Assembly (NCBI GenBank): GCA_947179485.1
Contig: OX359246.1
Location: forward strand, 12,400,001 to 12,464,000
From: Allacma fusca
Taxonomy: Eukaryota; Arthropoda; Collembola; Symphypleona; Sminthuridae
Direction of reading: 5' to 3'
DNA: 64,000 bases
The notes beneath the pieces were generated by a model that had not been told where the DNA came from, did not search any database, and saw only the letters and a list, made by a program, of their open reading frames with translations. This document shows positions 1 to 64,000 of this stretch, in pieces. How positions within the stretch are numbered: position 1 is the stretch's first letter; each line of letters opens with the position of its first letter. Made by a program: the position numbers and the translations under genes.

Positions 1-1179
1 TGCATTCTTCATCAAGCTCAACAACACAACCTCCAACCTTCGATTTTGAAAGCTAGCAAAAAGTAAACTATTGAGGGAGATGAGCTTTTATATAGTTCTT
101 GTATATATTCTACTATATATAGACCTCCTATGAATGAAGTAGACCGGCTTTCTTTAAGTGCACAAACAGTAGTTAGTTATATGTACAATAACAAGTTGTT
201 GACGTTTGTGTAAAAATTGGGTATGTAATAATCGAGGGAGATGTATGTTATATACTGTTTTTGTATACTGGAATAGTACAAAGATACTTATCTGTGGATA
301 TCAACTTCGAAGTGTATATTCTTTGAATGTATTTGAATAGAGGCATGAATGTGATATTTTTATCAGTGTGTACTTTTATATCCACAGTCCTGTTTCCTAT
401 GTATGTTGTATCAAGGATTCGTATATTTAGCAACGTTGATCTGGACGTCCACAAGTCAATCGACAACTTTTATGTAATTACTGTGTGTGTTGTAACAACT
501 CAGTCTGCTTAATTGGCTGATGCTGATGGTAATGCAAAGACCAGTCATTGTGTTAAATGCTATGAAGATTCTATATCTAGATCATTTTCAAAGCTAGTGA
601 TATTTTAAGGGTTAAATCTTTGCCATCTGACTTGGGCTTCAAATTGATAATTTAGTGATCGGAATTAGATATTAGATACTTATTACAAATAATTGTATGC
701 ACGGACAATAGGTACGTGTCTATATTATATATACAATATATATCTCTAGCGTCTCTTCAAGCAAGTATTTTCTGTTCTATTTGAAAGGGCTGCAGTTTCA
801 AAATATCTAGTGGGTTATAGTATTGATAGTCTCCTTAAATAGTTATAAAATGTAATCACATGTTATTGCAGTTCGACTTTCAGCTGCGGTTCTATTGTTT
901 TATTTTCAGATACTGTGATTCAACTGATAAACAAGCCTCTTGAAACTGCCTGGGGAACTTTCAGCAATGGTGTCAGTAACTGAATAAGGAGCACTCATTA
1001 ATTTTAGATGGAAAGGAGAATCAAGAACCAGCCAAATATAATTTCCAAGCGTGGCCAAATTTATCTGAAATCAAGTAGATTTTACATCCGCGCAAATAAT
1101 TAGTGTTACCAATCGTAGTATGAAACTGTGAGCGTGAACTTTCTGTGATTCGGAGGGCAGTTAAAAAATATCTCTTAAG
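1..1179. other. Upstream region, no gene recognised
   Basis: AT-rich DNA ahead of the ABC transporter gene. I see no long coding frame and no recognisable repeat ends. Two short, similar stretches around 70-115 and 230-275 (both containing 'gagggagatg' followed by a TA-rich run) may be an old local duplication. The promoter and any 5' untranslated exon of the downstream gene could lie here, but no signal is clear enough to place them. Confidence 0.4.
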
Positions 1180-3901
1180 ATGCCGAGCGTTTTTTCAAAG
1201 TTACTGGAAAATCCGATTAAATATATTCCACCAAAATGGGCATTATTTTTCATGAAGCTGACATCAGCCCAGAAATACTCGCTAATCGTGGCCTTCGTGG
1301 CAATTACAGCATATCTATCAAGGCGGAAAAGCAGCAGGAGTCCCCGATACACGGGGACAAGAAGGCCGAGCACTCTCGGGGCTGCTCTTAACCTGCAGTT
1401 CTTCAAGCAGATGAAGTTTTTACTGAAAATTATGGTGCCAAAGCTCGGATCTACTCAGACGGCTATAGTTTTGACGCATACGGCTGTTTTATCTGCTAAA
1501 ACATTTTTGTCCATATATGTGGCATCCTTAGAAGGAACTATCATCAAAGAAATAGTCAGCAGGTACTTGTTTCAATTCTAATGATATTAATTGAAATATT
1601 TATTTGCACTTAATTGAGGTTTCAAAAAACGAATTTATTATTTTGCAGGAATGTTTCAACTTTTTTTGCTCTCCTGCTGAAATGGTTTATGATCGCTGTT
1701 CCAGCTTGCTTTCTCAATTCTTCAATGCGTTATTTGGAGAAGCAGTTAGCTTTGAGTTTTAGAAATCGTCTCGTTCAGCACGCTTACAAGGCATATTTTG
1801 ATAACCAAGTATACTACAGGTGAACCTTTAATATCTTAATTATTTCTGCACATTTCGTAAAGTTTTTAAAACCAAAGTACATACTAATGTGCCTTTTTAT
1901 TATTACTGCTAGGGTGGGGAATCTGGACACTAGATTGCAAAATCCGGACCATTGTTTGACGGAAGACATTTCAACTTTTGCCAACTCCGTGGCTCATTTG
2001 TATTCCCATTTGATGAAACCAACCTTAGATGCTTTCTTGATTTCATTTACACTAATTCGGAGAGCTCAATCGATTGGTGGAAATCCATTACCTGGAGCTG
2101 TGCTTACTTCTTCAGTCATTTTTTTGACTAGCCAAATCTTGAAAAAACTATCACCCAAATTCGGTCATTTAGCTGCAAAAGAAGCAGAGTTGAAGGCCAA
2201 ATTGAGGCACTGCCATTCAAGAATTGTGACGAATAGTGAAGAAATTGCTTTTTACGGTGGTGGTGCCATTGAGAGAAAGACATTAGAGAATGCTTACCGA
2301 GCTGAGACTGGTCAAAGTAGGAAAATATACATGGCCAAATTGTGGTACGTTATGGTGGAGCAATATCTGATGAAATACTTCTGGGCCGGGACTGGCATGT
2401 TGTTAATTGCCATTCCTATTCTTACTGGTATTTTCAATTGTTTAAATTCCTTTAAACTTCATGTTTGACTTTTTTCAGTGTATAAAAGACTGATTGGTTT
2501 ATGTTTAATTTTTATTTTAGCTAGCGGTTTTGACAAAGGTGGCGGAGCAGCAACGCGCACGCAGTATTACATGACTACGAAAAATTTACTAATGACAGGA
2601 GCTGACGCAACAGAGCGTTTGTTTTCAAGCTACAAAGAAATCGTGGAGTTGGCAGGATATGCTTCTCGGGTGTCAAATATTTTCACTGTCTTTGACGATG
2701 TTGCAAATGGAAAATATATTCGAGAATCTTGTGATGTGTACAACAAGCCCAATTTCGGTGAAAAATTTTCTTACTTTGAAATCTCTACTCATAAAAACTA
2801 TAGAACTTTCTTTGGACGGTTTGTTGAAAATGAGTTATTATTTAGGTCTGGTGATGGAAAACTTAGACTCAGTGATTGAGTTGAAAGACGTCGATGTAAT
2901 TACTCCAACTGGGGATGTCATTGTACCTAACATGAACTTACTTGTCAAACCTGGAATGCATTTGTTAATTACTGGTCCCAACGGGTGCGGTAAAAGCTCA
3001 CTATTTCGGATTTTGTCTGGACTTTGGCCTGTGTATGGAGGATCTCTCTCTCGGCCTCCCGTTTCAAGTCTTTATTACATTCCGCAGAGGTATTCACATG
3101 TCAGATAGCCTTTAATAACAAGTGAAAAAAGTTATCTAGCAATGAAATTGTTAGCCATATCACAGTTATATACTTCAACTTGTTTTTTAAATGTGTAGAT
3201 TTATTATTTTATATGAAAGTTAATTGTTGAATTACAGGCCTTACATGTCCTTGGGTAACCTGAGGGAACAAGTAATTTATCCAGACTCATATATGACCAT
3301 GTTGCGGAAAGGTTTGACAGATGGGGACTTGAGTGATATCTTGGAAAAAGTTAAACTTAATCATATCGTTACAAGAGAAGGTGGATGGGACTCCGTTAGA
3401 GATTGGCAAGATGTACTTTCGGGAGGAGAGAAACAACGGATAGGCTTGGCAAGATTATTCTATCACAAGTAAGTTATGACTATGGAAGTTGTACTTTATT
3501 ATATTTAGTTTATTCAGCAAATAACAAACTTGTAAGGGCAATGTAATCATGCTTGTCATGTTTTCAGACCCAGTTTTGCCCTCTTAGACGAATGCACTAG
3601 TGCAGTCAGTATGGACGTTGAGGATTTGATCTATTCACTGTAAGTTCATACCAATAATGCTCAAATTTTGAGGTTCAGAATCAAATTGCAAGCCTAGGAT
3701 ATTGTTATTGTCCCTAATTCATTATACTCAATTTTTAGCCTCGTCTCGAGCAACATCAATTTACTGACTATCAGTCATCGGCCATCATTATTCAAGCATC
3801 ACACACACGTTCTTCGATTCTACGGCGATGGAAAGTGGTCATTTGATGAAATGGATTTAAGCAAAGAATTGAACAACGGCGGCGAGTCGGCTTCTTATTA
3901 G
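1180..3901 (+). CDS. ABCD1: Peroxisomal ABC half-transporter, ABCD1/2 (ALDP) type
   Basis: Eight exons fit together without a break: 1180-1562, 1649-1819, 1913-2427, 2521-2757, 2846-3089, 3238-3468, 3568-3639, 3739-3901. All introns are GT..AG and short (86-149 bp). The 2,016-nt frame gives 671 aa, somewhat shorter than human ABCD1 (745 aa) because the C-terminal tail is reduced. The N-terminal half is a membrane domain containing the family loop [10 protein letters not shown] and the run [22 protein letters not shown]-like around exon 2. The C-terminal half is a nucleotide-binding domain: Walker [10 protein letters not shown] (about residues 479-487), signature LSGGEKQR (577-584), Walker B FALLDE (597-602) and H-loop histidine in TISHRPS (about 631). 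Matches such as RTFLSVYVA-like, [17 protein letters not shown] and [21 protein letters not shown] place it with ABCD1/2 rather than ABCD3. Family role (established): homodimeric import of very-long-chain acyl-CoA into peroxisomes for beta-oxidation. The start is the first ATG of exon 1. The 88-bp intron at 2758-2845 is the least certain join, but it restores the frame and the family alignment. Confidence 0.93.
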
Positions 3902-6292
3902 TTCTTTGACGTTAAATTATATTCTATGAATTATTATAGATTTTCCTGCGATTAGAATATTCCTATGACATTGCAATGTAAGGAGTAATTTTTAGAGGAG
4001 CTATTAGTTATTCCAAGATAATATAATCTGGTGTAAAGTGGCGACTTGGAAATTAGGTGTTTGGATCCTATTTCATTATTGACAATCAATCGAGCTAGTT
4101 AAAATCAATCAGTCATTTAGGACACCGTGATTTAGTTCTATTTTAAATGGTTATGTATCAAATTACGGTACTTTATACAAATAAAACGCTAATGTGAGGT
4201 CCGGCTGTCATGGTTGCAAGCTAAACTAGTTTTTTAAATAATGTAGTTTTAGAATTTAAATAAGAGGCTCTCTTCACTCTTTGTTGAGTTCCCTGACAGC
4301 AACCTAACTATTTAAAGAATCTAAGAGAACATTGTGTTTTTGCGCTGATGCTAATATTTTCATGCGCGTGAAAAGATATTTTAATAATGAAAACTAATTG
4401 CACAAGAGCGTTATTCTTATAAGAGTGCATTCTTGGTCGGTCCTATCCTTAATGTGTCCTAACTTCATGTACAGTACGATACTTTATGAACGTTGAAAAC
4501 GTTGTGATCAACAAATGTTATACCTGAATAAATGATATGAAAGATGTAGAATATTGGTAACATTTCTAACGTAAGTTGGTTAAAACTTTAAATTAGAGAA
4601 AATTAAATAGCATGTTTCTTCTTACCCGTTATCAGATTGATTTTTAAAATACAGGGTTTATTTGATTTCTGTGGATTTTAAAAATGATTTCCCTCTTGGT
4701 AAATAATGCAAGTAAAGCTTAACTTTACAATTGCACTTATAAATTCTGTCGAATAATATTGCCTCAGAAAATACTGCCCACCCACCTTTGATTTCTATAG
4801 ATTTTTGTTTCAATCAATTTTCAACGTAGTTTAGTAACCACTTGTGGAACAGAGAAAAATTGCTTAAAATGCCTCCATAAATTTGATGTACATTTTGAAG
4901 TACTTAAAATTGTTTTGGTTCAAATTGAAGACAGATAAAGAAACTATGTAAATCACTTCACTGGATCTATTACCCACATGCGACAAAAACCAGACTTGAC
5001 TTCAAAAAATACACAAAGATGTAAAGAGATAAAATGGAACTGGTTTCTCCTTACCAATTTTGCTTGAAGTCTGGATATTTCCATTATTGGACAATAATAA
5101 TAATTATTCTATCCGATCTTTTAGCCACATAAGATAATTATTATAAATACTCATAAGCTGCACATTGCAATAAAGCTGCATGAGTTTCAAGGGCTTTTTC
5201 AAAAAATTTGACACAACTACATATGCAACAATTTTATACCCTGACGCCAGACATCTCTAGGGAACGTTGAATATTGCTTACTAACTCCAATTCCGTCAAA
5301 ACTACATTATAGAGAAATCTGTTTGTGTGCACTTGAGTATATAAACTCATGGCAAGGCCCTTAAACTCCATTAAAGAACTTCTGCTGGGCGATAAAAAGC
5401 GGGCGTAGTTGTTGAAGTTTGCAACTTTGGAAAATAATTAGAAGTTTGATTTATGTAACTTACACTTTTATCACCTTCAATTAGAGCTTAATAATTATCT
5501 TGTTTGTTTGTTAGACATAATCCGACAGGAATTATAAGAACAATCTTTTCAAAAGTTTGCTCAGAAGTAAGAGCTTACAAACTTCATAGTGACCGATAAA
5601 AACAACATCAATCACCCCGCAGATGCACTACATCTACATAAGTACAATTTGATGCTCCCTCAACAAAGTACATATTACAAAATTGATGTTCAAAGACACC
5701 GACACTGACACTTCGGTAGGAAAAGTGTGGCATTTCATTTAACTACCCAATTAATCTAATCTCATTAAAAAACTGCTGACGAGTACGAATTATTGTTTTA
5801 ATATTTAAGTAACATTTCAAAAAGATATTTTTTTTGCTAAAAGGATAAAGTACACAAGTGTTGAACTTGTGCTGACTTGACACTTGAATAGTAGCAACCC
5901 CTTTAAGTTCCTTCACTGATTGGAATTATTATAGATTGACTCCCAATACACCCATGCCATTAGCCGGACATTATTTCCTTACATGCAAACAACACATAAA
6001 ATAGATTACTAATAATTACTCTATTTTGCCACTATTTGTTTCCCTCTATCTTGTTGATGTAGGCGTGATCAACTTACAAATTTCCATCATGGTATTAAAT
6101 CCTGAGTTTAAATTCATTTGCCCTGCATTTTCCCCTCATCCTTGCTGTTGCATACATTGTTCCACATATTTAAGGTTAATTGAAGCTTCTAATTAAATTT
6201 ATTTCCCAAATATAAATAAAACGAATTTTTGTTTCTGAAATTTGAACAATCACATTTTTTTTAAATCTTCGAAGAGCCAATTTTTCTTTAAA
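3902..6292. other. Intergenic region with 3' UTR of the ABC gene
   Basis: About 2.4 kb between the two plus-strand genes. An AATAAA at 4180-4185 lies about 280 bp after the ABCD stop codon and is a candidate polyadenylation signal. The rest is AT-rich. I see no coding exon, repeat ends or RNA gene. The last few hundred bases should hold the promoter and 5' UTR of the PLP-enzyme gene, but no core promoter motif stands out. Confidence 0.4.
4180..4185 (+). terminator. Candidate polyadenylation signal AATAAA
   Basis: Canonical hexamer about 280 bp downstream of the ABCD stop codon, on the same strand. It is placed by motif only; such hexamers are frequent in AT-rich DNA. Confidence 0.35.
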
Positions 6293-8201
6293 ATGAGTAT
6301 CCTTCGTGCAACGGTCAGAACGTCTTTGCTCCGGCGAAGTTTCTCTTCAGCATGCCAAAATAAAAACTCTGGCCAATCAGAATTGGATGAACAAAAATGG
6401 ATCCCAGTGGACCCGTCCTTTGCCACTACTGCCATCCATGCGGGTTTTAATCCAAAAGAAGACAAGTACGGGTTTGTTGTTCCCTCAATTGAAATGTCCA
6501 CTACAGTAGTGCTAGAGGCCCCAGGGGTTAGTAAGGTAACCCTCTATTTACATTTGCTTCCTACAAATTTCATAGATGTGAACAAACGTTATACAATTAT
6601 TATAACTTTATTTTGTAACGCCAGGGTTATGAATACACTCGCTATGGAAATACCACAAGGACAGCTTTAGAAAAAACCCTGGCTGCTCTAGAAAAAGCAA
6701 AATATGGTTTGCCACCTATACATTAAATTTACGTTGATTTTAGATACGCACAAGATCCTGTTCTTTAGGTGTTCTTCTGTATTAAATTCAAAGAATCAAT
6801 AATTGTCCATCCAAAATTCCATTAGAAATTATAAATAATTCCAGGATTAGTGTTTTCATCTGGCATGGCCGCAGTTTACAATGCAATTACGTTGCTGTCA
6901 AAAGGAGATGGCGTAATTCTCACTAATAGCATCTACAGTGGAACTGCCGAGCTTTTTGAGAAATATGCCACCAGATTTGGGATAACCCCTGAATTTATCG
7001 ATCTGTGCTCGGACACCACTGCCTTGGAAAGGACATTAAAGCCCAACACGAAGGTACAAATGAAACCTAGTGAATATTTGAGATAATTTTTGAAAAGGAT
7101 CTAAAAATGTATATAAGTACTTTGACCATTCCAAGTTTTAATATTGCAGTTAGTGTGGCTTGAAACTCCGGCGAACCCTACGTTAAGGATAACGGACATT
7201 GAGAAAACTTGTGAAATTATCCGGAGCTATAATAAAGATATTATTGTGGTTGTGGATAATACGTTTTTATCACCTTACTATCAGGTTAGGAGTTTTGATA
7301 TGATGCAAATATTCGGATACATGTTTACTAGATACTACAATACCAGCCATATTTAAGGGATTGCAACTTGTATTACAAATTTTATTCTGGTATTCTAGAG
7401 ACCATTGTCACTGGGAGCGGACATTTCTCTGTACTCTTTAACAAAGTACGGGAACGGTCATTCTGATGTTCTCATGGGAGCTATGGTTACCAGTAGGGAA
7501 GACATAATGGAAAAACTGTTCCATATTCAACGGGGTATAAAATAATATATTCCAAAAATCCTAGAGCGTGTACTCTCACAACTTAATTTCATGAATTAAT
7601 TTTAGCAGGTTGTAAGTTGTAATAGTATCTTAATGTTTCTTGTCATTAGATGTGGGAGCAGTGCCGTCTCCCTTTGATTGCTTTCTAGTCCACAGGAGTT
7701 TAAAAACCCTGCATATTAGAATGCCTCTTCACATGACAAATGCTTTGAGCACTGCCAAATTCTTAGAAAATCACCCGAAAGTGGCGAAAGTTCTTCATCC
7801 CGGCCTTCCATCCCATCCTCAACATGAGCTTGCAATGAAACAGGCATCCGGTCATTCTGGACTGTTTTCTTTTTACTTGAAGGATAAATGCGCTCGTGAG
7901 TTTTTACAGAGAATCAAGGTTTTCAAATTAGCTACGAGCTTGGGGGGTACGGAGAGTTTAGCCTCCACACCGTAAGTATTCTAATAATTACACGGATGAC
8001 GTTTTTCCCTAAAACGCAGAAAATGTTTCGGGAATTGATTGTTTCTATTTCAATTTATGTAGTTACAACATGTCCCATACGGGAATAGCACCGGAATTAA
8101 AGGCCAAAATGGGAATCACTGAAAATTTCGTTCGGTTATCCGTGGGGCTAGAGTCAATTGACGATCTCATTCAAGACTTGGACCAGGCTTTGAATTACTA
8201 A
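6293..8201 (+). CDS. CTH: PLP-dependent cystathionine/methionine gamma-lyase family enzyme, probably mitochondrial
   Basis: Seven exons join in frame: 6293-6535, 6625-6706, 6845-7053, 7150-7284, 7399-7534, 7650-7971, 8063-8201 (1,266 nt, 421 aa; human CTH is 405). All introns are GT..AG. The fold is the Cys/Met-metabolism PLP family. The PLP Schiff-base lysine is in SLTKYGNGHSD (about K239); other matches are KLVWLETPANPT, VVDNTFLSPYYQRPLSLGADIS, LGAVPSPFDC-like, LHPGLPSHPQHELA and RLSVGLE near the end. The first ATG (6293) opens an Arg/Ser-rich, acid-free segment, MSILRATVRTSLLRRSFSSA, typical of a mitochondrial presequence; ordinary animal CTH is cytosolic. Three points are odd. The usual GNPTR motif reads GNTTR. 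The residue aligning with human R119 is Glu. The residue aligning with human E339 is Thr, while the E59 equivalent is kept. These human positions are known to shape substrate choice in CTH versus methionine gamma-lyase, so the substrate is uncertain. A decayed copy of the 3' end lies at 20147-20432. Confidence 0.9.
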
Positions 8202-8532
8202 GAGGCTTTTAATACTTCTGTACAATCCGCTGAAGTAATATTTAGAAATAATAATTTTGTATGACATGCTGAATACCATATACTTACAATTAGTTACATT
8301 TAATATGGATTTTGCTTCTACACAAACGATCGTTTTTTTCAGCTAAAGAGATATTACACTGTCCGCCAAAATTTTCGTGTAGCAGACTATTCCGTGCTTT
8401 TTTATCATATTCATGATATACATATGTATATACAGTTTCTACATACATGTATATGCTCTTAATTTTCACAACAGTTTCACAAAAGAAAATCATAAAATTA
8501 ATTACCAACACAAATAATTTAGTTCACAAATC

Positions 8533-8729
8533 TGAAGGAATTCCATTGCAGAACATAAAGTCGATAATATCCAATCCAAAATCACCAAATCAAATATGAT
8601 CTGAACTTCGGAAGTGGCGAATGCCAGATGTTTAATTCGCGGGGCGTGTCCTTGCCTATTTTAATTTTATCCCACTTTGCCCAAAAATGTTAAATTCCTG
8701 ATGTTTTTAACGTACCCAGAAAAACATTT
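8533..8729 (-). pseudogene. Decayed receptor C-terminal remnant downstream of copy 1
   Basis: Reads, on the minus strand, like the last part of the neighbouring receptor (TSEVKVIFD..., ...FWAKW...-like segments and the MEFL end), but without an open frame. It lies directly after the stop of the intact gene at 8730. Similar remnants follow every receptor copy in the window, so it was probably part of the duplicated unit. It lacks everything upstream of the M4 neighbourhood. Confidence 0.7.
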
Positions 8730-10910
8730 CTATGGTATTTGCTTTTTAGGAGGGAATTTTGCCAAGCCAAGGAATTCCATTACTAGACTTAATGTCGATA
8801 TCATCCAGCCCAAAAATATCACATGAAATATGACCTTCACTTCGGAAGTAGCGAATGCCAGTGGTTGAAACCCCTTCACACTAACATCGTCTACAATCCA
8901 TTCACGGGTTGTATTCTTGCTCAATCGTAATCTTATTTGATCCCATTTTGCCCAAAAATTGTAAATGCCCGAAGTTTGAAACATTCTCAATGTATCCAAT
9001 AAAACATTTCTATGGAATGTACTCGGTTCGTTGACAAACTTATAAAAGAATGTTTGCGTGAGGAAATGGTCTGCCACTCTCCAATTATGATGAAATGGTC
9101 GTGTCAGCTTCAGCTTCGAGATTACGTTTCTGAAATAAGCCCAATAAAAAGGGAAATCCTCCTGACGACAGACGAAAGCTGTTTTGGGCTGCAAGAGTCG
9201 GGTCGTAATTAGATCGTCTATATCCTTCTCACAAACAAATTCCGTATTTTCAAAAATATTTTCCAAAACAGGAAACAGTTTTCCCTTAGACTTTGCCCCT
9301 TTCAGAACTTGTCGTGACAGGTACGACGAATTGTAAAAATTGCAGTTGCTGTCATCAAGTCTCGTTTTGCGATGCAAGCATATAACCTCGTCCAATCGAT
9401 TTTTGAGTTTATTCTCATAATAACGTGTTTTGATTGACTGTAATTTCTCACAATTACTTCCACTCACGGCAGTATACAGCTTAAATTCGGCCAGCTGGTG
9501 GAAATATTTCCATTTAGTTTCAAAGGGGTAACTCACTGTGTAATCAGACTTCGCCACTGCCTTATAGTGGGTACCTATAACAATACATGACAAAATCCAG
9601 AATGTAAATAATATTGAGCTGACTTTGGCTGCCCATTTCCCACTCCTTGTTTCTAACCCCTTCCTATCCCCTTGTTCCAACAATGCTCCAATGTACCAGA
9701 GGAAAATCCCTCCTGCCCTTTTTGTTTTGTTTCCAGCTGTTATTAACACAACAAGGTAAGTAAGCCATGACATGATAACTACAGAACCAAGAACTACGAG
9801 CCAAACCACATCATGAAACGGTCTGGTGATCATGAATGAGCTATCCAAACTTTGAACACCGTCAGAGGTAATGAATTTGAAGCCATGCTGGTAGTAGTCA
9901 GAAATGACAAAAGTACTGTGAATACCGAACATGTCTTTTGTAGGCAAAATTTTCATGTAGCTTGTATACGCCGGGCATGAACTTTTCGCCCTACGAGAAA
10001 TTCGAGAGTAGTTTAGGCTCTTCCTTAAATGATAACGAGTTGTTCGTTCTAGTGTTTCAGATTTTTGTCTTAAAAATGGTAGAGCGTTGTCTTTGTTGAT
10101 TAGAGATTCTTCCCAGCCATGTTCCTTGTTAGTCCTTCCCCCGAGATACATCTTCCAACATATGTTTCTCCCATTTTCCGAAAACGTTGTTAATGCAGCC
10201 GCTATTTTCTTAACGTTAGTTAGCGGCTGGCGATTACGTCCGTAGTGTACCAAAAACTCCCTTTTCGCACAGTAGTAGCATGCGAATGCCCAGTACACCC
10301 TGGGTTTGTGATTAACTGAATATTTGTGTTCCAACTGAAATGTTAAAATAACGGTAGGATTGTTGACAATTTTACATGTCTGGGAAAAGGTTCTTTCAGA
10401 TTGTCCAGAGAAGAACCAGGAGTGAGTCAGAACAAAATTCATTTGTTTGGCGAAATAGACATACGAAGAAAGCATTGTTTCGAATAGGAATCTCTTAAAA
10501 AACATGGGATTGTTCTTTAAATCCGTATACTTAAAATCCACTTCTATGTTGTAGATCAGAAAAATGTTTATATGACAAGATAACATTCGGAATTTTGGTC
10601 GACGATCCTCTCCAAAACTTTGGTCTAGTGTGAATACGGGCTGGTTCAGTTTAATTTTAATTGTAGGAACTGAGACGGGCATGTCGGAGTAATTTACTAA
10701 TTCGGATGTGAATTCGAGAAAGTTTATAATGCAATTTTGATAATATTTAATTATTAAAGATAAGTCAACAGGCCTTCCCGGATTCACGTCGTAGGACTTA
10801 CTGATAGCTTCTGTTTTCGTAAAACTGAAGGCCTGCTCAAATTTTAGTTGGATACAAACCAATACGATAGAATATTTGAGCATTCTTACGATTAAGATGA
10901 TTAAGAGCAA
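8730..10910 (-). CDS. Ionotropic-receptor-like channel, copy 1 (intact, intronless)
   Basis: One uninterrupted 726-aa frame. The N-terminus is a signal peptide (MLKYSIVLVCIQLKFEQAFS from the second Met, coordinate 10883; the first Met at 10910 is also possible). An extracellular region of about 360 residues follows, then M1 (DVVWLVVLGSVVIMSWLTYL, about 366-390), a pore-helix motif WYIGALLEQG (about 405), M2 (SSILFTFWILSCIVIG, about 425-445), a second ligand-binding-like lobe ending in FQTSGIYNFWAKW, and M4 (VIFHVIFLGWMISTLSLVMEF, about 695-718). This order and the ALLEQG pore motif match the iGluR/IR superfamily. The canonical SYTANLAAF segment after M2 is absent, as in divergent IRs. Known IRs are ligand-gated cation channels in the plasma membrane, mostly chemosensory; the ligand cannot be told here. 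It is the closest paralogue of the copy at 24173-26317. There are no introns. No promoter element is obvious. Confidence 0.78.
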   Translation of the reverse strand: MLLIILIVRMLKYSIVLVCIQLKFEQAFSFTKTEAISKSYDVNPGRPVDLSLIIKYYQNCIINFLEFTSELVNYSDMPVSVPTIKIKLNQPVFTLDQSFGEDRRPKFRMLSCHINIFLIYNIEVDFKYTDLKNNPMFFKRFLFETMLSSYVYFAKQMNFVLTHSWFFSGQSERTFSQTCKIVNNPTVILTFQLEHKYSVNHKPRVYWAFACYYCAKREFLVHYGRNRQPLTNVKKIAAALTTFSENGRNICWKMYLGGRTNKEHGWEESLINKDNALPFLRQKSETLERTTRYHLRKSLNYSRISRRAKSSCPAYTSYMKILPTKDMFGIHSTFVISDYYQHGFKFITSDGVQSLDSSFMITRPFHDVVWLVVLGSVVIMSWLTYLVVLITAGNKTKRAGGIFLWYIGALLEQGDRKGLETRSGKWAAKVSSILFTFWILSCIVIGTHYKAVAKSDYTVSYPFETKWKYFHQLAEFKLYTAVSGSNCEKLQSIKTRYYENKLKNRLDEVICLHRKTRLDDSNCNFYNSSYLSRQVLKGAKSKGKLFPVLENIFENTEFVCEKDIDDLITTRLLQPKTAFVCRQEDFPFYWAYFRNVISKLKLTRPFHHNWRVADHFLTQTFFYKFVNEPSTFHRNVLLDTLRMFQTSGIYNFWAKWDQIRLRLSKNTTREWIVDDVSVKGFQPLAFATSEVKVIFHVIFLGWMISTLSLVMEFLGLAKFPPKKQIP

Positions 10911-11849
10911 CTGCAGATTTGCAAGTACAATCTGTTTTTCAAAAACAGCGGTCTAGTTTCATTCTTTAAGTATACTCGATGACAAAATCTTTTAAAATTT
11001 ATACAAATATTCTGGTTATAATCTTGATTTAGTTAGTGTGTTATCGACTTGTAATGCTCTCAAATGTCAGTGGAAATCTTCGATAAATCAGCCCTGTGAA
11101 AAATGTTATTGCAAAAATTTGGTTTCATCCAAAAAAAACTGTATAAAATTGATGACCGCTGAGACGTAGCTCACGGGTTATCTTAGCTGCATCGATTATT
11201 GATGAAGTCACCGACAAAGCTGGACTTTTGAGTTGATGAAAGGTAGTTACTATTGGCGGTGTTTGAAGTGATTTGCGTAAATATTTATAAATTAAAAAAT
11301 ACATTTTAAGGTTATTATTGACATAGATATATACTTCCAACGGTTGCAAACGACTATCCTTTACTCGGAATACCTCGTTCGGTGAAATTAATTTGAGGTT
11401 AAAGTACTACTCCAAATAGATTAGTTCGCAATAGATTAAATTCAATTTCGGTCGATTTAGTTTCTACTGGTTAACTTGGGATACGGAACGTCCGAAAGCT
11501 AGGGTGCCAAGAAGTTTTTATAAGGGTTGTGCTGATATAAGACGGTGTCACCTTATATGATCCGATTAACAGGAATTTAGTTGGAATTTCATATTTTTTT
11601 CAAAAATCAGTACGCTAAAAATCAATTTTCGTTTCGATCACAGATTTTTTATAGTTTTACGTTTTTAGTTTACAGTTTTCGTATAACTGAAGGATATGGT
11701 TCCAATTTTAAAGGAATAAATCTGAAAATTAAAAAGATAGATGACTATTTATATTTGCCGTAGTATAACTGCATAGCGTCGATTAATCAATAAAAATATT
11801 TTAAAATCATGTAATAATTGGTACGATTAGAACAATTTTACATAGGTTG
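10911..11849. other. Receptor 5' flank, shared with copy 2
   Basis: Non-coding DNA upstream of receptor copy 1. It aligns over long stretches with the 5' flank of copy 2 (26405-27790), so the duplicated block extended well past the gene. At 11327-11334 it holds a single ATATATAC, where copy 2 has two copies flanking a 550-bp insertion. It is therefore the empty site for the hAT-like element at 26817-27366. Confidence 0.65.
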
Positions 11850-12557
11850 GCTTGCTATATGTGTGCCCAAAAAAATGGCGGAACTTGTTTGCGCATGGAA
11901 GAGGTGCGTACCTGGCATTGCTGGTTCGGCCTAAAACTGTCCAAAGCAACTGTGAATTTGGGGAGAAAGCAACCTGCACTGATTTATCAACAGAGTATTC
12001 TAAGCATTCACTTCAATCTGGATGTGGTGTTAAGGAAATCCTTGCAGCCGCAAACAAATTAGCGATTGAGCAAGCAGGAGCGTACTTAGTTTCATTTTTT
12101 ATGAAACCAAAATTTATTGAAGTTTTTAATCTATTATTAAAAACAGGAACCGTTTTTGTACATTTTATATCACTCGTACCGATTTTAAAAACGTGATTGG
12201 GCTTGATCGGGCAAATATTACATCTGATCTGGCAGAAGTGGTTCGCGCGGTGTATGCATGGGAAGAATTGATCATTCCGGGTATTGAAATCCCGATTTTC
12301 AATCATGGTATTTTACAATCTGGACCAGGCTTGTTGCTCCTGCGAATCAAAATTCGTAAGGGTTAAAAATTTCAAACACATTCAAAACCATTTTAATCAA
12401 CAAATTTTATTCGAATGAAGGAAGGCATTTTATGTAGAGTCCCCATCTGCGATATTTGTAATTCTTTAGTTATAACTTCAGGTGAAGTAATTCGTGGAAA
12501 GAACACGGAAACGTTTGTAAAGCGAATTTTAAACCGAGATGTTGGTGGAGACTACTA
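11850..12557. other. Unassigned DNA with a short coding-looking stretch
   Basis: The beginning (about 11850-11880, 'tgtgtgcccaaa') still matches other receptor 5' flanks; after that similarity stops. A plus-strand stretch at about 12180-12350 is higher in GC and reads as a plausible peptide in one frame (GLDRANITSDLAEVVRAVYA and onward), but there is no start, no clear splice site and no family I recognise. It may be a transposon or gene fragment. Confidence 0.25.
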
Positions 12558-13048
12558 GGATGTAAAAGCAGCGCCTGGTTGCTCGAGTGGTAGCTCGGAC
12601 TTTGCATTTTTTGCTCTCCTCTGCTCTGCGCTCTGCCTACTTTTTACCTTACAAGTTGCTCATCACAATGTTGCTTACTATACTCTATGGTACTCCATTC
12701 ATCACTCACAGATAATACAAACGTTGCGAATGCAAACGCGGGTGACAACATAACATTACTTTGATTAAATCTGTCTGTTAAATTATTCCGTGGGTTAGTA
12801 TACTTTATTCCATGAGATATTATGTTGTACTGTGAAGCTAGTCCTTAAATTTGTACATAAGGCTAGAAATATTCAAGTACACCTATACATATGCTGTGAG
12901 TCATGCATAGAGTACCATAGAGTATAGTAAGCAACATTGTGATGAGCAAGTCGTAAGTTAAAACGCAGGAAGAGTGCAGAGCAGAGGAGAGCAAAAACCT
13001 TCAAAGTCCGAGCTACCACTCGAGCAACCAGGCGCTGCTTTTACGTCC
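12558..13048. mobile_element. MITE with about 140-bp terminal inverted repeats
   Basis: The two ends are long inverted repeats. The left arm starts GGATGTAAAAGCAGCGCC and runs to about 12700. The right arm, about 12898-13048, is its reverse complement with scattered differences and ends CTTTTACGTCC. Both arms share CTGGTTGCTCGAGTGGTAGC, the CTCTCCTCTGCTC tract and the GTTGCTCATCACAATG tract. The flanking dinucleotide is TA on both sides (12556-12557, 13049-13050), consistent with a Tc1/mariner-type target duplication. There is no transposase ORF between the arms, so it is non-autonomous. Confidence 0.8.
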
Positions 13049-14954
13049 TATGAGGAGACTTGGCGCATGCATCAAATTTTACGGGTCAAAATAAGATCAG
13101 GTTCAAGGACCATCCATTAATGGAATGTATAGCGGGTATGTTATTGTATACAAGTAATAGCAAAAAATGTGTAAATTTAAGCCCATAATGTAGTACACTG
13201 AATACACCCCAGTGGCAATCATCCATGAATGAAGTTACTATTGTCACAATGCTTAATCAAGTCCCTATTTAGGAGCGACTACAATTATTAGCTCATGTTG
13301 TATACTAAGGATGCTTGTTCTGATTTGAATTGCATAAGTTCGGATAATTGTTTGTAGTCTGTATTTATTTTTGAATGCAGTGCGTAAGTAAGCAGAGGAT
13401 GCCACTGTAACTGCGTTTGAATGTGAAAATGTTGTGAAAACGTGGCTTCTGGGATCTGGGGACCAACACAGAAGACGCGCAGAGCGTCAAAAGAAAGTGC
13501 AGGGCATGCATTGATATATAATTCTACCTTTATCAATCCATTTTCCTCAATGTCCATGAATTCGAGAACTAAAAGAGAAAGTTCTGCTAAACGTCCGCCG
13601 TAAATACTAGGAAGTATTCAAACAGTAGATATACACTCTGTATCTCTCCAACCTGACAAACTACATGCTCGGAGATGCACATGTACAAACATAGGACGGC
13701 TTGTGCCAGTGTTGGGCGTGTTCATCTCAACTCACAAATAGTAATGATCAGCCAAAGATGCATTTGAATTATTGAATGTGACTTTAACTATTTTTAGGTT
13801 GATTTTTCAAACAACATACACATCAAGTAAGAATTAAACCTATTAGTAGTTTCCTATTGTATACGTTTTCACCAAAAATACACAGTATAAAGAAATCGGG
13901 AGAAGTAAGGACTACATTGGCACCATGTTTCAACAAACGGGGTTGGTGGGTCTAACCGATACGCATGGTCTTGTGTATCTCGGATGTACCAATTAAACTA
14001 GTACCGCTGTTGTATTTTTGAAATGCGTAGACCTACTCAGTCTAGTCTTTTTTCATCTAGCCTGCAAACCATTTTGTTCAAAGTAAAATGCCAAATCCCA
14101 CAGTTGCTGTGATACGTCTCAAATTAGGTTGCAGTACTACTAACATAAAAGTTGGGATTATGTTTAGGTAGGTTACAGCTTTATATTTTTTTCTCACTTT
14201 GACGTGAAAAAACTAGTATTGTAATGTATATAATGTTGATAATTAGTATTCCTCATTTCCATCACTGGATGAGTCACTAGTATCAGTTTGAAAGCCGTCT
14301 TGGGTTTCTCTGTCGTGGTCAATATTTACTTCTCCACTGGTTAAAATACCTTAAGATGCAACGAAAAAAACAACATAAACAACAACGTTGAACAGCTTAT
14401 CAACAAAATCCTGCAACATGTGACTTTAATAATACATATATTTCAGGATTTGGAGTTAGAAATTCATTATAGAAACCACCCATTTCCCAGTAGCTGTGCT
14501 CTAATTTCTGGATGTGTGAAACACGAGAAGCCAACGTTTATTTGCTAGCCGGGGAAATGTTTTGAAGTCCTTGTTACCACGGAGATTATTTTAGAATATT
14601 ATTATCTGTTATTATAAATTATTCTACTTGTTTATGACAAAATGAATGAAACGATTGAATGAAAGATGTTATAAGGAGCAATGGATGAATGATGAGAGGA
14701 AGGGAGTGGAAGTCTTGCGAATGAGGTAACAACATGTCTTTATTCAATTTAATAAAGATGTATTATTATTCCATTTCCCGCTTAAATACTGTTTACTTTC
14801 ATTTGCACTAGACAGGAAATGTTGTCATTAGTAATGGAGTGATTGAAAGAAGGAAAGTTAAATCAAATATTGCGCACTGCAGAGGCAGCGTTTGTTATTC
14901 AGCTAAATTTTAAACCAACACATTTGGTTTTGAAGACACGAATTCATGTTAATA
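13049..14954. other. Unassigned intergenic DNA
   Basis: No gene family recognised. A minus-strand 89-codon frame at 13288-13557 has no start context, splice signal or known motif that would support it. The remainder is AT-rich, with no paired repeat ends that I could find. Confidence 0.3.
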
Positions 14955-15107
14955 TTACCGTCGATTTGAGGCAGTAACAATTGCTTTTGTTCTTTCGTAT
15001 TGATTATTAATATGTCGAGCTATATTCCGTTTTTTCAATTCATGCTTTGCATGTTTCCACACTTCTTCAATTGGATTTAGCTCGCACTGGTACCTACGAG
15101 GATTAAT
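14955..15107 (-). pseudogene. Transposase C-terminal fragment, Tc1/mariner-IS630 (DDE_3) type
   Basis: Fifty codons on the minus strand ending in TAA read RRYQCELNPIEEVWKHAKHE and continue with a basic helix. The block 'ELNPIEEVW' corresponds to the DLNPIE-W motif just before the last catalytic acid of the DDE_3 transposases. Everything upstream of it is missing or unrecognisable, so this is a fossil of a plain DNA transposon. No terminal repeats were found around it. Confidence 0.65.
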
Positions 15108-15730
15108 TATACAGCACATGCTTTGACGACCATAAAAATGATATTACTTATGGTTACGGTGGAATTCGGGCGATTTCGTGACTTCGTGCCCGCGCGTATT
15201 TATCTAGTTTTCGATGCGGAGCCAGGGGTTTTAAAATCTTTATTATTTTATGTAGCTCCTATTTTTCCAGGCTTTCGAAACCGTCAATAACTCCATGCAC
15301 ACAATCATTCTGCTACTGTATCCCGGTTATCGTTTCGTTTTTACTAGCACCGGATATAATTGTCACCTCAGATGGGGAAGGTCCATCTCCCGTTGTAATT
15401 GAATATTAGAATAAACTGAAAAAGTTAGCGTATGTATTTTTATTGGAATTATATGCGCATCAAATAATTCATCTTACATAGGCACGAATTGATTGCTTTG
15501 CAGCACGCTCAATTACTTCAATTACTCCCCTTCCACTGCGTATATAAGTAAGGTCAAAACAACAATCCTTGTTCTACCGCTTGGTGTCTAAATCATCCAA
15601 GTAAATTTAAAATAATTGCACTAGTTGACGAAGAATGAATATAGGATGCAATTTCTTGGTACCATACTTTCATTGCCGTAATGTACTTCTAAAATATGCC
15701 ATGCTAAAATAACGTACTGCTGGAGTGCAG

Positions 15731-15940
15731 GGTGCAAGAATACCCTGCAGTCCCCGTGCGTCAACGATATGTGCATATTAACAGTAAAAGATCTTTCCCC
15801 ATCAATAGCCACAATGTCTTACCTCCTGTACACCCATTACCACTGTCCTCAACACTCCACCGCCTTGGGTTTAACCGTCAACAACTCATGAATGTATTCT
15901 ATCTCACAGACGTTCATATTACAGACCGCCTGGATCTCAG
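15731..15940 (+). other. Exon-like ORF, unassigned
   Basis: An open stretch begins immediately after 'gagtgcag' (acceptor-like) and ends at 'ctcag|gtgaat' (donor-like), where the frame would otherwise stop. The peptide includes RRYV-like and NSHNVLPPVHPLPLSSTLHR segments. No family is recognised and no partner exon is visible. The minus strand is also open here, so chance is a serious alternative. Confidence 0.2.
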
Positions 15941-16033
15941 GTGAATGTTTTCAAAAATTGACAGATTGTTTTTGCATTTATACCCTCTTTGAATATTATT
16001 AGAAGTTATTAGAAATTTTAAACCCTTGGGAAA

Positions 16034-16180
16034 GGGGTTTGTTCAATTTAAACGTTTTTAAAATCAGTACAACATCGGCAATGGTTTGTTATATTTCTAC
16101 GTTTTGGAAATTTAAAACAAATTTGGCAGGGGTTTGTTCTATTCATGCGCCTTTGGAAAATATTACAGAGGTTTGTTCTA
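16034..16180. repeat. Degenerate tandem repeat built on 'ggtttgtt'
   Basis: Four spaced copies of a motif 'gg(g)gtttgttc...' at about 16036, 16083, 16131 and 16170, each followed by a TA-rich stretch and a 'cg-ttttgg' tail. The spacing is 48, 48 and 39 bp. The copies are divergent, so the array is old. Confidence 0.5.
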
Positions 16181-16484
16181 CTTATACACGTTTTTATATA
16201 CATACAACGTATATATATATATAATGTTTTTTATAAACTCAAGATTTTATACTAATTATGCAGTTAAAAATGGGCAGCCGTACCTTTGCATAGTTAACAT
16301 AAAATATTCTGCGAGCATTTACACATATTTTGCAAAAAAGGATGAAAATGGTTTATTCGCACTGGGAAATTGAAATCTTTCAAAATTACTTTCACTTTAA
16401 TCCATTTTCCAAACACGTACAGCAAACCTAAAAAAGGCTTTTTTACAAACTTATACAAACAAGGTTAGCATGCGCTTTTCAAAA

Positions 16485-16809
16485 TAAATCGACCTTGAAT
16501 TTATCACTGAAAAGGTTGTAACTAAAGGCAAACAATTAGTAGAGAATTTAAAATCCTTTCTAGCCGTTGTTCCAAGCAAAACCGAATACTAGTCATTTTG
16601 TAAGTGCGTATTGCAATTTGCGTATGCAAAATGGCCTTATGGCAATATATTTTGGAAATACGTAGTTGTAAAACAGCACGTCCAACCTGGTTCATATATA
16701 CACCAGCAAGTAGGAAGCCACATGGTCAAACCATTGCATGTAAACATTTAACATATTGCCACTACATGTGTCTCTCAATAATAATCGTATTTAATTCAAG
16801 GTCGATTTA
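16485..16809. repeat. Inverted repeat, 17 bp perfect, 291-bp loop
   Basis: TAAATCGACCTTGAATT at 16485-16501 and its exact reverse complement at 16793-16809. A perfect 17-bp match at this distance is unlikely by chance. No flanking direct duplication was seen, so it may be a decayed MITE or a foldback element. Confidence 0.5.
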
Positions 16810-17865
16810 GGATTCATCAGATGGACCCACGAAACTTCGCATTGCATGGCTTTTATCTTGAAAGACATGATGGCATTGGTATTAATACGAACGCTTATAC
16901 TTTGCTTTACAATATAAGTTGGCCCACATGAAAAAATACAATACCCGCATAAGATGGGAGGAAATATTGACAACAATGTTATTGACAGTTTGAAAGTTTA
17001 GTTGCAGATGTCATCACTGAAACCTTTCTTGTTTCTTCGTAATTTTTCTCACCATTTCCTCCATTACCTTCTTTTTTTGAAAGAAACACTTCATTCCCTG
17101 TATCACATCATCTTTCTTCTTTTGATACAACTTTGTATCAGAATAAATGTTAATCAAAACTAGAAATCCGATATTTTGATCTTTGTGATCTGAATGCTTT
17201 ATTTTGTGTTAAAGCAGTGCAAAAATGAAATTCCGAAATGTATGTTTTGCAAACCATGCAAACGTTTACATGTTGGTAGGACCCGTGGCCAGGGAACTAA
17301 AGTAAAGTCTTCTTTGCTTTCATCATTATGGACCATTTTTAAAAATTCGGACAGGAATAAACCGCACTGAATACGTTGAATGAAACATATTTGCTCTTTA
17401 GCCCAATCCTACTCCCTGTACCTCCCCGTCTTCCCCATCAAGACGAAGTAATTTTCCGGAAGAACCGATCACCTAAAGAAGGTTTTGAGAATCCCATTTA
17501 CTTTATGATACCTTACATGGGTTCATGCATTAGTAGTGCTGATAAATATCAAATTCAAATATTGAGATGTACGGAATTAATCAAAGACGTACTCATTGGA
17601 GTTGAATGAATGACTAGAACGTAGGAGACGGAGCCTTAAGGCAACATGAATTGATAGCACTAGTGCACGCCGCGAGTGTAGCCGGAGTAGAAGACATACT
17701 GCAATCCTAAAGCCAGGCTGTACTATCCCTAAAATAGTAATAAACATGTCGACACTATTTATACAAATTCAGTGAACTTCTTAAAATGAAAGTTATGAAT
17801 CTTTTGTATAGAATGATAAAATAAATAATAAATCTCATAAAATAAAAATTAATACATGTTTTTAG

Positions 17866-18035
17866 GATCCGTGGCAAGGGAACTAAGGTTAAATCTTCAT
17901 GGTTACATCATCAGGGACGCTGATATGCAGGGATATATTTTATTTCTCAATAAAAAGTACAACCCAGTGTTAAAAACCGGTTTGAAAATTTCAGAGGAAA
18001 TTCCCGCTTGTATTGTTACTTTCAAGAAAGAATAA
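17866..18035 (+). other. Exon-like ORF, unassigned, with a degenerate copy upstream
   Basis: After an acceptor-like 'tgtttttag' the frame runs 55 codons to TAA and reads SVARELRLNLHGYIIRDADM then QGYILFLNKKYNPVLKTGLK and a short tail. The first about 35 bp (ccgtggcaagggaactaagg) recur in altered form at 17279-17312. I do not recognise the product and see no upstream exon with certainty; a plus-strand frame at 17401-17609 after 'ctctttag' could be another exon. Confidence 0.25.
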
Positions 18036-19857
18036 AAGGTAGAGCTTTATGCGCGATTTTAAGCATTTACATCAAGGGTTTAGATTGCATTCTCACAATT
18101 CTCAAGTAATTGTCACTGTGATGCTGCACAGGACGTTTACTAGTTAGTATTGCGCTGTAGTCATCCGTTAAATTAAAGTTCCACGCGCTACACTTAAATC
18201 TGCACACAACATTTAGGTATACATTAATTAAGCCTTCTTGACAGTGCTTGATAGAAGATCTATGTACATCCATTTACGGCAAGTTTTAAGATCGTACATT
18301 TTCAAAATTCATAATTGTCCCTGTGTACTACAGGGTTTTTAGAAAGTGCAACTTTCTTACACTTCCGTTTAAACCGTCCGGTCGACACCCAAATGCTTGT
18401 GGGTTCGATATATCCGGCAGTATTAACACACAAACGTTGCGTACAAAAAATTGGAAATTAATTCTCGTTGCGCCATTTCACATTTGCAACCATATTTAAT
18501 TTGTTGAAATACCGACATTAATTAAAAATTCCAATAAATATTTTGCACCGTGTGCAAGCGACATTAGCCGATACATTAGAATAATTAAATGACAATATGT
18601 AATAATGTGCGAATCGTTAAATTAACATTAGAGATGGCGTATGTATCGTTGCAACAACTCTTTCATATTTTCTGTCGAAACTCCAAATACCTGTCAATTA
18701 TTTCCAGTGGAATAAAATATAATACAATTTTCATACGAAACCCTTTGACAACTAATATTATTTCTTTACAGAAATTCGTTACAAATCTTGCTATTTTTTA
18801 AAATTTCACTTTGCTGCACCAGCAAAACCAGTTTATATAAATTCCTGCAGTGGACGGAATTTTTATTTGTTAATTTAATCAATGCATCTGAGATGCCCTA
18901 AACGGTGCTTACCGGTTTAACCTAACACACTAGTTTGTTGATACATGGTGACAATGCAATTCTTAAAACAGCTATTCTTCATGCGATGTATAAATGAAGA
19001 TTCGATCTGTTGAAACTACCTGCATGCTTAATTCTTATTTGATGCAGTTGTAAGACAACTGAACTTAAAATTAGTTAAAACCCGTTCTTTCGCTTTAACA
19101 TGATTTGTACGCTGGCCCAATTTGCACCAATCAACTATTGTAAGATTTGTTACGAAAAGACAACCAGTTTTTTAGTTAACCAAATTTCTGTTGAGTTGAC
19201 CGGCCCAACACTGGTATATTTGGTCCTATGCTGGTACATGTGCATCTCACATCATGTGCTTTTCCAGGTTGGATGGGCACGGACTGTAAGTATATGAGGT
19301 TGAGTCAAGGTGGGGTATATAAACAAATTAAATAATCGCTTGTAATAAACTTAACATTGATCAGTACAACAGTTTGAGAGTATATCTAGAAAATATTAGT
19401 TCAGATTATTTGAAGCCATGTTTAGTTATTGCATGTAGTGAGACATCTGATAGCGAGACAGATAATCAGATTTACATAAATTAGCAATACGGTGCAGTAC
19501 TTATGAGATACCGCATGTGATAGTAAATAATTTATTGAAAATATTAAACCCAAATCTAGCTGCCGGGTTGCCTCTTTGCATTTGAACCCTATTACCCTTG
19601 GAAACAATATGTGAAGGTGAGTTTTTTACATATACGAGTTGAAGAGCATGTTAGATGTAGGATTTTGTCTGGACTGCAGAAAAAACTTTTTGGCCACAAT
19701 ACAAAAACTAATTTTGTCAGTGTTACAATAGTATGCGACTGAGTTCCTATAACAAAGAGTAGCAATGCTCAGCAGAGGCCCGTTCCGGGATTTTAAAATC
19801 AATCCATTATTCAAAAAACTTATTTATTTGCAATATTGTTAGGGAAAAGCAAGCCTA
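18036..19857. other. Unassigned intergenic DNA
   Basis: AT-rich sequence without a recognisable gene, repeat ends or RNA gene. A 'gggttcgatatatcc' at about 18402 resembles a tRNA B box, but there is no matching A box or cloverleaf. Confidence 0.3.
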
Positions 19858-20146
19858 AATGTTTGAATGAGTTTTTGTCTAAATTTTTATATGACGTGGA
19901 CAAATTATCAAAATATGGCATCACTGTTAATGAAATTCTGTGTGAATTTTATGTTGTTAATTTTTTGTAGGTGACGCACCTGCTCGCGGTCTTTTGAAGT
20001 GTGTGAAGCCAAATAATTCTTTTTTGGTATGTGAAAGATGTGAGCAGGAAGGCGATTTGGTGAGAAGAGAAGAAGTATCCGGAACTGAATTGTCCATTTA
20101 GAACTGATGAACGTTTTAGAAAACAAAACCAGGAAGAACACGATAA
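19858..20146 (+). pseudogene. DNA-transposon transposase fragment ('CDAPAR...' family)
   Basis: Plus-strand pieces in more than one frame resemble a transposase-like protein common in arthropod genomes. Seen here are LNEFLSKFLYDVDKLSKYG, then GDAPARGLLKCVKPNNSFLV followed by a CxxC pair (CERCEQEGDL), then NCPFRTDERFRKQNQEEHDN. The last matches the family motif -APLRTDESFR...Q-EEHH. Frame changes between pieces show it is dead. It abuts the decayed PLP-enzyme tail at 20147, so the element's right side is cut off there. Confidence 0.55.
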
Positions 20147-20432
20147 TGCGCTCGTGAGTTTTTACAGAGAATTTTTACAGAGGCTTCTCAACTTTGCAAC
20201 GAGCTTGGGGTGCGGAGAGTTTAGTCTCCACGCCATAATTATTCTAATAATTACACGATATTTTTTCGCAGGACGCAGATAATGTCTCTGTAGGCACAAT
20301 ATATCCCATACGGGAATACCGCTGGAATTAAAGCCCAAAATGGGAATCACTGAAAATTTCGTTCGGTTATCATTGGTGCTTGAGTCAATTGACGATCTCA
20401 TTCAAGTCTTGGACCAAGCTTCGAATTACTAA
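20147..20432 (+). pseudogene. Decayed duplicate of the 3' end of the PLP-enzyme gene
   Basis: Matches 7888-8201: the last part of exon 6 (gcgctcgtgagtttttacag), the final intron (attctaataattacacg) and the last exon, including ATGGGAATCACTGAAAATTT and the terminal TAA. Because the intron is kept it is a genomic duplication, not a retrocopy. It is non-functional: the splice donor is lost, there are internal indels, and the gene's front is absent. The similarity continues past the stop into the intergenic DNA (to about 20730), as in the original locus. Confidence 0.88.
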
Positions 20433-20730
20433 GATGCTTTAAATACTTCTTTATATTCAATTGATGTAATATTTAGAAATACTAATTTTGCATGTCATTC
20501 TGAATATCGGATACTTGGTTGCATTTAATTTTGATTTTACTTTACACAATGACTTCGTGCTAATCAAATAAGTTCATTTTTTCAACTAAGGTAATATACT
20601 GTCAGGAAAACATTTTCGTGTAACAGAATATTCCGTGGTTTTAATTACCTTCGTGGTATAAATATGCAGTATCATACTTTATACAGGTTCGTTATAGATA
20701 CAAACATGCTACAGTAAACAGCAAGTTTAT

Positions 20731-23712
20731 TAGTGCCTCTCATGCGTACAGGTTCAGGTGTAAAATATGTACATAAATTTGGTACCCGATTCCGTCCCAA
20801 AATAACTTGGCGACAACATTTTTGTTCCAAAACTGTCCCGATTCCGTCCCGAACAGATGCCCCGAACAGGTAAGAGTGCTTGAAATACCTGTCCCTGTCC
20901 TCCAAATACCTTAAATACTTGTGTACTTTTATGAGAATGTAAAATCGAGAAAACAGCCTACTCTACAACATGTGTTGTGTTGAACAAAGCACGAATTTAT
21001 TATTTCATGAAATACTGTATTATTTTATTTCATGTTGCCCACGGGAAGTACACTATTCAATTTTACAGTTATGTTTTTGATTTTTGTTTTCGAATTTGAA
21101 CTAATATACTTGAAAAGCTATTCCACAATCTCAATGAAGTTTTGTATAAAGAGAATACTGATTAGATCACGAAACCTAATGGTGAATTTGAATGTGCTGG
21201 TAGCAAGCTTTGGTACCCTAACCATTACACAGATTAATAACCACGCAGTAAGAAGACATCAAAAAAATACAATTTAATTTAGGATTTTGATCCTTACAAT
21301 CTACCCTAACCGAAATATACTAATCTTGCATGTGTGCGATAAAAATATTTAAAATTTATCATTTCAAAATAATATGGTTGTTATGGTAATTCGTTTGAGG
21401 ATGATAGTGTAATAACTCTTTCGCATGCTTGAACAGTGTTCCAGTACTAGAGAGTTGAACATAAGAGTGCAAACAGAAGTGTTGTATGAAAAAGGTGTCA
21501 GTATCTGTGCAATAAATCAATGGTGACTTTGTTTCTTAAACATTGTTTCAGACTCGTGATATATGTACCTTTTCAAATCATTTAAACAATGTTCCATTAA
21601 AATTAAAACACCCAGTAATTAAACGCGTTCGCATTAATTTTTGGCAGCATAATTTAATATAGATTTTTGAGTTTATTGTATATGTGATTATCATGTAAGT
21701 TACGAAATTTGATTGCAACGGTTAATTTTATTACAGTGCGGATTTTTAGTTAAAGAAAATTCTGAGAAACTACAAAGAAAGACCTGGGTACTGGTACAGG
21801 TACATCCAGGTACATGTACCCATGGGTCCAGTATTTGGGTTCGTTTTGGGCACAGGTAAATTTCAGGTACAGGTACAGTGATTTAAATTGAGATCAGGTG
21901 CAGGTACAACAAATTTGTACCCGTTAATAGGGGGCAGTGCTCGGACTGGGTACGGGTAATACTCGGGTAAATGGGTACGGGTACAGGTATGGGTACTACC
22001 CGGGTACAGAAGTTGCGTACTCCCAAGTACGCGGGTACTACCCGGGTACTCTTGATTTTAGGCAATAAAGTGGGTACAGGCACGGGTACGGGTATGGGTA
22101 CTCACTCAGTGGCAATCGGGTAGTACCCAATGGGTACGGGTATCACTATGTAAAATGCCGGTACCCGTGGGTGCTGTACCCGAGTATTTTTGTGTACTTC
22201 AAGGATTGTTGATGGAATGGATTACTATGGCTAACAATAAGACCTACCAACCGTGGAGTTGCTTATTTTGTAGTATACAGATACTTGCGTTAGTGACATA
22301 GCCAAGTGGCTTCGTCTCATTTATGATTATGTTGTAGTTGCAATCTAACGCTTCTAATAATTCATCCAAGGAATCTAATAAAGAAATAGAGCGTAGAGTC
22401 AAAGAAATCATCTGTTTATCGACTTAAATAGTGAAGCTCATCAACGAAGAATTTCAAGAGGGATGTTCTTGGGATTCAATTTAATTAGCATCATTGGGAG
22501 CGTAACATTACAATTATTTGAAGACGTATTACGAGATAAGATCGGGATAAATTTACATTATTAGCAGATCCATTTCTTAACGTTACAAGTATCCAGGGTT
22601 CCCCATTTCAAAACGCCAAGACATTTTATGCAGGCAATTTGAGCATTTTCAATTCTGGGTATTTATGACACTTTGAGTATTTATTGAGGTGAATATTTAT
22701 AACATTTTAGAATGAAAAATATCATTCCTTGCACGCAATATTTATATTTGAGTCCCTTTGATTAATCTTGATAATTTTGATGTTAAAAGAACTTGACATA
22801 CATCTGAACTTGGCGTTCAAAACTTCCATGGGGTTGCATTTTAGTCCTATTTTGCCTGCACTTTTCGAAAATCTCCGTCTCGGGCTTCATAAATGTGAAA
22901 GACAGTTTACGAATGTTTGTTTTATAAAGCTGTAATATAAAATGAATATTGAATATTGCCTCCCACATTTATTTCCTGAAACCGTAATATTTGACCTGGA
23001 GAAATTATGATCAACTCAATTTTTCCGTATAACATTTTCTATACACAGAGTTCGATTAGCCAGAAACAAAATTGTTTCTTGTTCTCCAAGTTGAAAAGCA
23101 AGTTATGGAGAGTTTAGTATTAAAGAATCCGTCCCAATTCCAATTAGCGAGAACACATTTCATTTCATTCAGCAAGTTATTATTTTGGGGTAGTAGGATT
23201 TGAATTTCGTCAGTATTTATTAAAAAAATCACAAAATGCCTTAAATAATTTGTTCAAAAAATTCAAATAGGATGTCTTTAATGCCTAGGGAAAATTCCCA
23301 AAATCCCGGGCACGTGGAGGTCAAAAAATTGACAAATTAAAAATTTTCAGCTGGGCAGTTTAATGTTGTCGGGGATTTTAAATCGGCCAAACTTCCAGTA
23401 CCCGAGTAATACCCGGGTACACACAATATATACTCGGGTACGGGTACAGGTTTTGGGTACATTACGGGTACGGGTAAATTGTGGGTACAGGTACTGCATA
23501 TTATTTTCAGGTACGGGTACGGGTACTGAAATAATTTACCCGGGTACTCGGGTATGGGTACGGGTATAGGTACAGCATTTTGTAGTACCCGATATTCGGG
23601 TACGGGTATGGGTACGGGTACACGGTTTCTGTACCCAGTCCGAGCACTGATAGGGGGGTAAGAACAGGTTCAGGTAGAGGATTTTTGTACCCATAAGGGG
23701 CACTTGGCACTA
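20731..23712. mobile_element. hAT-like element with 'GTACC' words, hosting a nested element
   Basis: Bounded by TAGTGCC on the left and GGCACTA on the right. It lies inside a receptor 3' flank: left neighbour 'acatgctacagtaaacagc', right neighbour 'atatgctcttcatcg', which are contiguous in the paralogous flank at 29780-29830. The inferred target, ATATGTAT, is altered on both sides. The ends are crowded with 'ggtac/gtacc' words. About 1.26 kb remains after subtracting the nested element at 21935-23649. No transposase ORF was recognised, so it is non-autonomous or decayed. Confidence 0.55.
21935..23649. mobile_element. hAT-like element, 'GGGTAC' words, 8-bp target duplication
   Basis: Terminal inverted repeats CAGTGCTCGGACTGGGTAC (21935-21953) and its reverse complement ending at 23649. 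The 8-bp direct duplication ATAGGGGG lies at 21927-21934 and 23650-23657. The CAG start plus 8-bp duplication is the hAT pattern. Both subterminal regions are dense arrays of 'gggtac' and 'gtaccc'. The about 1.2-kb interior has no transposase ORF that I recognise. It is nested in the older element 20731-23712. Confidence 0.88.
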
Positions 23713-23924
23713 ATATGTGTAATATGCTCTTCATCGTCACAATCCTTTAAGAAAAGAAAATCATCAAATTAATTACCTTCAAAATTATTTCCTAACTGGG
23801 CAGCCTGAAACCGCATAACTATCCATAGTATGTACGACATGTAGATTCTCTGTGTTTGGAAACACTAGCGTTTAGGAAGTTATTTGTACCTTGCCAGCCA
23901 GAATTCAATTGTGGAACTAAACGT

Positions 23925-24110
23925 CGTTAATATGTATCCAGCCCCAAATCAAAAATGACCTGAACGCCGGAAGTAACGAATGCCAGAGATTCAATTCGTG
24001 GGATGTGTACTTGCCTAAAATTTATAAATGCCTGAAGTTTGAATCATTTTCAATGTACATATATTACAAAATATTACTCAGGTATCTATTTGTTAAGTTA
24101 GCTGACATAC
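23925..24110 (-). pseudogene. Decayed receptor C-terminal remnant downstream of copy 2
   Basis: A degenerate match to the receptor end (the region 'atccagcccc...tcggaagtagcgaatgccag...ttgcc'), in no open frame. It occupies the same place relative to copy 2 as the remnant at 8533-8729 relative to copy 1. Confidence 0.65.
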
Positions 24111-24172
24111 TTGAAAAGAGGAGGAATTGATCCGACGCTAAAGAAATTTCCATATTTGACGTTATTACTATG

Positions 24173-26317
24173 CTATGGTTTAGGAAGGTATTTTACCAAG
24201 CCAAGGAATTCCATTGCCATAATCAACGTAGATATCATCCAGCCCAAAATTATTACATCAAATATGACTTTAACTTCGGAAGTAGCAAATGCTAGCGGTT
24301 GAAAATCCTTCACACTACCATCATCTACAATCAATTCGCGGGTCGTGTTCTTGCTCAGTCGTAATCTTATTTTATCCCATTTGTCCCAAAAATTGTAAAT
24401 GCCCGAAGTTTGAAACAGTTTCAATGTTTCCAACAAAACATTTCTATGGAATGTACTCGGTTCGTTGACGAACTTGTAAATGAATGTTTCCGTGAGGAAA
24501 TGGTCTGACACTCTCCAATTATGATGGAATGGTCGTTTCAGCTTCAACTTCGAGATCACGTTTCTAAAATAAGCCCAATAAAAAGGGAAATCCTCCTGAC
24601 GACAGACGAAAGCAGTTTTGGGCTGCAAGAGTTGGGTTGAAATGAGATTATCTAAATCTTTCTCGCAAGCGAATTCCAAATTTTCAAAAATATTTTCCAA
24701 AATGGGAAATAGCTTTCCCTTCGACTTTGCCCCTTTCAGAACCTCTCGCGCCCGGTACGATGAATTGTAAAAATTGCAGTTGCTGTCATCAAGTCTCGTT
24801 TTGCCATGCAAGCATATAACCTCGCCCAATCGATTTTTGTGTTTATTTTCATAATAACCGGTTTTGATTGATTGTAATTCCTCACAGTTACTTGTACTCA
24901 GGACAGTATACAGCTTAAATTCGGCCAGCTGGTAAAAATATTTCCATTTAGTTTCAAAGGGGTGACTCACTGTGTAATCAGACTTCGCCACTGCCTTATA
25001 GTGGTTACCTATAATAATGCATGACAAAATCCAGAATACGAATAATATTGAGCTGACTTTGGCTGCCCATTTCCCACTCCTTGCTTCCAGCCCTTTCCGG
25101 TCACCTTGTTCTAACAATGCTCCAATGTACCAGAGGAAAGGCCCTCCTGCCCTTTTTGTTTCATTTCCAGCCGTTATTAACACAACAAGGTAAGTAAGCC
25201 ATGACATGATAACTACAGAACCAAGAACTACGAGCCAAACCATATCCTGAAATGGCCTCGTGATCATGAATGAGCTATCCAAACTTTGAACACCGTCAGA
25301 CGTAATGAATTTGAAGCCCTTCTTGTAGTAGTCAGAAATTAAAAAAGAACTATGTACAGCGTCCTTGTCTTTCGTAGGCAAAGTATTGACGTAGCTCACA
25401 TATGACTGGCATGAACGTTTGCCCTTGCGAGATATTCGAGAGTAGTTTAGACTTTTCCTTAAATGGTAACGAGTTGTTCGTTCTAAGGTTTCAGGTTGTT
25501 GTCTTAAAAATGGTAGAGCAGTGTCTTTACTGATTAGAGATACTTGCCAGCCATTTTCCTTGTTACGCCTTCCTCCGAGATACATGTGCCAACAAATATT
25601 TCTCCCATTTTCCGAAACTGAGGTTAATGCTGCCGCCATTGCCTTGACGTTAGTTAGCTCCAGGTGATTACGTACGTTCTGTACCAAAAACTTATTTTTC
25701 ACACAGTAGTAGCATGCAAATGTCCAGTAAACTCTGGGCATGGGATTAACTAAATATGGGTGTTGCGACTCAAGTGTCAAAATGACAGTAGGATTGTTTA
25801 TGATTTTAGAAATCAGGGAAAAGGTTGCTTCAAATTGTCCAGAGAAAATCCAGGAGTAAGTCATAACAAAATCCATTTTTTTGGCGAAATAGCCATACGA
25901 AGAAAGAATGGTTTCGAATTGGAATCTTTTCAAAAAGATTGGATTGTTTTTGGGATCCGGATTCTTGAAATGCACTTTTATATTGTAGATCAGAAAAATG
26001 TTAATATTACAGGATAACATTCGGAATTTTGGTCGACGATCCTCTTCAAAACTTTGGTCTAATGTGAAGACGGGCTTGTTCAGTTTAGTTTTAATTGTAG
26101 GAACTGAGACAGGCATGTCGGAGTAATTTACTAATTCGGATGTGAATTCTAAAACGTTTATGATACAATTTTGGTAATAATTAATTATTGGAGATAAGTC
26201 AACAGACCTTCCCGGATTCACGTCGTAGGACTTACTGATAGCTTCTGTTTTCATAAAACTGAAGACCTTATCAAATTTCAATTGGATAAAAATCAATACG
26301 ATAGAATATTTGAGCAT
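24173..26317 (-). CDS. Ionotropic-receptor-like channel, copy 2 (intact, intronless)
   Basis: A 714-aa frame from the Met at 26317, chosen because it begins a signal peptide (MLKYSIVLIFIQLKF) aligned with copy 1. An in-frame upstream Met at 26404 would add 29 residues that do not look like a signal. The order is the same: extracellular domain, M1 (MVWLVVLGSVVIMSWLTYLV), pore WYIGALLEQG, M2 (SSILFVFWILSCIIIGNHY), second lobe, FQTSGIYNFWDKW, M4 (IFDVIILGWMISTLIMAMEF). It is very close to copy 1; the pore and M2 are nearly unchanged, which suggests constraint. The 5' flank carries a hAT-like insertion about 500 bp from the start. The 3' flank includes the decayed PLP-enzyme tail, showing this copy came from duplication of the copy 1 locus. 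Confidence 0.78.
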   Translation of the reverse strand: MLKYSIVLIFIQLKFDKVFSFMKTEAISKSYDVNPGRSVDLSPIINYYQNCIINVLEFTSELVNYSDMPVSVPTIKTKLNKPVFTLDQSFEEDRRPKFRMLSCNINIFLIYNIKVHFKNPDPKNNPIFLKRFQFETILSSYGYFAKKMDFVMTYSWIFSGQFEATFSLISKIINNPTVILTLESQHPYLVNPMPRVYWTFACYYCVKNKFLVQNVRNHLELTNVKAMAAALTSVSENGRNICWHMYLGGRRNKENGWQVSLISKDTALPFLRQQPETLERTTRYHLRKSLNYSRISRKGKRSCQSYVSYVNTLPTKDKDAVHSSFLISDYYKKGFKFITSDGVQSLDSSFMITRPFQDMVWLVVLGSVVIMSWLTYLVVLITAGNETKRAGGPFLWYIGALLEQGDRKGLEARSGKWAAKVSSILFVFWILSCIIIGNHYKAVAKSDYTVSHPFETKWKYFYQLAEFKLYTVLSTSNCEELQSIKTGYYENKHKNRLGEVICLHGKTRLDDSNCNFYNSSYRAREVLKGAKSKGKLFPILENIFENLEFACEKDLDNLISTQLLQPKTAFVCRQEDFPFYWAYFRNVISKLKLKRPFHHNWRVSDHFLTETFIYKFVNEPSTFHRNVLLETLKLFQTSGIYNFWDKWDKIRLRLSKNTTRELIVDDGSVKDFQPLAFATSEVKVIFDVIILGWMISTLIMAMEFLGLVKYLPKP

Positions 26318-26816
26318 TCTGACAATTTTGATGATTATTCCTTTTATTTTATTTAGTAATATATCACAAAGTGTGCATGCGGAACAATCGGAAGTTCGCA
26401 ACAATCTGTATTTCGAAAAAGTAGTAGCATAGTTTTAATGTTTAAGTATGTTGGATGAAAAAATCTTTTAAAATGATTACAAATGTTCTGGTTATAATCT
26501 GTATTTAATTGGCATGTTTAATGCACTCGAATGTTAATGAGAACCTTGGCGAAATACGTCCCTTGAAAAATGTTATTGTGAAATTTTTGGTTTCATACAA
26601 AAGAGACTATGGATAAAATTAATCCAACGAGAAGTATCGCACTGGGTTTCTCAGTGACATCGATTATTGATGGAGTCACCGACAAAGCAGAACTTTTCAT
26701 TTGATGAAAAGTAGTTACTATTGGCGATTTCATTATTTTTGTGTTTGGAGTGTTTTGCACAAATATTTCTAAATTAAAAAATATATTTTAAGATCATTCT
26801 TGATATAGATATATAC

Positions 26817-27366
26817 CAGGGTTGGTTTTTTTCCAAAAAACCAAACTACCAGGTTTTTTTGGTTTAAACCGTCTTTTTTTGGTTTAAACCGTTTTTTTTT
26901 AAACCAGGTTTTTTTGGTTTAAACAAATTTTAAATCCAAAACATTCATTAATCTGCAAAAACATGTGAATTTGAACAAATTTACTTACATTTTTCTTACT
27001 TTACTTACATTTTACAATGCTATTTCTGTATTTCTCAAACTCAAGTATTCAAGTATTCTTCAAGTATCACAAAGCATTAAATATTTAATAATTTCGATAA
27101 AATTTTAACGATAACTTTGCAGCATAAACACAAGTTTGGCATTTTTCATTTTACAAACGATTCCGAATTTCTAAATGCACAAGACTAAAAGCTAATAGTA
27201 TTATTTACTTCACTAAAGTTTAACTACACAATATCACAGTAACTGCACAAGTTTTGTGCACGACGAAATATAAGCATTTTGGATTGAAAATATTACAATT
27301 TTAGGTGTTTGGTTTAAACCATTGGTTTTTATAAAAAATCGTTTGGTTTAAACCAAACCAACCCTG
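26817..27366. mobile_element. hAT-like MITE, 'GGTTTAAACC' words, perfect 8-bp target duplication
   Basis: A 550-bp element with inverted ends CAGGGTTGGTTT (12 bp identical on both sides) and a perfect 8-bp duplication ATATATAC at 26809-26816 and 27367-27374. The palindromic word ggtttaaacc is repeated at both ends. No coding capacity. The paralogous flank of receptor copy 1 has the uninterrupted target at 11327-11334, which proves the insertion and dates it after the duplication of copies 1 and 2. Confidence 0.93.
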
Positions 27367-27374
27367 ATATATAC

Positions 27375-28499
27375 ATACTTCCAACTGCTGTAAACGACCG
27401 TTCTATAGTCGAAATACCTAGTTCGGAGAAATTAATTTGAGGTTGAAGTACCACTCCAAATAAAATAGTTCGAAATATAAATTCCACTTCGATCGTTTCA
27501 TTTGTTTGCTCTTCTACTGGAAAACTTGGGACGTCCGAAAGCCAGGGTATGACAGAAGTGATTTCATCAGTGTTGTTACAGATTAAGTCTTGTTTCGTGT
27601 AACTGAAGGGCAACTCATATTTTAATGAAATAAAAATAAACCAATAGGATAGACGTGTTTGAAAATTTGTCCTAGTTTAGCAGAGTAGCGCTGAGTAGCC
27701 TTTTAAAATAAATTAAAATGACGTAATAATTCGTATACATAGAACAATTATTGTAACTGGGTTTGATATATCTGTGCCCAAAACGGTAGAGACTTTCTGG
27801 GTAAGCTAATTATTTAATTAACATCTTAATTATAATGTGTAAGAATGAATGTCTTTTGAAATAAGGAAACTTAATTTCCAGAATTGCAAAAATAATATAT
27901 AGTCAGTAATTATACTGCTTATTGCTAGTGATTAGCATTTACAGTATAGATGTTCTTCATTTAGATGTATTAGGTGTGACAAAAAATGCCTAACATCATA
28001 TTCACAAGACGAGAAAAGGTCGACAGAGTAAACGATAGCTGATCAAAATATCGTCCAGGCGACCAAAGCAGAAAAAATATTCAAAATTCACTATTAATGA
28101 AACTTCGTTTTTTTTGTAGAAATGTTTGTGTTATATTTTTTAGAATTATAAAAATTTAAAACATTCACCGACACAGTAAACTTCTTTGGTTAAATATATT
28201 ATAAATATATATACACCTCGTAAAGTCTTAACCTACTTAATCCATTTTTAAACCACTAATCTGAAAAAATGTACTTGGATAATTGGATTTTTTTATAAAA
28301 TCAACATTAAAACTTTCTTCAGACAGGATAGGCTTGAATATGTCATAAAAAACACGTTCCGCGTTTACGCTGGAGGATCAATAAAGGTCATAGTGTATAT
28401 GGTTTTGCAAAACTACAGAATATGCCTACCGAAAATGTCCGTTTCTCTAAATGGACGTTTTTAAAGTAAGGCTTTTTAGGACATTTCCGCATTTAAGTT
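27375..28499. other. Receptor 5' flank, then unassigned DNA
   Basis: Up to about 27790 this continues the block shared with the copy 1 flank (e.g. 'gatatatctgtgcccaaaa'). Beyond it the DNA is AT-rich and I recognise no gene or repeat ends. Confidence 0.4.
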
Positions 28500-28815
28500 G
28501 AGGGAGTATACCGCTCAAATCATCATTTTATCACAACTCCTTTCAGTATCGATCAGCCAAATTATGGAATCAAGTTCCTATACTCATCCACTCCAATAAA
28601 CACATTAAAGATTTCCAATATGAACTTAACAAGTGGTTCATAAGTAAGCGAAATAATTCTCGATGTGAATATCTTGTTGTTCCTTATAAATGACCTCTAA
28701 ATTGATGGTTATAAATTAATGATACATATACCTTATGCATTTAGTTAGATCCTAGTATAATTCCTACTGTCTGTCACTGGAAATCAGTGCTTGCACTGTG
28801 TTGATTTGACAATAA
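28500..28815 (+). mobile_element. 5'-truncated LINE tail
   Basis: A short frame, 28547-28693, reads YRSAKLWNQVPILIHSNKHI and continues to TGA. Just upstream in the same frame is HNSFQ. This is the 'Y-R-AKLWN-LP' C-terminus of jockey/CR1-type reverse-transcriptase proteins. A 3' UTR-like stretch follows, ending near 'caataaagccattacaatgtg' at about 28815. Only the last 50 or so codons remain, as expected from 5' truncation during insertion. Confidence 0.6.
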
Positions 28816-29048
28816 AGCCATTACAATGTGTCTGGATCACGGTTAGATGAGTTCTATAATAGTTCTATAGTATTCTCTTCGTACAGCTTCCAGCATCCCA
28901 TAACAGCTTCACTATTTTCGTCAGGATTAGGTCCAAATGTTTTTAAGTCTGTTGCATTTTCGTTTGCTTTTATTAAGCCTTCGCTAATCACTTGTTTACA
29001 AAATTGGTACTTATGTTGGTACAACAGTAAAAATCATTGCTATGAGAT

Positions 29049-29470
29049 AATTTGAGGCTTCGCGTAGCGTGGCGTCAGCCACCGCCGTCAAAGTAAGATG
29101 AATTTTGAGCTTTTTTCGAAATTTCAAATCTGTTTTCAAAAAAACTATCGGGCCAATTTCAACCACATAAGCAATAACCATTCAGATTTAAAAAATTTCG
29201 GTGAAATCGATTCAGTAGTTTTAGAGATAGCTGTCATTTGACTTCAGTTCAAAATTTCAAGTTTTTTTTCGAAAACACTATAATGCTGATTCCAATAACA
29301 TAGTCAGCAACTATTACTATTTACATCAGCAATATTCACAAAACATTTCATTGACATACATTCACTAGTTTTGGAAATAACTGACATTTGACTTGAAGTC
29401 CAAAATTTCAATAACTGTTTTCTCAAAAACTATCCCGTCGATTTCAACCAACTACGAACTTAGCCTTACT
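29049..29470. repeat. Dispersed repeat with internal about 140-bp tandem units
   Basis: Starts 'gaggcttcgcgtag', also found at 60451. Units with 'aaaactat-gg-c-atttcaacc', 'atcagcaatattcacaaaa' and 'ttcagtagtttt-gagata' repeat about 2.5 times. The piece at 60451-60575 is a single unit of the same family. The family is not identified; it could be part of a retroelement 3' region. Confidence 0.5.
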
Positions 29471-29984
29471 TTGGACACAATGCACCAGTCTACTAATAAT
29501 TCGGTTAATTGTTCGTAGGGTGAGCACTCACTCTCGCCTATGAGAGGTTGATTCTTGCAAGTCTTAAGGGTGGGAAATAAACTTCACTCTCTACTCTGTA
29601 ATAATTATTCTTAATCTAGATAATTCTAGTATAAATAAATCAGTCAAACCTTCAAATCATTTTGCTGTCCTTTTCCAACTTTTATTTCTAAAATAATTTC
29701 GATTCTTCGATAAACTTATTATCTTATTTTCTCTCGCAATGCCAATCAATTATTTCATACTACAGAAAGGTTCGTTATAGATACAAACTTACTACATCAA
29801 ACACAGCATATGTATGTAAATGCTCTTCATTTTCGCTACCCTTTCTTGAATTAAATTATCAATCTCAAAAATTAATCACCATTAAAAATAATTTCCTAAT
29901 TCTGACATCTGTAACCGTATAATTATCCGTATGGACATATGTAATAATTAAGTTACACCCAAAGGCAAAATCTGACTGGCAACA

Positions 29985-30340
29985 CACAATATGAGCTGAA
30001 TGTCGGAAGTGGGGATTGCCAAAGTCTCAATTCGCAAGAGGTGTTCCAACCTATCTACCCCAACCACTTAACCCTATTTATACATTCCTGAAGATTGAAA
30101 CATTTCAGTAATTGTTACAAAATATTTCTGCGGTATTTGCTAAGCTTGTTGTCAAACTGACCCGACACTTTCCAGTTGTGGTGAAATGCTCGTGTCAGCT
30201 TCAGATTCGACATTACTTTCCTGAAATAAGCCCAACAAAGCGGGAAATCCTTTTCACGACACATATGTAAATGCAGCTACAACTGTTGGGTCAAAATGAG
30301 ATATGTCCTTTTTACAAAGAATTTCCATATTTTACGTTAT
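29985..30340 (-). pseudogene. Decayed receptor C-terminal remnant downstream of copy 3
   Basis: Degenerate matches to the receptor end, including the 'cagcttcagattcgacatta...cctgaaataagcccaa' segment (the WAYFR/SKLKL region), the FQTSG-like segment and the M4 neighbourhood. No open frame. It occupies the same position as the other remnants. Confidence 0.7.
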
Positions 30341-30347
30341 TACAATG

Positions 30348-32572
30348 CTATGGCTTACAATTAGAAATAGCCAACCTAAGGAACTCCATTGCCAGAATTA
30401 ACGTCGATATCATCCAGCCCAAATATATCACATCAAATATGACCTTCACTTCGGAAGTTAGGAACGCCAGTTGCTGAAATTCCTTCACACTAGCATCGTC
30501 GACAATTATTTCACGTGGCGTGTTCTTGCTCAATCGTAATCTTATTTTAACCCATTTTGCCCAAAAATTGTAAATGCCCGAAGTTTGAAACGTTTTCAAT
30601 GCATCCAACAAAACGTTTCTGTGATATGTGCTCGGTTCGTTGATAAACGTGTAAAAGAATGTTTGTGTGAGGAAATTATCCGATACTCTCCAATTATGAT
30701 GAAACGGTCGTGCCATCTTCAGCTTCGAGATCAAGTTTCTGAAATAAGCCCAATAAAAAGGAAAATCCTCCAGCCGACAGACGAAAGCTGTTTTGGCCTG
30801 CAAAAGTCGGGTCGAAATGACATCGTCTATATCCTTCTCACAAACGAATTTCATATTTTGAAAAACGTTTTCCAAAATGGGAAACAATTTTTCCTTGGAC
30901 TTTGACCCTTTCAGAACTTGTCGAGCCCTGTACGATGAACTGTAAAAATTGCAGTTGCTGTCATCAAGTTTCGTTTTGCCATGCAAGCATACAACCTCTC
31001 CCAATCGATTTTTGGACTCTCGTAATAACTTGTTTGGGTTGAATTAATTTCTCACAATTGCTTCCACTCACGACAGTATACAATTTAAATTCTGCCAGCT
31101 GGTGGAAATATTTCCATTTGGTTTCAAAGGGGTAACTCACTGTGTAGTCGGACTTCGCAATAGCCTTATAATGGTTACCTATCACGATGCATGACAAAAT
31201 CCAGAATATGAACAATATTGAGCTGACTTTGGCTGCCCAATCACCACCCATTGATTCTAGCCCTTTCCTATTCCATTGTTCCAACAATGCTCCAATGTAC
31301 CACATGCAAATCCCTCCTGCTCTATTTGTTTTATGCTCACCTGTTGTTAACGCAATTAGGTAAATAAGCCATGACATGATAACCATAGAACCAAGAACTG
31401 TAAGCCAAACCACATACTGAAATGGACTCGTGATCATGAACGAGCTATCCATACTATGAACAGCGTCAGAGGTGATGAATTTGAAGCCCTGCTGCTAGTA
31501 GTCAGAAATGACAAAGCTACTGTGAACTCCGCGACCTTGTCTTTTGTATACACTGTGCCTATAGGCAAAGTTTTCATATAGCTTGCATACGACGGACATG
31601 AACGTTTCGCCGTGTGAAAGTTTCCAGAGTAGTTGAGGCTTTTCTTTAAGTGATAACGAGTTGTTCGTTCTAGTGTTTCTGATTGTTGCTTTAGAAATGG
31701 TAGAGCAGTGTGCATCCGGATTAAAGATTCTTCCCACCCATTTTTCCTGTTGGACCTCGCCCCGAGAAAAAAATACCAGCAGCTACCAGCTCTATTTTTA
31801 CACAGTAGTAGCATGCAAATGTCCAGTGAAGTTTGGGTTTGTGATTTACTGGATATTTGTGTTCCAGCTTAAGTGTTAAAATGACAATAGGATTGTTTAC
31901 TATCTTACAAATCAGGGAAAACGTTCCTTCGAATTGTCCAGAGAAACTCCAGGAGTGACTCATAATAAAATCCATTTTTTGGGCTAAATGGCCATACGAA
32001 GAAAGCACGGTTTGGGTTTGCAATTTATTTGAAAAAATACGACAGTTCTTATGATTCGAATACTTAATATGCACTGTTAGGTTGTAGATCAGGAAAATGT
32101 TAATATGACAAGATAACATTCGGAATTTTGGTCGACGTACCTCTTCAAAACTTTGGTCTAATGTGAAGATGGGCTGGTTCAGTTTAGTTTTAATTGTAGG
32201 AACTGACATGGGCATGTTGGAATAATCTACCAATTCAGATGTGAATTCCAGAAAATTTATAATACAATTTGAGAAATATTCAATTATTTGGGTTAAGTCA
32301 ACATACTCTGTCGGATTTACGTCTTGGACATCCCATATTGCTTCTGTCTTCGAAAAACTGGAGAACTGCTCAAATAAAGGAATCAAAATCATTACAGTAG
32401 CCAATGTGGATAATTTGACGTAGTTTAATGGCTTTACGTTGACAATTGTTTCAAGGTAATTTAAATAGACGTAATAATTAGCATGCATGGAACCATTGCA
32501 AGTTATTTTGCAATCTGTGTGCCCCAAATGGTGGAGACTTTCTTTTCTAGGTGACTTTCTTGCGACTAGCAA
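30348..32572 (-). pseudogene. Ionotropic-receptor-like channel, copy 3 (broken)
   Basis: Full-length relative of copy 8 (57228-59393), recognisable from the signal-peptide region to M4 but interrupted several times. Near 31800 a deletion of roughly 40 codons removes the segment between the CYYC motif and the FFLGARSNRKNGWEESL stretch and changes frame. Near 31530 there is a frame change, and at about 31496 a TAG sits where paralogues read DYYQQGF. Near 31040 a further frameshift falls after NCEKL. The Met used for the signal peptide in copy 8 (NVMPLSYV) is Lys here. The pore motif reads GALLEQW instead of GALLEQG. This is a pseudogene of moderate age. Confidence 0.85.
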
Positions 32573-34069
32573 TCGTTGTAAATGTTGTCACCATTGAAAG
32601 TCCCTTTCTTCGCTTAACTGGGTAGTGTAACTGGTATGCATATCAAAATACTATTACTAAAATTAATTTCTACTTGGAACTAAATGGCGTTAAAGAGAAA
32701 AGCAGCATAGACCAATTATACTTCAGCACTTATCGCAAATATTAATATAGTAAAATTATTTACCCATTTTTCACTCTATTCCGTAACAAAAATTATGTAT
32801 GAGGCGACCGTTAAGTGTATTTAACTTGAGTGCAGTCGAATTTGAATGGAATTTTATGGTGTAAGTGCGTAGCATGAAACTTAAAACGTTCGTTATAACA
32901 TTACGTTATGAAGGACATGAAAATAAAATATTCTACAGACTACGCACCAGAAATGCCTAAATAATTAAATTAATAAAATAAACTACCTGTATTCAGGACT
33001 GCAAAAATGAAAATACCCTAGATTATGTGCCTGCCAAAGTGAAAATGTGGAAATGGCCCGGCATTTTCAAAAAATCATTTGTTTGTCACAAAAATGCTGA
33101 CTCAAATGTTTATTTACGACTAGGTTGCAGATTGGGCCACTTACTGTAGTTCGTAACATTGACGTTTTGGGCCATACATTGTAGTAAAAACAAATTTTTA
33201 AACTCCCTGCTAACGAGAAATTACTTGCGGGTTTTTTAAATGGAACAAAAATTAATGTAGATCAACAAATAGGAATACCGATGTTGAATAAACGTTGCAA
33301 AGTGGGGATTTTCCTGGAAAACGTCAATTTAAATTTGTCATTTCTGAAATAAAAATTCATAAAAGTAAGTATTTCAGTTAGTTTAGAGCTTGTAAGCTTG
33401 ACTCGATACCAATATAATCACCAACGAGAATTATAAGTCCCTACGGGGTACGTCAGGAAGCATAGGCGTAAAATTTCATTGAAGAATAGTTAGAACAGTT
33501 GACTGCCGTGACTTCATTTGTTGACATGAGTCAATTTTATATAATAATATATAGTAATAATAATTTTATATAATAATATCTCGGAATCTATTAATCACCA
33601 GATATTTACGTGCTCGAAATTGGTAATATCAGTAGAATGTCTATTTGGAACAACATATATTTCGGAAAAACAAAGTGAGTAAAAATTGTAGTCTCATTCT
33701 GTATAATATTTTTAAGGTGATTGTCTTGAGGTTGATGTGTTAAGCATCAGTAAATGACATTATTACAAAAGTAAATATGACAACAGCTCTCAACAATTAC
33801 AACTAAATACTGCAAACTCCATATATGCAGAAAGTTTTTTGTATTTAACATAAACATTTCGTGGAACAGCCTATTCGGATATACATATATTTACTTCATG
33901 GTATACATAGATTCATACATATGAAAAGCACATACATACATATACACGATACATGATCCAAAATTTACTCGTTAAGTAAAGGCAAAAATCTAAATGAAAT
34001 TTGAAATTTGCTAATGTGACAAACTTAATAATAATTATACAAATGTATGAAGGTGATTTGGTCTTGCGC
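32573..34069. other. Receptor 5' flank shared with copy 8, then unassigned DNA
   Basis: From 32573 to about 33400 this aligns with 59535-60290 (for example 'actattactaaaattaatttc' and 'gagaaaagcagcata'), so copies 3 and 8 come from one block. The rest is AT-rich, with no gene recognised. Confidence 0.55.
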
Positions 34070-34865
34070 CAGGGCTGGTCAGAATTGGAATCGGTATTTC
34101 ATTCGTATGTTTTATCTGAATTGGCATTCTTAAATCTATTTTTTAAGTATTTAAAACCATAGTGAATCGAAAAAAACATCTGTGTTCGAATTAGTATTCA
34201 AAATATATTTGAAAGCTACAATGCTAAGACATCGAAAAACTCTGACATATTGAAGTCAACCTCGTAAATTCAAAACATAAAATGAGTCATAACATAGCTT
34301 CAAAAACTACTCGTTCGAAATCAAATTTTGTCTTAACGATTGTGACTACACAAAATGACGCAGGGCAAGGACACTAATTTTATTTCTGAAAATGTGTTCT
34401 TTACAATCTAGGTCGCCAGAGTTTCAGGTGAAACATGCAGGCCAGTTCTCTAATAAATAATGCAGGTATTTTGAGTACTAGAGTGCTCCTGCGAAGACAC
34501 TAAAGGTGAATCAATAAGTCATATGCGGCTACGGTACCTGTGCGGATTAAACAATAATGCCTTTATAAAAATGTCTGGCATAGCACTAGGGTTCTTTTTA
34601 TTCATAACTGTCAAATTCACACACTAACACTTTCTGGCATCAATTTAGTTGTAAAATTACGATATATATTGGGGTTCTAGAAGCTTTTGTATCAATATTT
34701 ATTATTTCAAGTATTTGAATTATATTGGAATTTTTAGTAAATATTTGAATAAATTGGATTGGAATTTTGATATCACGATACAAACACATTCGAATTAGTA
34801 TTGGAATTCGTTCAGACCAATCTAAATCGGAATTGCATCTACACATTTCGAATACTCCAGCCCTG
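34070..34865. mobile_element. hAT-like element, 'GAATTCGAAT' words
   Basis: Inverted ends CAGGGCTGG (34070-34078) and CCAGCCCTG (34857-34865). The 8-bp flanks TCTTGCGC and TCTTTGCC are alike but not identical, as expected for an old duplication. The interior is rich in 'ttggaatt/attcgaatt' words and codes for nothing recognisable. It interrupts a receptor remnant: the sequence after it continues as the receptor end, and that before it matches the 'ttgtaccttgcc' flank of other remnants. The left breakpoint of the 4,013-bp tandem duplication (34729) falls inside it. Confidence 0.75.
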
Positions 34866-34867
34866 TC

Positions 34868-35763
34868 TTTGCCCAACCAAGAAATTCCATTGTCACACAA
34901 CGTCGACATTATCCAGCCCGAAATCACCAAATCAAATATAACTTAAATTTCAGAAGTGTCGAATGCCAGCGGCTGAATATCCTTCACCGTAGCATCGTCT
35001 ACAATTAATTCACGGGTCGTGTTCTTACCTATGCCAAATCTAATTTTATCCCAATTTATACAAAAATTGTAAATACCCGAAGTTTGAAATCTTTTTAATG
35101 TATCCAGCAAAAATTCAAACGGTATTTGCTAGGTTCATTGATAAACTTGTAAAGGAATGTTTGCGTAAGAAATCCCAATTTATACAAAAATTGTAAATAC
35201 CCGAAGTTTGAAATCTTTTTAATGTATCCAGCAAAAAATTCAAACGGTATTTGCTAGGTTCATTGATAAACTTGTAAAGGAATGTTTGCGTAAGAAAATG
35301 ATCTGAGACTTTCCAATAATTATTATGAAATGGTCGTGTCAGCTTCAGCTTCGAGGTTACCTTCCTGAAATAAGCCCAATTAAAGGGAAAATCCTCCTCA
35401 GGGCACACAAAAGCAGTTTTGGGATGCAAGAAATGAGATCGTCTATGTCTCTCTAACAAATAATGTTCATATTTTCGAAAACGTATTCCAGAATGGGGAC
35501 AAGAGTCCCTTAGAATTTGCCGCTTTAAGAACTGGTAGCTCGCGGTCTGATTAAATGTAGAAATTGCAGTTTCTGTCTTTAAGTTTTGACTTGATTTTCA
35601 AACATATGTATAACCTCGCCCAATCGAAGGCTCCGATTATTCTTGTAATAACCAGATTTTATTGAGCCCAATTCCTCACAGTTGCTTGGACCACCACAGA
35701 GTACGATTTAAATTCCCCCAGTTGGTGGAAATATTTCCATTTAGTTTCAAACGGGTAACTTAA
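34868..35763 (-). pseudogene. Large receptor C-terminal remnant, unit 1
   Basis: Decayed receptor from the PFETKW segment (about 35740) through the Cys-rich lobe, HPKTAFVCPEEDFPFNWAYFR and KVSDHFLTQTFLYKFINEPS to the M4 region (about 34880). It has several frame changes. It includes a 124-bp internal tandem duplication (35048-35171 / 35172-35296), which repeats the INEPS...FQTSG part. It ends abruptly at 35763. Confidence 0.8.
35048..35296. repeat. 124-bp tandem duplication inside the remnant
   Basis: 'atcccaatttatacaaaaat' to 'gtttgcgtaag' occurs twice head to tail, with one extra A in the second copy. It is also present in the second large unit at 39061-39309. Confidence 0.9.
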
Positions 35764-36488
35764 AAACGTAACCAATCAAAGTGGGCCGGCAAGTAAAGGG
35801 AAATCAAGTGAATAGAGCCACAAGAGTCCTAAAAAGCTTAGTCCTGAATTCAATTAGTATGCGTAGGGCCAGCTACATAGTAGCATAACATACAACTCTT
35901 AGTAATAAAAACAAAGTAAAACTGTAGTGTTGCAGACCATACAAAATTTCCATTAAAAATCATACTCGGGCCTCAAAACTTCTTTTCGGTAAACTGATTT
36001 TATTCTGAGCCAAAGCTGAACATGACAATTTGATATGAATTCAATCATCGCCAATATTCTTGATTCCTTTTAAAAAAATAAGTGAATATTCAATTGGCAG
36101 TATGGTTAGCAGTATTTGTTCTAATATTGTATTAGTCATTGTTTGTACATAATTTGCAATAATTCAATTAAAGCATGCAAATTCCAAAATGCAATGCTGG
36201 AAACACCAGAAATTTGTTGTAGTGGCTTGCCCTGGTCTCATGTTGATCGCTGTCTGCCTTAACTATTATTCTATTCTCGGTGGTTTCTCGTTCTTTCTGC
36301 ATCATCCTAGTTTAGGTACGGTGCTATGATGACGGGAATATTCTTGGATTACAGTATCCTTCGATTTTTCAGAGCTGCTTCTAGCTCAAATAATTTGATC
36401 AAGAACAACTTTACTGGTTTTGGGTTTCCTGGCTTCCCGAATTTGCCATTTCCTCTAAAATCGATAACAAAATGCTGTGTTAATATAT
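35764..36488. other. Unassigned spacer between remnant and receptor copy 5
   Basis: About 0.7 kb without receptor similarity or a recognisable gene. An identical copy lies at 39777-40501 in unit 2. Confidence 0.4.
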
Positions 36489-38727
36489 CTATCCGAATAA
36501 TTGATAGTTAGAAATCCAGTTTTCCAAAGCAAGGTAAAATATAAACTTTCCCGAATAGTGTCCCAGAAGATATCTGAGAAATTCCATTGCCAAACTTAAC
36601 GTTGACAAAACCCAACCCATAATCACCACATCAAATATAACTTTAACCTCGGAAGTAGCAAATGCCAGTGGTTGAAAGTCTTTCACTGTACCGTCGTCCT
36701 CAGCCAATTTAATGGACATGTTTTTGCCTTTGACAAATCTAATTTTATCCCATTTTGCCCAGAAATTGTAAATGCCTGAAGTTTGAAACATTTTCAATGC
36801 ATCCAGCAAAACATTTCTATGGTAAGTGCTAGCTAGGTTCGTTGATAAACTTGTAAAGGAATGTTTGTGTGAGGAAATGATCTGATACTTTCCAATTATG
36901 ATGAAATGGTCGTGACAGCTTCAGCTTCGAGATCACGTTTCTGAAATAAGCCCAATAAAAGGGGAAATCCTCTTGACGACAAACGAAGGCAGTTTTGTTA
37001 TGCAAGAGTCTCGTCGCAAGGAGATTGTCTATATCCTCTTCACACAAAAATTTCAAATTTTTAGTGATATTTTCCAGAATGGGGATCACCTGTCCTCTCC
37101 CAATGGAATTTTCTCCTTTAAGGACTTGTCGCTCCCGGTACGATAAAATGTATAAATTACAGTTTCTGTCTTCAAGTCTAGACCTACCTCTCAAGCAAAT
37201 AACCTCGCTCAATACGACATTATGATTATTTGTAGTATAATAGTTGTATTTGATTGATTGCAATTCCTCACAGTTGCTTGGACTCACCACAGTGTGCAAT
37301 TTAAATTGGGCCAGTTGGTGTAAATATTTCCATTTAGTTTCAAAGGGGTAACTTACTGTGTAGCCGGACTTTGCACTAGCCTTATAGACGTTTCCTATAA
37401 CGATGCATGACACAATCCAGAATATAAATAATATTCCGCTGATTTTGTCCGCCGATTTATTACTTGTTGACTCCAACCCTTTTAGGTCACCCTTTTCCAA
37501 CAACGCTCCAATGTACCACAAGAAAATCCATCCTGCGCTCTTGTTAGTATTTCCGGCCGTTGTTAACAACACAATGCAAGTAATCCATGACATGATCCCA
37601 ACCGTCCCAACAACTGCAATCCAAACCAAATGCTGAAATGGTCTGGTAATCATAAATGAGCTTTCTTGAATTTGAACACTGTCAGAGGTAATGAATTTGT
37701 AGCTTTCCTGGTAGAAGTCAGTAAATACAATCTCCCCGGGAACTCTCTGGTTTATCAGTTGCTTGGTCAAACTTTTCAAGTAATTTACGGATGGCCGACA
37801 TAAATGTTTGGCTCTCCTATTATTTCTTGAGTAGTTAAGGCTTTTATATAAGTGGTATAGCGTTGTTCGTGTCAATGGTTCCGGTGATTGACGTGAGAAG
37901 GGTGAAGGGGCAGCATTTTTGGTTGTGAACATTGCTGCCCAGCTGTAGTTCATGTGTGTTTTCCCATCACGGTACAAAGCCCAACATATATTTCGTCCAT
38001 TTTCTGTAACTGATGTTAATGCTGCTGTGATTTCACTGACCTTAAGGAGCTCCTTGTAATAACTTCTTCCGTAGTGTGACATAAACGTTTTTTTCATACA
38101 GTAGTAGCATGTTAGTGTCCAGTAAATTGTGGGTTTCTGATTGGTTGGGTATTTATGTTCCGACTGGAATATTAAAATAGCAGTTGGGATATCTTCCGCT
38201 TTACAAATCCGGGAAAATATCCCTTCGAGTTGTCCAGAAGAAGTCCAGGCAGAAGTTACGACGATGTTAAGCCTTTTCCTGAAATAGAAGTTCCTGGGAT
38301 GAAAAAGCGACGTCTGGGAATACAATTTATCCAAAATGGGCTGATATACTTTGAATTTCTGATCCATGAAATGAACTTTGACTCTGTATATCAGAAATAT
38401 GTAAATATGACAAGATGTCATTCGAAGATTTGGCCGAAGATCGTCTTGAGATAGTGGATCTATAGAGAAGATGGGTTGGTTCAATCTGGTTTTAATTGTG
38501 GGGACGTAGAGGGGCATTTCGGAGTAATTTACCACTTCGGATGTAAATTCCAGAAAGTTAATAACGCATGTTCGGAAATGATCAATTACTGGGGTTATAT
38601 TGACATAATCTGACGGATTCACATCTTGGGGTTCGAAGATTGCTTCGTTTGTTGTGAAACTGAAGGACAACTCAAATTTTAAATGAAGGAAAATCAATAT
38701 TATAGTAAATCTGGTCATTCTGACCAT
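36489..38727 (-). pseudogene. Ionotropic-receptor-like channel, copy 5 (single frameshift near the end)
   Basis: A frame of 632 codons from the signal peptide (MVRMTRFTIILIFLHLKFEL) to FLYKFINEPS, then a stop. The remaining part (LDALKMFQTSGIYNFWAKW ... M4) continues in another frame from 36809. The cause is a 4-bp tandem duplication, GCTA GCTA at 36828-36835, where paralogues have one copy. The protein would lose M4 and about 80 residues. Otherwise the domain order matches the family, with pore WYIGALLEKG. Unit 2 has the same lesion. The duplication junction lies only 14 bp upstream of the start codon, so this copy has lost its native upstream region. Confidence 0.85.
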
Positions 38728-38741
38728 TTATCCTTCCAGGC

Positions 38742-38878
38742 AATTTTTAGTAAATATTTGAATAAATTGGATTGGAATTTTGATATCACGATACAAACAC
38801 ATTCGAATTAGTATTGGAATTCGTTCAGACCAATCTAAATCGGAATTGCATCTACACATTTCGAATACTCCAGCCCTG
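38742..38878. mobile_element. Right part of the hAT-like element, duplicated
   Basis: The last 137 bp of the element at 34070-34865, carried into unit 2 of the tandem duplication and ending CCAGCCCTG. Its left end is absent because the duplication breakpoint fell inside the element. Confidence 0.85.
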
Positions 38879-38880
38879 TC

Positions 38881-39776
38881 TTTGCCCAACCAAGAAATTC
38901 CATTGTCACACAACGTCGACATTATCCAGCCCGAAATCACCAAATCAAATATAACTTAAATTTCAGAAGTGTCGAATGCCAGCGGCTGAATATCCTTCAC
39001 CGTAGCATCGTCTACAATTAATTCACGGGTCGTGTTCTTACCTATGCCAAATCTAATTTTATCCCAATTTATACAAAAATTGTAAATACCCGAAGTTTGA
39101 AATCTTTTTAATGTATCCAGCAAAAATTCAAACGGTATTTGCTAGGTTCATTGATAAACTTGTAAAGGAATGTTTGCGTAAGAAATCCCAATTTATACAA
39201 AAATTGTAAATACCCGAAGTTTGAAATCTTTTTAATGTATCCAGCAAAAAATTCAAACGGTATTTGCTAGGTTCATTGATAAACTTGTAAAGGAATGTTT
39301 GCGTAAGAAAATGATCTGAGACTTTCCAATAATTATTATGAAATGGTCGTGTCAGCTTCAGCTTCGAGGTTACCTTCCTGAAATAAGCCCAATTAAAGGG
39401 AAAATCCTCCTCAGGGCACACAAAAGCAGTTTTGGGATGCAAGAAATGAGATCGTCTATGTCTCTCTAACAAATAATGTTCATATTTTCGAAAACGTATT
39501 CCAGAATGGGGACAAGAGTCCCTTAGAATTTGCCGCTTTAAGAACTGGTAGCTCGCGGTCTGATTAAATGTAGAAATTGCAGTTTCTGTCTTTAAGTTTT
39601 GACTTGATTTTCAAACATATGTATAACCTCGCCCAATCGAAGGCTCCGATTATTCTTGTAATAACCAGATTTTATTGAGCCCAATTCCTCACAGTTGCTT
39701 GGACCACCACAGAGTACGATTTAAATTCCCCCAGTTGGTGGAAATATTTCCATTTAGTTTCAAACGGGTAACTTAA
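38881..39776 (-). pseudogene. Large receptor C-terminal remnant, unit 2
   Basis: Second copy of the remnant at 34868-35763, with the same frame changes and the same internal 124-bp duplication. I saw no differences from the first copy. Confidence 0.8.
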
Positions 39777-40501
39777 AAACGTAACCAATCAAAGTGGGCC
39801 GGCAAGTAAAGGGAAATCAAGTGAATAGAGCCACAAGAGTCCTAAAAAGCTTAGTCCTGAATTCAATTAGTATGCGTAGGGCCAGCTACATAGTAGCATA
39901 ACATACAACTCTTAGTAATAAAAACAAAGTAAAACTGTAGTGTTGCAGACCATACAAAATTTCCATTAAAAATCATACTCGGGCCTCAAAACTTCTTTTC
40001 GGTAAACTGATTTTATTCTGAGCCAAAGCTGAACATGACAATTTGATATGAATTCAATCATCGCCAATATTCTTGATTCCTTTTAAAAAAATAAGTGAAT
40101 ATTCAATTGGCAGTATGGTTAGCAGTATTTGTTCTAATATTGTATTAGTCATTGTTTGTACATAATTTGCAATAATTCAATTAAAGCATGCAAATTCCAA
40201 AATGCAATGCTGGAAACACCAGAAATTTGTTGTAGTGGCTTGCCCTGGTCTCATGTTGATCGCTGTCTGCCTTAACTATTATTCTATTCTCGGTGGTTTC
40301 TCGTTCTTTCTGCATCATCCTAGTTTAGGTACGGTGCTATGATGACGGGAATATTCTTGGATTACAGTATCCTTCGATTTTTCAGAGCTGCTTCTAGCTC
40401 AAATAATTTGATCAAGAACAACTTTACTGGTTTTGGGTTTCCTGGCTTCCCGAATTTGCCATTTCCTCTAAAATCGATAACAAAATGCTGTGTTAATATA
40501 T
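39777..40501. other. Unassigned spacer, unit 2
   Basis: Copy of 35764-36488 without a recognisable gene. Confidence 0.4.
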
Positions 40502-42740
40502 CTATCCGAATAATTGATAGTTAGAAATCCAGTTTTCCAAAGCAAGGTAAAATATAAACTTTCCCGAATAGTGTCCCAGAAGATATCTGAGAAATTCCAT
40601 TGCCAAACTTAACGTTGACAAAACCCAACCCATAATCACCACATCAAATATAACTTTAACCTCGGAAGTAGCAAATGCCAGTGGTTGAAAGTCTTTCACT
40701 GTACCGTCGTCCTCAGCCAATTTAATGGACATGTTTTTGCCTTTGACAAATCTAATTTTATCCCATTTTGCCCAGAAATTGTAAATGCCTGAAGTTTGAA
40801 ACATTTTCAATGCATCCAGCAAAACATTTCTATGGTAAGTGCTAGCTAGGTTCGTTGATAAACTTGTAAAGGAATGTTTGTGTGAGGAAATGATCTGATA
40901 CTTTCCAATTATGATGAAATGGTCGTGACAGCTTCAGCTTCGAGATCACGTTTCTGAAATAAGCCCAATAAAAGGGGAAATCCTCTTGACGACAAACGAA
41001 GGCAGTTTTGTTATGCAAGAGTCTCGTCGCAAGGAGATTGTCTATATCCTCTTCACACAAAAATTTCAAATTTTTAGTGATATTTTCCAGAATGGGGATC
41101 ACCTGTCCTCTCCCAATGGAATTTTCTCCTTTAAGGACTTGTCGCTCCCGGTACGATAAAATGTATAAATTACAGTTTCTGTCTTCAAGTCTAGACCTAC
41201 CTCTCAAGCAAATAACCTCGCTCAATACGACATTATGATTATTTGTAGTATAATAGTTGTATTTGATTGATTGCAATTCCTCACAGTTGCTTGGACTCAC
41301 CACAGTGTGCAATTTAAATTGGGCCAGTTGGTGTAAATATTTCCATTTAGTTTCAAAGGGGTAACTTACTGTGTAGCCGGACTTTGCACTAGCCTTATAG
41401 ACGTTTCCTATAACGATGCATGACACAATCCAGAATATAAATAATATTCCGCTGATTTTGTCCGCCGATTTATTACTTGTTGACTCCAACCCTTTTAGGT
41501 CACCCTTTTCCAACAACGCTCCAATGTACCACAAGAAAATCCATCCTGCGCTCTTGTTAGTATTTCCGGCCGTTGTTAACAACACAATGCAAGTAATCCA
41601 TGACATGATCCCAACCGTCCCAACAACTGCAATCCAAACCAAATGCTGAAATGGTCTGGTAATCATAAATGAGCTTTCTTGAATTTGAACACTGTCAGAG
41701 GTAATGAATTTGTAGCTTTCCTGGTAGAAGTCAGTAAATACAATCTCCCCGGGAACTCTCTGGTTTATCAGTTGCTTGGTCAAACTTTTCAAGTAATTTA
41801 CGGATGGCCGACATAAATGTTTGGCTCTCCTATTATTTCTTGAGTAGTTAAGGCTTTTATATAAGTGGTATAGCGTTGTTCGTGTCAATGGTTCCGGTGA
41901 TTGACGTGAGAAGGGTGAAGGGGCAGCATTTTTGGTTGTGAACATTGCTGCCCAGCTGTAGTTCATGTGTGTTTTCCCATCACGGTACAAAGCCCAACAT
42001 ATATTTCGTCCATTTTCTGTAACTGATGTTAATGCTGCTGTGATTTCACTGACCTTAAGGAGCTCCTTGTAATAACTTCTTCCGTAGTGTGACATAAACG
42101 TTTTTTTCATACAGTAGTAGCATGTTAGTGTCCAGTAAATTGTGGGTTTCTGATTGGTTGGGTATTTATGTTCCGACTGGAATATTAAAATAGCAGTTGG
42201 GATATCTTCCGCTTTACAAATCCGGGAAAATATCCCTTCGAGTTGTCCAGAAGAAGTCCAGGCAGAAGTTACGACGATGTTAAGCCTTTTCCTGAAATAG
42301 AAGTTCCTGGGATGAAAAAGCGACGTCTGGGAATACAATTTATCCGAAATGGGCTGATATACTTTGAATTTCTGATCCATGAAATGAACTTTGACTCTGT
42401 ATATCAGAAATATGTAAATATGACAAGATGTCATTCGAAGATTTGGCCGAAGATCGTCTTGAGATAGTGGATCTATAGAGAAGATGGGTTGGTTCAATCT
42501 GGTTTTAATTGTGGGGACGTAGAGGGGCATTTCGGAGTAATTTACCACTTCGGATGTAAATTCCAGAAAGTTAATAACGCATGTTCGGAAATGATCAATT
42601 ACTGGGGTTATATTGACATAATCTGACGGATTCACATCTTGGGGTTCGAAGATTGCTTCGTTTGTTGTGAAACTGAAGGACAACTCAAATTTTAAATGAA
42701 GGAAAATCAATATTATAGTAAATCTGGTCATTCTGACCAT
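40502..42740 (-). pseudogene. Ionotropic-receptor-like channel, copy 6 (same frameshift as copy 5)
   Basis: Tandem twin of copy 5, with the same signal peptide, domains and GCTA duplication (40841-40848) that ends the frame after INEPS. It differs at 42346, giving Ser where copy 5 has Leu in the KVYQPI-DKL segment. Unlike copy 5 it keeps the original upstream DNA beyond 42758, so if either is transcribed from its native promoter it would be this one. Confidence 0.85.
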
Positions 42741-42758
42741 TTATCCTTCCAGGCAATT

Positions 42759-44759
42759 AAAAATTGCAGACTGATTAATGCTCATGGAATATTCCCAGGT
42801 TGTAGTTTACTAACCCTTATTCTGCATACTATGTACATACATGGGTGTAGACATCCTGATCTGACTAGACTATTAGTTTAATTGCCAAACTAATTCTAAT
42901 AAATGGAGCCGAATTGAGCGAAAGACAGACGACGAATTGTATTGTTTGTATTTATCTGAAGCCGATTACACGATTACTAGTTTGTCTTCTAAAACCTTAC
43001 ATAGGGAATTATGTATAGAGTAAATACTTTACAAATTAGAATTTGAAGGTCTTGTTTAGGAATAAAATGAAAATTACACAGAAAAAAACAGATAAAATAA
43101 TAAATTGTTTGCACGTGATTTCCACTATTATAGTAGTAATAATTTTTTTACTAGCTCAGTTTTTTTCACAACCGTTAGGGATATTCATTAAGAGACTATC
43201 CTATAATAATTGTGTAATATCTCGATTTGCGATCGATATACCTTGAAAACAATTCCGCGAAGAAATGGGGCAGAGGTTTTAAGTAAATTAATATATATCA
43301 GACAATTGCTTATAAGGGTGCTTCAACTAACACACGTGCTCTCTCGTTTTTTACCCTTTTCTGAAGGATGACTAGGACATACAAATTATAAAAGTATTTG
43401 TTTGTACTGCGGGCAGTAAAAAACTTAGTACTTCCCTACATTTAAATAATACCTCACTCTCATTGTAATATGTACAATGGGATTGAGGTATTAGGAAGGT
43501 GGAACATGCAAAAACACATGGATAAATTAGAAACCTCCAAGTATGCGCAAACAACGGTTTAAGTTCCAGCCAATATGTAAATTTACCCACAAAATTAATA
43601 GGGAAATCATGTCTTGAATGCCGGATGAGTTTATTTTAATTTTTTGCACATTCATCCGGGTTCATTTTTAATGGAATATAGCATTTACTACAATGACAAA
43701 ATCACTGTACTCTCACCATAAATCACTATAGGTTTAAACCCGTGCCATTTTTTCTTAAGGGGGCAAAAGCAAAAACACATTGACGTGATGAAACTATTGC
43801 TTAATATTTGGATTTTATTTTGATGCTAATGCGAATTGTTGTAAACTTGGACTACTTTGATTATTATAAATACCGGTAAATTTCAGAGAACAAAGAAAAT
43901 TAATTCTATTCATGCTAATAAAGAGAATAACGCCGCTTAGTCATTTACTTCAAATATTTTTAACTCACCATTCATTCGCCAAACATTTTTAATGCTGGCC
44001 AAAAACATTTGGCCATCCTCCTGCTGCCAGCAGTCTGTACACCTGACGTTGGTTGGTGATGGTACCCGGACGTCTAATTAACATTCTGTAATTATTAGGT
44101 AGATTTAAAATAGCTTTTCTAATATTTCCAAAGCAATTGTATTGAAACAGGTGTTACGCATCAGAAGGGTTCCCAGATGTTTAGCTTTAAACTAATAATT
44201 TAGGTCTAAAAGATTTGGATAAAATTAAAATTTGTCACATTTCCAAGTAAATTTGATTTTATGTATTATCCCATGGCATAATACATAAGTTCTGAAGGTT
44301 TTATAGCGTCGCTTGTAATCGTAAGTAATAGGTGGTTTATCAGCTATCATCAATTTATGGTTTGTCAAGCAATCTTCGTACACTTGAAACAAATGGTGTC
44401 GTGATTATTCACGATCGACAGAAGCTCAACTTTCGCACAACATATTCCTTGTAAGTTTTTTTGCGGATTACTTAAAAATGTGTTGCAGCAAAGAAAAAAG
44501 AAATCAGTGACATTGTCAGCGTTACATCAAAAATTTTAAATAAAAAAGATTCGGTCGGACCCATGGTACGGCAAAGCTTAATCTGAGTTTGTGGGTTTGT
44601 CCTATGTTTGATTTTATTTGTCTACAAATGATTTTTAAATTCAGTTTACTATTTTTATGCTTAAATTATAAGAAATCTGGGCAAGTCTAGTCTTTGACGC
44701 AGCCTGAAAATCCCATGGTGTTAGTCTAAATGACTGCTTAATGAAAGGTCCAGATTTGT
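42759..44759. other. Unassigned intergenic DNA
   Basis: Two kilobases of AT-rich DNA upstream of receptor copy 6. There are no receptor remnants, no recognised gene and no paired repeat ends. Confidence 0.35.
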
Positions 44760-46115
44760 TAAAACCGCTACCAGGGGTCCTGATGAGGTTCCGACGACAC
44801 CGGTTTGGAATTATTGGACACATTGGGGAAATGTTTCATTAGGTGCGTATCATACCAGAAGACTTGTACAGTTAGAGGTTCCTCTGGAGGGTTCGAAATC
44901 GTAGTATAGAGCCAGAAGAATACATCATGCAGGTAATGTTTGGGGCTTCTGCTCGCCATCATCAGTACTCTTTGTTAAAGATATACATATATGCTGAAGA
45001 ATGTCAAGGAGATTTGCCATAAATTGCCAAGAGCGCCAATGAAAATACTTTTACTGTATGACCGGTAACCTTCATGGTGCTAATGATGAAGGTTCAGCAA
45101 GTAAATGTATCGAAGATACCTGTTCAGATAGAGAGGGTTTCATATCTGCAATTGAGCCAGCAACTCAAACGCAGCCATTCAAAAACCTCATCCAGACCTG
45201 TGAGCTAAAAATTGGGCCAATCTTTCGGAGGATGCGGAGTTACCGGCAGAGGGAGTTTTGGGTCTTTTTTGGGATCCCGAGAAGGATTAATTTATTGGTA
45301 AAGTCAATTTCCCCAAGGTTAAAGAACAGATAATGAAGTGTAACCAAGTACCAACAAAACGTGAGATGGCGTCATTAGTATTGTCGGTCTACGATCCAAT
45401 TGGTTATGTACTTTATTTCAAAATTAAATCTGAAAATCGTTTTCAATAATGGAAATCCTGAGTGAAAGAGATTTTCGAGATTAGTACAGTTCAAGTTCAC
45501 AGGTACTATGATACACATCTAGGCAGAGCGATGTCGGTACAACTGCACGTTTTTGTAGACGCAAACGGAAAGGCTTCATTTACATATCTTCGAATAGCTC
45601 TGGAAAATACACTAGATGTAGCTTTGGTATTAGCTAGAGCACGAGTACTCCCATTAAACCCTCGAACAATTCCTAAATTTGAGCTCCATGCAGCTGTAAT
45701 TGGTTCCAGAATAGCTTTTACCATTAAGCAAGAGATTCTACTCCCCATCAAAGCTACCATATGTCGGTGCGATTCCCAGACATACATATATATCATGGAT
45801 CAGATCTCATTCACGGAATCCTAGACAGTTTGTAGTCATTCTGATTGTAGAAGTTGGAAAGCTCGAAAGTTGAAGAGTGGTGTTGGCTTCCAACGGAGGC
45901 GAACGTTGCGGACGAAGCTATTCGAGCCACTGCAATAACAAAATTCGGACCAGATTCAAGGTGGTACACAGGTCCAGCCTACCTAAAGTTGCCAGAGAAA
46001 GAATGTCCAAAAGGTTGTGGTAGTGTTGTTGGAAAAAGTCGTTTTTACTACGGAAGAAACATTCGGAACAGTTCTAGTAGCTACCCCTTTTACACCCGAC
46101 AGACACGTTCCCAAA
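44760..46115 (+). mobile_element. BEL/Pao LTR-retrotransposon fossil (pol part)
   Basis: Plus-strand pieces resemble the pol polyprotein of BEL/Pao elements: the reverse-transcriptase region at the left, the characteristic RNase H-type segment at about 45530-45760, and the following segment before integrase at about 45850-45980. It is clearly broken, with at least four breaks. No LTRs or gag were recognised. It is an old fossil. Confidence 0.7.
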
Positions 46116-47099
46116 GATGAACGGTTTTCTGCCCATTCTTCTTACCCATTAGATTGGGAACCGCAACGACCATGATTTCTTGGCCCAAGATTTCCGCTGG
46201 TCAGCTTACATTGAGAATTTCCTGTCTGCTATGCAACTCATTGTTGCTATCGAAAGAATGTATTGTGTTGCGTTCATTATTTATTATATTTACTTCGAAA
46301 GTTCGAAAAGATTCAAATAAACTGATGGGTAAATCGTTCTGCTGAATGTAGAGATTGAGGTGATTGGAGGAAGAAGGATTATGATATGGAGTGTGAATGA
46401 TGAAACACTTGTTGTTTATAAAACCTGTTAATTATATATTACTGTTTCTTATTAAAACTCTTGTACGTTCATTCACGCTGGTATCAAAGGCTACCACGTG
46501 TGCAAGGATCGTGGAAAGTAAGGGAAAAGGGGGACGTATTTGCCAGCGTGCGCTAAAGTAAGCGCTGGTCCTTAATAGCAAGTCATAATAAGAATCATTG
46601 TGCTGGGGCGAAAAGATCCTTATCATTGTAGCTAATCTGAGGCTGGAACGGTAATCATGAACAATAAATAGTATGTCTTTTGAAGTATTGTCGAGTACAG
46701 CGTGGCATTTCTGGAACCGTCCTGCCGAGGCTTATGCAACTATTTTTTACACATTTTTTAGTGTAGTTATTAGTGCACTGCACATTTCGCAAAGTTTTAT
46801 AGTACGATTCGGATTTAAGGCTGACATTTGTTTTGCATATCAGTCAAAATTTGTTGAAATCATCCACAAGTAACTCGATTTAGGCGTCATGGGGTTGTAT
46901 ATTGGTCGGCGCAAAGATTCTTGAGCATATCTGTGGACACTATTATTAGACCAAAGTCTCATTATTCCAATGTTATTTTCGTCTCTGAATCTGGATTCAA
47001 TCGGATTTCCTACCATAACCGGTGACGAGCAGATACTGTCAAGTACGGACGTATACTTTAGTATACGCCCAGAGCCGACAACCACATTGTTGAATCGCT
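46116..47099. other. Unassigned DNA between the BEL/Pao fossil and the LINE
   Basis: No gene or repeat ends identified. The last about 100 bases may belong to the 5' untranslated part of the LINE that follows. Confidence 0.3.
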
Positions 47100-47167
47100 T
47101 GAATGTTTTGGTCCCTAAGATACTGGCACGAATTTTGTTTTGACTTTCAGCTAGTCAGGACTCGTAA

Positions 47168-47929
47168 ATGACTAAAAAAGCCCATCGAAACAAAGCCAGA
47201 ATTATCCAACAAAACTCCTTCACATCCTCGGAATCTGACTCTCCGCCTTCTAACTTTGCAATGTATGAATCACACCACACAAACCCAAGCAAGCCGGAAA
47301 TTACAGAAGAGAAACTCAAATCAATTATGAACACCGTTTCGAAAGTATCTACAAGTGATCAAGTCTCTAAAATGGAACACTCCATTAAAGCGACCCTGGG
47401 AAAACTTCGAAGTGATGTAAATTTTGTGCACAACGCTTCGGAAGTCAATCGTGAGAAAATTGAAAATCTCTACTTGAAATCGGAGGAATTACAGAAAAAG
47501 CACAGGGAAAAGAATATCATATTGCGTGGGGTACTACAATCGGCAAATGAAACTCGAGAGGAACTCATGGCAGCCGTCAAACTTGTATTTGAAACACTTG
47601 ATGCGCAAATGAATATTATTGGAGACCTGTTTCGTCTAGGAAATGCCGAAAACCCTAAAAGACCGATTCTTATAGTTCATAGACATGAGTACTTTCGCCC
47701 CCCCATTTTCAAAAATATCAGGAAGTTAACGGACAGTCCTTACTCCATCAGAGACGATCTCTCAGCAGCCGGACAGCTTCAATTAAAATACATACATCAT
47801 CGCAAGGCTGAGAGAGATGCCGTCAACAAGGTCAAGTTAACTCGCGAAGGATTATACATAAAGGACTCCCTACACACCATAAATTCTGATGGTGACCTTA
47901 TGAAGGCTCCGGTCTCACAATTAGCCTGA
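47168..47929 (+). CDS. LINE ORF1 protein
   Basis: An open 253-codon frame. The N-terminus is polar and Ser-rich. The middle (about residues 45-115) is heptad-like and rich in Glu and Lys, as in the coiled coil that trimerises ORF1p. The C-terminal half has an RNA-binding-like fold signature (KNIILRGVL ... DLFRLGN ... RPILIVHRHE ... KNIRKL, ISIRDDLS-like). ORF1p of LINEs binds element RNA with chaperone activity. It is intact, although the downstream ORF is not. Confidence 0.7.
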   Translation: MTKKAHRNKARIIQQNSFTSSESDSPPSNFAMYESHHTNPSKPEITEEKLKSIMNTVSKVSTSDQVSKMEHSIKATLGKLRSDVNFVHNASEVNREKIENLYLKSEELQKKHREKNIILRGVLQSANETREELMAAVKLVFETLDAQMNIIGDLFRLGNAENPKRPILIVHRHEYFRPPIFKNIRKLTDSPYSIRDDLSAAGQLQLKYIHHRKAERDAVNKVKLTREGLYIKDSLHTINSDGDLMKAPVSQLA

Positions 47930-47959
47930 AATTGTTACGCTCCTTCAATTCAACCTACC

Positions 47960-50074
47960 TCTCCCCCAACTAAACCACTCAAAATTATATTCTGGAATGT
48001 TCATGGGATTGCCAATAAAACAATAAATTTCTTCAGTGAAACCTGGTCGACGGTTCCAATTAACTATTTTGATGATACACACACAACGTTTGTACTGAAC
48101 GCCACAAAAGATGTAAAGATGCACGGCAGACATAAAGGTGGCCTTTTTGCAGCAGTCCACAAAGCCATTATATTCGAGCTATACTTTAAAAATAATTGGC
48201 TAATTATACTAACATTTAAAAAACTCGACGAAATTAGAAATCTTGCAGTTCTGTTGTGCTATATCAACAAAATATCTGAGAAAGGTCAATTCAGTGAGAT
48301 GTTTACACATATTGAACAACTTGAACTGCTATCTTACAACATCATCCTAATGGGAGACTTTAACTCAAGAGTAGGAAGTCTCCAAACCTTGGGATCGAAA
48401 ACTCACAGGCACTCGGAAGACCAAACAGTAAACACTTTTGGCCAAAAATGACTAAACCTTGCGTCATCCTACAATCTTGTTCTCATAAATGGTATTAGTG
48501 GTCTTGAATCTTCCTCAAAATATACATTCGTCAGTAAAGCTGGTAACAGTACCATTGATTTATGTTTTGCGTCCACCTCCCTTGTTCAGTATTTCGAAAA
48601 TTTAATATCAGTGACGTAGAAGAGCTAGATCTAGTGTTAAGTCTGCTATTTATGCTTCAAAGCGTGCTTATTTTATATCCAAACTAAATGAAAATCCTGT
48701 GATATCGGGGGGAAATGTTTGGAAATTAGTCAACAATTTAACAGGCAAGGAAATGAAGTCACAGGTTAACTTAACAAAATTTGTTGATAATGACCTAAAG
48801 GTATAGTTTAACGTCAGCTGATAATTATTGACCAATCCATAGTCTACCCTTTGTCAACAAGGTTTTTGAAAAGCTAATGTCTCAACGTATTCTGACCCAA
48901 TGTAAATGTATGTCAGCATGGCTTTTGTAAAGGTAGATCCTGTTTTACTGCTTTATTTACTTTCTTACATGCAATATGTAACTACGTATGTATACTAAAC
49001 GTTAAATATCTTGCTGTTTATATTGATTTACGGAATGCTTTTAATTCTATATCCCGGTTACTTCTCTTGAAAAAACTTAGTTCTAGATTTAAGTGTGACA
49101 CTTGTACTCTGCATGTGCTAGCTGATTACCTTTCTAACCGTAATTTTCGGATTTACATGAATGGTCAAATTTCAGTGTTTCTCGGACATAAATTAGGTTC
49201 CTCAAGGATCAGTCATGGGACTTTTACTGTTCATATTGTATTTCGCCGACATTGTTATTGCTATTTCTGCTGGCGTGGTTGCATATGCTGACGACCTTGT
49301 TATTTATATTCATGGTACTTGTATGCCGACCATGTTTAAACTCATGCAGGCTATTCTTGACAACATAACCTGCTGGATGAATTTAAATGCTTTATGTATA
49401 AATGGTAATAAGACTAAGTACATGATTTTTCATAAATCCCCTATTTGTGATGTGAATGAGACACGTTGTGTAAATAATAAAGAAATTGAAGGTGTTTGGA
49501 CTTTTAGGTATCTTGGTGTAATTTTGGATGACAGGCTTCTTTTTAACGAACATGCAACGATTGTTTTAAACAAGGTAGCAAAGGCAATGCGAGTTTTGTT
49601 AAGAATTGGAAGGTATTTAACTATCGAAGTAAAATATCTTCTTGTAAATCCGTACGTTCTGTCACATGTTGATTACTGTATACTAGTTTGGAGCTGTGTC
49701 TGTAAAACCAAAGTGGATTTACTACAAAGTAAGACAGATGTAGACTAAGTTTTTGTAATAACACGAATGCTTTAAGATCTATGTCTATATCACATATATA
49801 CGAGACTTTTAATCTTTTTACTGTTGTAGAGCGGATACGTTACTATAGTTGTAAATTCATGTATACATTAGCGGTATTTGGTAATAATGATCCCTATATA
49901 AATGCGTCAATACTTGTCAAGTGTGGGTCGAGTACACTACGCTCGGCTAAATCAATTTACTTATACCATCCTCTAGTAAAATGCAAAGTTGGGGAACGTA
50001 ACATTTTATACAATTGTATAATATATTGGAATCCCCTCCCGGATATGTTGAGACTTCTATTTGATTTTTTCTAA
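47960..50074 (+). pseudogene. LINE ORF2 remains: endonuclease and reverse transcriptase
   Basis: Endonuclease: IIFWNVHGI at the start and LMGDFNSRVG at about 48345-48375, a catalytic block of APE-type nucleases, then a TGA (about 48449) inside the domain and an abrupt loss near 48620. Reverse transcriptase: KVFEKLMSQR-like, a glycine-rich 'SVMG-LLFILYFAD' stretch, catalytic AYADDLVIYI at about 49282-49310, NKTKYMIFHK and RYLGVILDDRLLF. The C-terminal part changes frame near 49745. Confidence 0.8.
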
Positions 50075-50276
50075 TTTTGTTAAATCCCTAACTTGATACT
50101 ACTGTGTAGGAATGATGGTGTCACTTAAAATATCTTGTGTATAGTTTATTGAAATCTTGATCATGATTCGGCTATGTCTTTTGATTGGAATATGAATCTA
50201 TCTTAACTATGTGTGTCCAGGACGAAAACCGATATGTACTTGTATTGACTCCTTTTGATACTAATAAAGATTGCTA

Positions 50277-50312
50277 GTAATACTACTACTACTAATAGTA
50301 GTAGTAGTAGTG
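50277..50312. repeat. (ACT)n/(AGT)n microsatellite at the LINE 3' end
   Basis: Runs of 'act' then 'agt' triplets give a short palindrome. Its place directly after the LINE suggests it grew from the element's 3' tail. Confidence 0.8.
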
Positions 50313-50586
50313 ACTACAAGTTTGCTTAATGTGTTGTTTGATCCTGTCCGCTATCTCGGAGTGTGTTAAATAGTTCTGAAAAGCATATCCAAGTAGCTAC
50401 AAGGGAGGTTAAACGTTTTTAAGTGGTCTTAGGTCCAATGTCGAACCACGAATAATTAAAGTTAATAACTCCGACAAATACCCAGCCTCAGTTGAATTTT
50501 TGCATGTCAATTTCCTACGAGATACAAAACTTGTTGTAATTCGACGAAACACGTTTATAACATAAACAGCTACTTTTACCGTGCAA

Positions 50587-50864
50587 TTTCGATTAGAAGC
50601 AAAATGGTCTATATGCCTTTTCCCTTAAAGGCAAAACGGAATAGTTGCAAGCCTTCATAAAAGCAAAATGAACGACATGTATATAGTTTTCACGAAAAGT
50701 AAAATGGTCAACACGCGTGTACACTTTCATTATGACCATTCTGCTTTTAAGCGAAATTGTATGTAGACCGTATTGTTTGGTGTTGAAATGTCGAAAACTT
50801 GATGCATATATTCCGTTTTGCATTTAAAGAAACTACATGTAGACCATTTTGATTTTAATCGAAA
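50587..50864. repeat. Foldback/MITE-like element, 'AAAATGGTC' words
   Basis: The ends are inverted repeats of about 29 bp with four mismatches (50587-50615, starting TTTCGATTAGAAGC, and 50836-50864, its counterpart). The word aaaatggtc and its complement gaccatttt recur inside. No clear target duplication and no ORF. It resembles the word-repeat hAT-like elements in style but the ends are not proven. Confidence 0.6.
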
Positions 50865-51187
50865 ATGCATGTATTTCATTTTGTCTGTTCGGCCTTTTCA
50901 TTGTTTCAATTGTGCAATTGCCTTATTGTTAGTATGTACTAGTTTTTTAAAAATACAATCGCCAACGGCAGGAGTGCGGTGTATCTTAAAACAAGCCATT
51001 TGTGACGTTAGTTATTGTCAGTGTTTGTTTTATTTGCAAACAATTAGATGTAAAAAAGTTAAGTTACTCTCGAACTGAAAGTAGCTTAACTATTTGAAAG
51101 TTTCAGGCCGCGGTTAGTTTCATGTTTCATGTGCCATAATCTGGGAAATTATTTAATTTAGGCTAATCATTTGAATATAACCGGGTA

Positions 51188-51350
51188 GTTTCATGTAATT
51201 TTAAAACATACCCGGGTACTGTTCAGGAACCGGTACTTCCGATTTAGTTTGGGTACATGTGCAGCTTCAAGAAAATTAAACCTAGGTATTATTAGGTACA
51301 CGTGCGGGTACAAGCTCAAACAATTTAGGTACCCATGAATCAGCTGCAGG
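51188..51350. repeat. 'GGGTAC' word-repeat fragment
   Basis: Clustered 'gggtac', 'ggtac' and 'gtaccc' words like those at the ends of the element 21935-23649. No inverted ends or target duplication found, so it is probably a decayed relative. Confidence 0.45.
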
Positions 51351-51848
51351 TTCTAGTCCATTTACCATATTTTTGATGTTTGTGAAAAATGCGGTGCACT
51401 AAATCAAAATAAAAAAATCAACTAGTTCACGTCGGTGACGTGCAAATCGTGAAGCGCAAAATCTCACCCAGGTAAAGTTTTTAAAAAATCTGAAATCAAT
51501 TTGCTACAATTGGACGAATCAAACGAATGATTAATTTGAAGTTACTTCCTTATGTGGCATTTTCTGAAGAAACAATTCAACACGAATGTCGAAAAATTTG
51601 GCTATGCAGTTATACGTTCCAAAGGTTAAGGCTTCCTGGCCGACATAATTTTAAAACCTTTAAAAAATTGAAACTATTTTATCCCGATATATGGCTGGTT
51701 TGTCCTGGAAATAATGTCGAAGTATATTATGCCAATTCAACGGTAAACATGTGTTCCTTAAAATTTAATGTTCGGATAAATAGAACAAATTCAGCAACCT
51801 AAAATATTGTTTGATGCGAGTCAATTTTTAACAATAATTGGTTTATAA

Positions 51849-51910
51849 TGTATGTATGTATGTATGTATGTATGTATGTATGTATGTATGTATGTATGTA
51901 TGTATGTATT
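51849..51910. repeat. (TATG)n microsatellite, SINE tail
   Basis: About 15 uninterrupted tetramers. It forms the 3' tail of the SINE on the minus strand. Confidence 0.95.
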
Positions 51911-52233
51911 AAGTACTTCTTGGCACATTCCATAGTACATCGAAATTACAAACCCAGTACATGATTTAAATTTTCATATATTGCTTACGATTCCCTTACA
52001 AGTGAGTAATATACCGGACCTCATCGGTTTACATCAACCCTGTGACTGTGTGCGATTGCTGGAACCATATGTCCCACCCCTGCATATAGCAGGTACATGC
52101 ACCTTTCACACACAGCCAAGTGTATAGAGAGAGATAGAAAATTCCCAGGAAGTTATGTGGGGTGAGCTGGAGTCCAAACCGACTCCTCTGCAACCGTACA
52201 GACACGCTACACAACCGAGGCGCCGGGCCACCC
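51850..52233 (-). mobile_element. tRNA-derived SINE with target-site duplication
   Basis: Read on the minus strand, the head (from 52233) is tRNA-like. It starts GGTGGCCCGGCGCCTCGG, has a box A-like stretch and, about 50 bp on, a box B-like GGTTTGGACTCC. The body follows and the 3' end is a (CATA)n tail. It is flanked by 16-bp direct repeats with one mismatch, at 51834-51849 and 52234-52249 (ATAATTsGTTTATAAT), the mark of LINE-driven insertion. It is transcribed by RNA polymerase III in intact members of such families. Confidence 0.88.
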
Positions 52234-52249
52234 ATAATTCGTTTATAAT

Positions 52250-52639
52250 AATAGGCTCAGTGACTCCGAACGTGACCTGTTGATCAAAGTTGGCTTCCCG
52301 GGCTCAGATTAGCCAATACGGGTCATCGATAGTTTCTTGCCAGTAATATTTAATATCATGGCCTGAAAATAACATTATTAAAATTGTAAATTTAGGTTGT
52401 TCGTATTTCCAATTATCAAGATTTGCTTACATCCTGATATAAAAATGGATGCAGGAGTTTTGATTCAAAATTTGATTTGATCAAATGGGTTGACGGTTGT
52501 GTGTTAGACTACTGTGATCTAAGCTGGAGCTCTCCCCAATTGCATGAAGATCTAAAGAAGACGAAAAAGTCATGAGAGCTGATTATTGTAAATTTCACAT
52601 ACTCTCCATTGGCCGTCTCCGTCATTGAGGTTCTCAACG
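52250..52639. other. Unassigned DNA
   Basis: No gene or repeat recognised between the SINE and the 'GGATA' word cluster. Confidence 0.3.
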
Positions 52640-52870
52640 GATAGGATAATTCCCTTATCCTATCCGTATCCTATCCGATCCGAATTTTTACCGATAAAAC
52701 TGAAGCGTATCCGATCCTATCCGCTTCCATCGGATTAAAAATAATCTTATCCGAAGCTTATCCGTAAATTTTCGGATGACGTATTTATCCTATCCGAAGT
52801 CGTCGGATACGAATAAGGAGCTATCCGATCCTATCCGCGGATATCCGATCCTATCTGCGGATACACGAAT
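52640..52870. repeat. 'TATCCGATCC' word-repeat cluster
   Basis: The words tatccg, atccgatcc and their complement cggata recur more than twenty times within 230 bp on both strands. It resembles the ends of the hAT-like elements here, but I could not find inverted termini or an 8-bp duplication. Confidence 0.6.
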
Positions 52871-53419
52871 CAATTGTAGAAGTTGAAATTGATCCTAGAG
52901 TTTGGCTTTTAGTTTTAAATACAATATTCTGTCAGTTTATAACGTATTGTAATGACAGAAGAAACCGTGCATATATGTTTGCTTGGCAAAACATTTAACA
53001 TAAATAATTTAAGAATTAGAGTCTTTTTTCGCTTATCAGATATTCTCAAATATTTACTTATCAGCAACCTTTAACAATTTGAAGCCTATAACAACAGGTA
53101 TCTAGAATAAGCAGCTGAAGTTCAAAATATGACTGAATTTCTGGTCATAACATAAATACTTGAGATATACTCACCTGAGAGTACGACCATCATTTCGTCA
53201 GGTAATTACATCCTAATGATTGGTTGACCTTATTTGACAGGTATGTGACTTCTTGTAGGGAAATTAATTTTGCCAACAGAGATTTTGAAAATCTTTAAAT
53301 GTTTTTCTGCATGAATTTTGAAAATCGTTGAGGACCTCGCTGCAGGCATATTGGATTCAGCAGGGATAATCAGAAATGATTTTCTAGGGAGATTTACAAA
53401 AATCCGACTATATTCGGGG
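52871..53419. other. Unassigned DNA
   Basis: AT-rich, no gene recognised. It ends with the ATTCGGGG target duplication of the next element. Confidence 0.3.
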
Positions 53420-54221
53420 CAGAGCTTCTGCCGGGGACGGGACGTCGGGACACTGGACGGACCGGGACGGGACGTCCCCGGGGACAAAATAATTGTCCCC
53501 ATGTCGTAATCGGGACGGGACGGGGACAAAAAAAATTGTCCCAATTATATTCGGGACGGGACGGGGACAAAAAAAATTGTCCCCATTATATCAGGGACGG
53601 GACGGGGACAAAACAAATTGTCCCCACTATATTCGGGACGGAACGGGGACAAAAACAATTGTTCCCATTATATTCGCGACATGCTTTTTGGTCGTGTATA
53701 TAACGTGACGGGACGAGCAAGCATAGCAGAACAACGAGATGTTGTAGAAAATGAGGCTTGTTGCTCAAAAAATTCAGGAAGAATCTTGAAGCCACGATTG
53801 TATAAATGTGTTTTTATGTGTTTGGTATAAATATTGTTTGTACGAAATTTTCCTCATGTTCCGATTTTCGGTATGAGAATGTCGACAACTGTTTCCAGTA
53901 ATTATCGGGACGGTACAGGAATTTTGTTCACATGCCACGATTTTCAGGACCGGGGACAATATTTTTTTTTAATTTTGGGGACGGGACGGGGACAACGTTT
54001 TTTAAAAATTTTGGGGACGGGACGGGGACAAGATTTTTGTCCCCATGTCCCGACTTTCGGAACGGGACCTGGGACAACGTTTTTAAAAATTTTTGGGGAC
54101 GGGACGGGGACATGGTTTTTGTCCCCGTGTCCCGATTGACGGGACGGGACTGGGGACAAAGGTTTTTAAAAAATATGGGGACGGGGACGGGACAATAATT
54201 TTGTCCCCAACAGAAGCTCTG
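53420..54221. mobile_element. hAT-like element, 'GGGGACGGGAC' words, 8-bp target duplication
   Basis: Inverted ends CAGAGCTTCTG (53420-53430) and CAGAAGCTCTG (54211-54221), with further pairing through ggggac. Perfect 8-bp duplication ATTCGGGG at 53412-53419 and 54222-54229. Both subterminal regions are arrays of 'gggacgggacggggac' spaced by 'aaaaattgtcccc'. The middle (about 53690-53900) is non-repetitive and codes for nothing recognisable. Confidence 0.92.
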
Positions 54222-54229
54222 ATTCGGGG

Positions 54230-54968
54230 GGTTCTTTTTCTACTGATAGATTGAGGTACTTGCTGCTGTGGTAGAAGATAGTCAGGTCGGTTATGGTAAT
54301 CCATTCAGGCAGGTAGGTCTATGAGATATAAAAACTACGTCCATAAAACGCACATTAACTCATCCGCGTCATTGAGAACGACAATCAACATTCAATCATC
54401 CGTCCTTCAACCTTCCAAAATCTTTGTCGTCAAGCACAGCGCTAACCCAGTTAGATGATCCGTCGTATCTTTGCACGAATTCCATCCAAAAGGTTATAAA
54501 ATAACCAATAGACACAAACCAAGCAGTGTAAAATAATCAATCATGATTGGTCTTTAGCATGCTCAAAAATAGATAAGTGAACATAAGTACTTGAAAACCG
54601 TAAAGATGCATCCTAGCAACGTTTATAATAAGGTTTCACGACATTTTAAATAATTAAACTGTCCTTTCGATCATCTCGCTATGGTATAAACAGTTTGGAT
54701 ATATGCGGATAAATTTTCTGCCAATGAGTCTTTTACTAATCTCTGACGGATCAACACAACTATTTAATTTCTCCGATCATGCTGTTATTTTTCACGTTGT
54801 GGATCTCTATTACATATATCTGAATTCTGCCAATACTGTCAGTTTTATTATAATCGTTTTGTCTATCATAAGCAATATCATTAGAATAAACTCCTTCATC
54901 CTTGGCTTCCTCGTTAATAAATGTTATACCGTTCAATACATTTAAAATAAAACCTCCATCCTTCGCGT
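54230..54968. other. Unassigned DNA
   Basis: No gene recognised. A plus-strand 80-codon hydrophobic frame at 54703-54945 has no family match and no start context. Confidence 0.3.
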
Positions 54969-54976
54969 AGCTTAAC

Positions 54977-56153
54977 CAGACATGCCCATCCTTCGAAGGC
55001 TAGTCTTCAATGAATGCTTCATTCAGGAAGATCAATTTTCCAGAGAGGCGGGAAGGGAAGGCAGGTTGGCTGAAATAATTCAGGAAGGCTGAATAAAGGC
55101 TTCCTAATATTAACAGAAAACGGTAGGCGAAGGAAGAACATCTGAAATTAGCCCTCTGCTATTTAAAAGGCTTCGCACTTTGAATAACGACAATAGGTCG
55201 TCACAAATAAAACAAAAAGAATGCTACTAAGAACACTGCAAATGCATGATGTACATGTTATGCATATGCACAATAAGAAACCGTAACCGCTTATTGATTA
55301 CTCATGGAATTTTTGCCTCGAACGAACTTAAGCACGTTTGTTTATTGAAAAATACCTGGGAATCACGCAATTTTGAATTGTATTGCTGATTTTAAGGTGT
55401 TTAACCTGTAAAAAAGGTGGTTTAAATGCATTGCTATGGTATTTCGTGTTGTGAAGGGTGAGTGTGAAGTAGTGGTCGGACCAATTCAATTCAGAATTGG
55501 AAATTTTCGATTCGATTCGATTCAATTCGATTCAGTAGTATTTCGATTCGATTTGCAGCAAAACCAAATCGAATGATTCGATTTGGGTACTGAACTGAAT
55601 CGAATCATATCATGTGAATTGCAATTCAAACAATTCATCAAAACCGCTTCGGCTGCTAACGGGTACTTTTTTTCCGCATATTCAAAGTCCAAATAGTACG
55701 TACACCACAACGTTTGTTATTTTAGCGTAGCTTTTACTATACCCTTTATAATATGTATAGGACATTCCAGTAACATAAGGAAAATTTTGTATTTTCCCAC
55801 TTGAATCGTTCGATTTAGGATTCAATTCGATTCACTGAGTGAATTGAATCGAATTGAATTGCTTTGGGGCAAATTGAATCCAAAATCGGTTTTTCGATTC
55901 AATTCAAGCTTCAAATTGAATCAAATTGAAAAATTCGAATCAAATTGAATCGATCCGACCACTAGTGTGAAGGAAGGCTGATTTTTTTGAAGGCTGAAGG
56001 TTAAATGAGGCAATTAAATTAATAAGCGAAATAAGGTTGAAGGAAGGCATTACATTTTAAAGGCTTCATTTAAAAGAAGGATGAAGGAATGCGTATTTTC
56101 AAAAAAATGCCTTCGAAGGTTTGATGGAAGGCTATTTCATGTGGACATCTCTG
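54977..56153. mobile_element. hAT-like element, 'GGAAGGC/CCTTCGAAGG' words, hosting a nested element
   Basis: Inverted ends CAGACATGCCCATC and (right, reverse complement) CAGAGATGTCCACA. Perfect 8-bp duplication AGCTTAAC at 54969-54976 and 56154-56161. Words such as ccttcgaagg and gaaggctgaag recur at both ends. After removing the nested 495-bp element and one duplication copy, about 674 bp remain. No ORF of note. Confidence 0.85.
55470..55964. mobile_element. hAT-like MITE, 'GATTCGAATC' words, nested
   Basis: Inverted ends TAGTGGTCGGA (55470-55480) and TCCGACCACTA (55954-55964). Perfect 8-bp duplication GTGTGAAG at 55462-55469 and 55965-55972. The words gattcgatt and aattgaatcg recur on both strands. 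It is inserted in the element 54977-56153, so it is younger. Confidence 0.93.
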
Positions 56154-56161
56154 AGCTTAAC

Positions 56162-56533
56162 CATCCTACCGATTACGCATCTGACTTTTACAAGGCGTCA
56201 GTATATTCTACATTACAACTTTGGTTGCATACCGTATTCATTGAATGGGCAACGATCTGGTCGTTAGTATACAATACCATCCTGATATTCTGACTGAGGA
56301 AACTCAACCTAAATCCCTTCCTAACCTCTTAATTTACCCCGTCTCGATAGAAACCATTGTTTTTAAGGCGGTAGTTGCCATTTCCCTATTACATTTCATA
56401 GCCAGGCAAGCCTCCAAGTCCCCATAGCAATATTATTGTTGCCTAATTAGAATTTAATATCCAAGTCATTTTCTACAATTATTTCATACCACATAAAGGT
56501 TCGTTGTAGATGCAAACTACTACATCAAACACA

Positions 56534-56600
<67 letters not shown>

Positions 56601-56774
56601 CTACATTTTCGCAACCCCTTCTCAAAAGAAAATCATCAAACAAATTATCATTAAAAATAATATCCTAATTTTGAAATCTGTACCCACATAATTATCCCTA
56701 TGCACATATGTATAAGTAACTAAGTGACATCTAAAGGCAAAATCTGTCTACTAACACTAACATTTAGGACGGTA
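56162..56774. other. Receptor 3' flank with (TA)n
   Basis: From about 56470 this aligns with the copy 3 flank at 29740-29985 ('caattatttcatac', 'ttcgtt-tagat-caaact', 'aataat-tcctaattttgaaatctg'). No gene present. Confidence 0.5.
56536..56598. repeat. (TA)n microsatellite
   Basis: About 30 TA units, placed where the paralogous flank of copy 3 has 'catatgtatgtaaatg', so it expanded after duplication. Confidence 0.95.
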
Positions 56775-57220
56775 TTTGTACCTTGTCAGCCAAAGAATTC
56801 AATTGGGGGACTTCGTCGATAATATCCATCTCAAAATCAAATATGACCTGAACTTCGGAAGTGGGGAATGCCAAAGGTTCAAATTGCGAGACGTGGTCTA
56901 ACCTAATCTATGTATATCTATCCCACTTTGCCCAAAATTTATAATTTCCGATGTTTGAATCATTTCACATAACAATACATGGTTTAAAATATTTCTATGG
57001 TATTTGTTAGACTCGTTGCTAAACTTGTGAAGAGGAGCAAATGACCCGACACTTTCCAATAATTGTAGTGAAATCGTCGTGTCAGCTTCAGCTTCGACAT
57101 TACGTACCTGAAATAAGCCCAACAAACACGGAAATCCTCTTGACGACACACAAATTGAGCTACAAGCGTCGGGTCAAAACGTGATATGTCCTTCTCACAA
57201 AGAATTTCCATATTTTACGT
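56775..57220 (-). pseudogene. Decayed receptor C-terminal remnant downstream of copy 8
   Basis: Minus-strand pieces include ILCEKDISRFDPTLVAQFVC, the QEDF-WAYFRYVMSKLKL segment and a later frame with FHYNYWKVSGH. Frame changes and loss of the M4 part show it is dead. It has the same position as the other remnants. Confidence 0.75.
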
Positions 57221-57227
57221 TATTATA

Positions 57228-59393
57228 CTATGGCTTAGTATGGTATTTTACCAACCTAAGGAATTCCATTGCAAGAATTAACATCGATATCATCCAGCCC
57301 AAAATTACCACATCAAATATGACCCTCACTTCGGAAGTAGCAAATGCCAGCGGTTGGAAGTCCTTCACAGTAGCATCGTCAACAATCAAATCACGGGACG
57401 TGTTTTGGCTCAATCGTAATCTTATTTTATCCCATTTTGCCCAAAAATTGTAAATGCCCGAAGTTTGAAACGTTTTCAATGCATCCAACAAAACATTTTT
57501 ATGGTATGCACTCGGCTCGTTGATAAACTTGTAAATGAATGTTTTTGTGAGGAAATGATCTGAGATTTTCCAGTTGTGATGAAATGGTCGTAACAGTTTC
57601 AGCTTCAAGATCACGTTCCTGAAATAAGCCCAATAAAAAGGGAAATCCTCCTGACGACAAACGAAAGCTGTTTTTGGATGCAAAAGTCGACTCGAAATGA
57701 GATCGTTTATATCCTTCTCACAAATAAATTTCATATTTTGAAAAACGTTTTCCAAAATGGGAAATAGCTTTCCCTTGGATCTTGCACCTTTCAGAACCTC
57801 CCGTGACCGGTACGATGTATTGTAAAAATTGCAGTTGCTGTCATCAAGTTTCGTTTTGCCATGCAAGCATACAACCTCGCCCAATCGATTTATGTGTTTA
57901 TTCTCATAATAACTGGTTTTAATCGATTGTAATTTCTCACAATTATTTCCACTCACGGCAGTATACAGTTTAAATTCTGCCAGTTGGTGGAAATATTTCC
58001 ATTTGGTTTCAAAGGGGTAACTCACTGTGTAGTCGGACTTCGACACTGCTTTATAGTGGTTACCTATAACAATGCATGACAAAATCCAGGATATGAACAA
58101 TATTGAGCTGACTTTGGCTGCCCATTTATCCCTCCTTGATTCCACCCATTTCCTATCCCCTTGTTCCAACAATGCTCCAATGTACCACAGAAATATCCCT
58201 CCCGCTCTGTTGCCTTTATGCCCAACTGTTATTAACACAACTAGGTAAGTAAGACATGTCATGATAACCACAGAACTAAGAACTACGAGCCAAACCACAT
58301 CTTGAAAAGGCCTCGTGATCATGAACGAACTATCCACACTATGAACACCGTCAGAGGTAATGAATTTGAAGCCCTGCTGGTAGTAGTCAGAAATTAATAA
58401 ACTACTGTGAACTCCGACCTTGTCTTTTGTAAGCAAAGTTTTCATATAACTTGCATACGACTGACATGAACGTTTCGCCTTTTGAGAGTTTCCAGAGTAG
58501 TTGAGTCTTTTCCTTAAATGATAACGAGTTGTTCGTTCTAGTGTTTCTGATTGTTGCCTTGGAAATGTTAGAGCGCTGTGCATCCGGATTAAAGATTCTT
58601 CCCACCCATTTTTCCTGTTGGACCTCCCCCCGAGAAAAAAATGCCAGCATATATTTTTCCCATTTTCTGAAACTGACGTTACTGCTGTCACTATTTCCTT
58701 GACGTCAGTTATCTGCTGGCGATTACATCCGTAGTGTGCCAAAAGCTCTATTTTTACACAGTAGTAGCATGCCAATGTCCAGTAAAGTTTGGGTTTGTGA
58801 TTTACTGGATATTCGTGTTCCAGCTTAAGTGTTAAAATGACGACAGGATTGTTTACTATTTTACAAATCAGGAAAAAGGTTCCTTCGAATTGTCCAGAGA
58901 AAATCCAGGAGTGACTCATAATAAAATCCATTTTTTGAGCGAAATGGCCATACGAAGAAAGCACGGTTTGGGATTGCAACTTCTGTGAGAAAATTCGATA
59001 GTTCTTGGGATTCGGATGCTTAAAATGCACTTTTATTTTGTAGATCAGAAAAATGTTGATATGACAAGATAACGTTCGGATCTTAGGTCGACGATCCCCG
59101 TCTAAACGTTGGTCTAGTGTAAAATGGGGCTGATTCAGTTTAGTTTTAATTGTAGGAACTGAGATGGGCATGTTGGAATAATCTACCAATTCAGATGTGA
59201 ATTCCAGAAAGTTTATAATACAATTTGAGAAATATTCAATTATTTGGGTTAAGTCACCATACCCTGTCGGATTTACGTCTTGGACATCCCATGTTGCTTC
59301 TGTTTTCGAAAAACTGGAGGACTGTTCAAATTTTAAAGGAAGCAAAATTAATACAATACACAATGTGGAAAATTTGACGTAGCTTAATGGCAT
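57228..59393 (-). CDS. Ionotropic-receptor-like channel, copy 8 (intact, intronless)
   Basis: Open for 721 codons from the Met at 59393 (MPLSYVKFSTLCIVLILLPL, a good signal peptide). The frame is open further to a Met at 59534, which would add 47 residues without signal character. Domains are in the family order: extracellular region with the CYYC motif, M1 (VVWLVVLSSVVIMTCLTYLV), pore WYIGALLEQG, M2 (SSILFISWILSCIVIGNHY), second lobe with the HPKTAFVCRQEDFPFYWAYF segment, FQTSGIYNFWAKW, M4 (IFDVVILGWMISMLILAMEF). It is the closest relative of broken copy 3, and the flanks of the two also match. A putative plasma-membrane ligand-gated channel; ligand and tissue unknown. Confidence 0.77.
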   Translation of the reverse strand: MPLSYVKFSTLCIVLILLPLKFEQSSSFSKTEATWDVQDVNPTGYGDLTQIIEYFSNCIINFLEFTSELVDYSNMPISVPTIKTKLNQPHFTLDQRLDGDRRPKIRTLSCHINIFLIYKIKVHFKHPNPKNYRIFSQKLQSQTVLSSYGHFAQKMDFIMSHSWIFSGQFEGTFFLICKIVNNPVVILTLKLEHEYPVNHKPKLYWTLACYYCVKIELLAHYGCNRQQITDVKEIVTAVTSVSENGKNICWHFFLGGRSNRKNGWEESLIRMHSALTFPRQQSETLERTTRYHLRKRLNYSGNSQKAKRSCQSYASYMKTLLTKDKVGVHSSLLISDYYQQGFKFITSDGVHSVDSSFMITRPFQDVVWLVVLSSVVIMTCLTYLVVLITVGHKGNRAGGIFLWYIGALLEQGDRKWVESRRDKWAAKVSSILFISWILSCIVIGNHYKAVSKSDYTVSYPFETKWKYFHQLAEFKLYTAVSGNNCEKLQSIKTSYYENKHINRLGEVVCLHGKTKLDDSNCNFYNTSYRSREVLKGARSKGKLFPILENVFQNMKFICEKDINDLISSRLLHPKTAFVCRQEDFPFYWAYFRNVILKLKLLRPFHHNWKISDHFLTKTFIYKFINEPSAYHKNVLLDALKTFQTSGIYNFWAKWDKIRLRLSQNTSRDLIVDDATVKDFQPLAFATSEVRVIFDVVILGWMISMLILAMEFLRLVKYHTKP

Positions 59394-59534
59394 TACGTTG
59401 ATTATTGTTTTAAGATAATTCAAAATCACGTAATAATTAGTATGCATGAAACCATTGTAGGTTATTTTGCCAGCTGTGTGCTCCAAATGGTGGAGACTTT
59501 CTAGCGACTGTGGAACCGTTGCAAATGTTGTCAC

Positions 59535-60290
59535 CCCTGAATGTCGCTTTCTTTGCTTAACTGGATAATGCTATTCTTATGCATATAAAAATACTATTAC
59601 TAAAATTAATTTCGATTTGGAATTAAATGGCATTATAGAGAAAAGCAGCATAGGACAATTATATTTCTGTACTTATCGCAAATCATAATACAGTAAAATT
59701 ATTTACTCATTGTTCACTCTTGTCCGCAACATCCAAGAAAACTTATGTATGAAGCGACCATAAGTGTATTGAACTTGAGTACAGTAGAATTTGAAAGGAA
59801 TTTTATGGTGTATGTGCATAGCATGGAACTTAAAACGTTCGTTATAACACAACGTTATAAAGGACAGGAAAATACAATATTGTACAGACTACACACCAGA
59901 AATACCTAAATGATTTTCCTATATCCTACCCATTTTCAGGGTTGCAAAAATGATATGTGCATGCCTAAATGAAAATACGAAAAAGCCCCGGTATTGTCAG
60001 AAAATCATTTGTTTGTCATAAAAATAAGGGCTCAAAATTTGAATTTAGGACTAGGTTGCATATTTGTTTCAAACCCTGTTAACGAGAAATTACTTGCCTA
60101 TTTACAAGAAAACAAAAATTAAAGTGGACCAACAAACGAGAACACCGATGTCAAATAAACGAACCAAACCCAGGATTTTTCCTGAAAAAGGTCTGTTTAA
60201 ATTTTTTATTTCCGAAATTAAAATTCATGAAAAATAAACATTTCATGTAGTTTTTAGCTTAGGGGAAGCATAGGTCTGAAAGTCCAGTCT
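59535..60290. other. Receptor 5' flank shared with copy 3
   Basis: Aligns with 32573-33400 over most of its length, including 'actattactaaaattaatttc' and 'cgttcgttataaca-aacgttat'. No coding region. It probably contains the promoter of copy 8. Confidence 0.6.
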
Positions 60291-60447
60291 AGAACATAAT
60301 TCTCATCAGATTGGCAGCGGTGCAGTGCTCTGTTATAGCTATACATAAAAATAAATCCCTAAATTTGACCATCATTAAATATAAATGTTATTAATGACAA
60401 AAATGGGAAAAAAAGTTACCTAAAAATCAACGCTACGCGTTAACTTG

Positions 60448-60605
60448 AGGCTTCGCGTAGGATTAAAACTATGGAGCCGATTTCAACCTTGATAACCAAT
60501 AACCAGTACAATTGACATCAGCAATATTCACAAAAAATTTCATTGAAATCGGTTCAGTAGTTTTTGAGATATCGTGCGGAAGGACACAGACGCAAGCTAA
60601 CGGGG
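60448..60605. repeat. Dispersed repeat, single unit
   Basis: Begins 'gaggcttcgcgtag' and includes 'acatcagcaatattcacaaa' and 'tcggttcagtagtttttgag', shared with the longer copy at 29049-29470. Confidence 0.5.
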
Positions 60606-61088
60606 GCAATTAACGTTTACGTTAGCTTTTACATTCGGGTTCAACTAAGCGCAAACCCTTTAATTCCAGGCCATTTCCATTTCAGTGCAAGACGGCGGCA
60701 CAAGGGAATTTTAGTTATTTTCATTCGATCGGAAATTGGACATTTTGAGCAGAATTGTGGATAAACTAGAATAATTTATACATTTTCCTAGTTGTTTTAA
60801 AATTTCTTGACAATTTTGTAGGAAAGCCTTCAAAATTGCCTTGTTTGGTCTTTCCATTGCTGAGCATTGAAATTGTAATATTTTCATTGAATCACTTTGA
60901 GATGTTACAAATTAACGATATGAGCACTATACCATGCACACCTTTTAATAATTTTTATAATAAATTTAACTCACAATGGTTTATATATTATATGTATTTA
61001 TTGTGCCAAGGAGAAGACCCATACACAAATGACACATTTTCACAACCCTTTCACAAAAGAAAACCATAAAATTATTTACCATTAAATG
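60606..61088. other. Unassigned DNA, then receptor 3' flank
   Basis: No gene recognised. From about 60985 the sequence matches the 3' flanks of other receptors ('cacaaccctttcacaaaagaaaa-cataaa'). Confidence 0.35.
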
Positions 61089-61353
61089 CAGGGCTGGCAC
61101 GGGGTTAAATACCAATACTTTTTTAATTATTGAGATCCGAAGGGAAACTTTGACATCGAATTCAAATTTCTTTTTAAAACCCGACTTTTAGATATAGCCA
61201 ATCTCTGATTGACTCGAAAATTCTTCTTGGACTCCGATTCTACGATCTATTTTCCTATACACACAATTACTCATAGAAAATGACCATTTGAATTCAAACG
61301 TGAGTCAAAAATCTTTGGGCAATATGCGATTCGAATTCCGTTATTTAGCCCTG
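61089..61353. mobile_element. Small hAT-like MITE in receptor 3' flank
   Basis: 265 bp with ends CAGGGCT and AGCCCTG. Flanks ATTAAATG (61081-61088) and ATTAAAAA (61354-61361) are a near-perfect 8-bp duplication. The copy 3 flank has the unbroken target ATTAAAAA at 29881-29888. Confidence 0.8.
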
Positions 61354-61371
61354 ATTAAAAATAATTTCCTA

Positions 61372-61963
61372 CAAAGGTGTCCACCTATCCTATTTATAGG
61401 CCTATATATAGGATAAAAATAGGCAGGATGCAAAATCCAAGTAATTATAGGTAGTAAAATAGGGTCCAGTAATTACCGCTAAAATTAATCCTATATTATA
61501 TGTAGGAGCTGCAAGAGTTCACTTTTATTTAGGAACAAGGTAGGCAGTTTGCGAAGGTAAAAATAGGCATATTTAATAATCTATTGACAAATTTGTCAAG
61601 CAATTATTTGATTTAATCTTATAATAAATCTCAAAAATATTCTTCAAATACGTGACATTTTAGTAGTTCGATTTTTTTCATGTGTTACAATTGCACGTAT
61701 ACATACATAGATGATTTTTAGTTGAAAAAATAAACCTTTATAGGCTAAAACTAGGTCTTTATGGGCTAAAAAATAGGTCTTTATAGGCTAAAAAATAGGC
61801 CTTTATAGGCTAAAATATAGGCAGCAACATTACAGGAGTATATATGTAGGCAAATAGGTAGACAATTTATTTTTGATAAATAATATAGGTTAATATGTAG
61901 GGAAGGCAAAGCTGCCAAAAATATGTAGTATTTTAGGTAGGCTGAACCTTTTGGACACCTTTG
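61372..61963. mobile_element. hAT-like MITE, 'TATAGGC' words, 8-bp target duplication
   Basis: 592 bp with inverted ends CAAAGGTGTCCA (61372-61383) and TGGACACCTTTG (61952-61963). Perfect 8-bp duplication ATTTCCTA at 61364-61371 and 61964-61971. The words ataggc and tataggcta recur. The copy 3 flank keeps the empty site at 29891-29898. It lies 10 bp from the end of the previous insertion. Confidence 0.93.
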
Positions 61964-62114
61964 ATTTCCTAGTTCAAAAATCTGAAACCTTATATTTATC
62001 CATATTATGAACATATGTACATATGTAATTATATGAAATTAATCAACAACGTTAGGTAGAATCTCTATGCTTGGGTACACTAGCAGTTAGTAAGGTATTT
62101 GTACCTTGCCAGCC

Positions 62115-62555
62115 CAGGAATTTCATTGCTCAAAACGTCGATTTTACCCAGCCCAAGATCATAACATCAAATATGACCTCAACTTCAAAAGTTGCAAATA
62201 CCAGCGGTTCAATTCGCATGTCGTGCTCTTGCCTAATCTAATTTTATCCCACTTTGATCAAAATTATTGAAACGAAGTTTGAAAAATTAGTCATCTACAT
62301 ATGTATACTCTGTTAAAATTGAATTATTACATTACTAAATTATGTATCTACATATATAGAAACTTTGCGCGAGGAAATGAACTGAGTTTTTCAAGTTCTG
62401 ATGAAATGGTCGTGTCAGCTTCAGCTTTGAGATTAATTTCCTGAAATAAGCTCAATAAAAAGGAAAATCCTGTTGACGGCACACAAATCCGCCTACAAAA
62501 GTCGGATCGACATGAGATCCTCAATGTCTTTCTCACAAAGAATTTTTATAGTTCA
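62115..62555 (-). pseudogene. Decayed receptor C-terminal remnant downstream of copy 9
   Basis: Degenerate match from the cytosol-side lobe (CEKDI-like, QEDF-FY) to the M4 neighbourhood, with internal TA-rich insertion at about 62290-62360 and no open frame. Confidence 0.7.
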
Positions 62556-62589
62556 AGGTGTTACAACGGCTTCGGTGTAACGGCTCGGT

Positions 62590-63712
62590 GTAGGAGGGAA
62601 TTTTACCAAGCAAAGGAATTCCATTCCCAAAATTACCGTCGATATCATTTAGCCCAAAATTACCACATCAAATATGACCATCACTTCAGAAGTAGCGAAT
62701 GCCAGCGGCTGGACGTCCTTTCCAGTAGCATCGTCAACAATCAATTCACGGGACGTGTTTTGGCTCAATCGTAATCTTATTTTATCCCATCTTGCCCAAA
62801 AATTATAAATGCCCGAAGTTTGAAACTTTTTCAATGTATCCAACAAAACATTTCTATGGAATGTACTCGGTTCGTTGACGAACTTGTAAAAGAATGTTTG
62901 CGTGAGGAAATGGTCTGCCACTCTCCAATTCTGATGAAATAGTAGTGTCAGCTTCAGCTTCGAGATTACCTTCCTGAAATAAGCCCAATAAAAAGGGAAA
63001 TCCTCCTGACGACAAACGAAAGCTGTTTTGGGCTGCAAGAGTCGGGTCGAAATAAGATAGTCTATATCCTTCTCACAAACAAATTCTATGTTTTCAAAAA
63101 TAGTTTCCAAGATGGGGAATAGTTTTCCCTTGGACTGTGCCCCTTTCAGAACTTGTCGTACCAGGTACGATGAACTGTAAAAATTGCAGTTGCGGTCATC
63201 AAGTCTCGTTTCGTCGTGCAAGCATATAGCCTCGCCCAATCGATTTATGGGTTTATTCTCATAATAACTGGTTTTAATCGATTGTAATTTCTCACAATTA
63301 TTTCCACTCACGGCCGTATACAGTTTAAATTCGGCCAGTTGGTGGAAATATTCCCATTTGGCTTCAAAGGGGTGACTCACTGTGTAGTCGGACTTCGCCA
63401 CTGCCTTATAATGGTTGCCTATTATAATGCATGACAAAATCCAGAATACGAATAATATTGAGCTGACTTTGGCTGCCCATTTACCACTTCTGGATTCCAA
63501 CCCTTTCCTATCCCGTTGTTCCAGCAATGCTCCAATGTACCAGAGGACAATCCCCCCTGCTCTGTTTGTTTTATGACCAACTGTTATTAACACAACTAGG
63601 TAATTAAGACATGACATGATAACCACAGAAGTAAGAACTGTGAGCCAAACCATATGCTGAAAAGGCCTCGTGATCATGAATGAGCTATCCAAACTGTGAA
63701 CACCGTCAGAAG
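62590..63712 (-). pseudogene. Ionotropic-receptor-like channel, copy 9 (broken, 5' part cut by a transposon)
   Basis: Open from SLDSSFMITRPF through M1, pore WYIGALLEQR, M2 and the second lobe to VMVIFDVVILG. A TAA then replaces the conserved Trp of M4 (62649-62651); the following residues (MISTVILGMEF) are still readable. The pore Gly is Arg. Upstream, at 63713, the gene is interrupted by a transposon end, and its N-terminal part is not seen before the window ends. It belongs with copies 3 and 8. Confidence 0.83.
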
Positions 63713-64000
63713 CAGCCCTGGATAACCGAAAAATAAGGTTTCCGTTAGTTCGTTATACGTTATTGTCATTTTTTTCCGTTTTCGTTTTTGTTTTCGTTAT
63801 TTTAAAATACCGTTATCGGTTAAAACGGTTTACAATCAAAATAAATTCGGTTAAACGGTTAATAACGGTATTTAACAAATTTATTTGTATATTTTAAAAT
63901 TTATATTTGATTAGACTAATAACAAAAGTATTATTCAAACATTTCAAAACCACGAATCCAATACCATTCAAAATCCGTTTGTTCGAAGGAACAAAACGGC
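63713..64000. mobile_element. hAT-like element, left end only, 'AACGGTT' words
   Basis: Starts CAGCCCTGGATAACCG directly inside the receptor copy 9 frame and is filled with 'cgttat', 'taacgg' and 'aaacggtt' words. The CAG start and word structure match the other hAT-like elements. The right end and target duplication are beyond the window. Confidence 0.6.

Follow-up and report, generated by a model that had tools for sequence, protein, structure and literature searches.

The stretch of 64,000 nucleotides from Allacma fusca analysed here (the window) harbours seven single-exon receptor-like copies, A to G, which all lie on the minus strand (7/7) and are each followed on the 3' side by a frame-broken C-terminal remnant on the same strand (7/7), as had been predicted from the sequence. 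The array probably results from the duplication of a composite segment within a cluster of divergent single-exon ionotropic receptor-like (IR-like) genes, in the order of events proposed below. It is firm that remnant and gene were duplicated as a unit in the case of A, B, C, F and G, because their remnants share a 31-nt deletion and a junction, and the copying of D to E displays the remnant-plus-gene unit directly. The view of the original prediction that this was the duplicating unit is thus upheld for A, B, C, F and G and for the step from D to E; it does not extend to a common origin of the D/E remnant.

Organisation of the array and state of the copies

Open reading frames are retained in gene A (8730..10883, 717 codons), gene B (24173..26317, 714 codons) and gene F (57228..59393, 721 codons), the frame of A running three codons past the usual stop of the family into the adjoining remnant. 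Gene C (30348..32419) carries several frameshifts and about 88 nt are gone in adjacent pieces, gene D (36558..38727) is interrupted by a 4-nt insertion at codon 620 which recurs in its near-identical copy E (40571..42740), and gene G (62586..63713) lacks the first 1,014 nt and shows a premature stop at about 62649. The predicted count of three intact and four broken copies was therefore correct, and the description as seven units stands for the number of copies; only six units are distinct, E being, together with its remnant, a nearly unchanged copy of D.

The dead tail remnants were located on the minus strand at 8530..8743 (A, adjoining the gene), 23901..24139 (B), 29988..30333 (C), 34868..35763 (D), 38881..39776 (E, a copy of remnant D), 56763..57216 (F) and 62100..62553 (G), with the earlier coordinates lying within 24 bases of the first position of each. 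Their description as the last third of the receptor fits some of them, but they span about 80 to 250 codons, those of D and E being the longest. Six of the seven remnants were visible in a tblastn search with four family proteins as queries (E up to 1e-3), and remnant B was recognised in the DNA comparison (23901-24017 against remnant A, 23713-24139 against remnant F) as well as by eye in the translation. Since the only match of this search outside the units was a dead receptor head upstream of gene B, a chance origin of the arrangement, already dismissed in the original prediction, is not a serious option. No tRNA (bacterial settings) and no Rfam match at the gathering score were detected within the window.

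The open genes A, B and F are under constraint, with omega values of 0.32 for A-B (codon-bootstrap interval 0.25-0.44), 0.40 for A-F (0.33-0.51) and 0.34 for B-F (0.27-0.44). Each unit sets a neutral dead tail beside a constrained gene.

Lesions, junction and flanks shared by the remnants

According to the translations, stops and frameshifts cross all seven remnants. One frame-breaking deletion of 31 nt is common to the remnants A, B, C, F and G, i.e. to five of the six distinct remnants, and occurs in none of the seven genes. In these five units the remnant starts at approximately residue 555 of the 726-aa frame, about 12-34 bp (at most about 35) past the stop of the gene. Within the window, the junction AATAACGT-(A/C)AAATATGGAAATT occurs solely in the units B, C and F; remnant G begins at the same receptor position, and in A the junction is eroded. 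The sequence beyond the remnant is shared as well, the flank 3' of the remnant (8416..8520, minus strand) being common to A, B, C and F, with a displaced 46-bp piece near G (61036-61081).

The dead tail, starting so close behind the stop in these five units, may have been kept as a 3' untranslated region for the live genes, although we regard this as unlikely. The signal words AATAAA and ATTAAA are missing from B, C, F and G between the stop and the distal end of the remnant, while remnant A contains two ATTAAA. With only about 2.2 such words per kb on this strand, however, a gap of a few hundred bases proves nothing, and the signal word found between gene and remnant in D and E also counts against such a role. 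If it applied, a dead receptor tail would be present, in full or in part, in the transcripts of the live genes. The tail would also provide permanent homology through which unequal crossing-over and gene conversion could help the array to grow.

The D/E unit

D and E form a head-to-tail tandem pair of 4,013-bp units (34729..42758, minus strand), each comprising remnant and gene, which are 99.975% identical with one mismatch in 4,017 bp. About 0.8 kb separates the gene from its remnant, which begins near residue 459 of the 726-aa frame. This remnant contains an internal tandem repeat of 126 bp but not the 31-nt deletion, and has neither breakpoint nor deletion in common with the other five. It belongs to a different or older class than the remnants A, B, C, F and G.

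Phylogenetic placement of the remnants

In the best tree of the 506-column alignment the six distinct remnants fell together, weakly (support 24/60). The remnants A, B, C, F and G were grouped in this tree and in that of the longer alignment (67/72 and 86/74), the latter placing remnant D with gene D (67/70). Pairing every remnant with its own gene was rejected by all tests (AU p 1.3e-19). Single own-gene pairings were tested for F, G, A and D: that of F was rejected (AU 9.9e-9), those of G and A were rejected by the AU test (9.4e-5 and 0.0015) and retained by the SH test (0.135 and 0.071), and that of D was not rejected, the tree with remnant D beside gene D lying 0.6 log units below the best tree. 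The proposal that the remnants group with each other rather than with different genes is thus supported for five of them, while the D/E remnant is left unplaced.

Gene-gene and remnant-remnant distances showed no significant correlation (26/120 relabellings reached the observed r with five units, 407/720 with six); the remnants are short and rich in indels. Nor was a remnant tree constrained to the topology of the gene tree rejected (AU p 0.12), which decides nothing.

Receptor heads and the lyase-like gene end

Dead 5' receptor heads were detected 0.8-1.3 kb upstream of gene A (11675..11893, minus strand) and gene B (27588..27798, minus strand), the former having surfaced in a narrower search and not in the four-query tblastn. 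Furthermore, the 3' end of a cystathionine gamma-lyase-like gene is present as an incomplete, broken copy (20145..20685, plus strand) that is collinear with unit B. Both a dead receptor head and the last exons of this lyase-like neighbour were carried along in the duplication that relates A and B. An ABC transporter gene likewise lies beside the array. C and F have no separate head upstream, their head-like promoter region passing into the gene without a break, and none was detected in the 290 bases that the window contains upstream of G.

Predicted identity of the receptor family

The family A-G likely represents ionotropic receptors, as judged from sequence matches that are weak and in register. 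All three open proteins show hydrophobic peaks at the places of M1, M3 and M4 (363-381, 418-436 and 684-702 in A and B; 370-388, 425-443 and 691-709 in F, with further ones at 2-20 and 173-191), and by hydropathy and the M4 match all three have two membrane segments around a re-entrant pore, followed by S2 and a third segment. A signal peptide-like hydrophobic N-terminus exceeded the threshold in one of the three.

The predicted similarity to the iGluR/IR channel was seen in register both with rat iGluRs and with Lig_chan, but it is weak, and the Lig_chan matches remain below the cut-off. The segment M1-pore-M3 aligned with rat iGluRs over 95 columns with 26% identity (score 28.5, hhalign probability 8%), exceeding 30/30 column shuffles, 59/60 block shuffles and the reversed profile (19.6); the one block shuffle above it reached 32.9. 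The M4 segment scored 18.9 over 34 columns, compared with at most 16.7 in 60 block shuffles (hhalign probability 2%). In the global hhalign comparison at least 8 of 60 shuffles outscored the real alignment. The SYTANLAAF segment had been described as missing, which is not the case: in the alignment to rat iGluRs its place is present but degenerate, reading HYKAVAKSD with 2/9 identical residues.

Among Pfam families, the channel segments of B (E 0.52) and A (E 5.7) matched Lig_chan (PF00060) and no other, so that two of the five channel segments matched it in register, with 10.5 and 7.2 bits and a cut-off of 30.8. The channel segments of F and D had no Pfam match, and for G the single hit, DUF4491 (E 0.04), is to an unrelated family. 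When 400 residues of F were searched, SMIM5_18_22 (E 0.98) was the one match, and 403 residues of A yielded none. None of four whole proteins matched a Pfam family at E up to 1, and their N-terminal part showed no recognisable Pfam domain. PDB sequence searches with whole proteins and two short segments returned no glutamate receptor among the matches. The AlphaFold models were unusable, with a mean pLDDT of 27 for the whole protein B (8-row alignment) and 32 for its channel plus S2 (6 rows). Searches for relatives in viral and prokaryotic contigs gave 7 and 15 pattern matches, none of which was confirmed, as expected for an animal gene.

Proposed history and alternative explanations

An arthropod-type IR-like cluster probably grew via unequal crossing-over of a composite segment. 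An early rearrangement would have placed the C-terminal portion of a receptor copy directly after the stop codon of a second copy, and this tail would then have died and acquired the 31-nt deletion. The segment of flank, dead tail and gene, situated beside the cystathionine gamma-lyase-like gene, was presumably duplicated to give A, B, C, F and G, the event relating A and B taking along the lyase gene end and the dead head. D, a copy that has diverged further and whose tail was either its own or an older one, would have been duplicated very recently together with this tail to form E. Each receptor is probably a subunit of a ligand-gated cation channel in sensory neurons, and the family probably comprises smell or taste receptor genes.

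If each gene had instead partially duplicated its own 3' end locally, the tails would be independent of each other. The affinity of remnant D to gene D in the longer alignment, and its minor cost in the topology test, would suit such an origin in D/E, but for A, B, C, F and G it is refuted by the common deletion, the common junction and the rejected own-gene pairing, and as a general explanation it is very improbable. The insertion of a young gene, e.g. a retrocopy, into an older dead copy, splitting head from tail, would account for A and B with a dead head upstream and a dead tail downstream. However, this seems decidedly unlikely, since C, F and the available bases upstream of G show no separate head and the older copy would need to have lost most of its central part. 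That the remnants serve as alternative C-terminal exons or separate short genes is hardly credible: a stretch of about 90 codons in one frame with about 70% identity in the D/E remnant points in this direction, but all seven are disrupted, five of them by the frame-breaking deletion.

The doubling of D and E may also be an assembly artefact in which two haplotypes were joined. The single mismatch and the identical break would fit this, whereas the clean head-to-tail tandem and a window without any N speak against it, and we consider an artefact possible but on balance doubtful. The proteins might furthermore belong to a different multi-pass membrane family, as the weak profile scores and unusable structure predictions would allow. 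Taking into account that M1, pore and M3 align in register, that M4 does so separately and in the right order, and that a single-exon tandem array is also found in divergent IRs, such an assignment appears improbable.

Under the preferred duplication of a composite segment, the array represents ordinary gene-family growth with an unusually clear record of the copied segment. Chemoreceptor families change fast, and which segment an event has copied is usually deduced from the number of genes; in this array the deletion scar, the junction, the captured lyase piece and the near-unchanged D/E copy make it directly readable.

Comparison with known systems

By hydropathy and local alignments the family shares the order M1 - pore - M3 - S2 - M4 with rat GluA2, GluK2 and GluN1, and its GALLEQG aligns with GAFMQQG of the rat iGluRs. 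The position that aligns with the Q/R site of GluA2 reads E in the receptor family. Against the rule applied in PMC6307864, by which at least four residues of SYTANLAAF are to be kept, the family falls short of iGluRs proper, retaining two of nine in its degenerate motif.

Single-exon, pseudogene-rich IR expansions are described, in the accessible sections of the respective reports, for Campodea augens (PMC6938034), Blattella germanica (PMC6175461) and drosophilids (PMC2924276), and A-G resemble them in being single-exon, arrayed in tandem and rich in pseudogenes. As far as these sections go, the pseudogenes of Campodea and Blattella mostly carry few lesions (PMC6938034, PMC6175461), and the divergent expansions include many shorter fragments, with unequal crossing-over or non-allelic recombination named as mechanism (PMC6938034, PMC6175461, PMC2924276). 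The array differs from those of Campodea, which according to the same portions commonly occupy both strands (PMC6938034), in having all seven copies on one strand. A fragment recurring with every gene, as seen here, is not mentioned in the sections consulted on the divergent IRs (PMC6938034, PMC6175461, PMC2924276). No description of a chemoreceptor array with a recurring truncated copy was found in the literature searched, which covered few subscription papers.

A counterpart is provided by the human RCCX modules (STK19-C4-CYP21-TNX), a tandem repeat that carries truncated gene pieces; in the passages available, STK19B comprises only 914 bases of the 3' end and TNXA is a truncated pseudogene section of TNXB with a 120-bp deletion (PMC8362596). 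As in RCCX, repeated units carry one truncated piece with a common breakpoint, the 31-nt deletion marking five of the six distinct remnants. In contrast to RCCX, whose pieces derive from neighbouring genes, the main piece here is the tail of the amplified family itself, with the lyase-gene end in unit B as an extra piece beside it. The array A-G is thus a known kind of system and a clean example of it.

Receptor gene copies and their remnants

The window comprises 64,000 bases at 36% G+C without any N, and its minus strand carries seven copies of one single-exon receptor-like gene, here termed A to G. Three of them have open frames (A, 8730-10883; B, 24173-26317; F, 57228-59393) and four are broken: gene C (30348-32419) by several frameshifts and by the loss of about 88 nt in neighbouring portions, genes D and E by an identical 4-nt insertion at codon 620, and gene G by the absence of its first 1,014 nt and a premature stop. 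On the 3' side of all seven copies a frame-broken stretch on the same strand, the remnant, resembles the C-terminal part of the receptor, as described and located correctly in the original prediction. The remnant of B was recognised at DNA level and in translation and is not in the tblastn list. Given three open versus four broken copies, the cluster is judged to be in birth and death, as had been proposed.

When gene ends and remnants were aligned, the remnants of A, B, C, F and G proved to have a 31-nt deletion in common, which is absent from all seven genes and from the remnants of D and E. Furthermore, B, C and F have a nearly identical junction behind the stop codon, AATAACGT followed by A or C and then AAATATGGAAATT, which occurs at no other place in the window. 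Remnant G begins at the same receptor position behind a diverged spacer, while a further loss in unit A puts the gene end against the remnant, the frame of gene A extending three codons into it. Beyond the remnant, the flank of A matches those of F, B and C, that of B those of F, C and G, that of C those of F and G, and that of F that of G, where a 46-bp piece of the shared flank is located (61036-61081). These scars indicate a single remnant ancestor behind the five units, and it is on them that the argument for co-duplication of remnant and gene rests. It is not carried by gene and remnant divergence, which was not significantly parallel (26 of 120 relabellings reached the observed correlation, 407 of 720 with D included) and speaks neither for nor against co-duplication.

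Unit E repeats D in tandem together with its remnant (4,013 bp, one mismatch in 4,017 bp), which directly shows remnant plus gene as the duplicating unit; this doubling may instead be an effect of the assembly. Of the seven units said to have one kind of remnant, five thus share it; a second class belongs to one unit that was recently doubled.

Origin of the D/E remnant

The D/E remnant is longer, starting at about residue 459 of the 726-aa frame where those of C, F and G begin near 555, and lies some 0.8 kb past the gene. It includes a 126-bp tandem repeat (35048-35297 in D, 39061-39310 in E) whose copies are 99.2% identical, and which is therefore probably younger than the remnant. Its flank gave no matches to the flanks of the other units.

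In the best tree of a 506-column alignment all six distinct remnants group together weakly (24/60) and gene D adjoins them (96/96), whereas a longer alignment pairs remnant D with its gene (67/70) and unites the remaining five remnants (86/74). The only strongly supported remnant pair is C and F (95/97 and 96/96 in the two alignments). A tree that joins each remnant to its own gene was 127 log units worse and was rejected (AU p 1.3e-19). Among the single own-gene pairings tried, F was rejected and D was not; for G and A the tests disagreed, with rejection under AU and none under SH. The predicted grouping of remnants with each other is retained for the five units other than D and E.

For remnant D, a place among the remaining remnants and a place beside its gene are only 0.6 log units apart. 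At 85 sites where gene D alone differs among the genes, remnant D has the base of gene D at 28, that of the other genes at 49 and neither at 8. At sites where all genes agree, it shares 3, 2, 8, 5 and 6 changed bases with remnants A, B, C, F and G, somewhat more than a rough estimate under independence (1.1, 1.6, 3.1, 2.7 and 3.2). On these shared-base counts the evidence leans mildly towards an old origin in common with the other remnants.

Assignment of the receptors

None of four whole proteins matched Pfam at E up to 1, and no glutamate receptor was matched among PDB sequences. The only Pfam match of the channel segments of B and A was Lig_chan, in register (E 0.52 and 5.7); those of F and D had none, and that of G matched only DUF4491 (E 0.04). 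The proposed similarity to ionotropic glutamate receptor (iGluR) and ionotropic receptor (IR) profiles was thus recovered weakly, in B and A segments. In a profile comparison with three rat receptors M1, pore and M3 aligned in order (26% identity, 95 columns, probability 8%), outscored by none of 30 column shuffles and one of 60 block shuffles; under global alignment, at least 8 of 60 shuffles scored higher than the true profile pair. The M4 segment, aligned separately (34 columns, probability 2%), scored above all 60 block shuffles. The three expected hydropathy segments are present in all three open proteins.

Opposite the GluA2 Q/R site, proteins A and B (residue 403) and F (residue 410) carry E, within GALLEQG; D/E have K two positions further along (GALLEKG), and G has R as the last residue of the motif (GALLEQR). 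The SYTANLAAF gating motif, originally reported missing, is present in position but degenerate (HYKAVAKSD). According to PMC6307864, iGluRs proper keep at least four SYTANLAAF residues, a rule under which these proteins are not assigned to them. Since the low end for divergent IRs is given as 8.5% in PMC2924276, weak profile scores are what a divergent IR would give, without proving one. The cluster probably encodes IR-type receptors, predicted by family analogy to be ligand-gated channel subunits acting with a co-receptor in sensory neurons.

Divergence and selection

Synonymous divergence (dS) is 0.29 for A-B, 0.37 for A-F, 0.43 for B-F and 0.83-0.91 for D versus A, B and F. Omega among the open genes is 0.32-0.40 with every bootstrap interval below 0.52, which shows that selection has maintained A, B and F. 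Identities over the shared region are 67-80% between remnants and genes, 62-80% between remnants and 79-90% between genes, the lower remnant values being as expected of older or unconstrained sequence. The comparison of C with F gives a dS of 0.17 over the 5' part of gene C and of 0.40 over its 3' part; this unevenness may reflect gene conversion in the array.

Neighbouring sequence

A Cys/Met-metabolism PLP enzyme is represented beside unit A by a plus-strand exon (7634-7972; PF01053, E 2.6e-38) that is convergent with receptor A; we take the gene to resemble cystathionine gamma-lyase. A broken partial copy of the end of this gene (20145-20685) is collinear with unit B's flank; past an insert of about 3 kb, that flank picks up again at 23713. 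Dead receptor heads resembling the 5' ends of F and C lie upstream of A (11675-11893) and B (27588-27798). The A/B duplication therefore extended from inside the lyase-like gene past the head of a second receptor. Near the other units, a sensitive scan of the entire window revealed no pieces of the lyase-like gene.

The open frame 6239-6667 matched no family. Plus-strand open frames at 1824-3105 encode an ABC transporter (ABC_membrane_2, 1824-2465, E 1.1e-51; ABC_tran, 2596-3105, E 7.7e-8), presumably of the peroxisomal ABCD type. A broken LINE-type retrotransposon is probably present at 47168-50074 (plus strand), including a reverse transcriptase frame (49197-49745; RVT_1, E 9.8e-11) and an open frame (47168-47929) without significant Pfam match that we assume to be ORF1-like. 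Tandem arrays with units of 41, 36 and 82 bp, rich in CGGGAC/GGGGACA words, occupy 53479-54209.

Mechanism and comparison with known arrays

The array most likely arose by unequal crossing-over between tandem copies, and the duplicating segment would have held the dead tail before the crossing-over. The boldest reading, in which this tail would act as the 3' untranslated region of the live genes and offer homology for recombination, seems rather improbable.

The array is real and ordinary in kind, a tandem cluster of single-exon, probably IR-type receptors undergoing birth and death; its value lies in how clearly the duplicating unit can be read. Unequal crossing-over has been inferred for IR arrays in PMC6938034 and PMC2924276. 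The remnant-bearing unit has its closest structural parallel in the human RCCX module; the repeat there, according to PMC8362596, includes a 914-base 3' fragment (STK19B) and a truncated TNXA.
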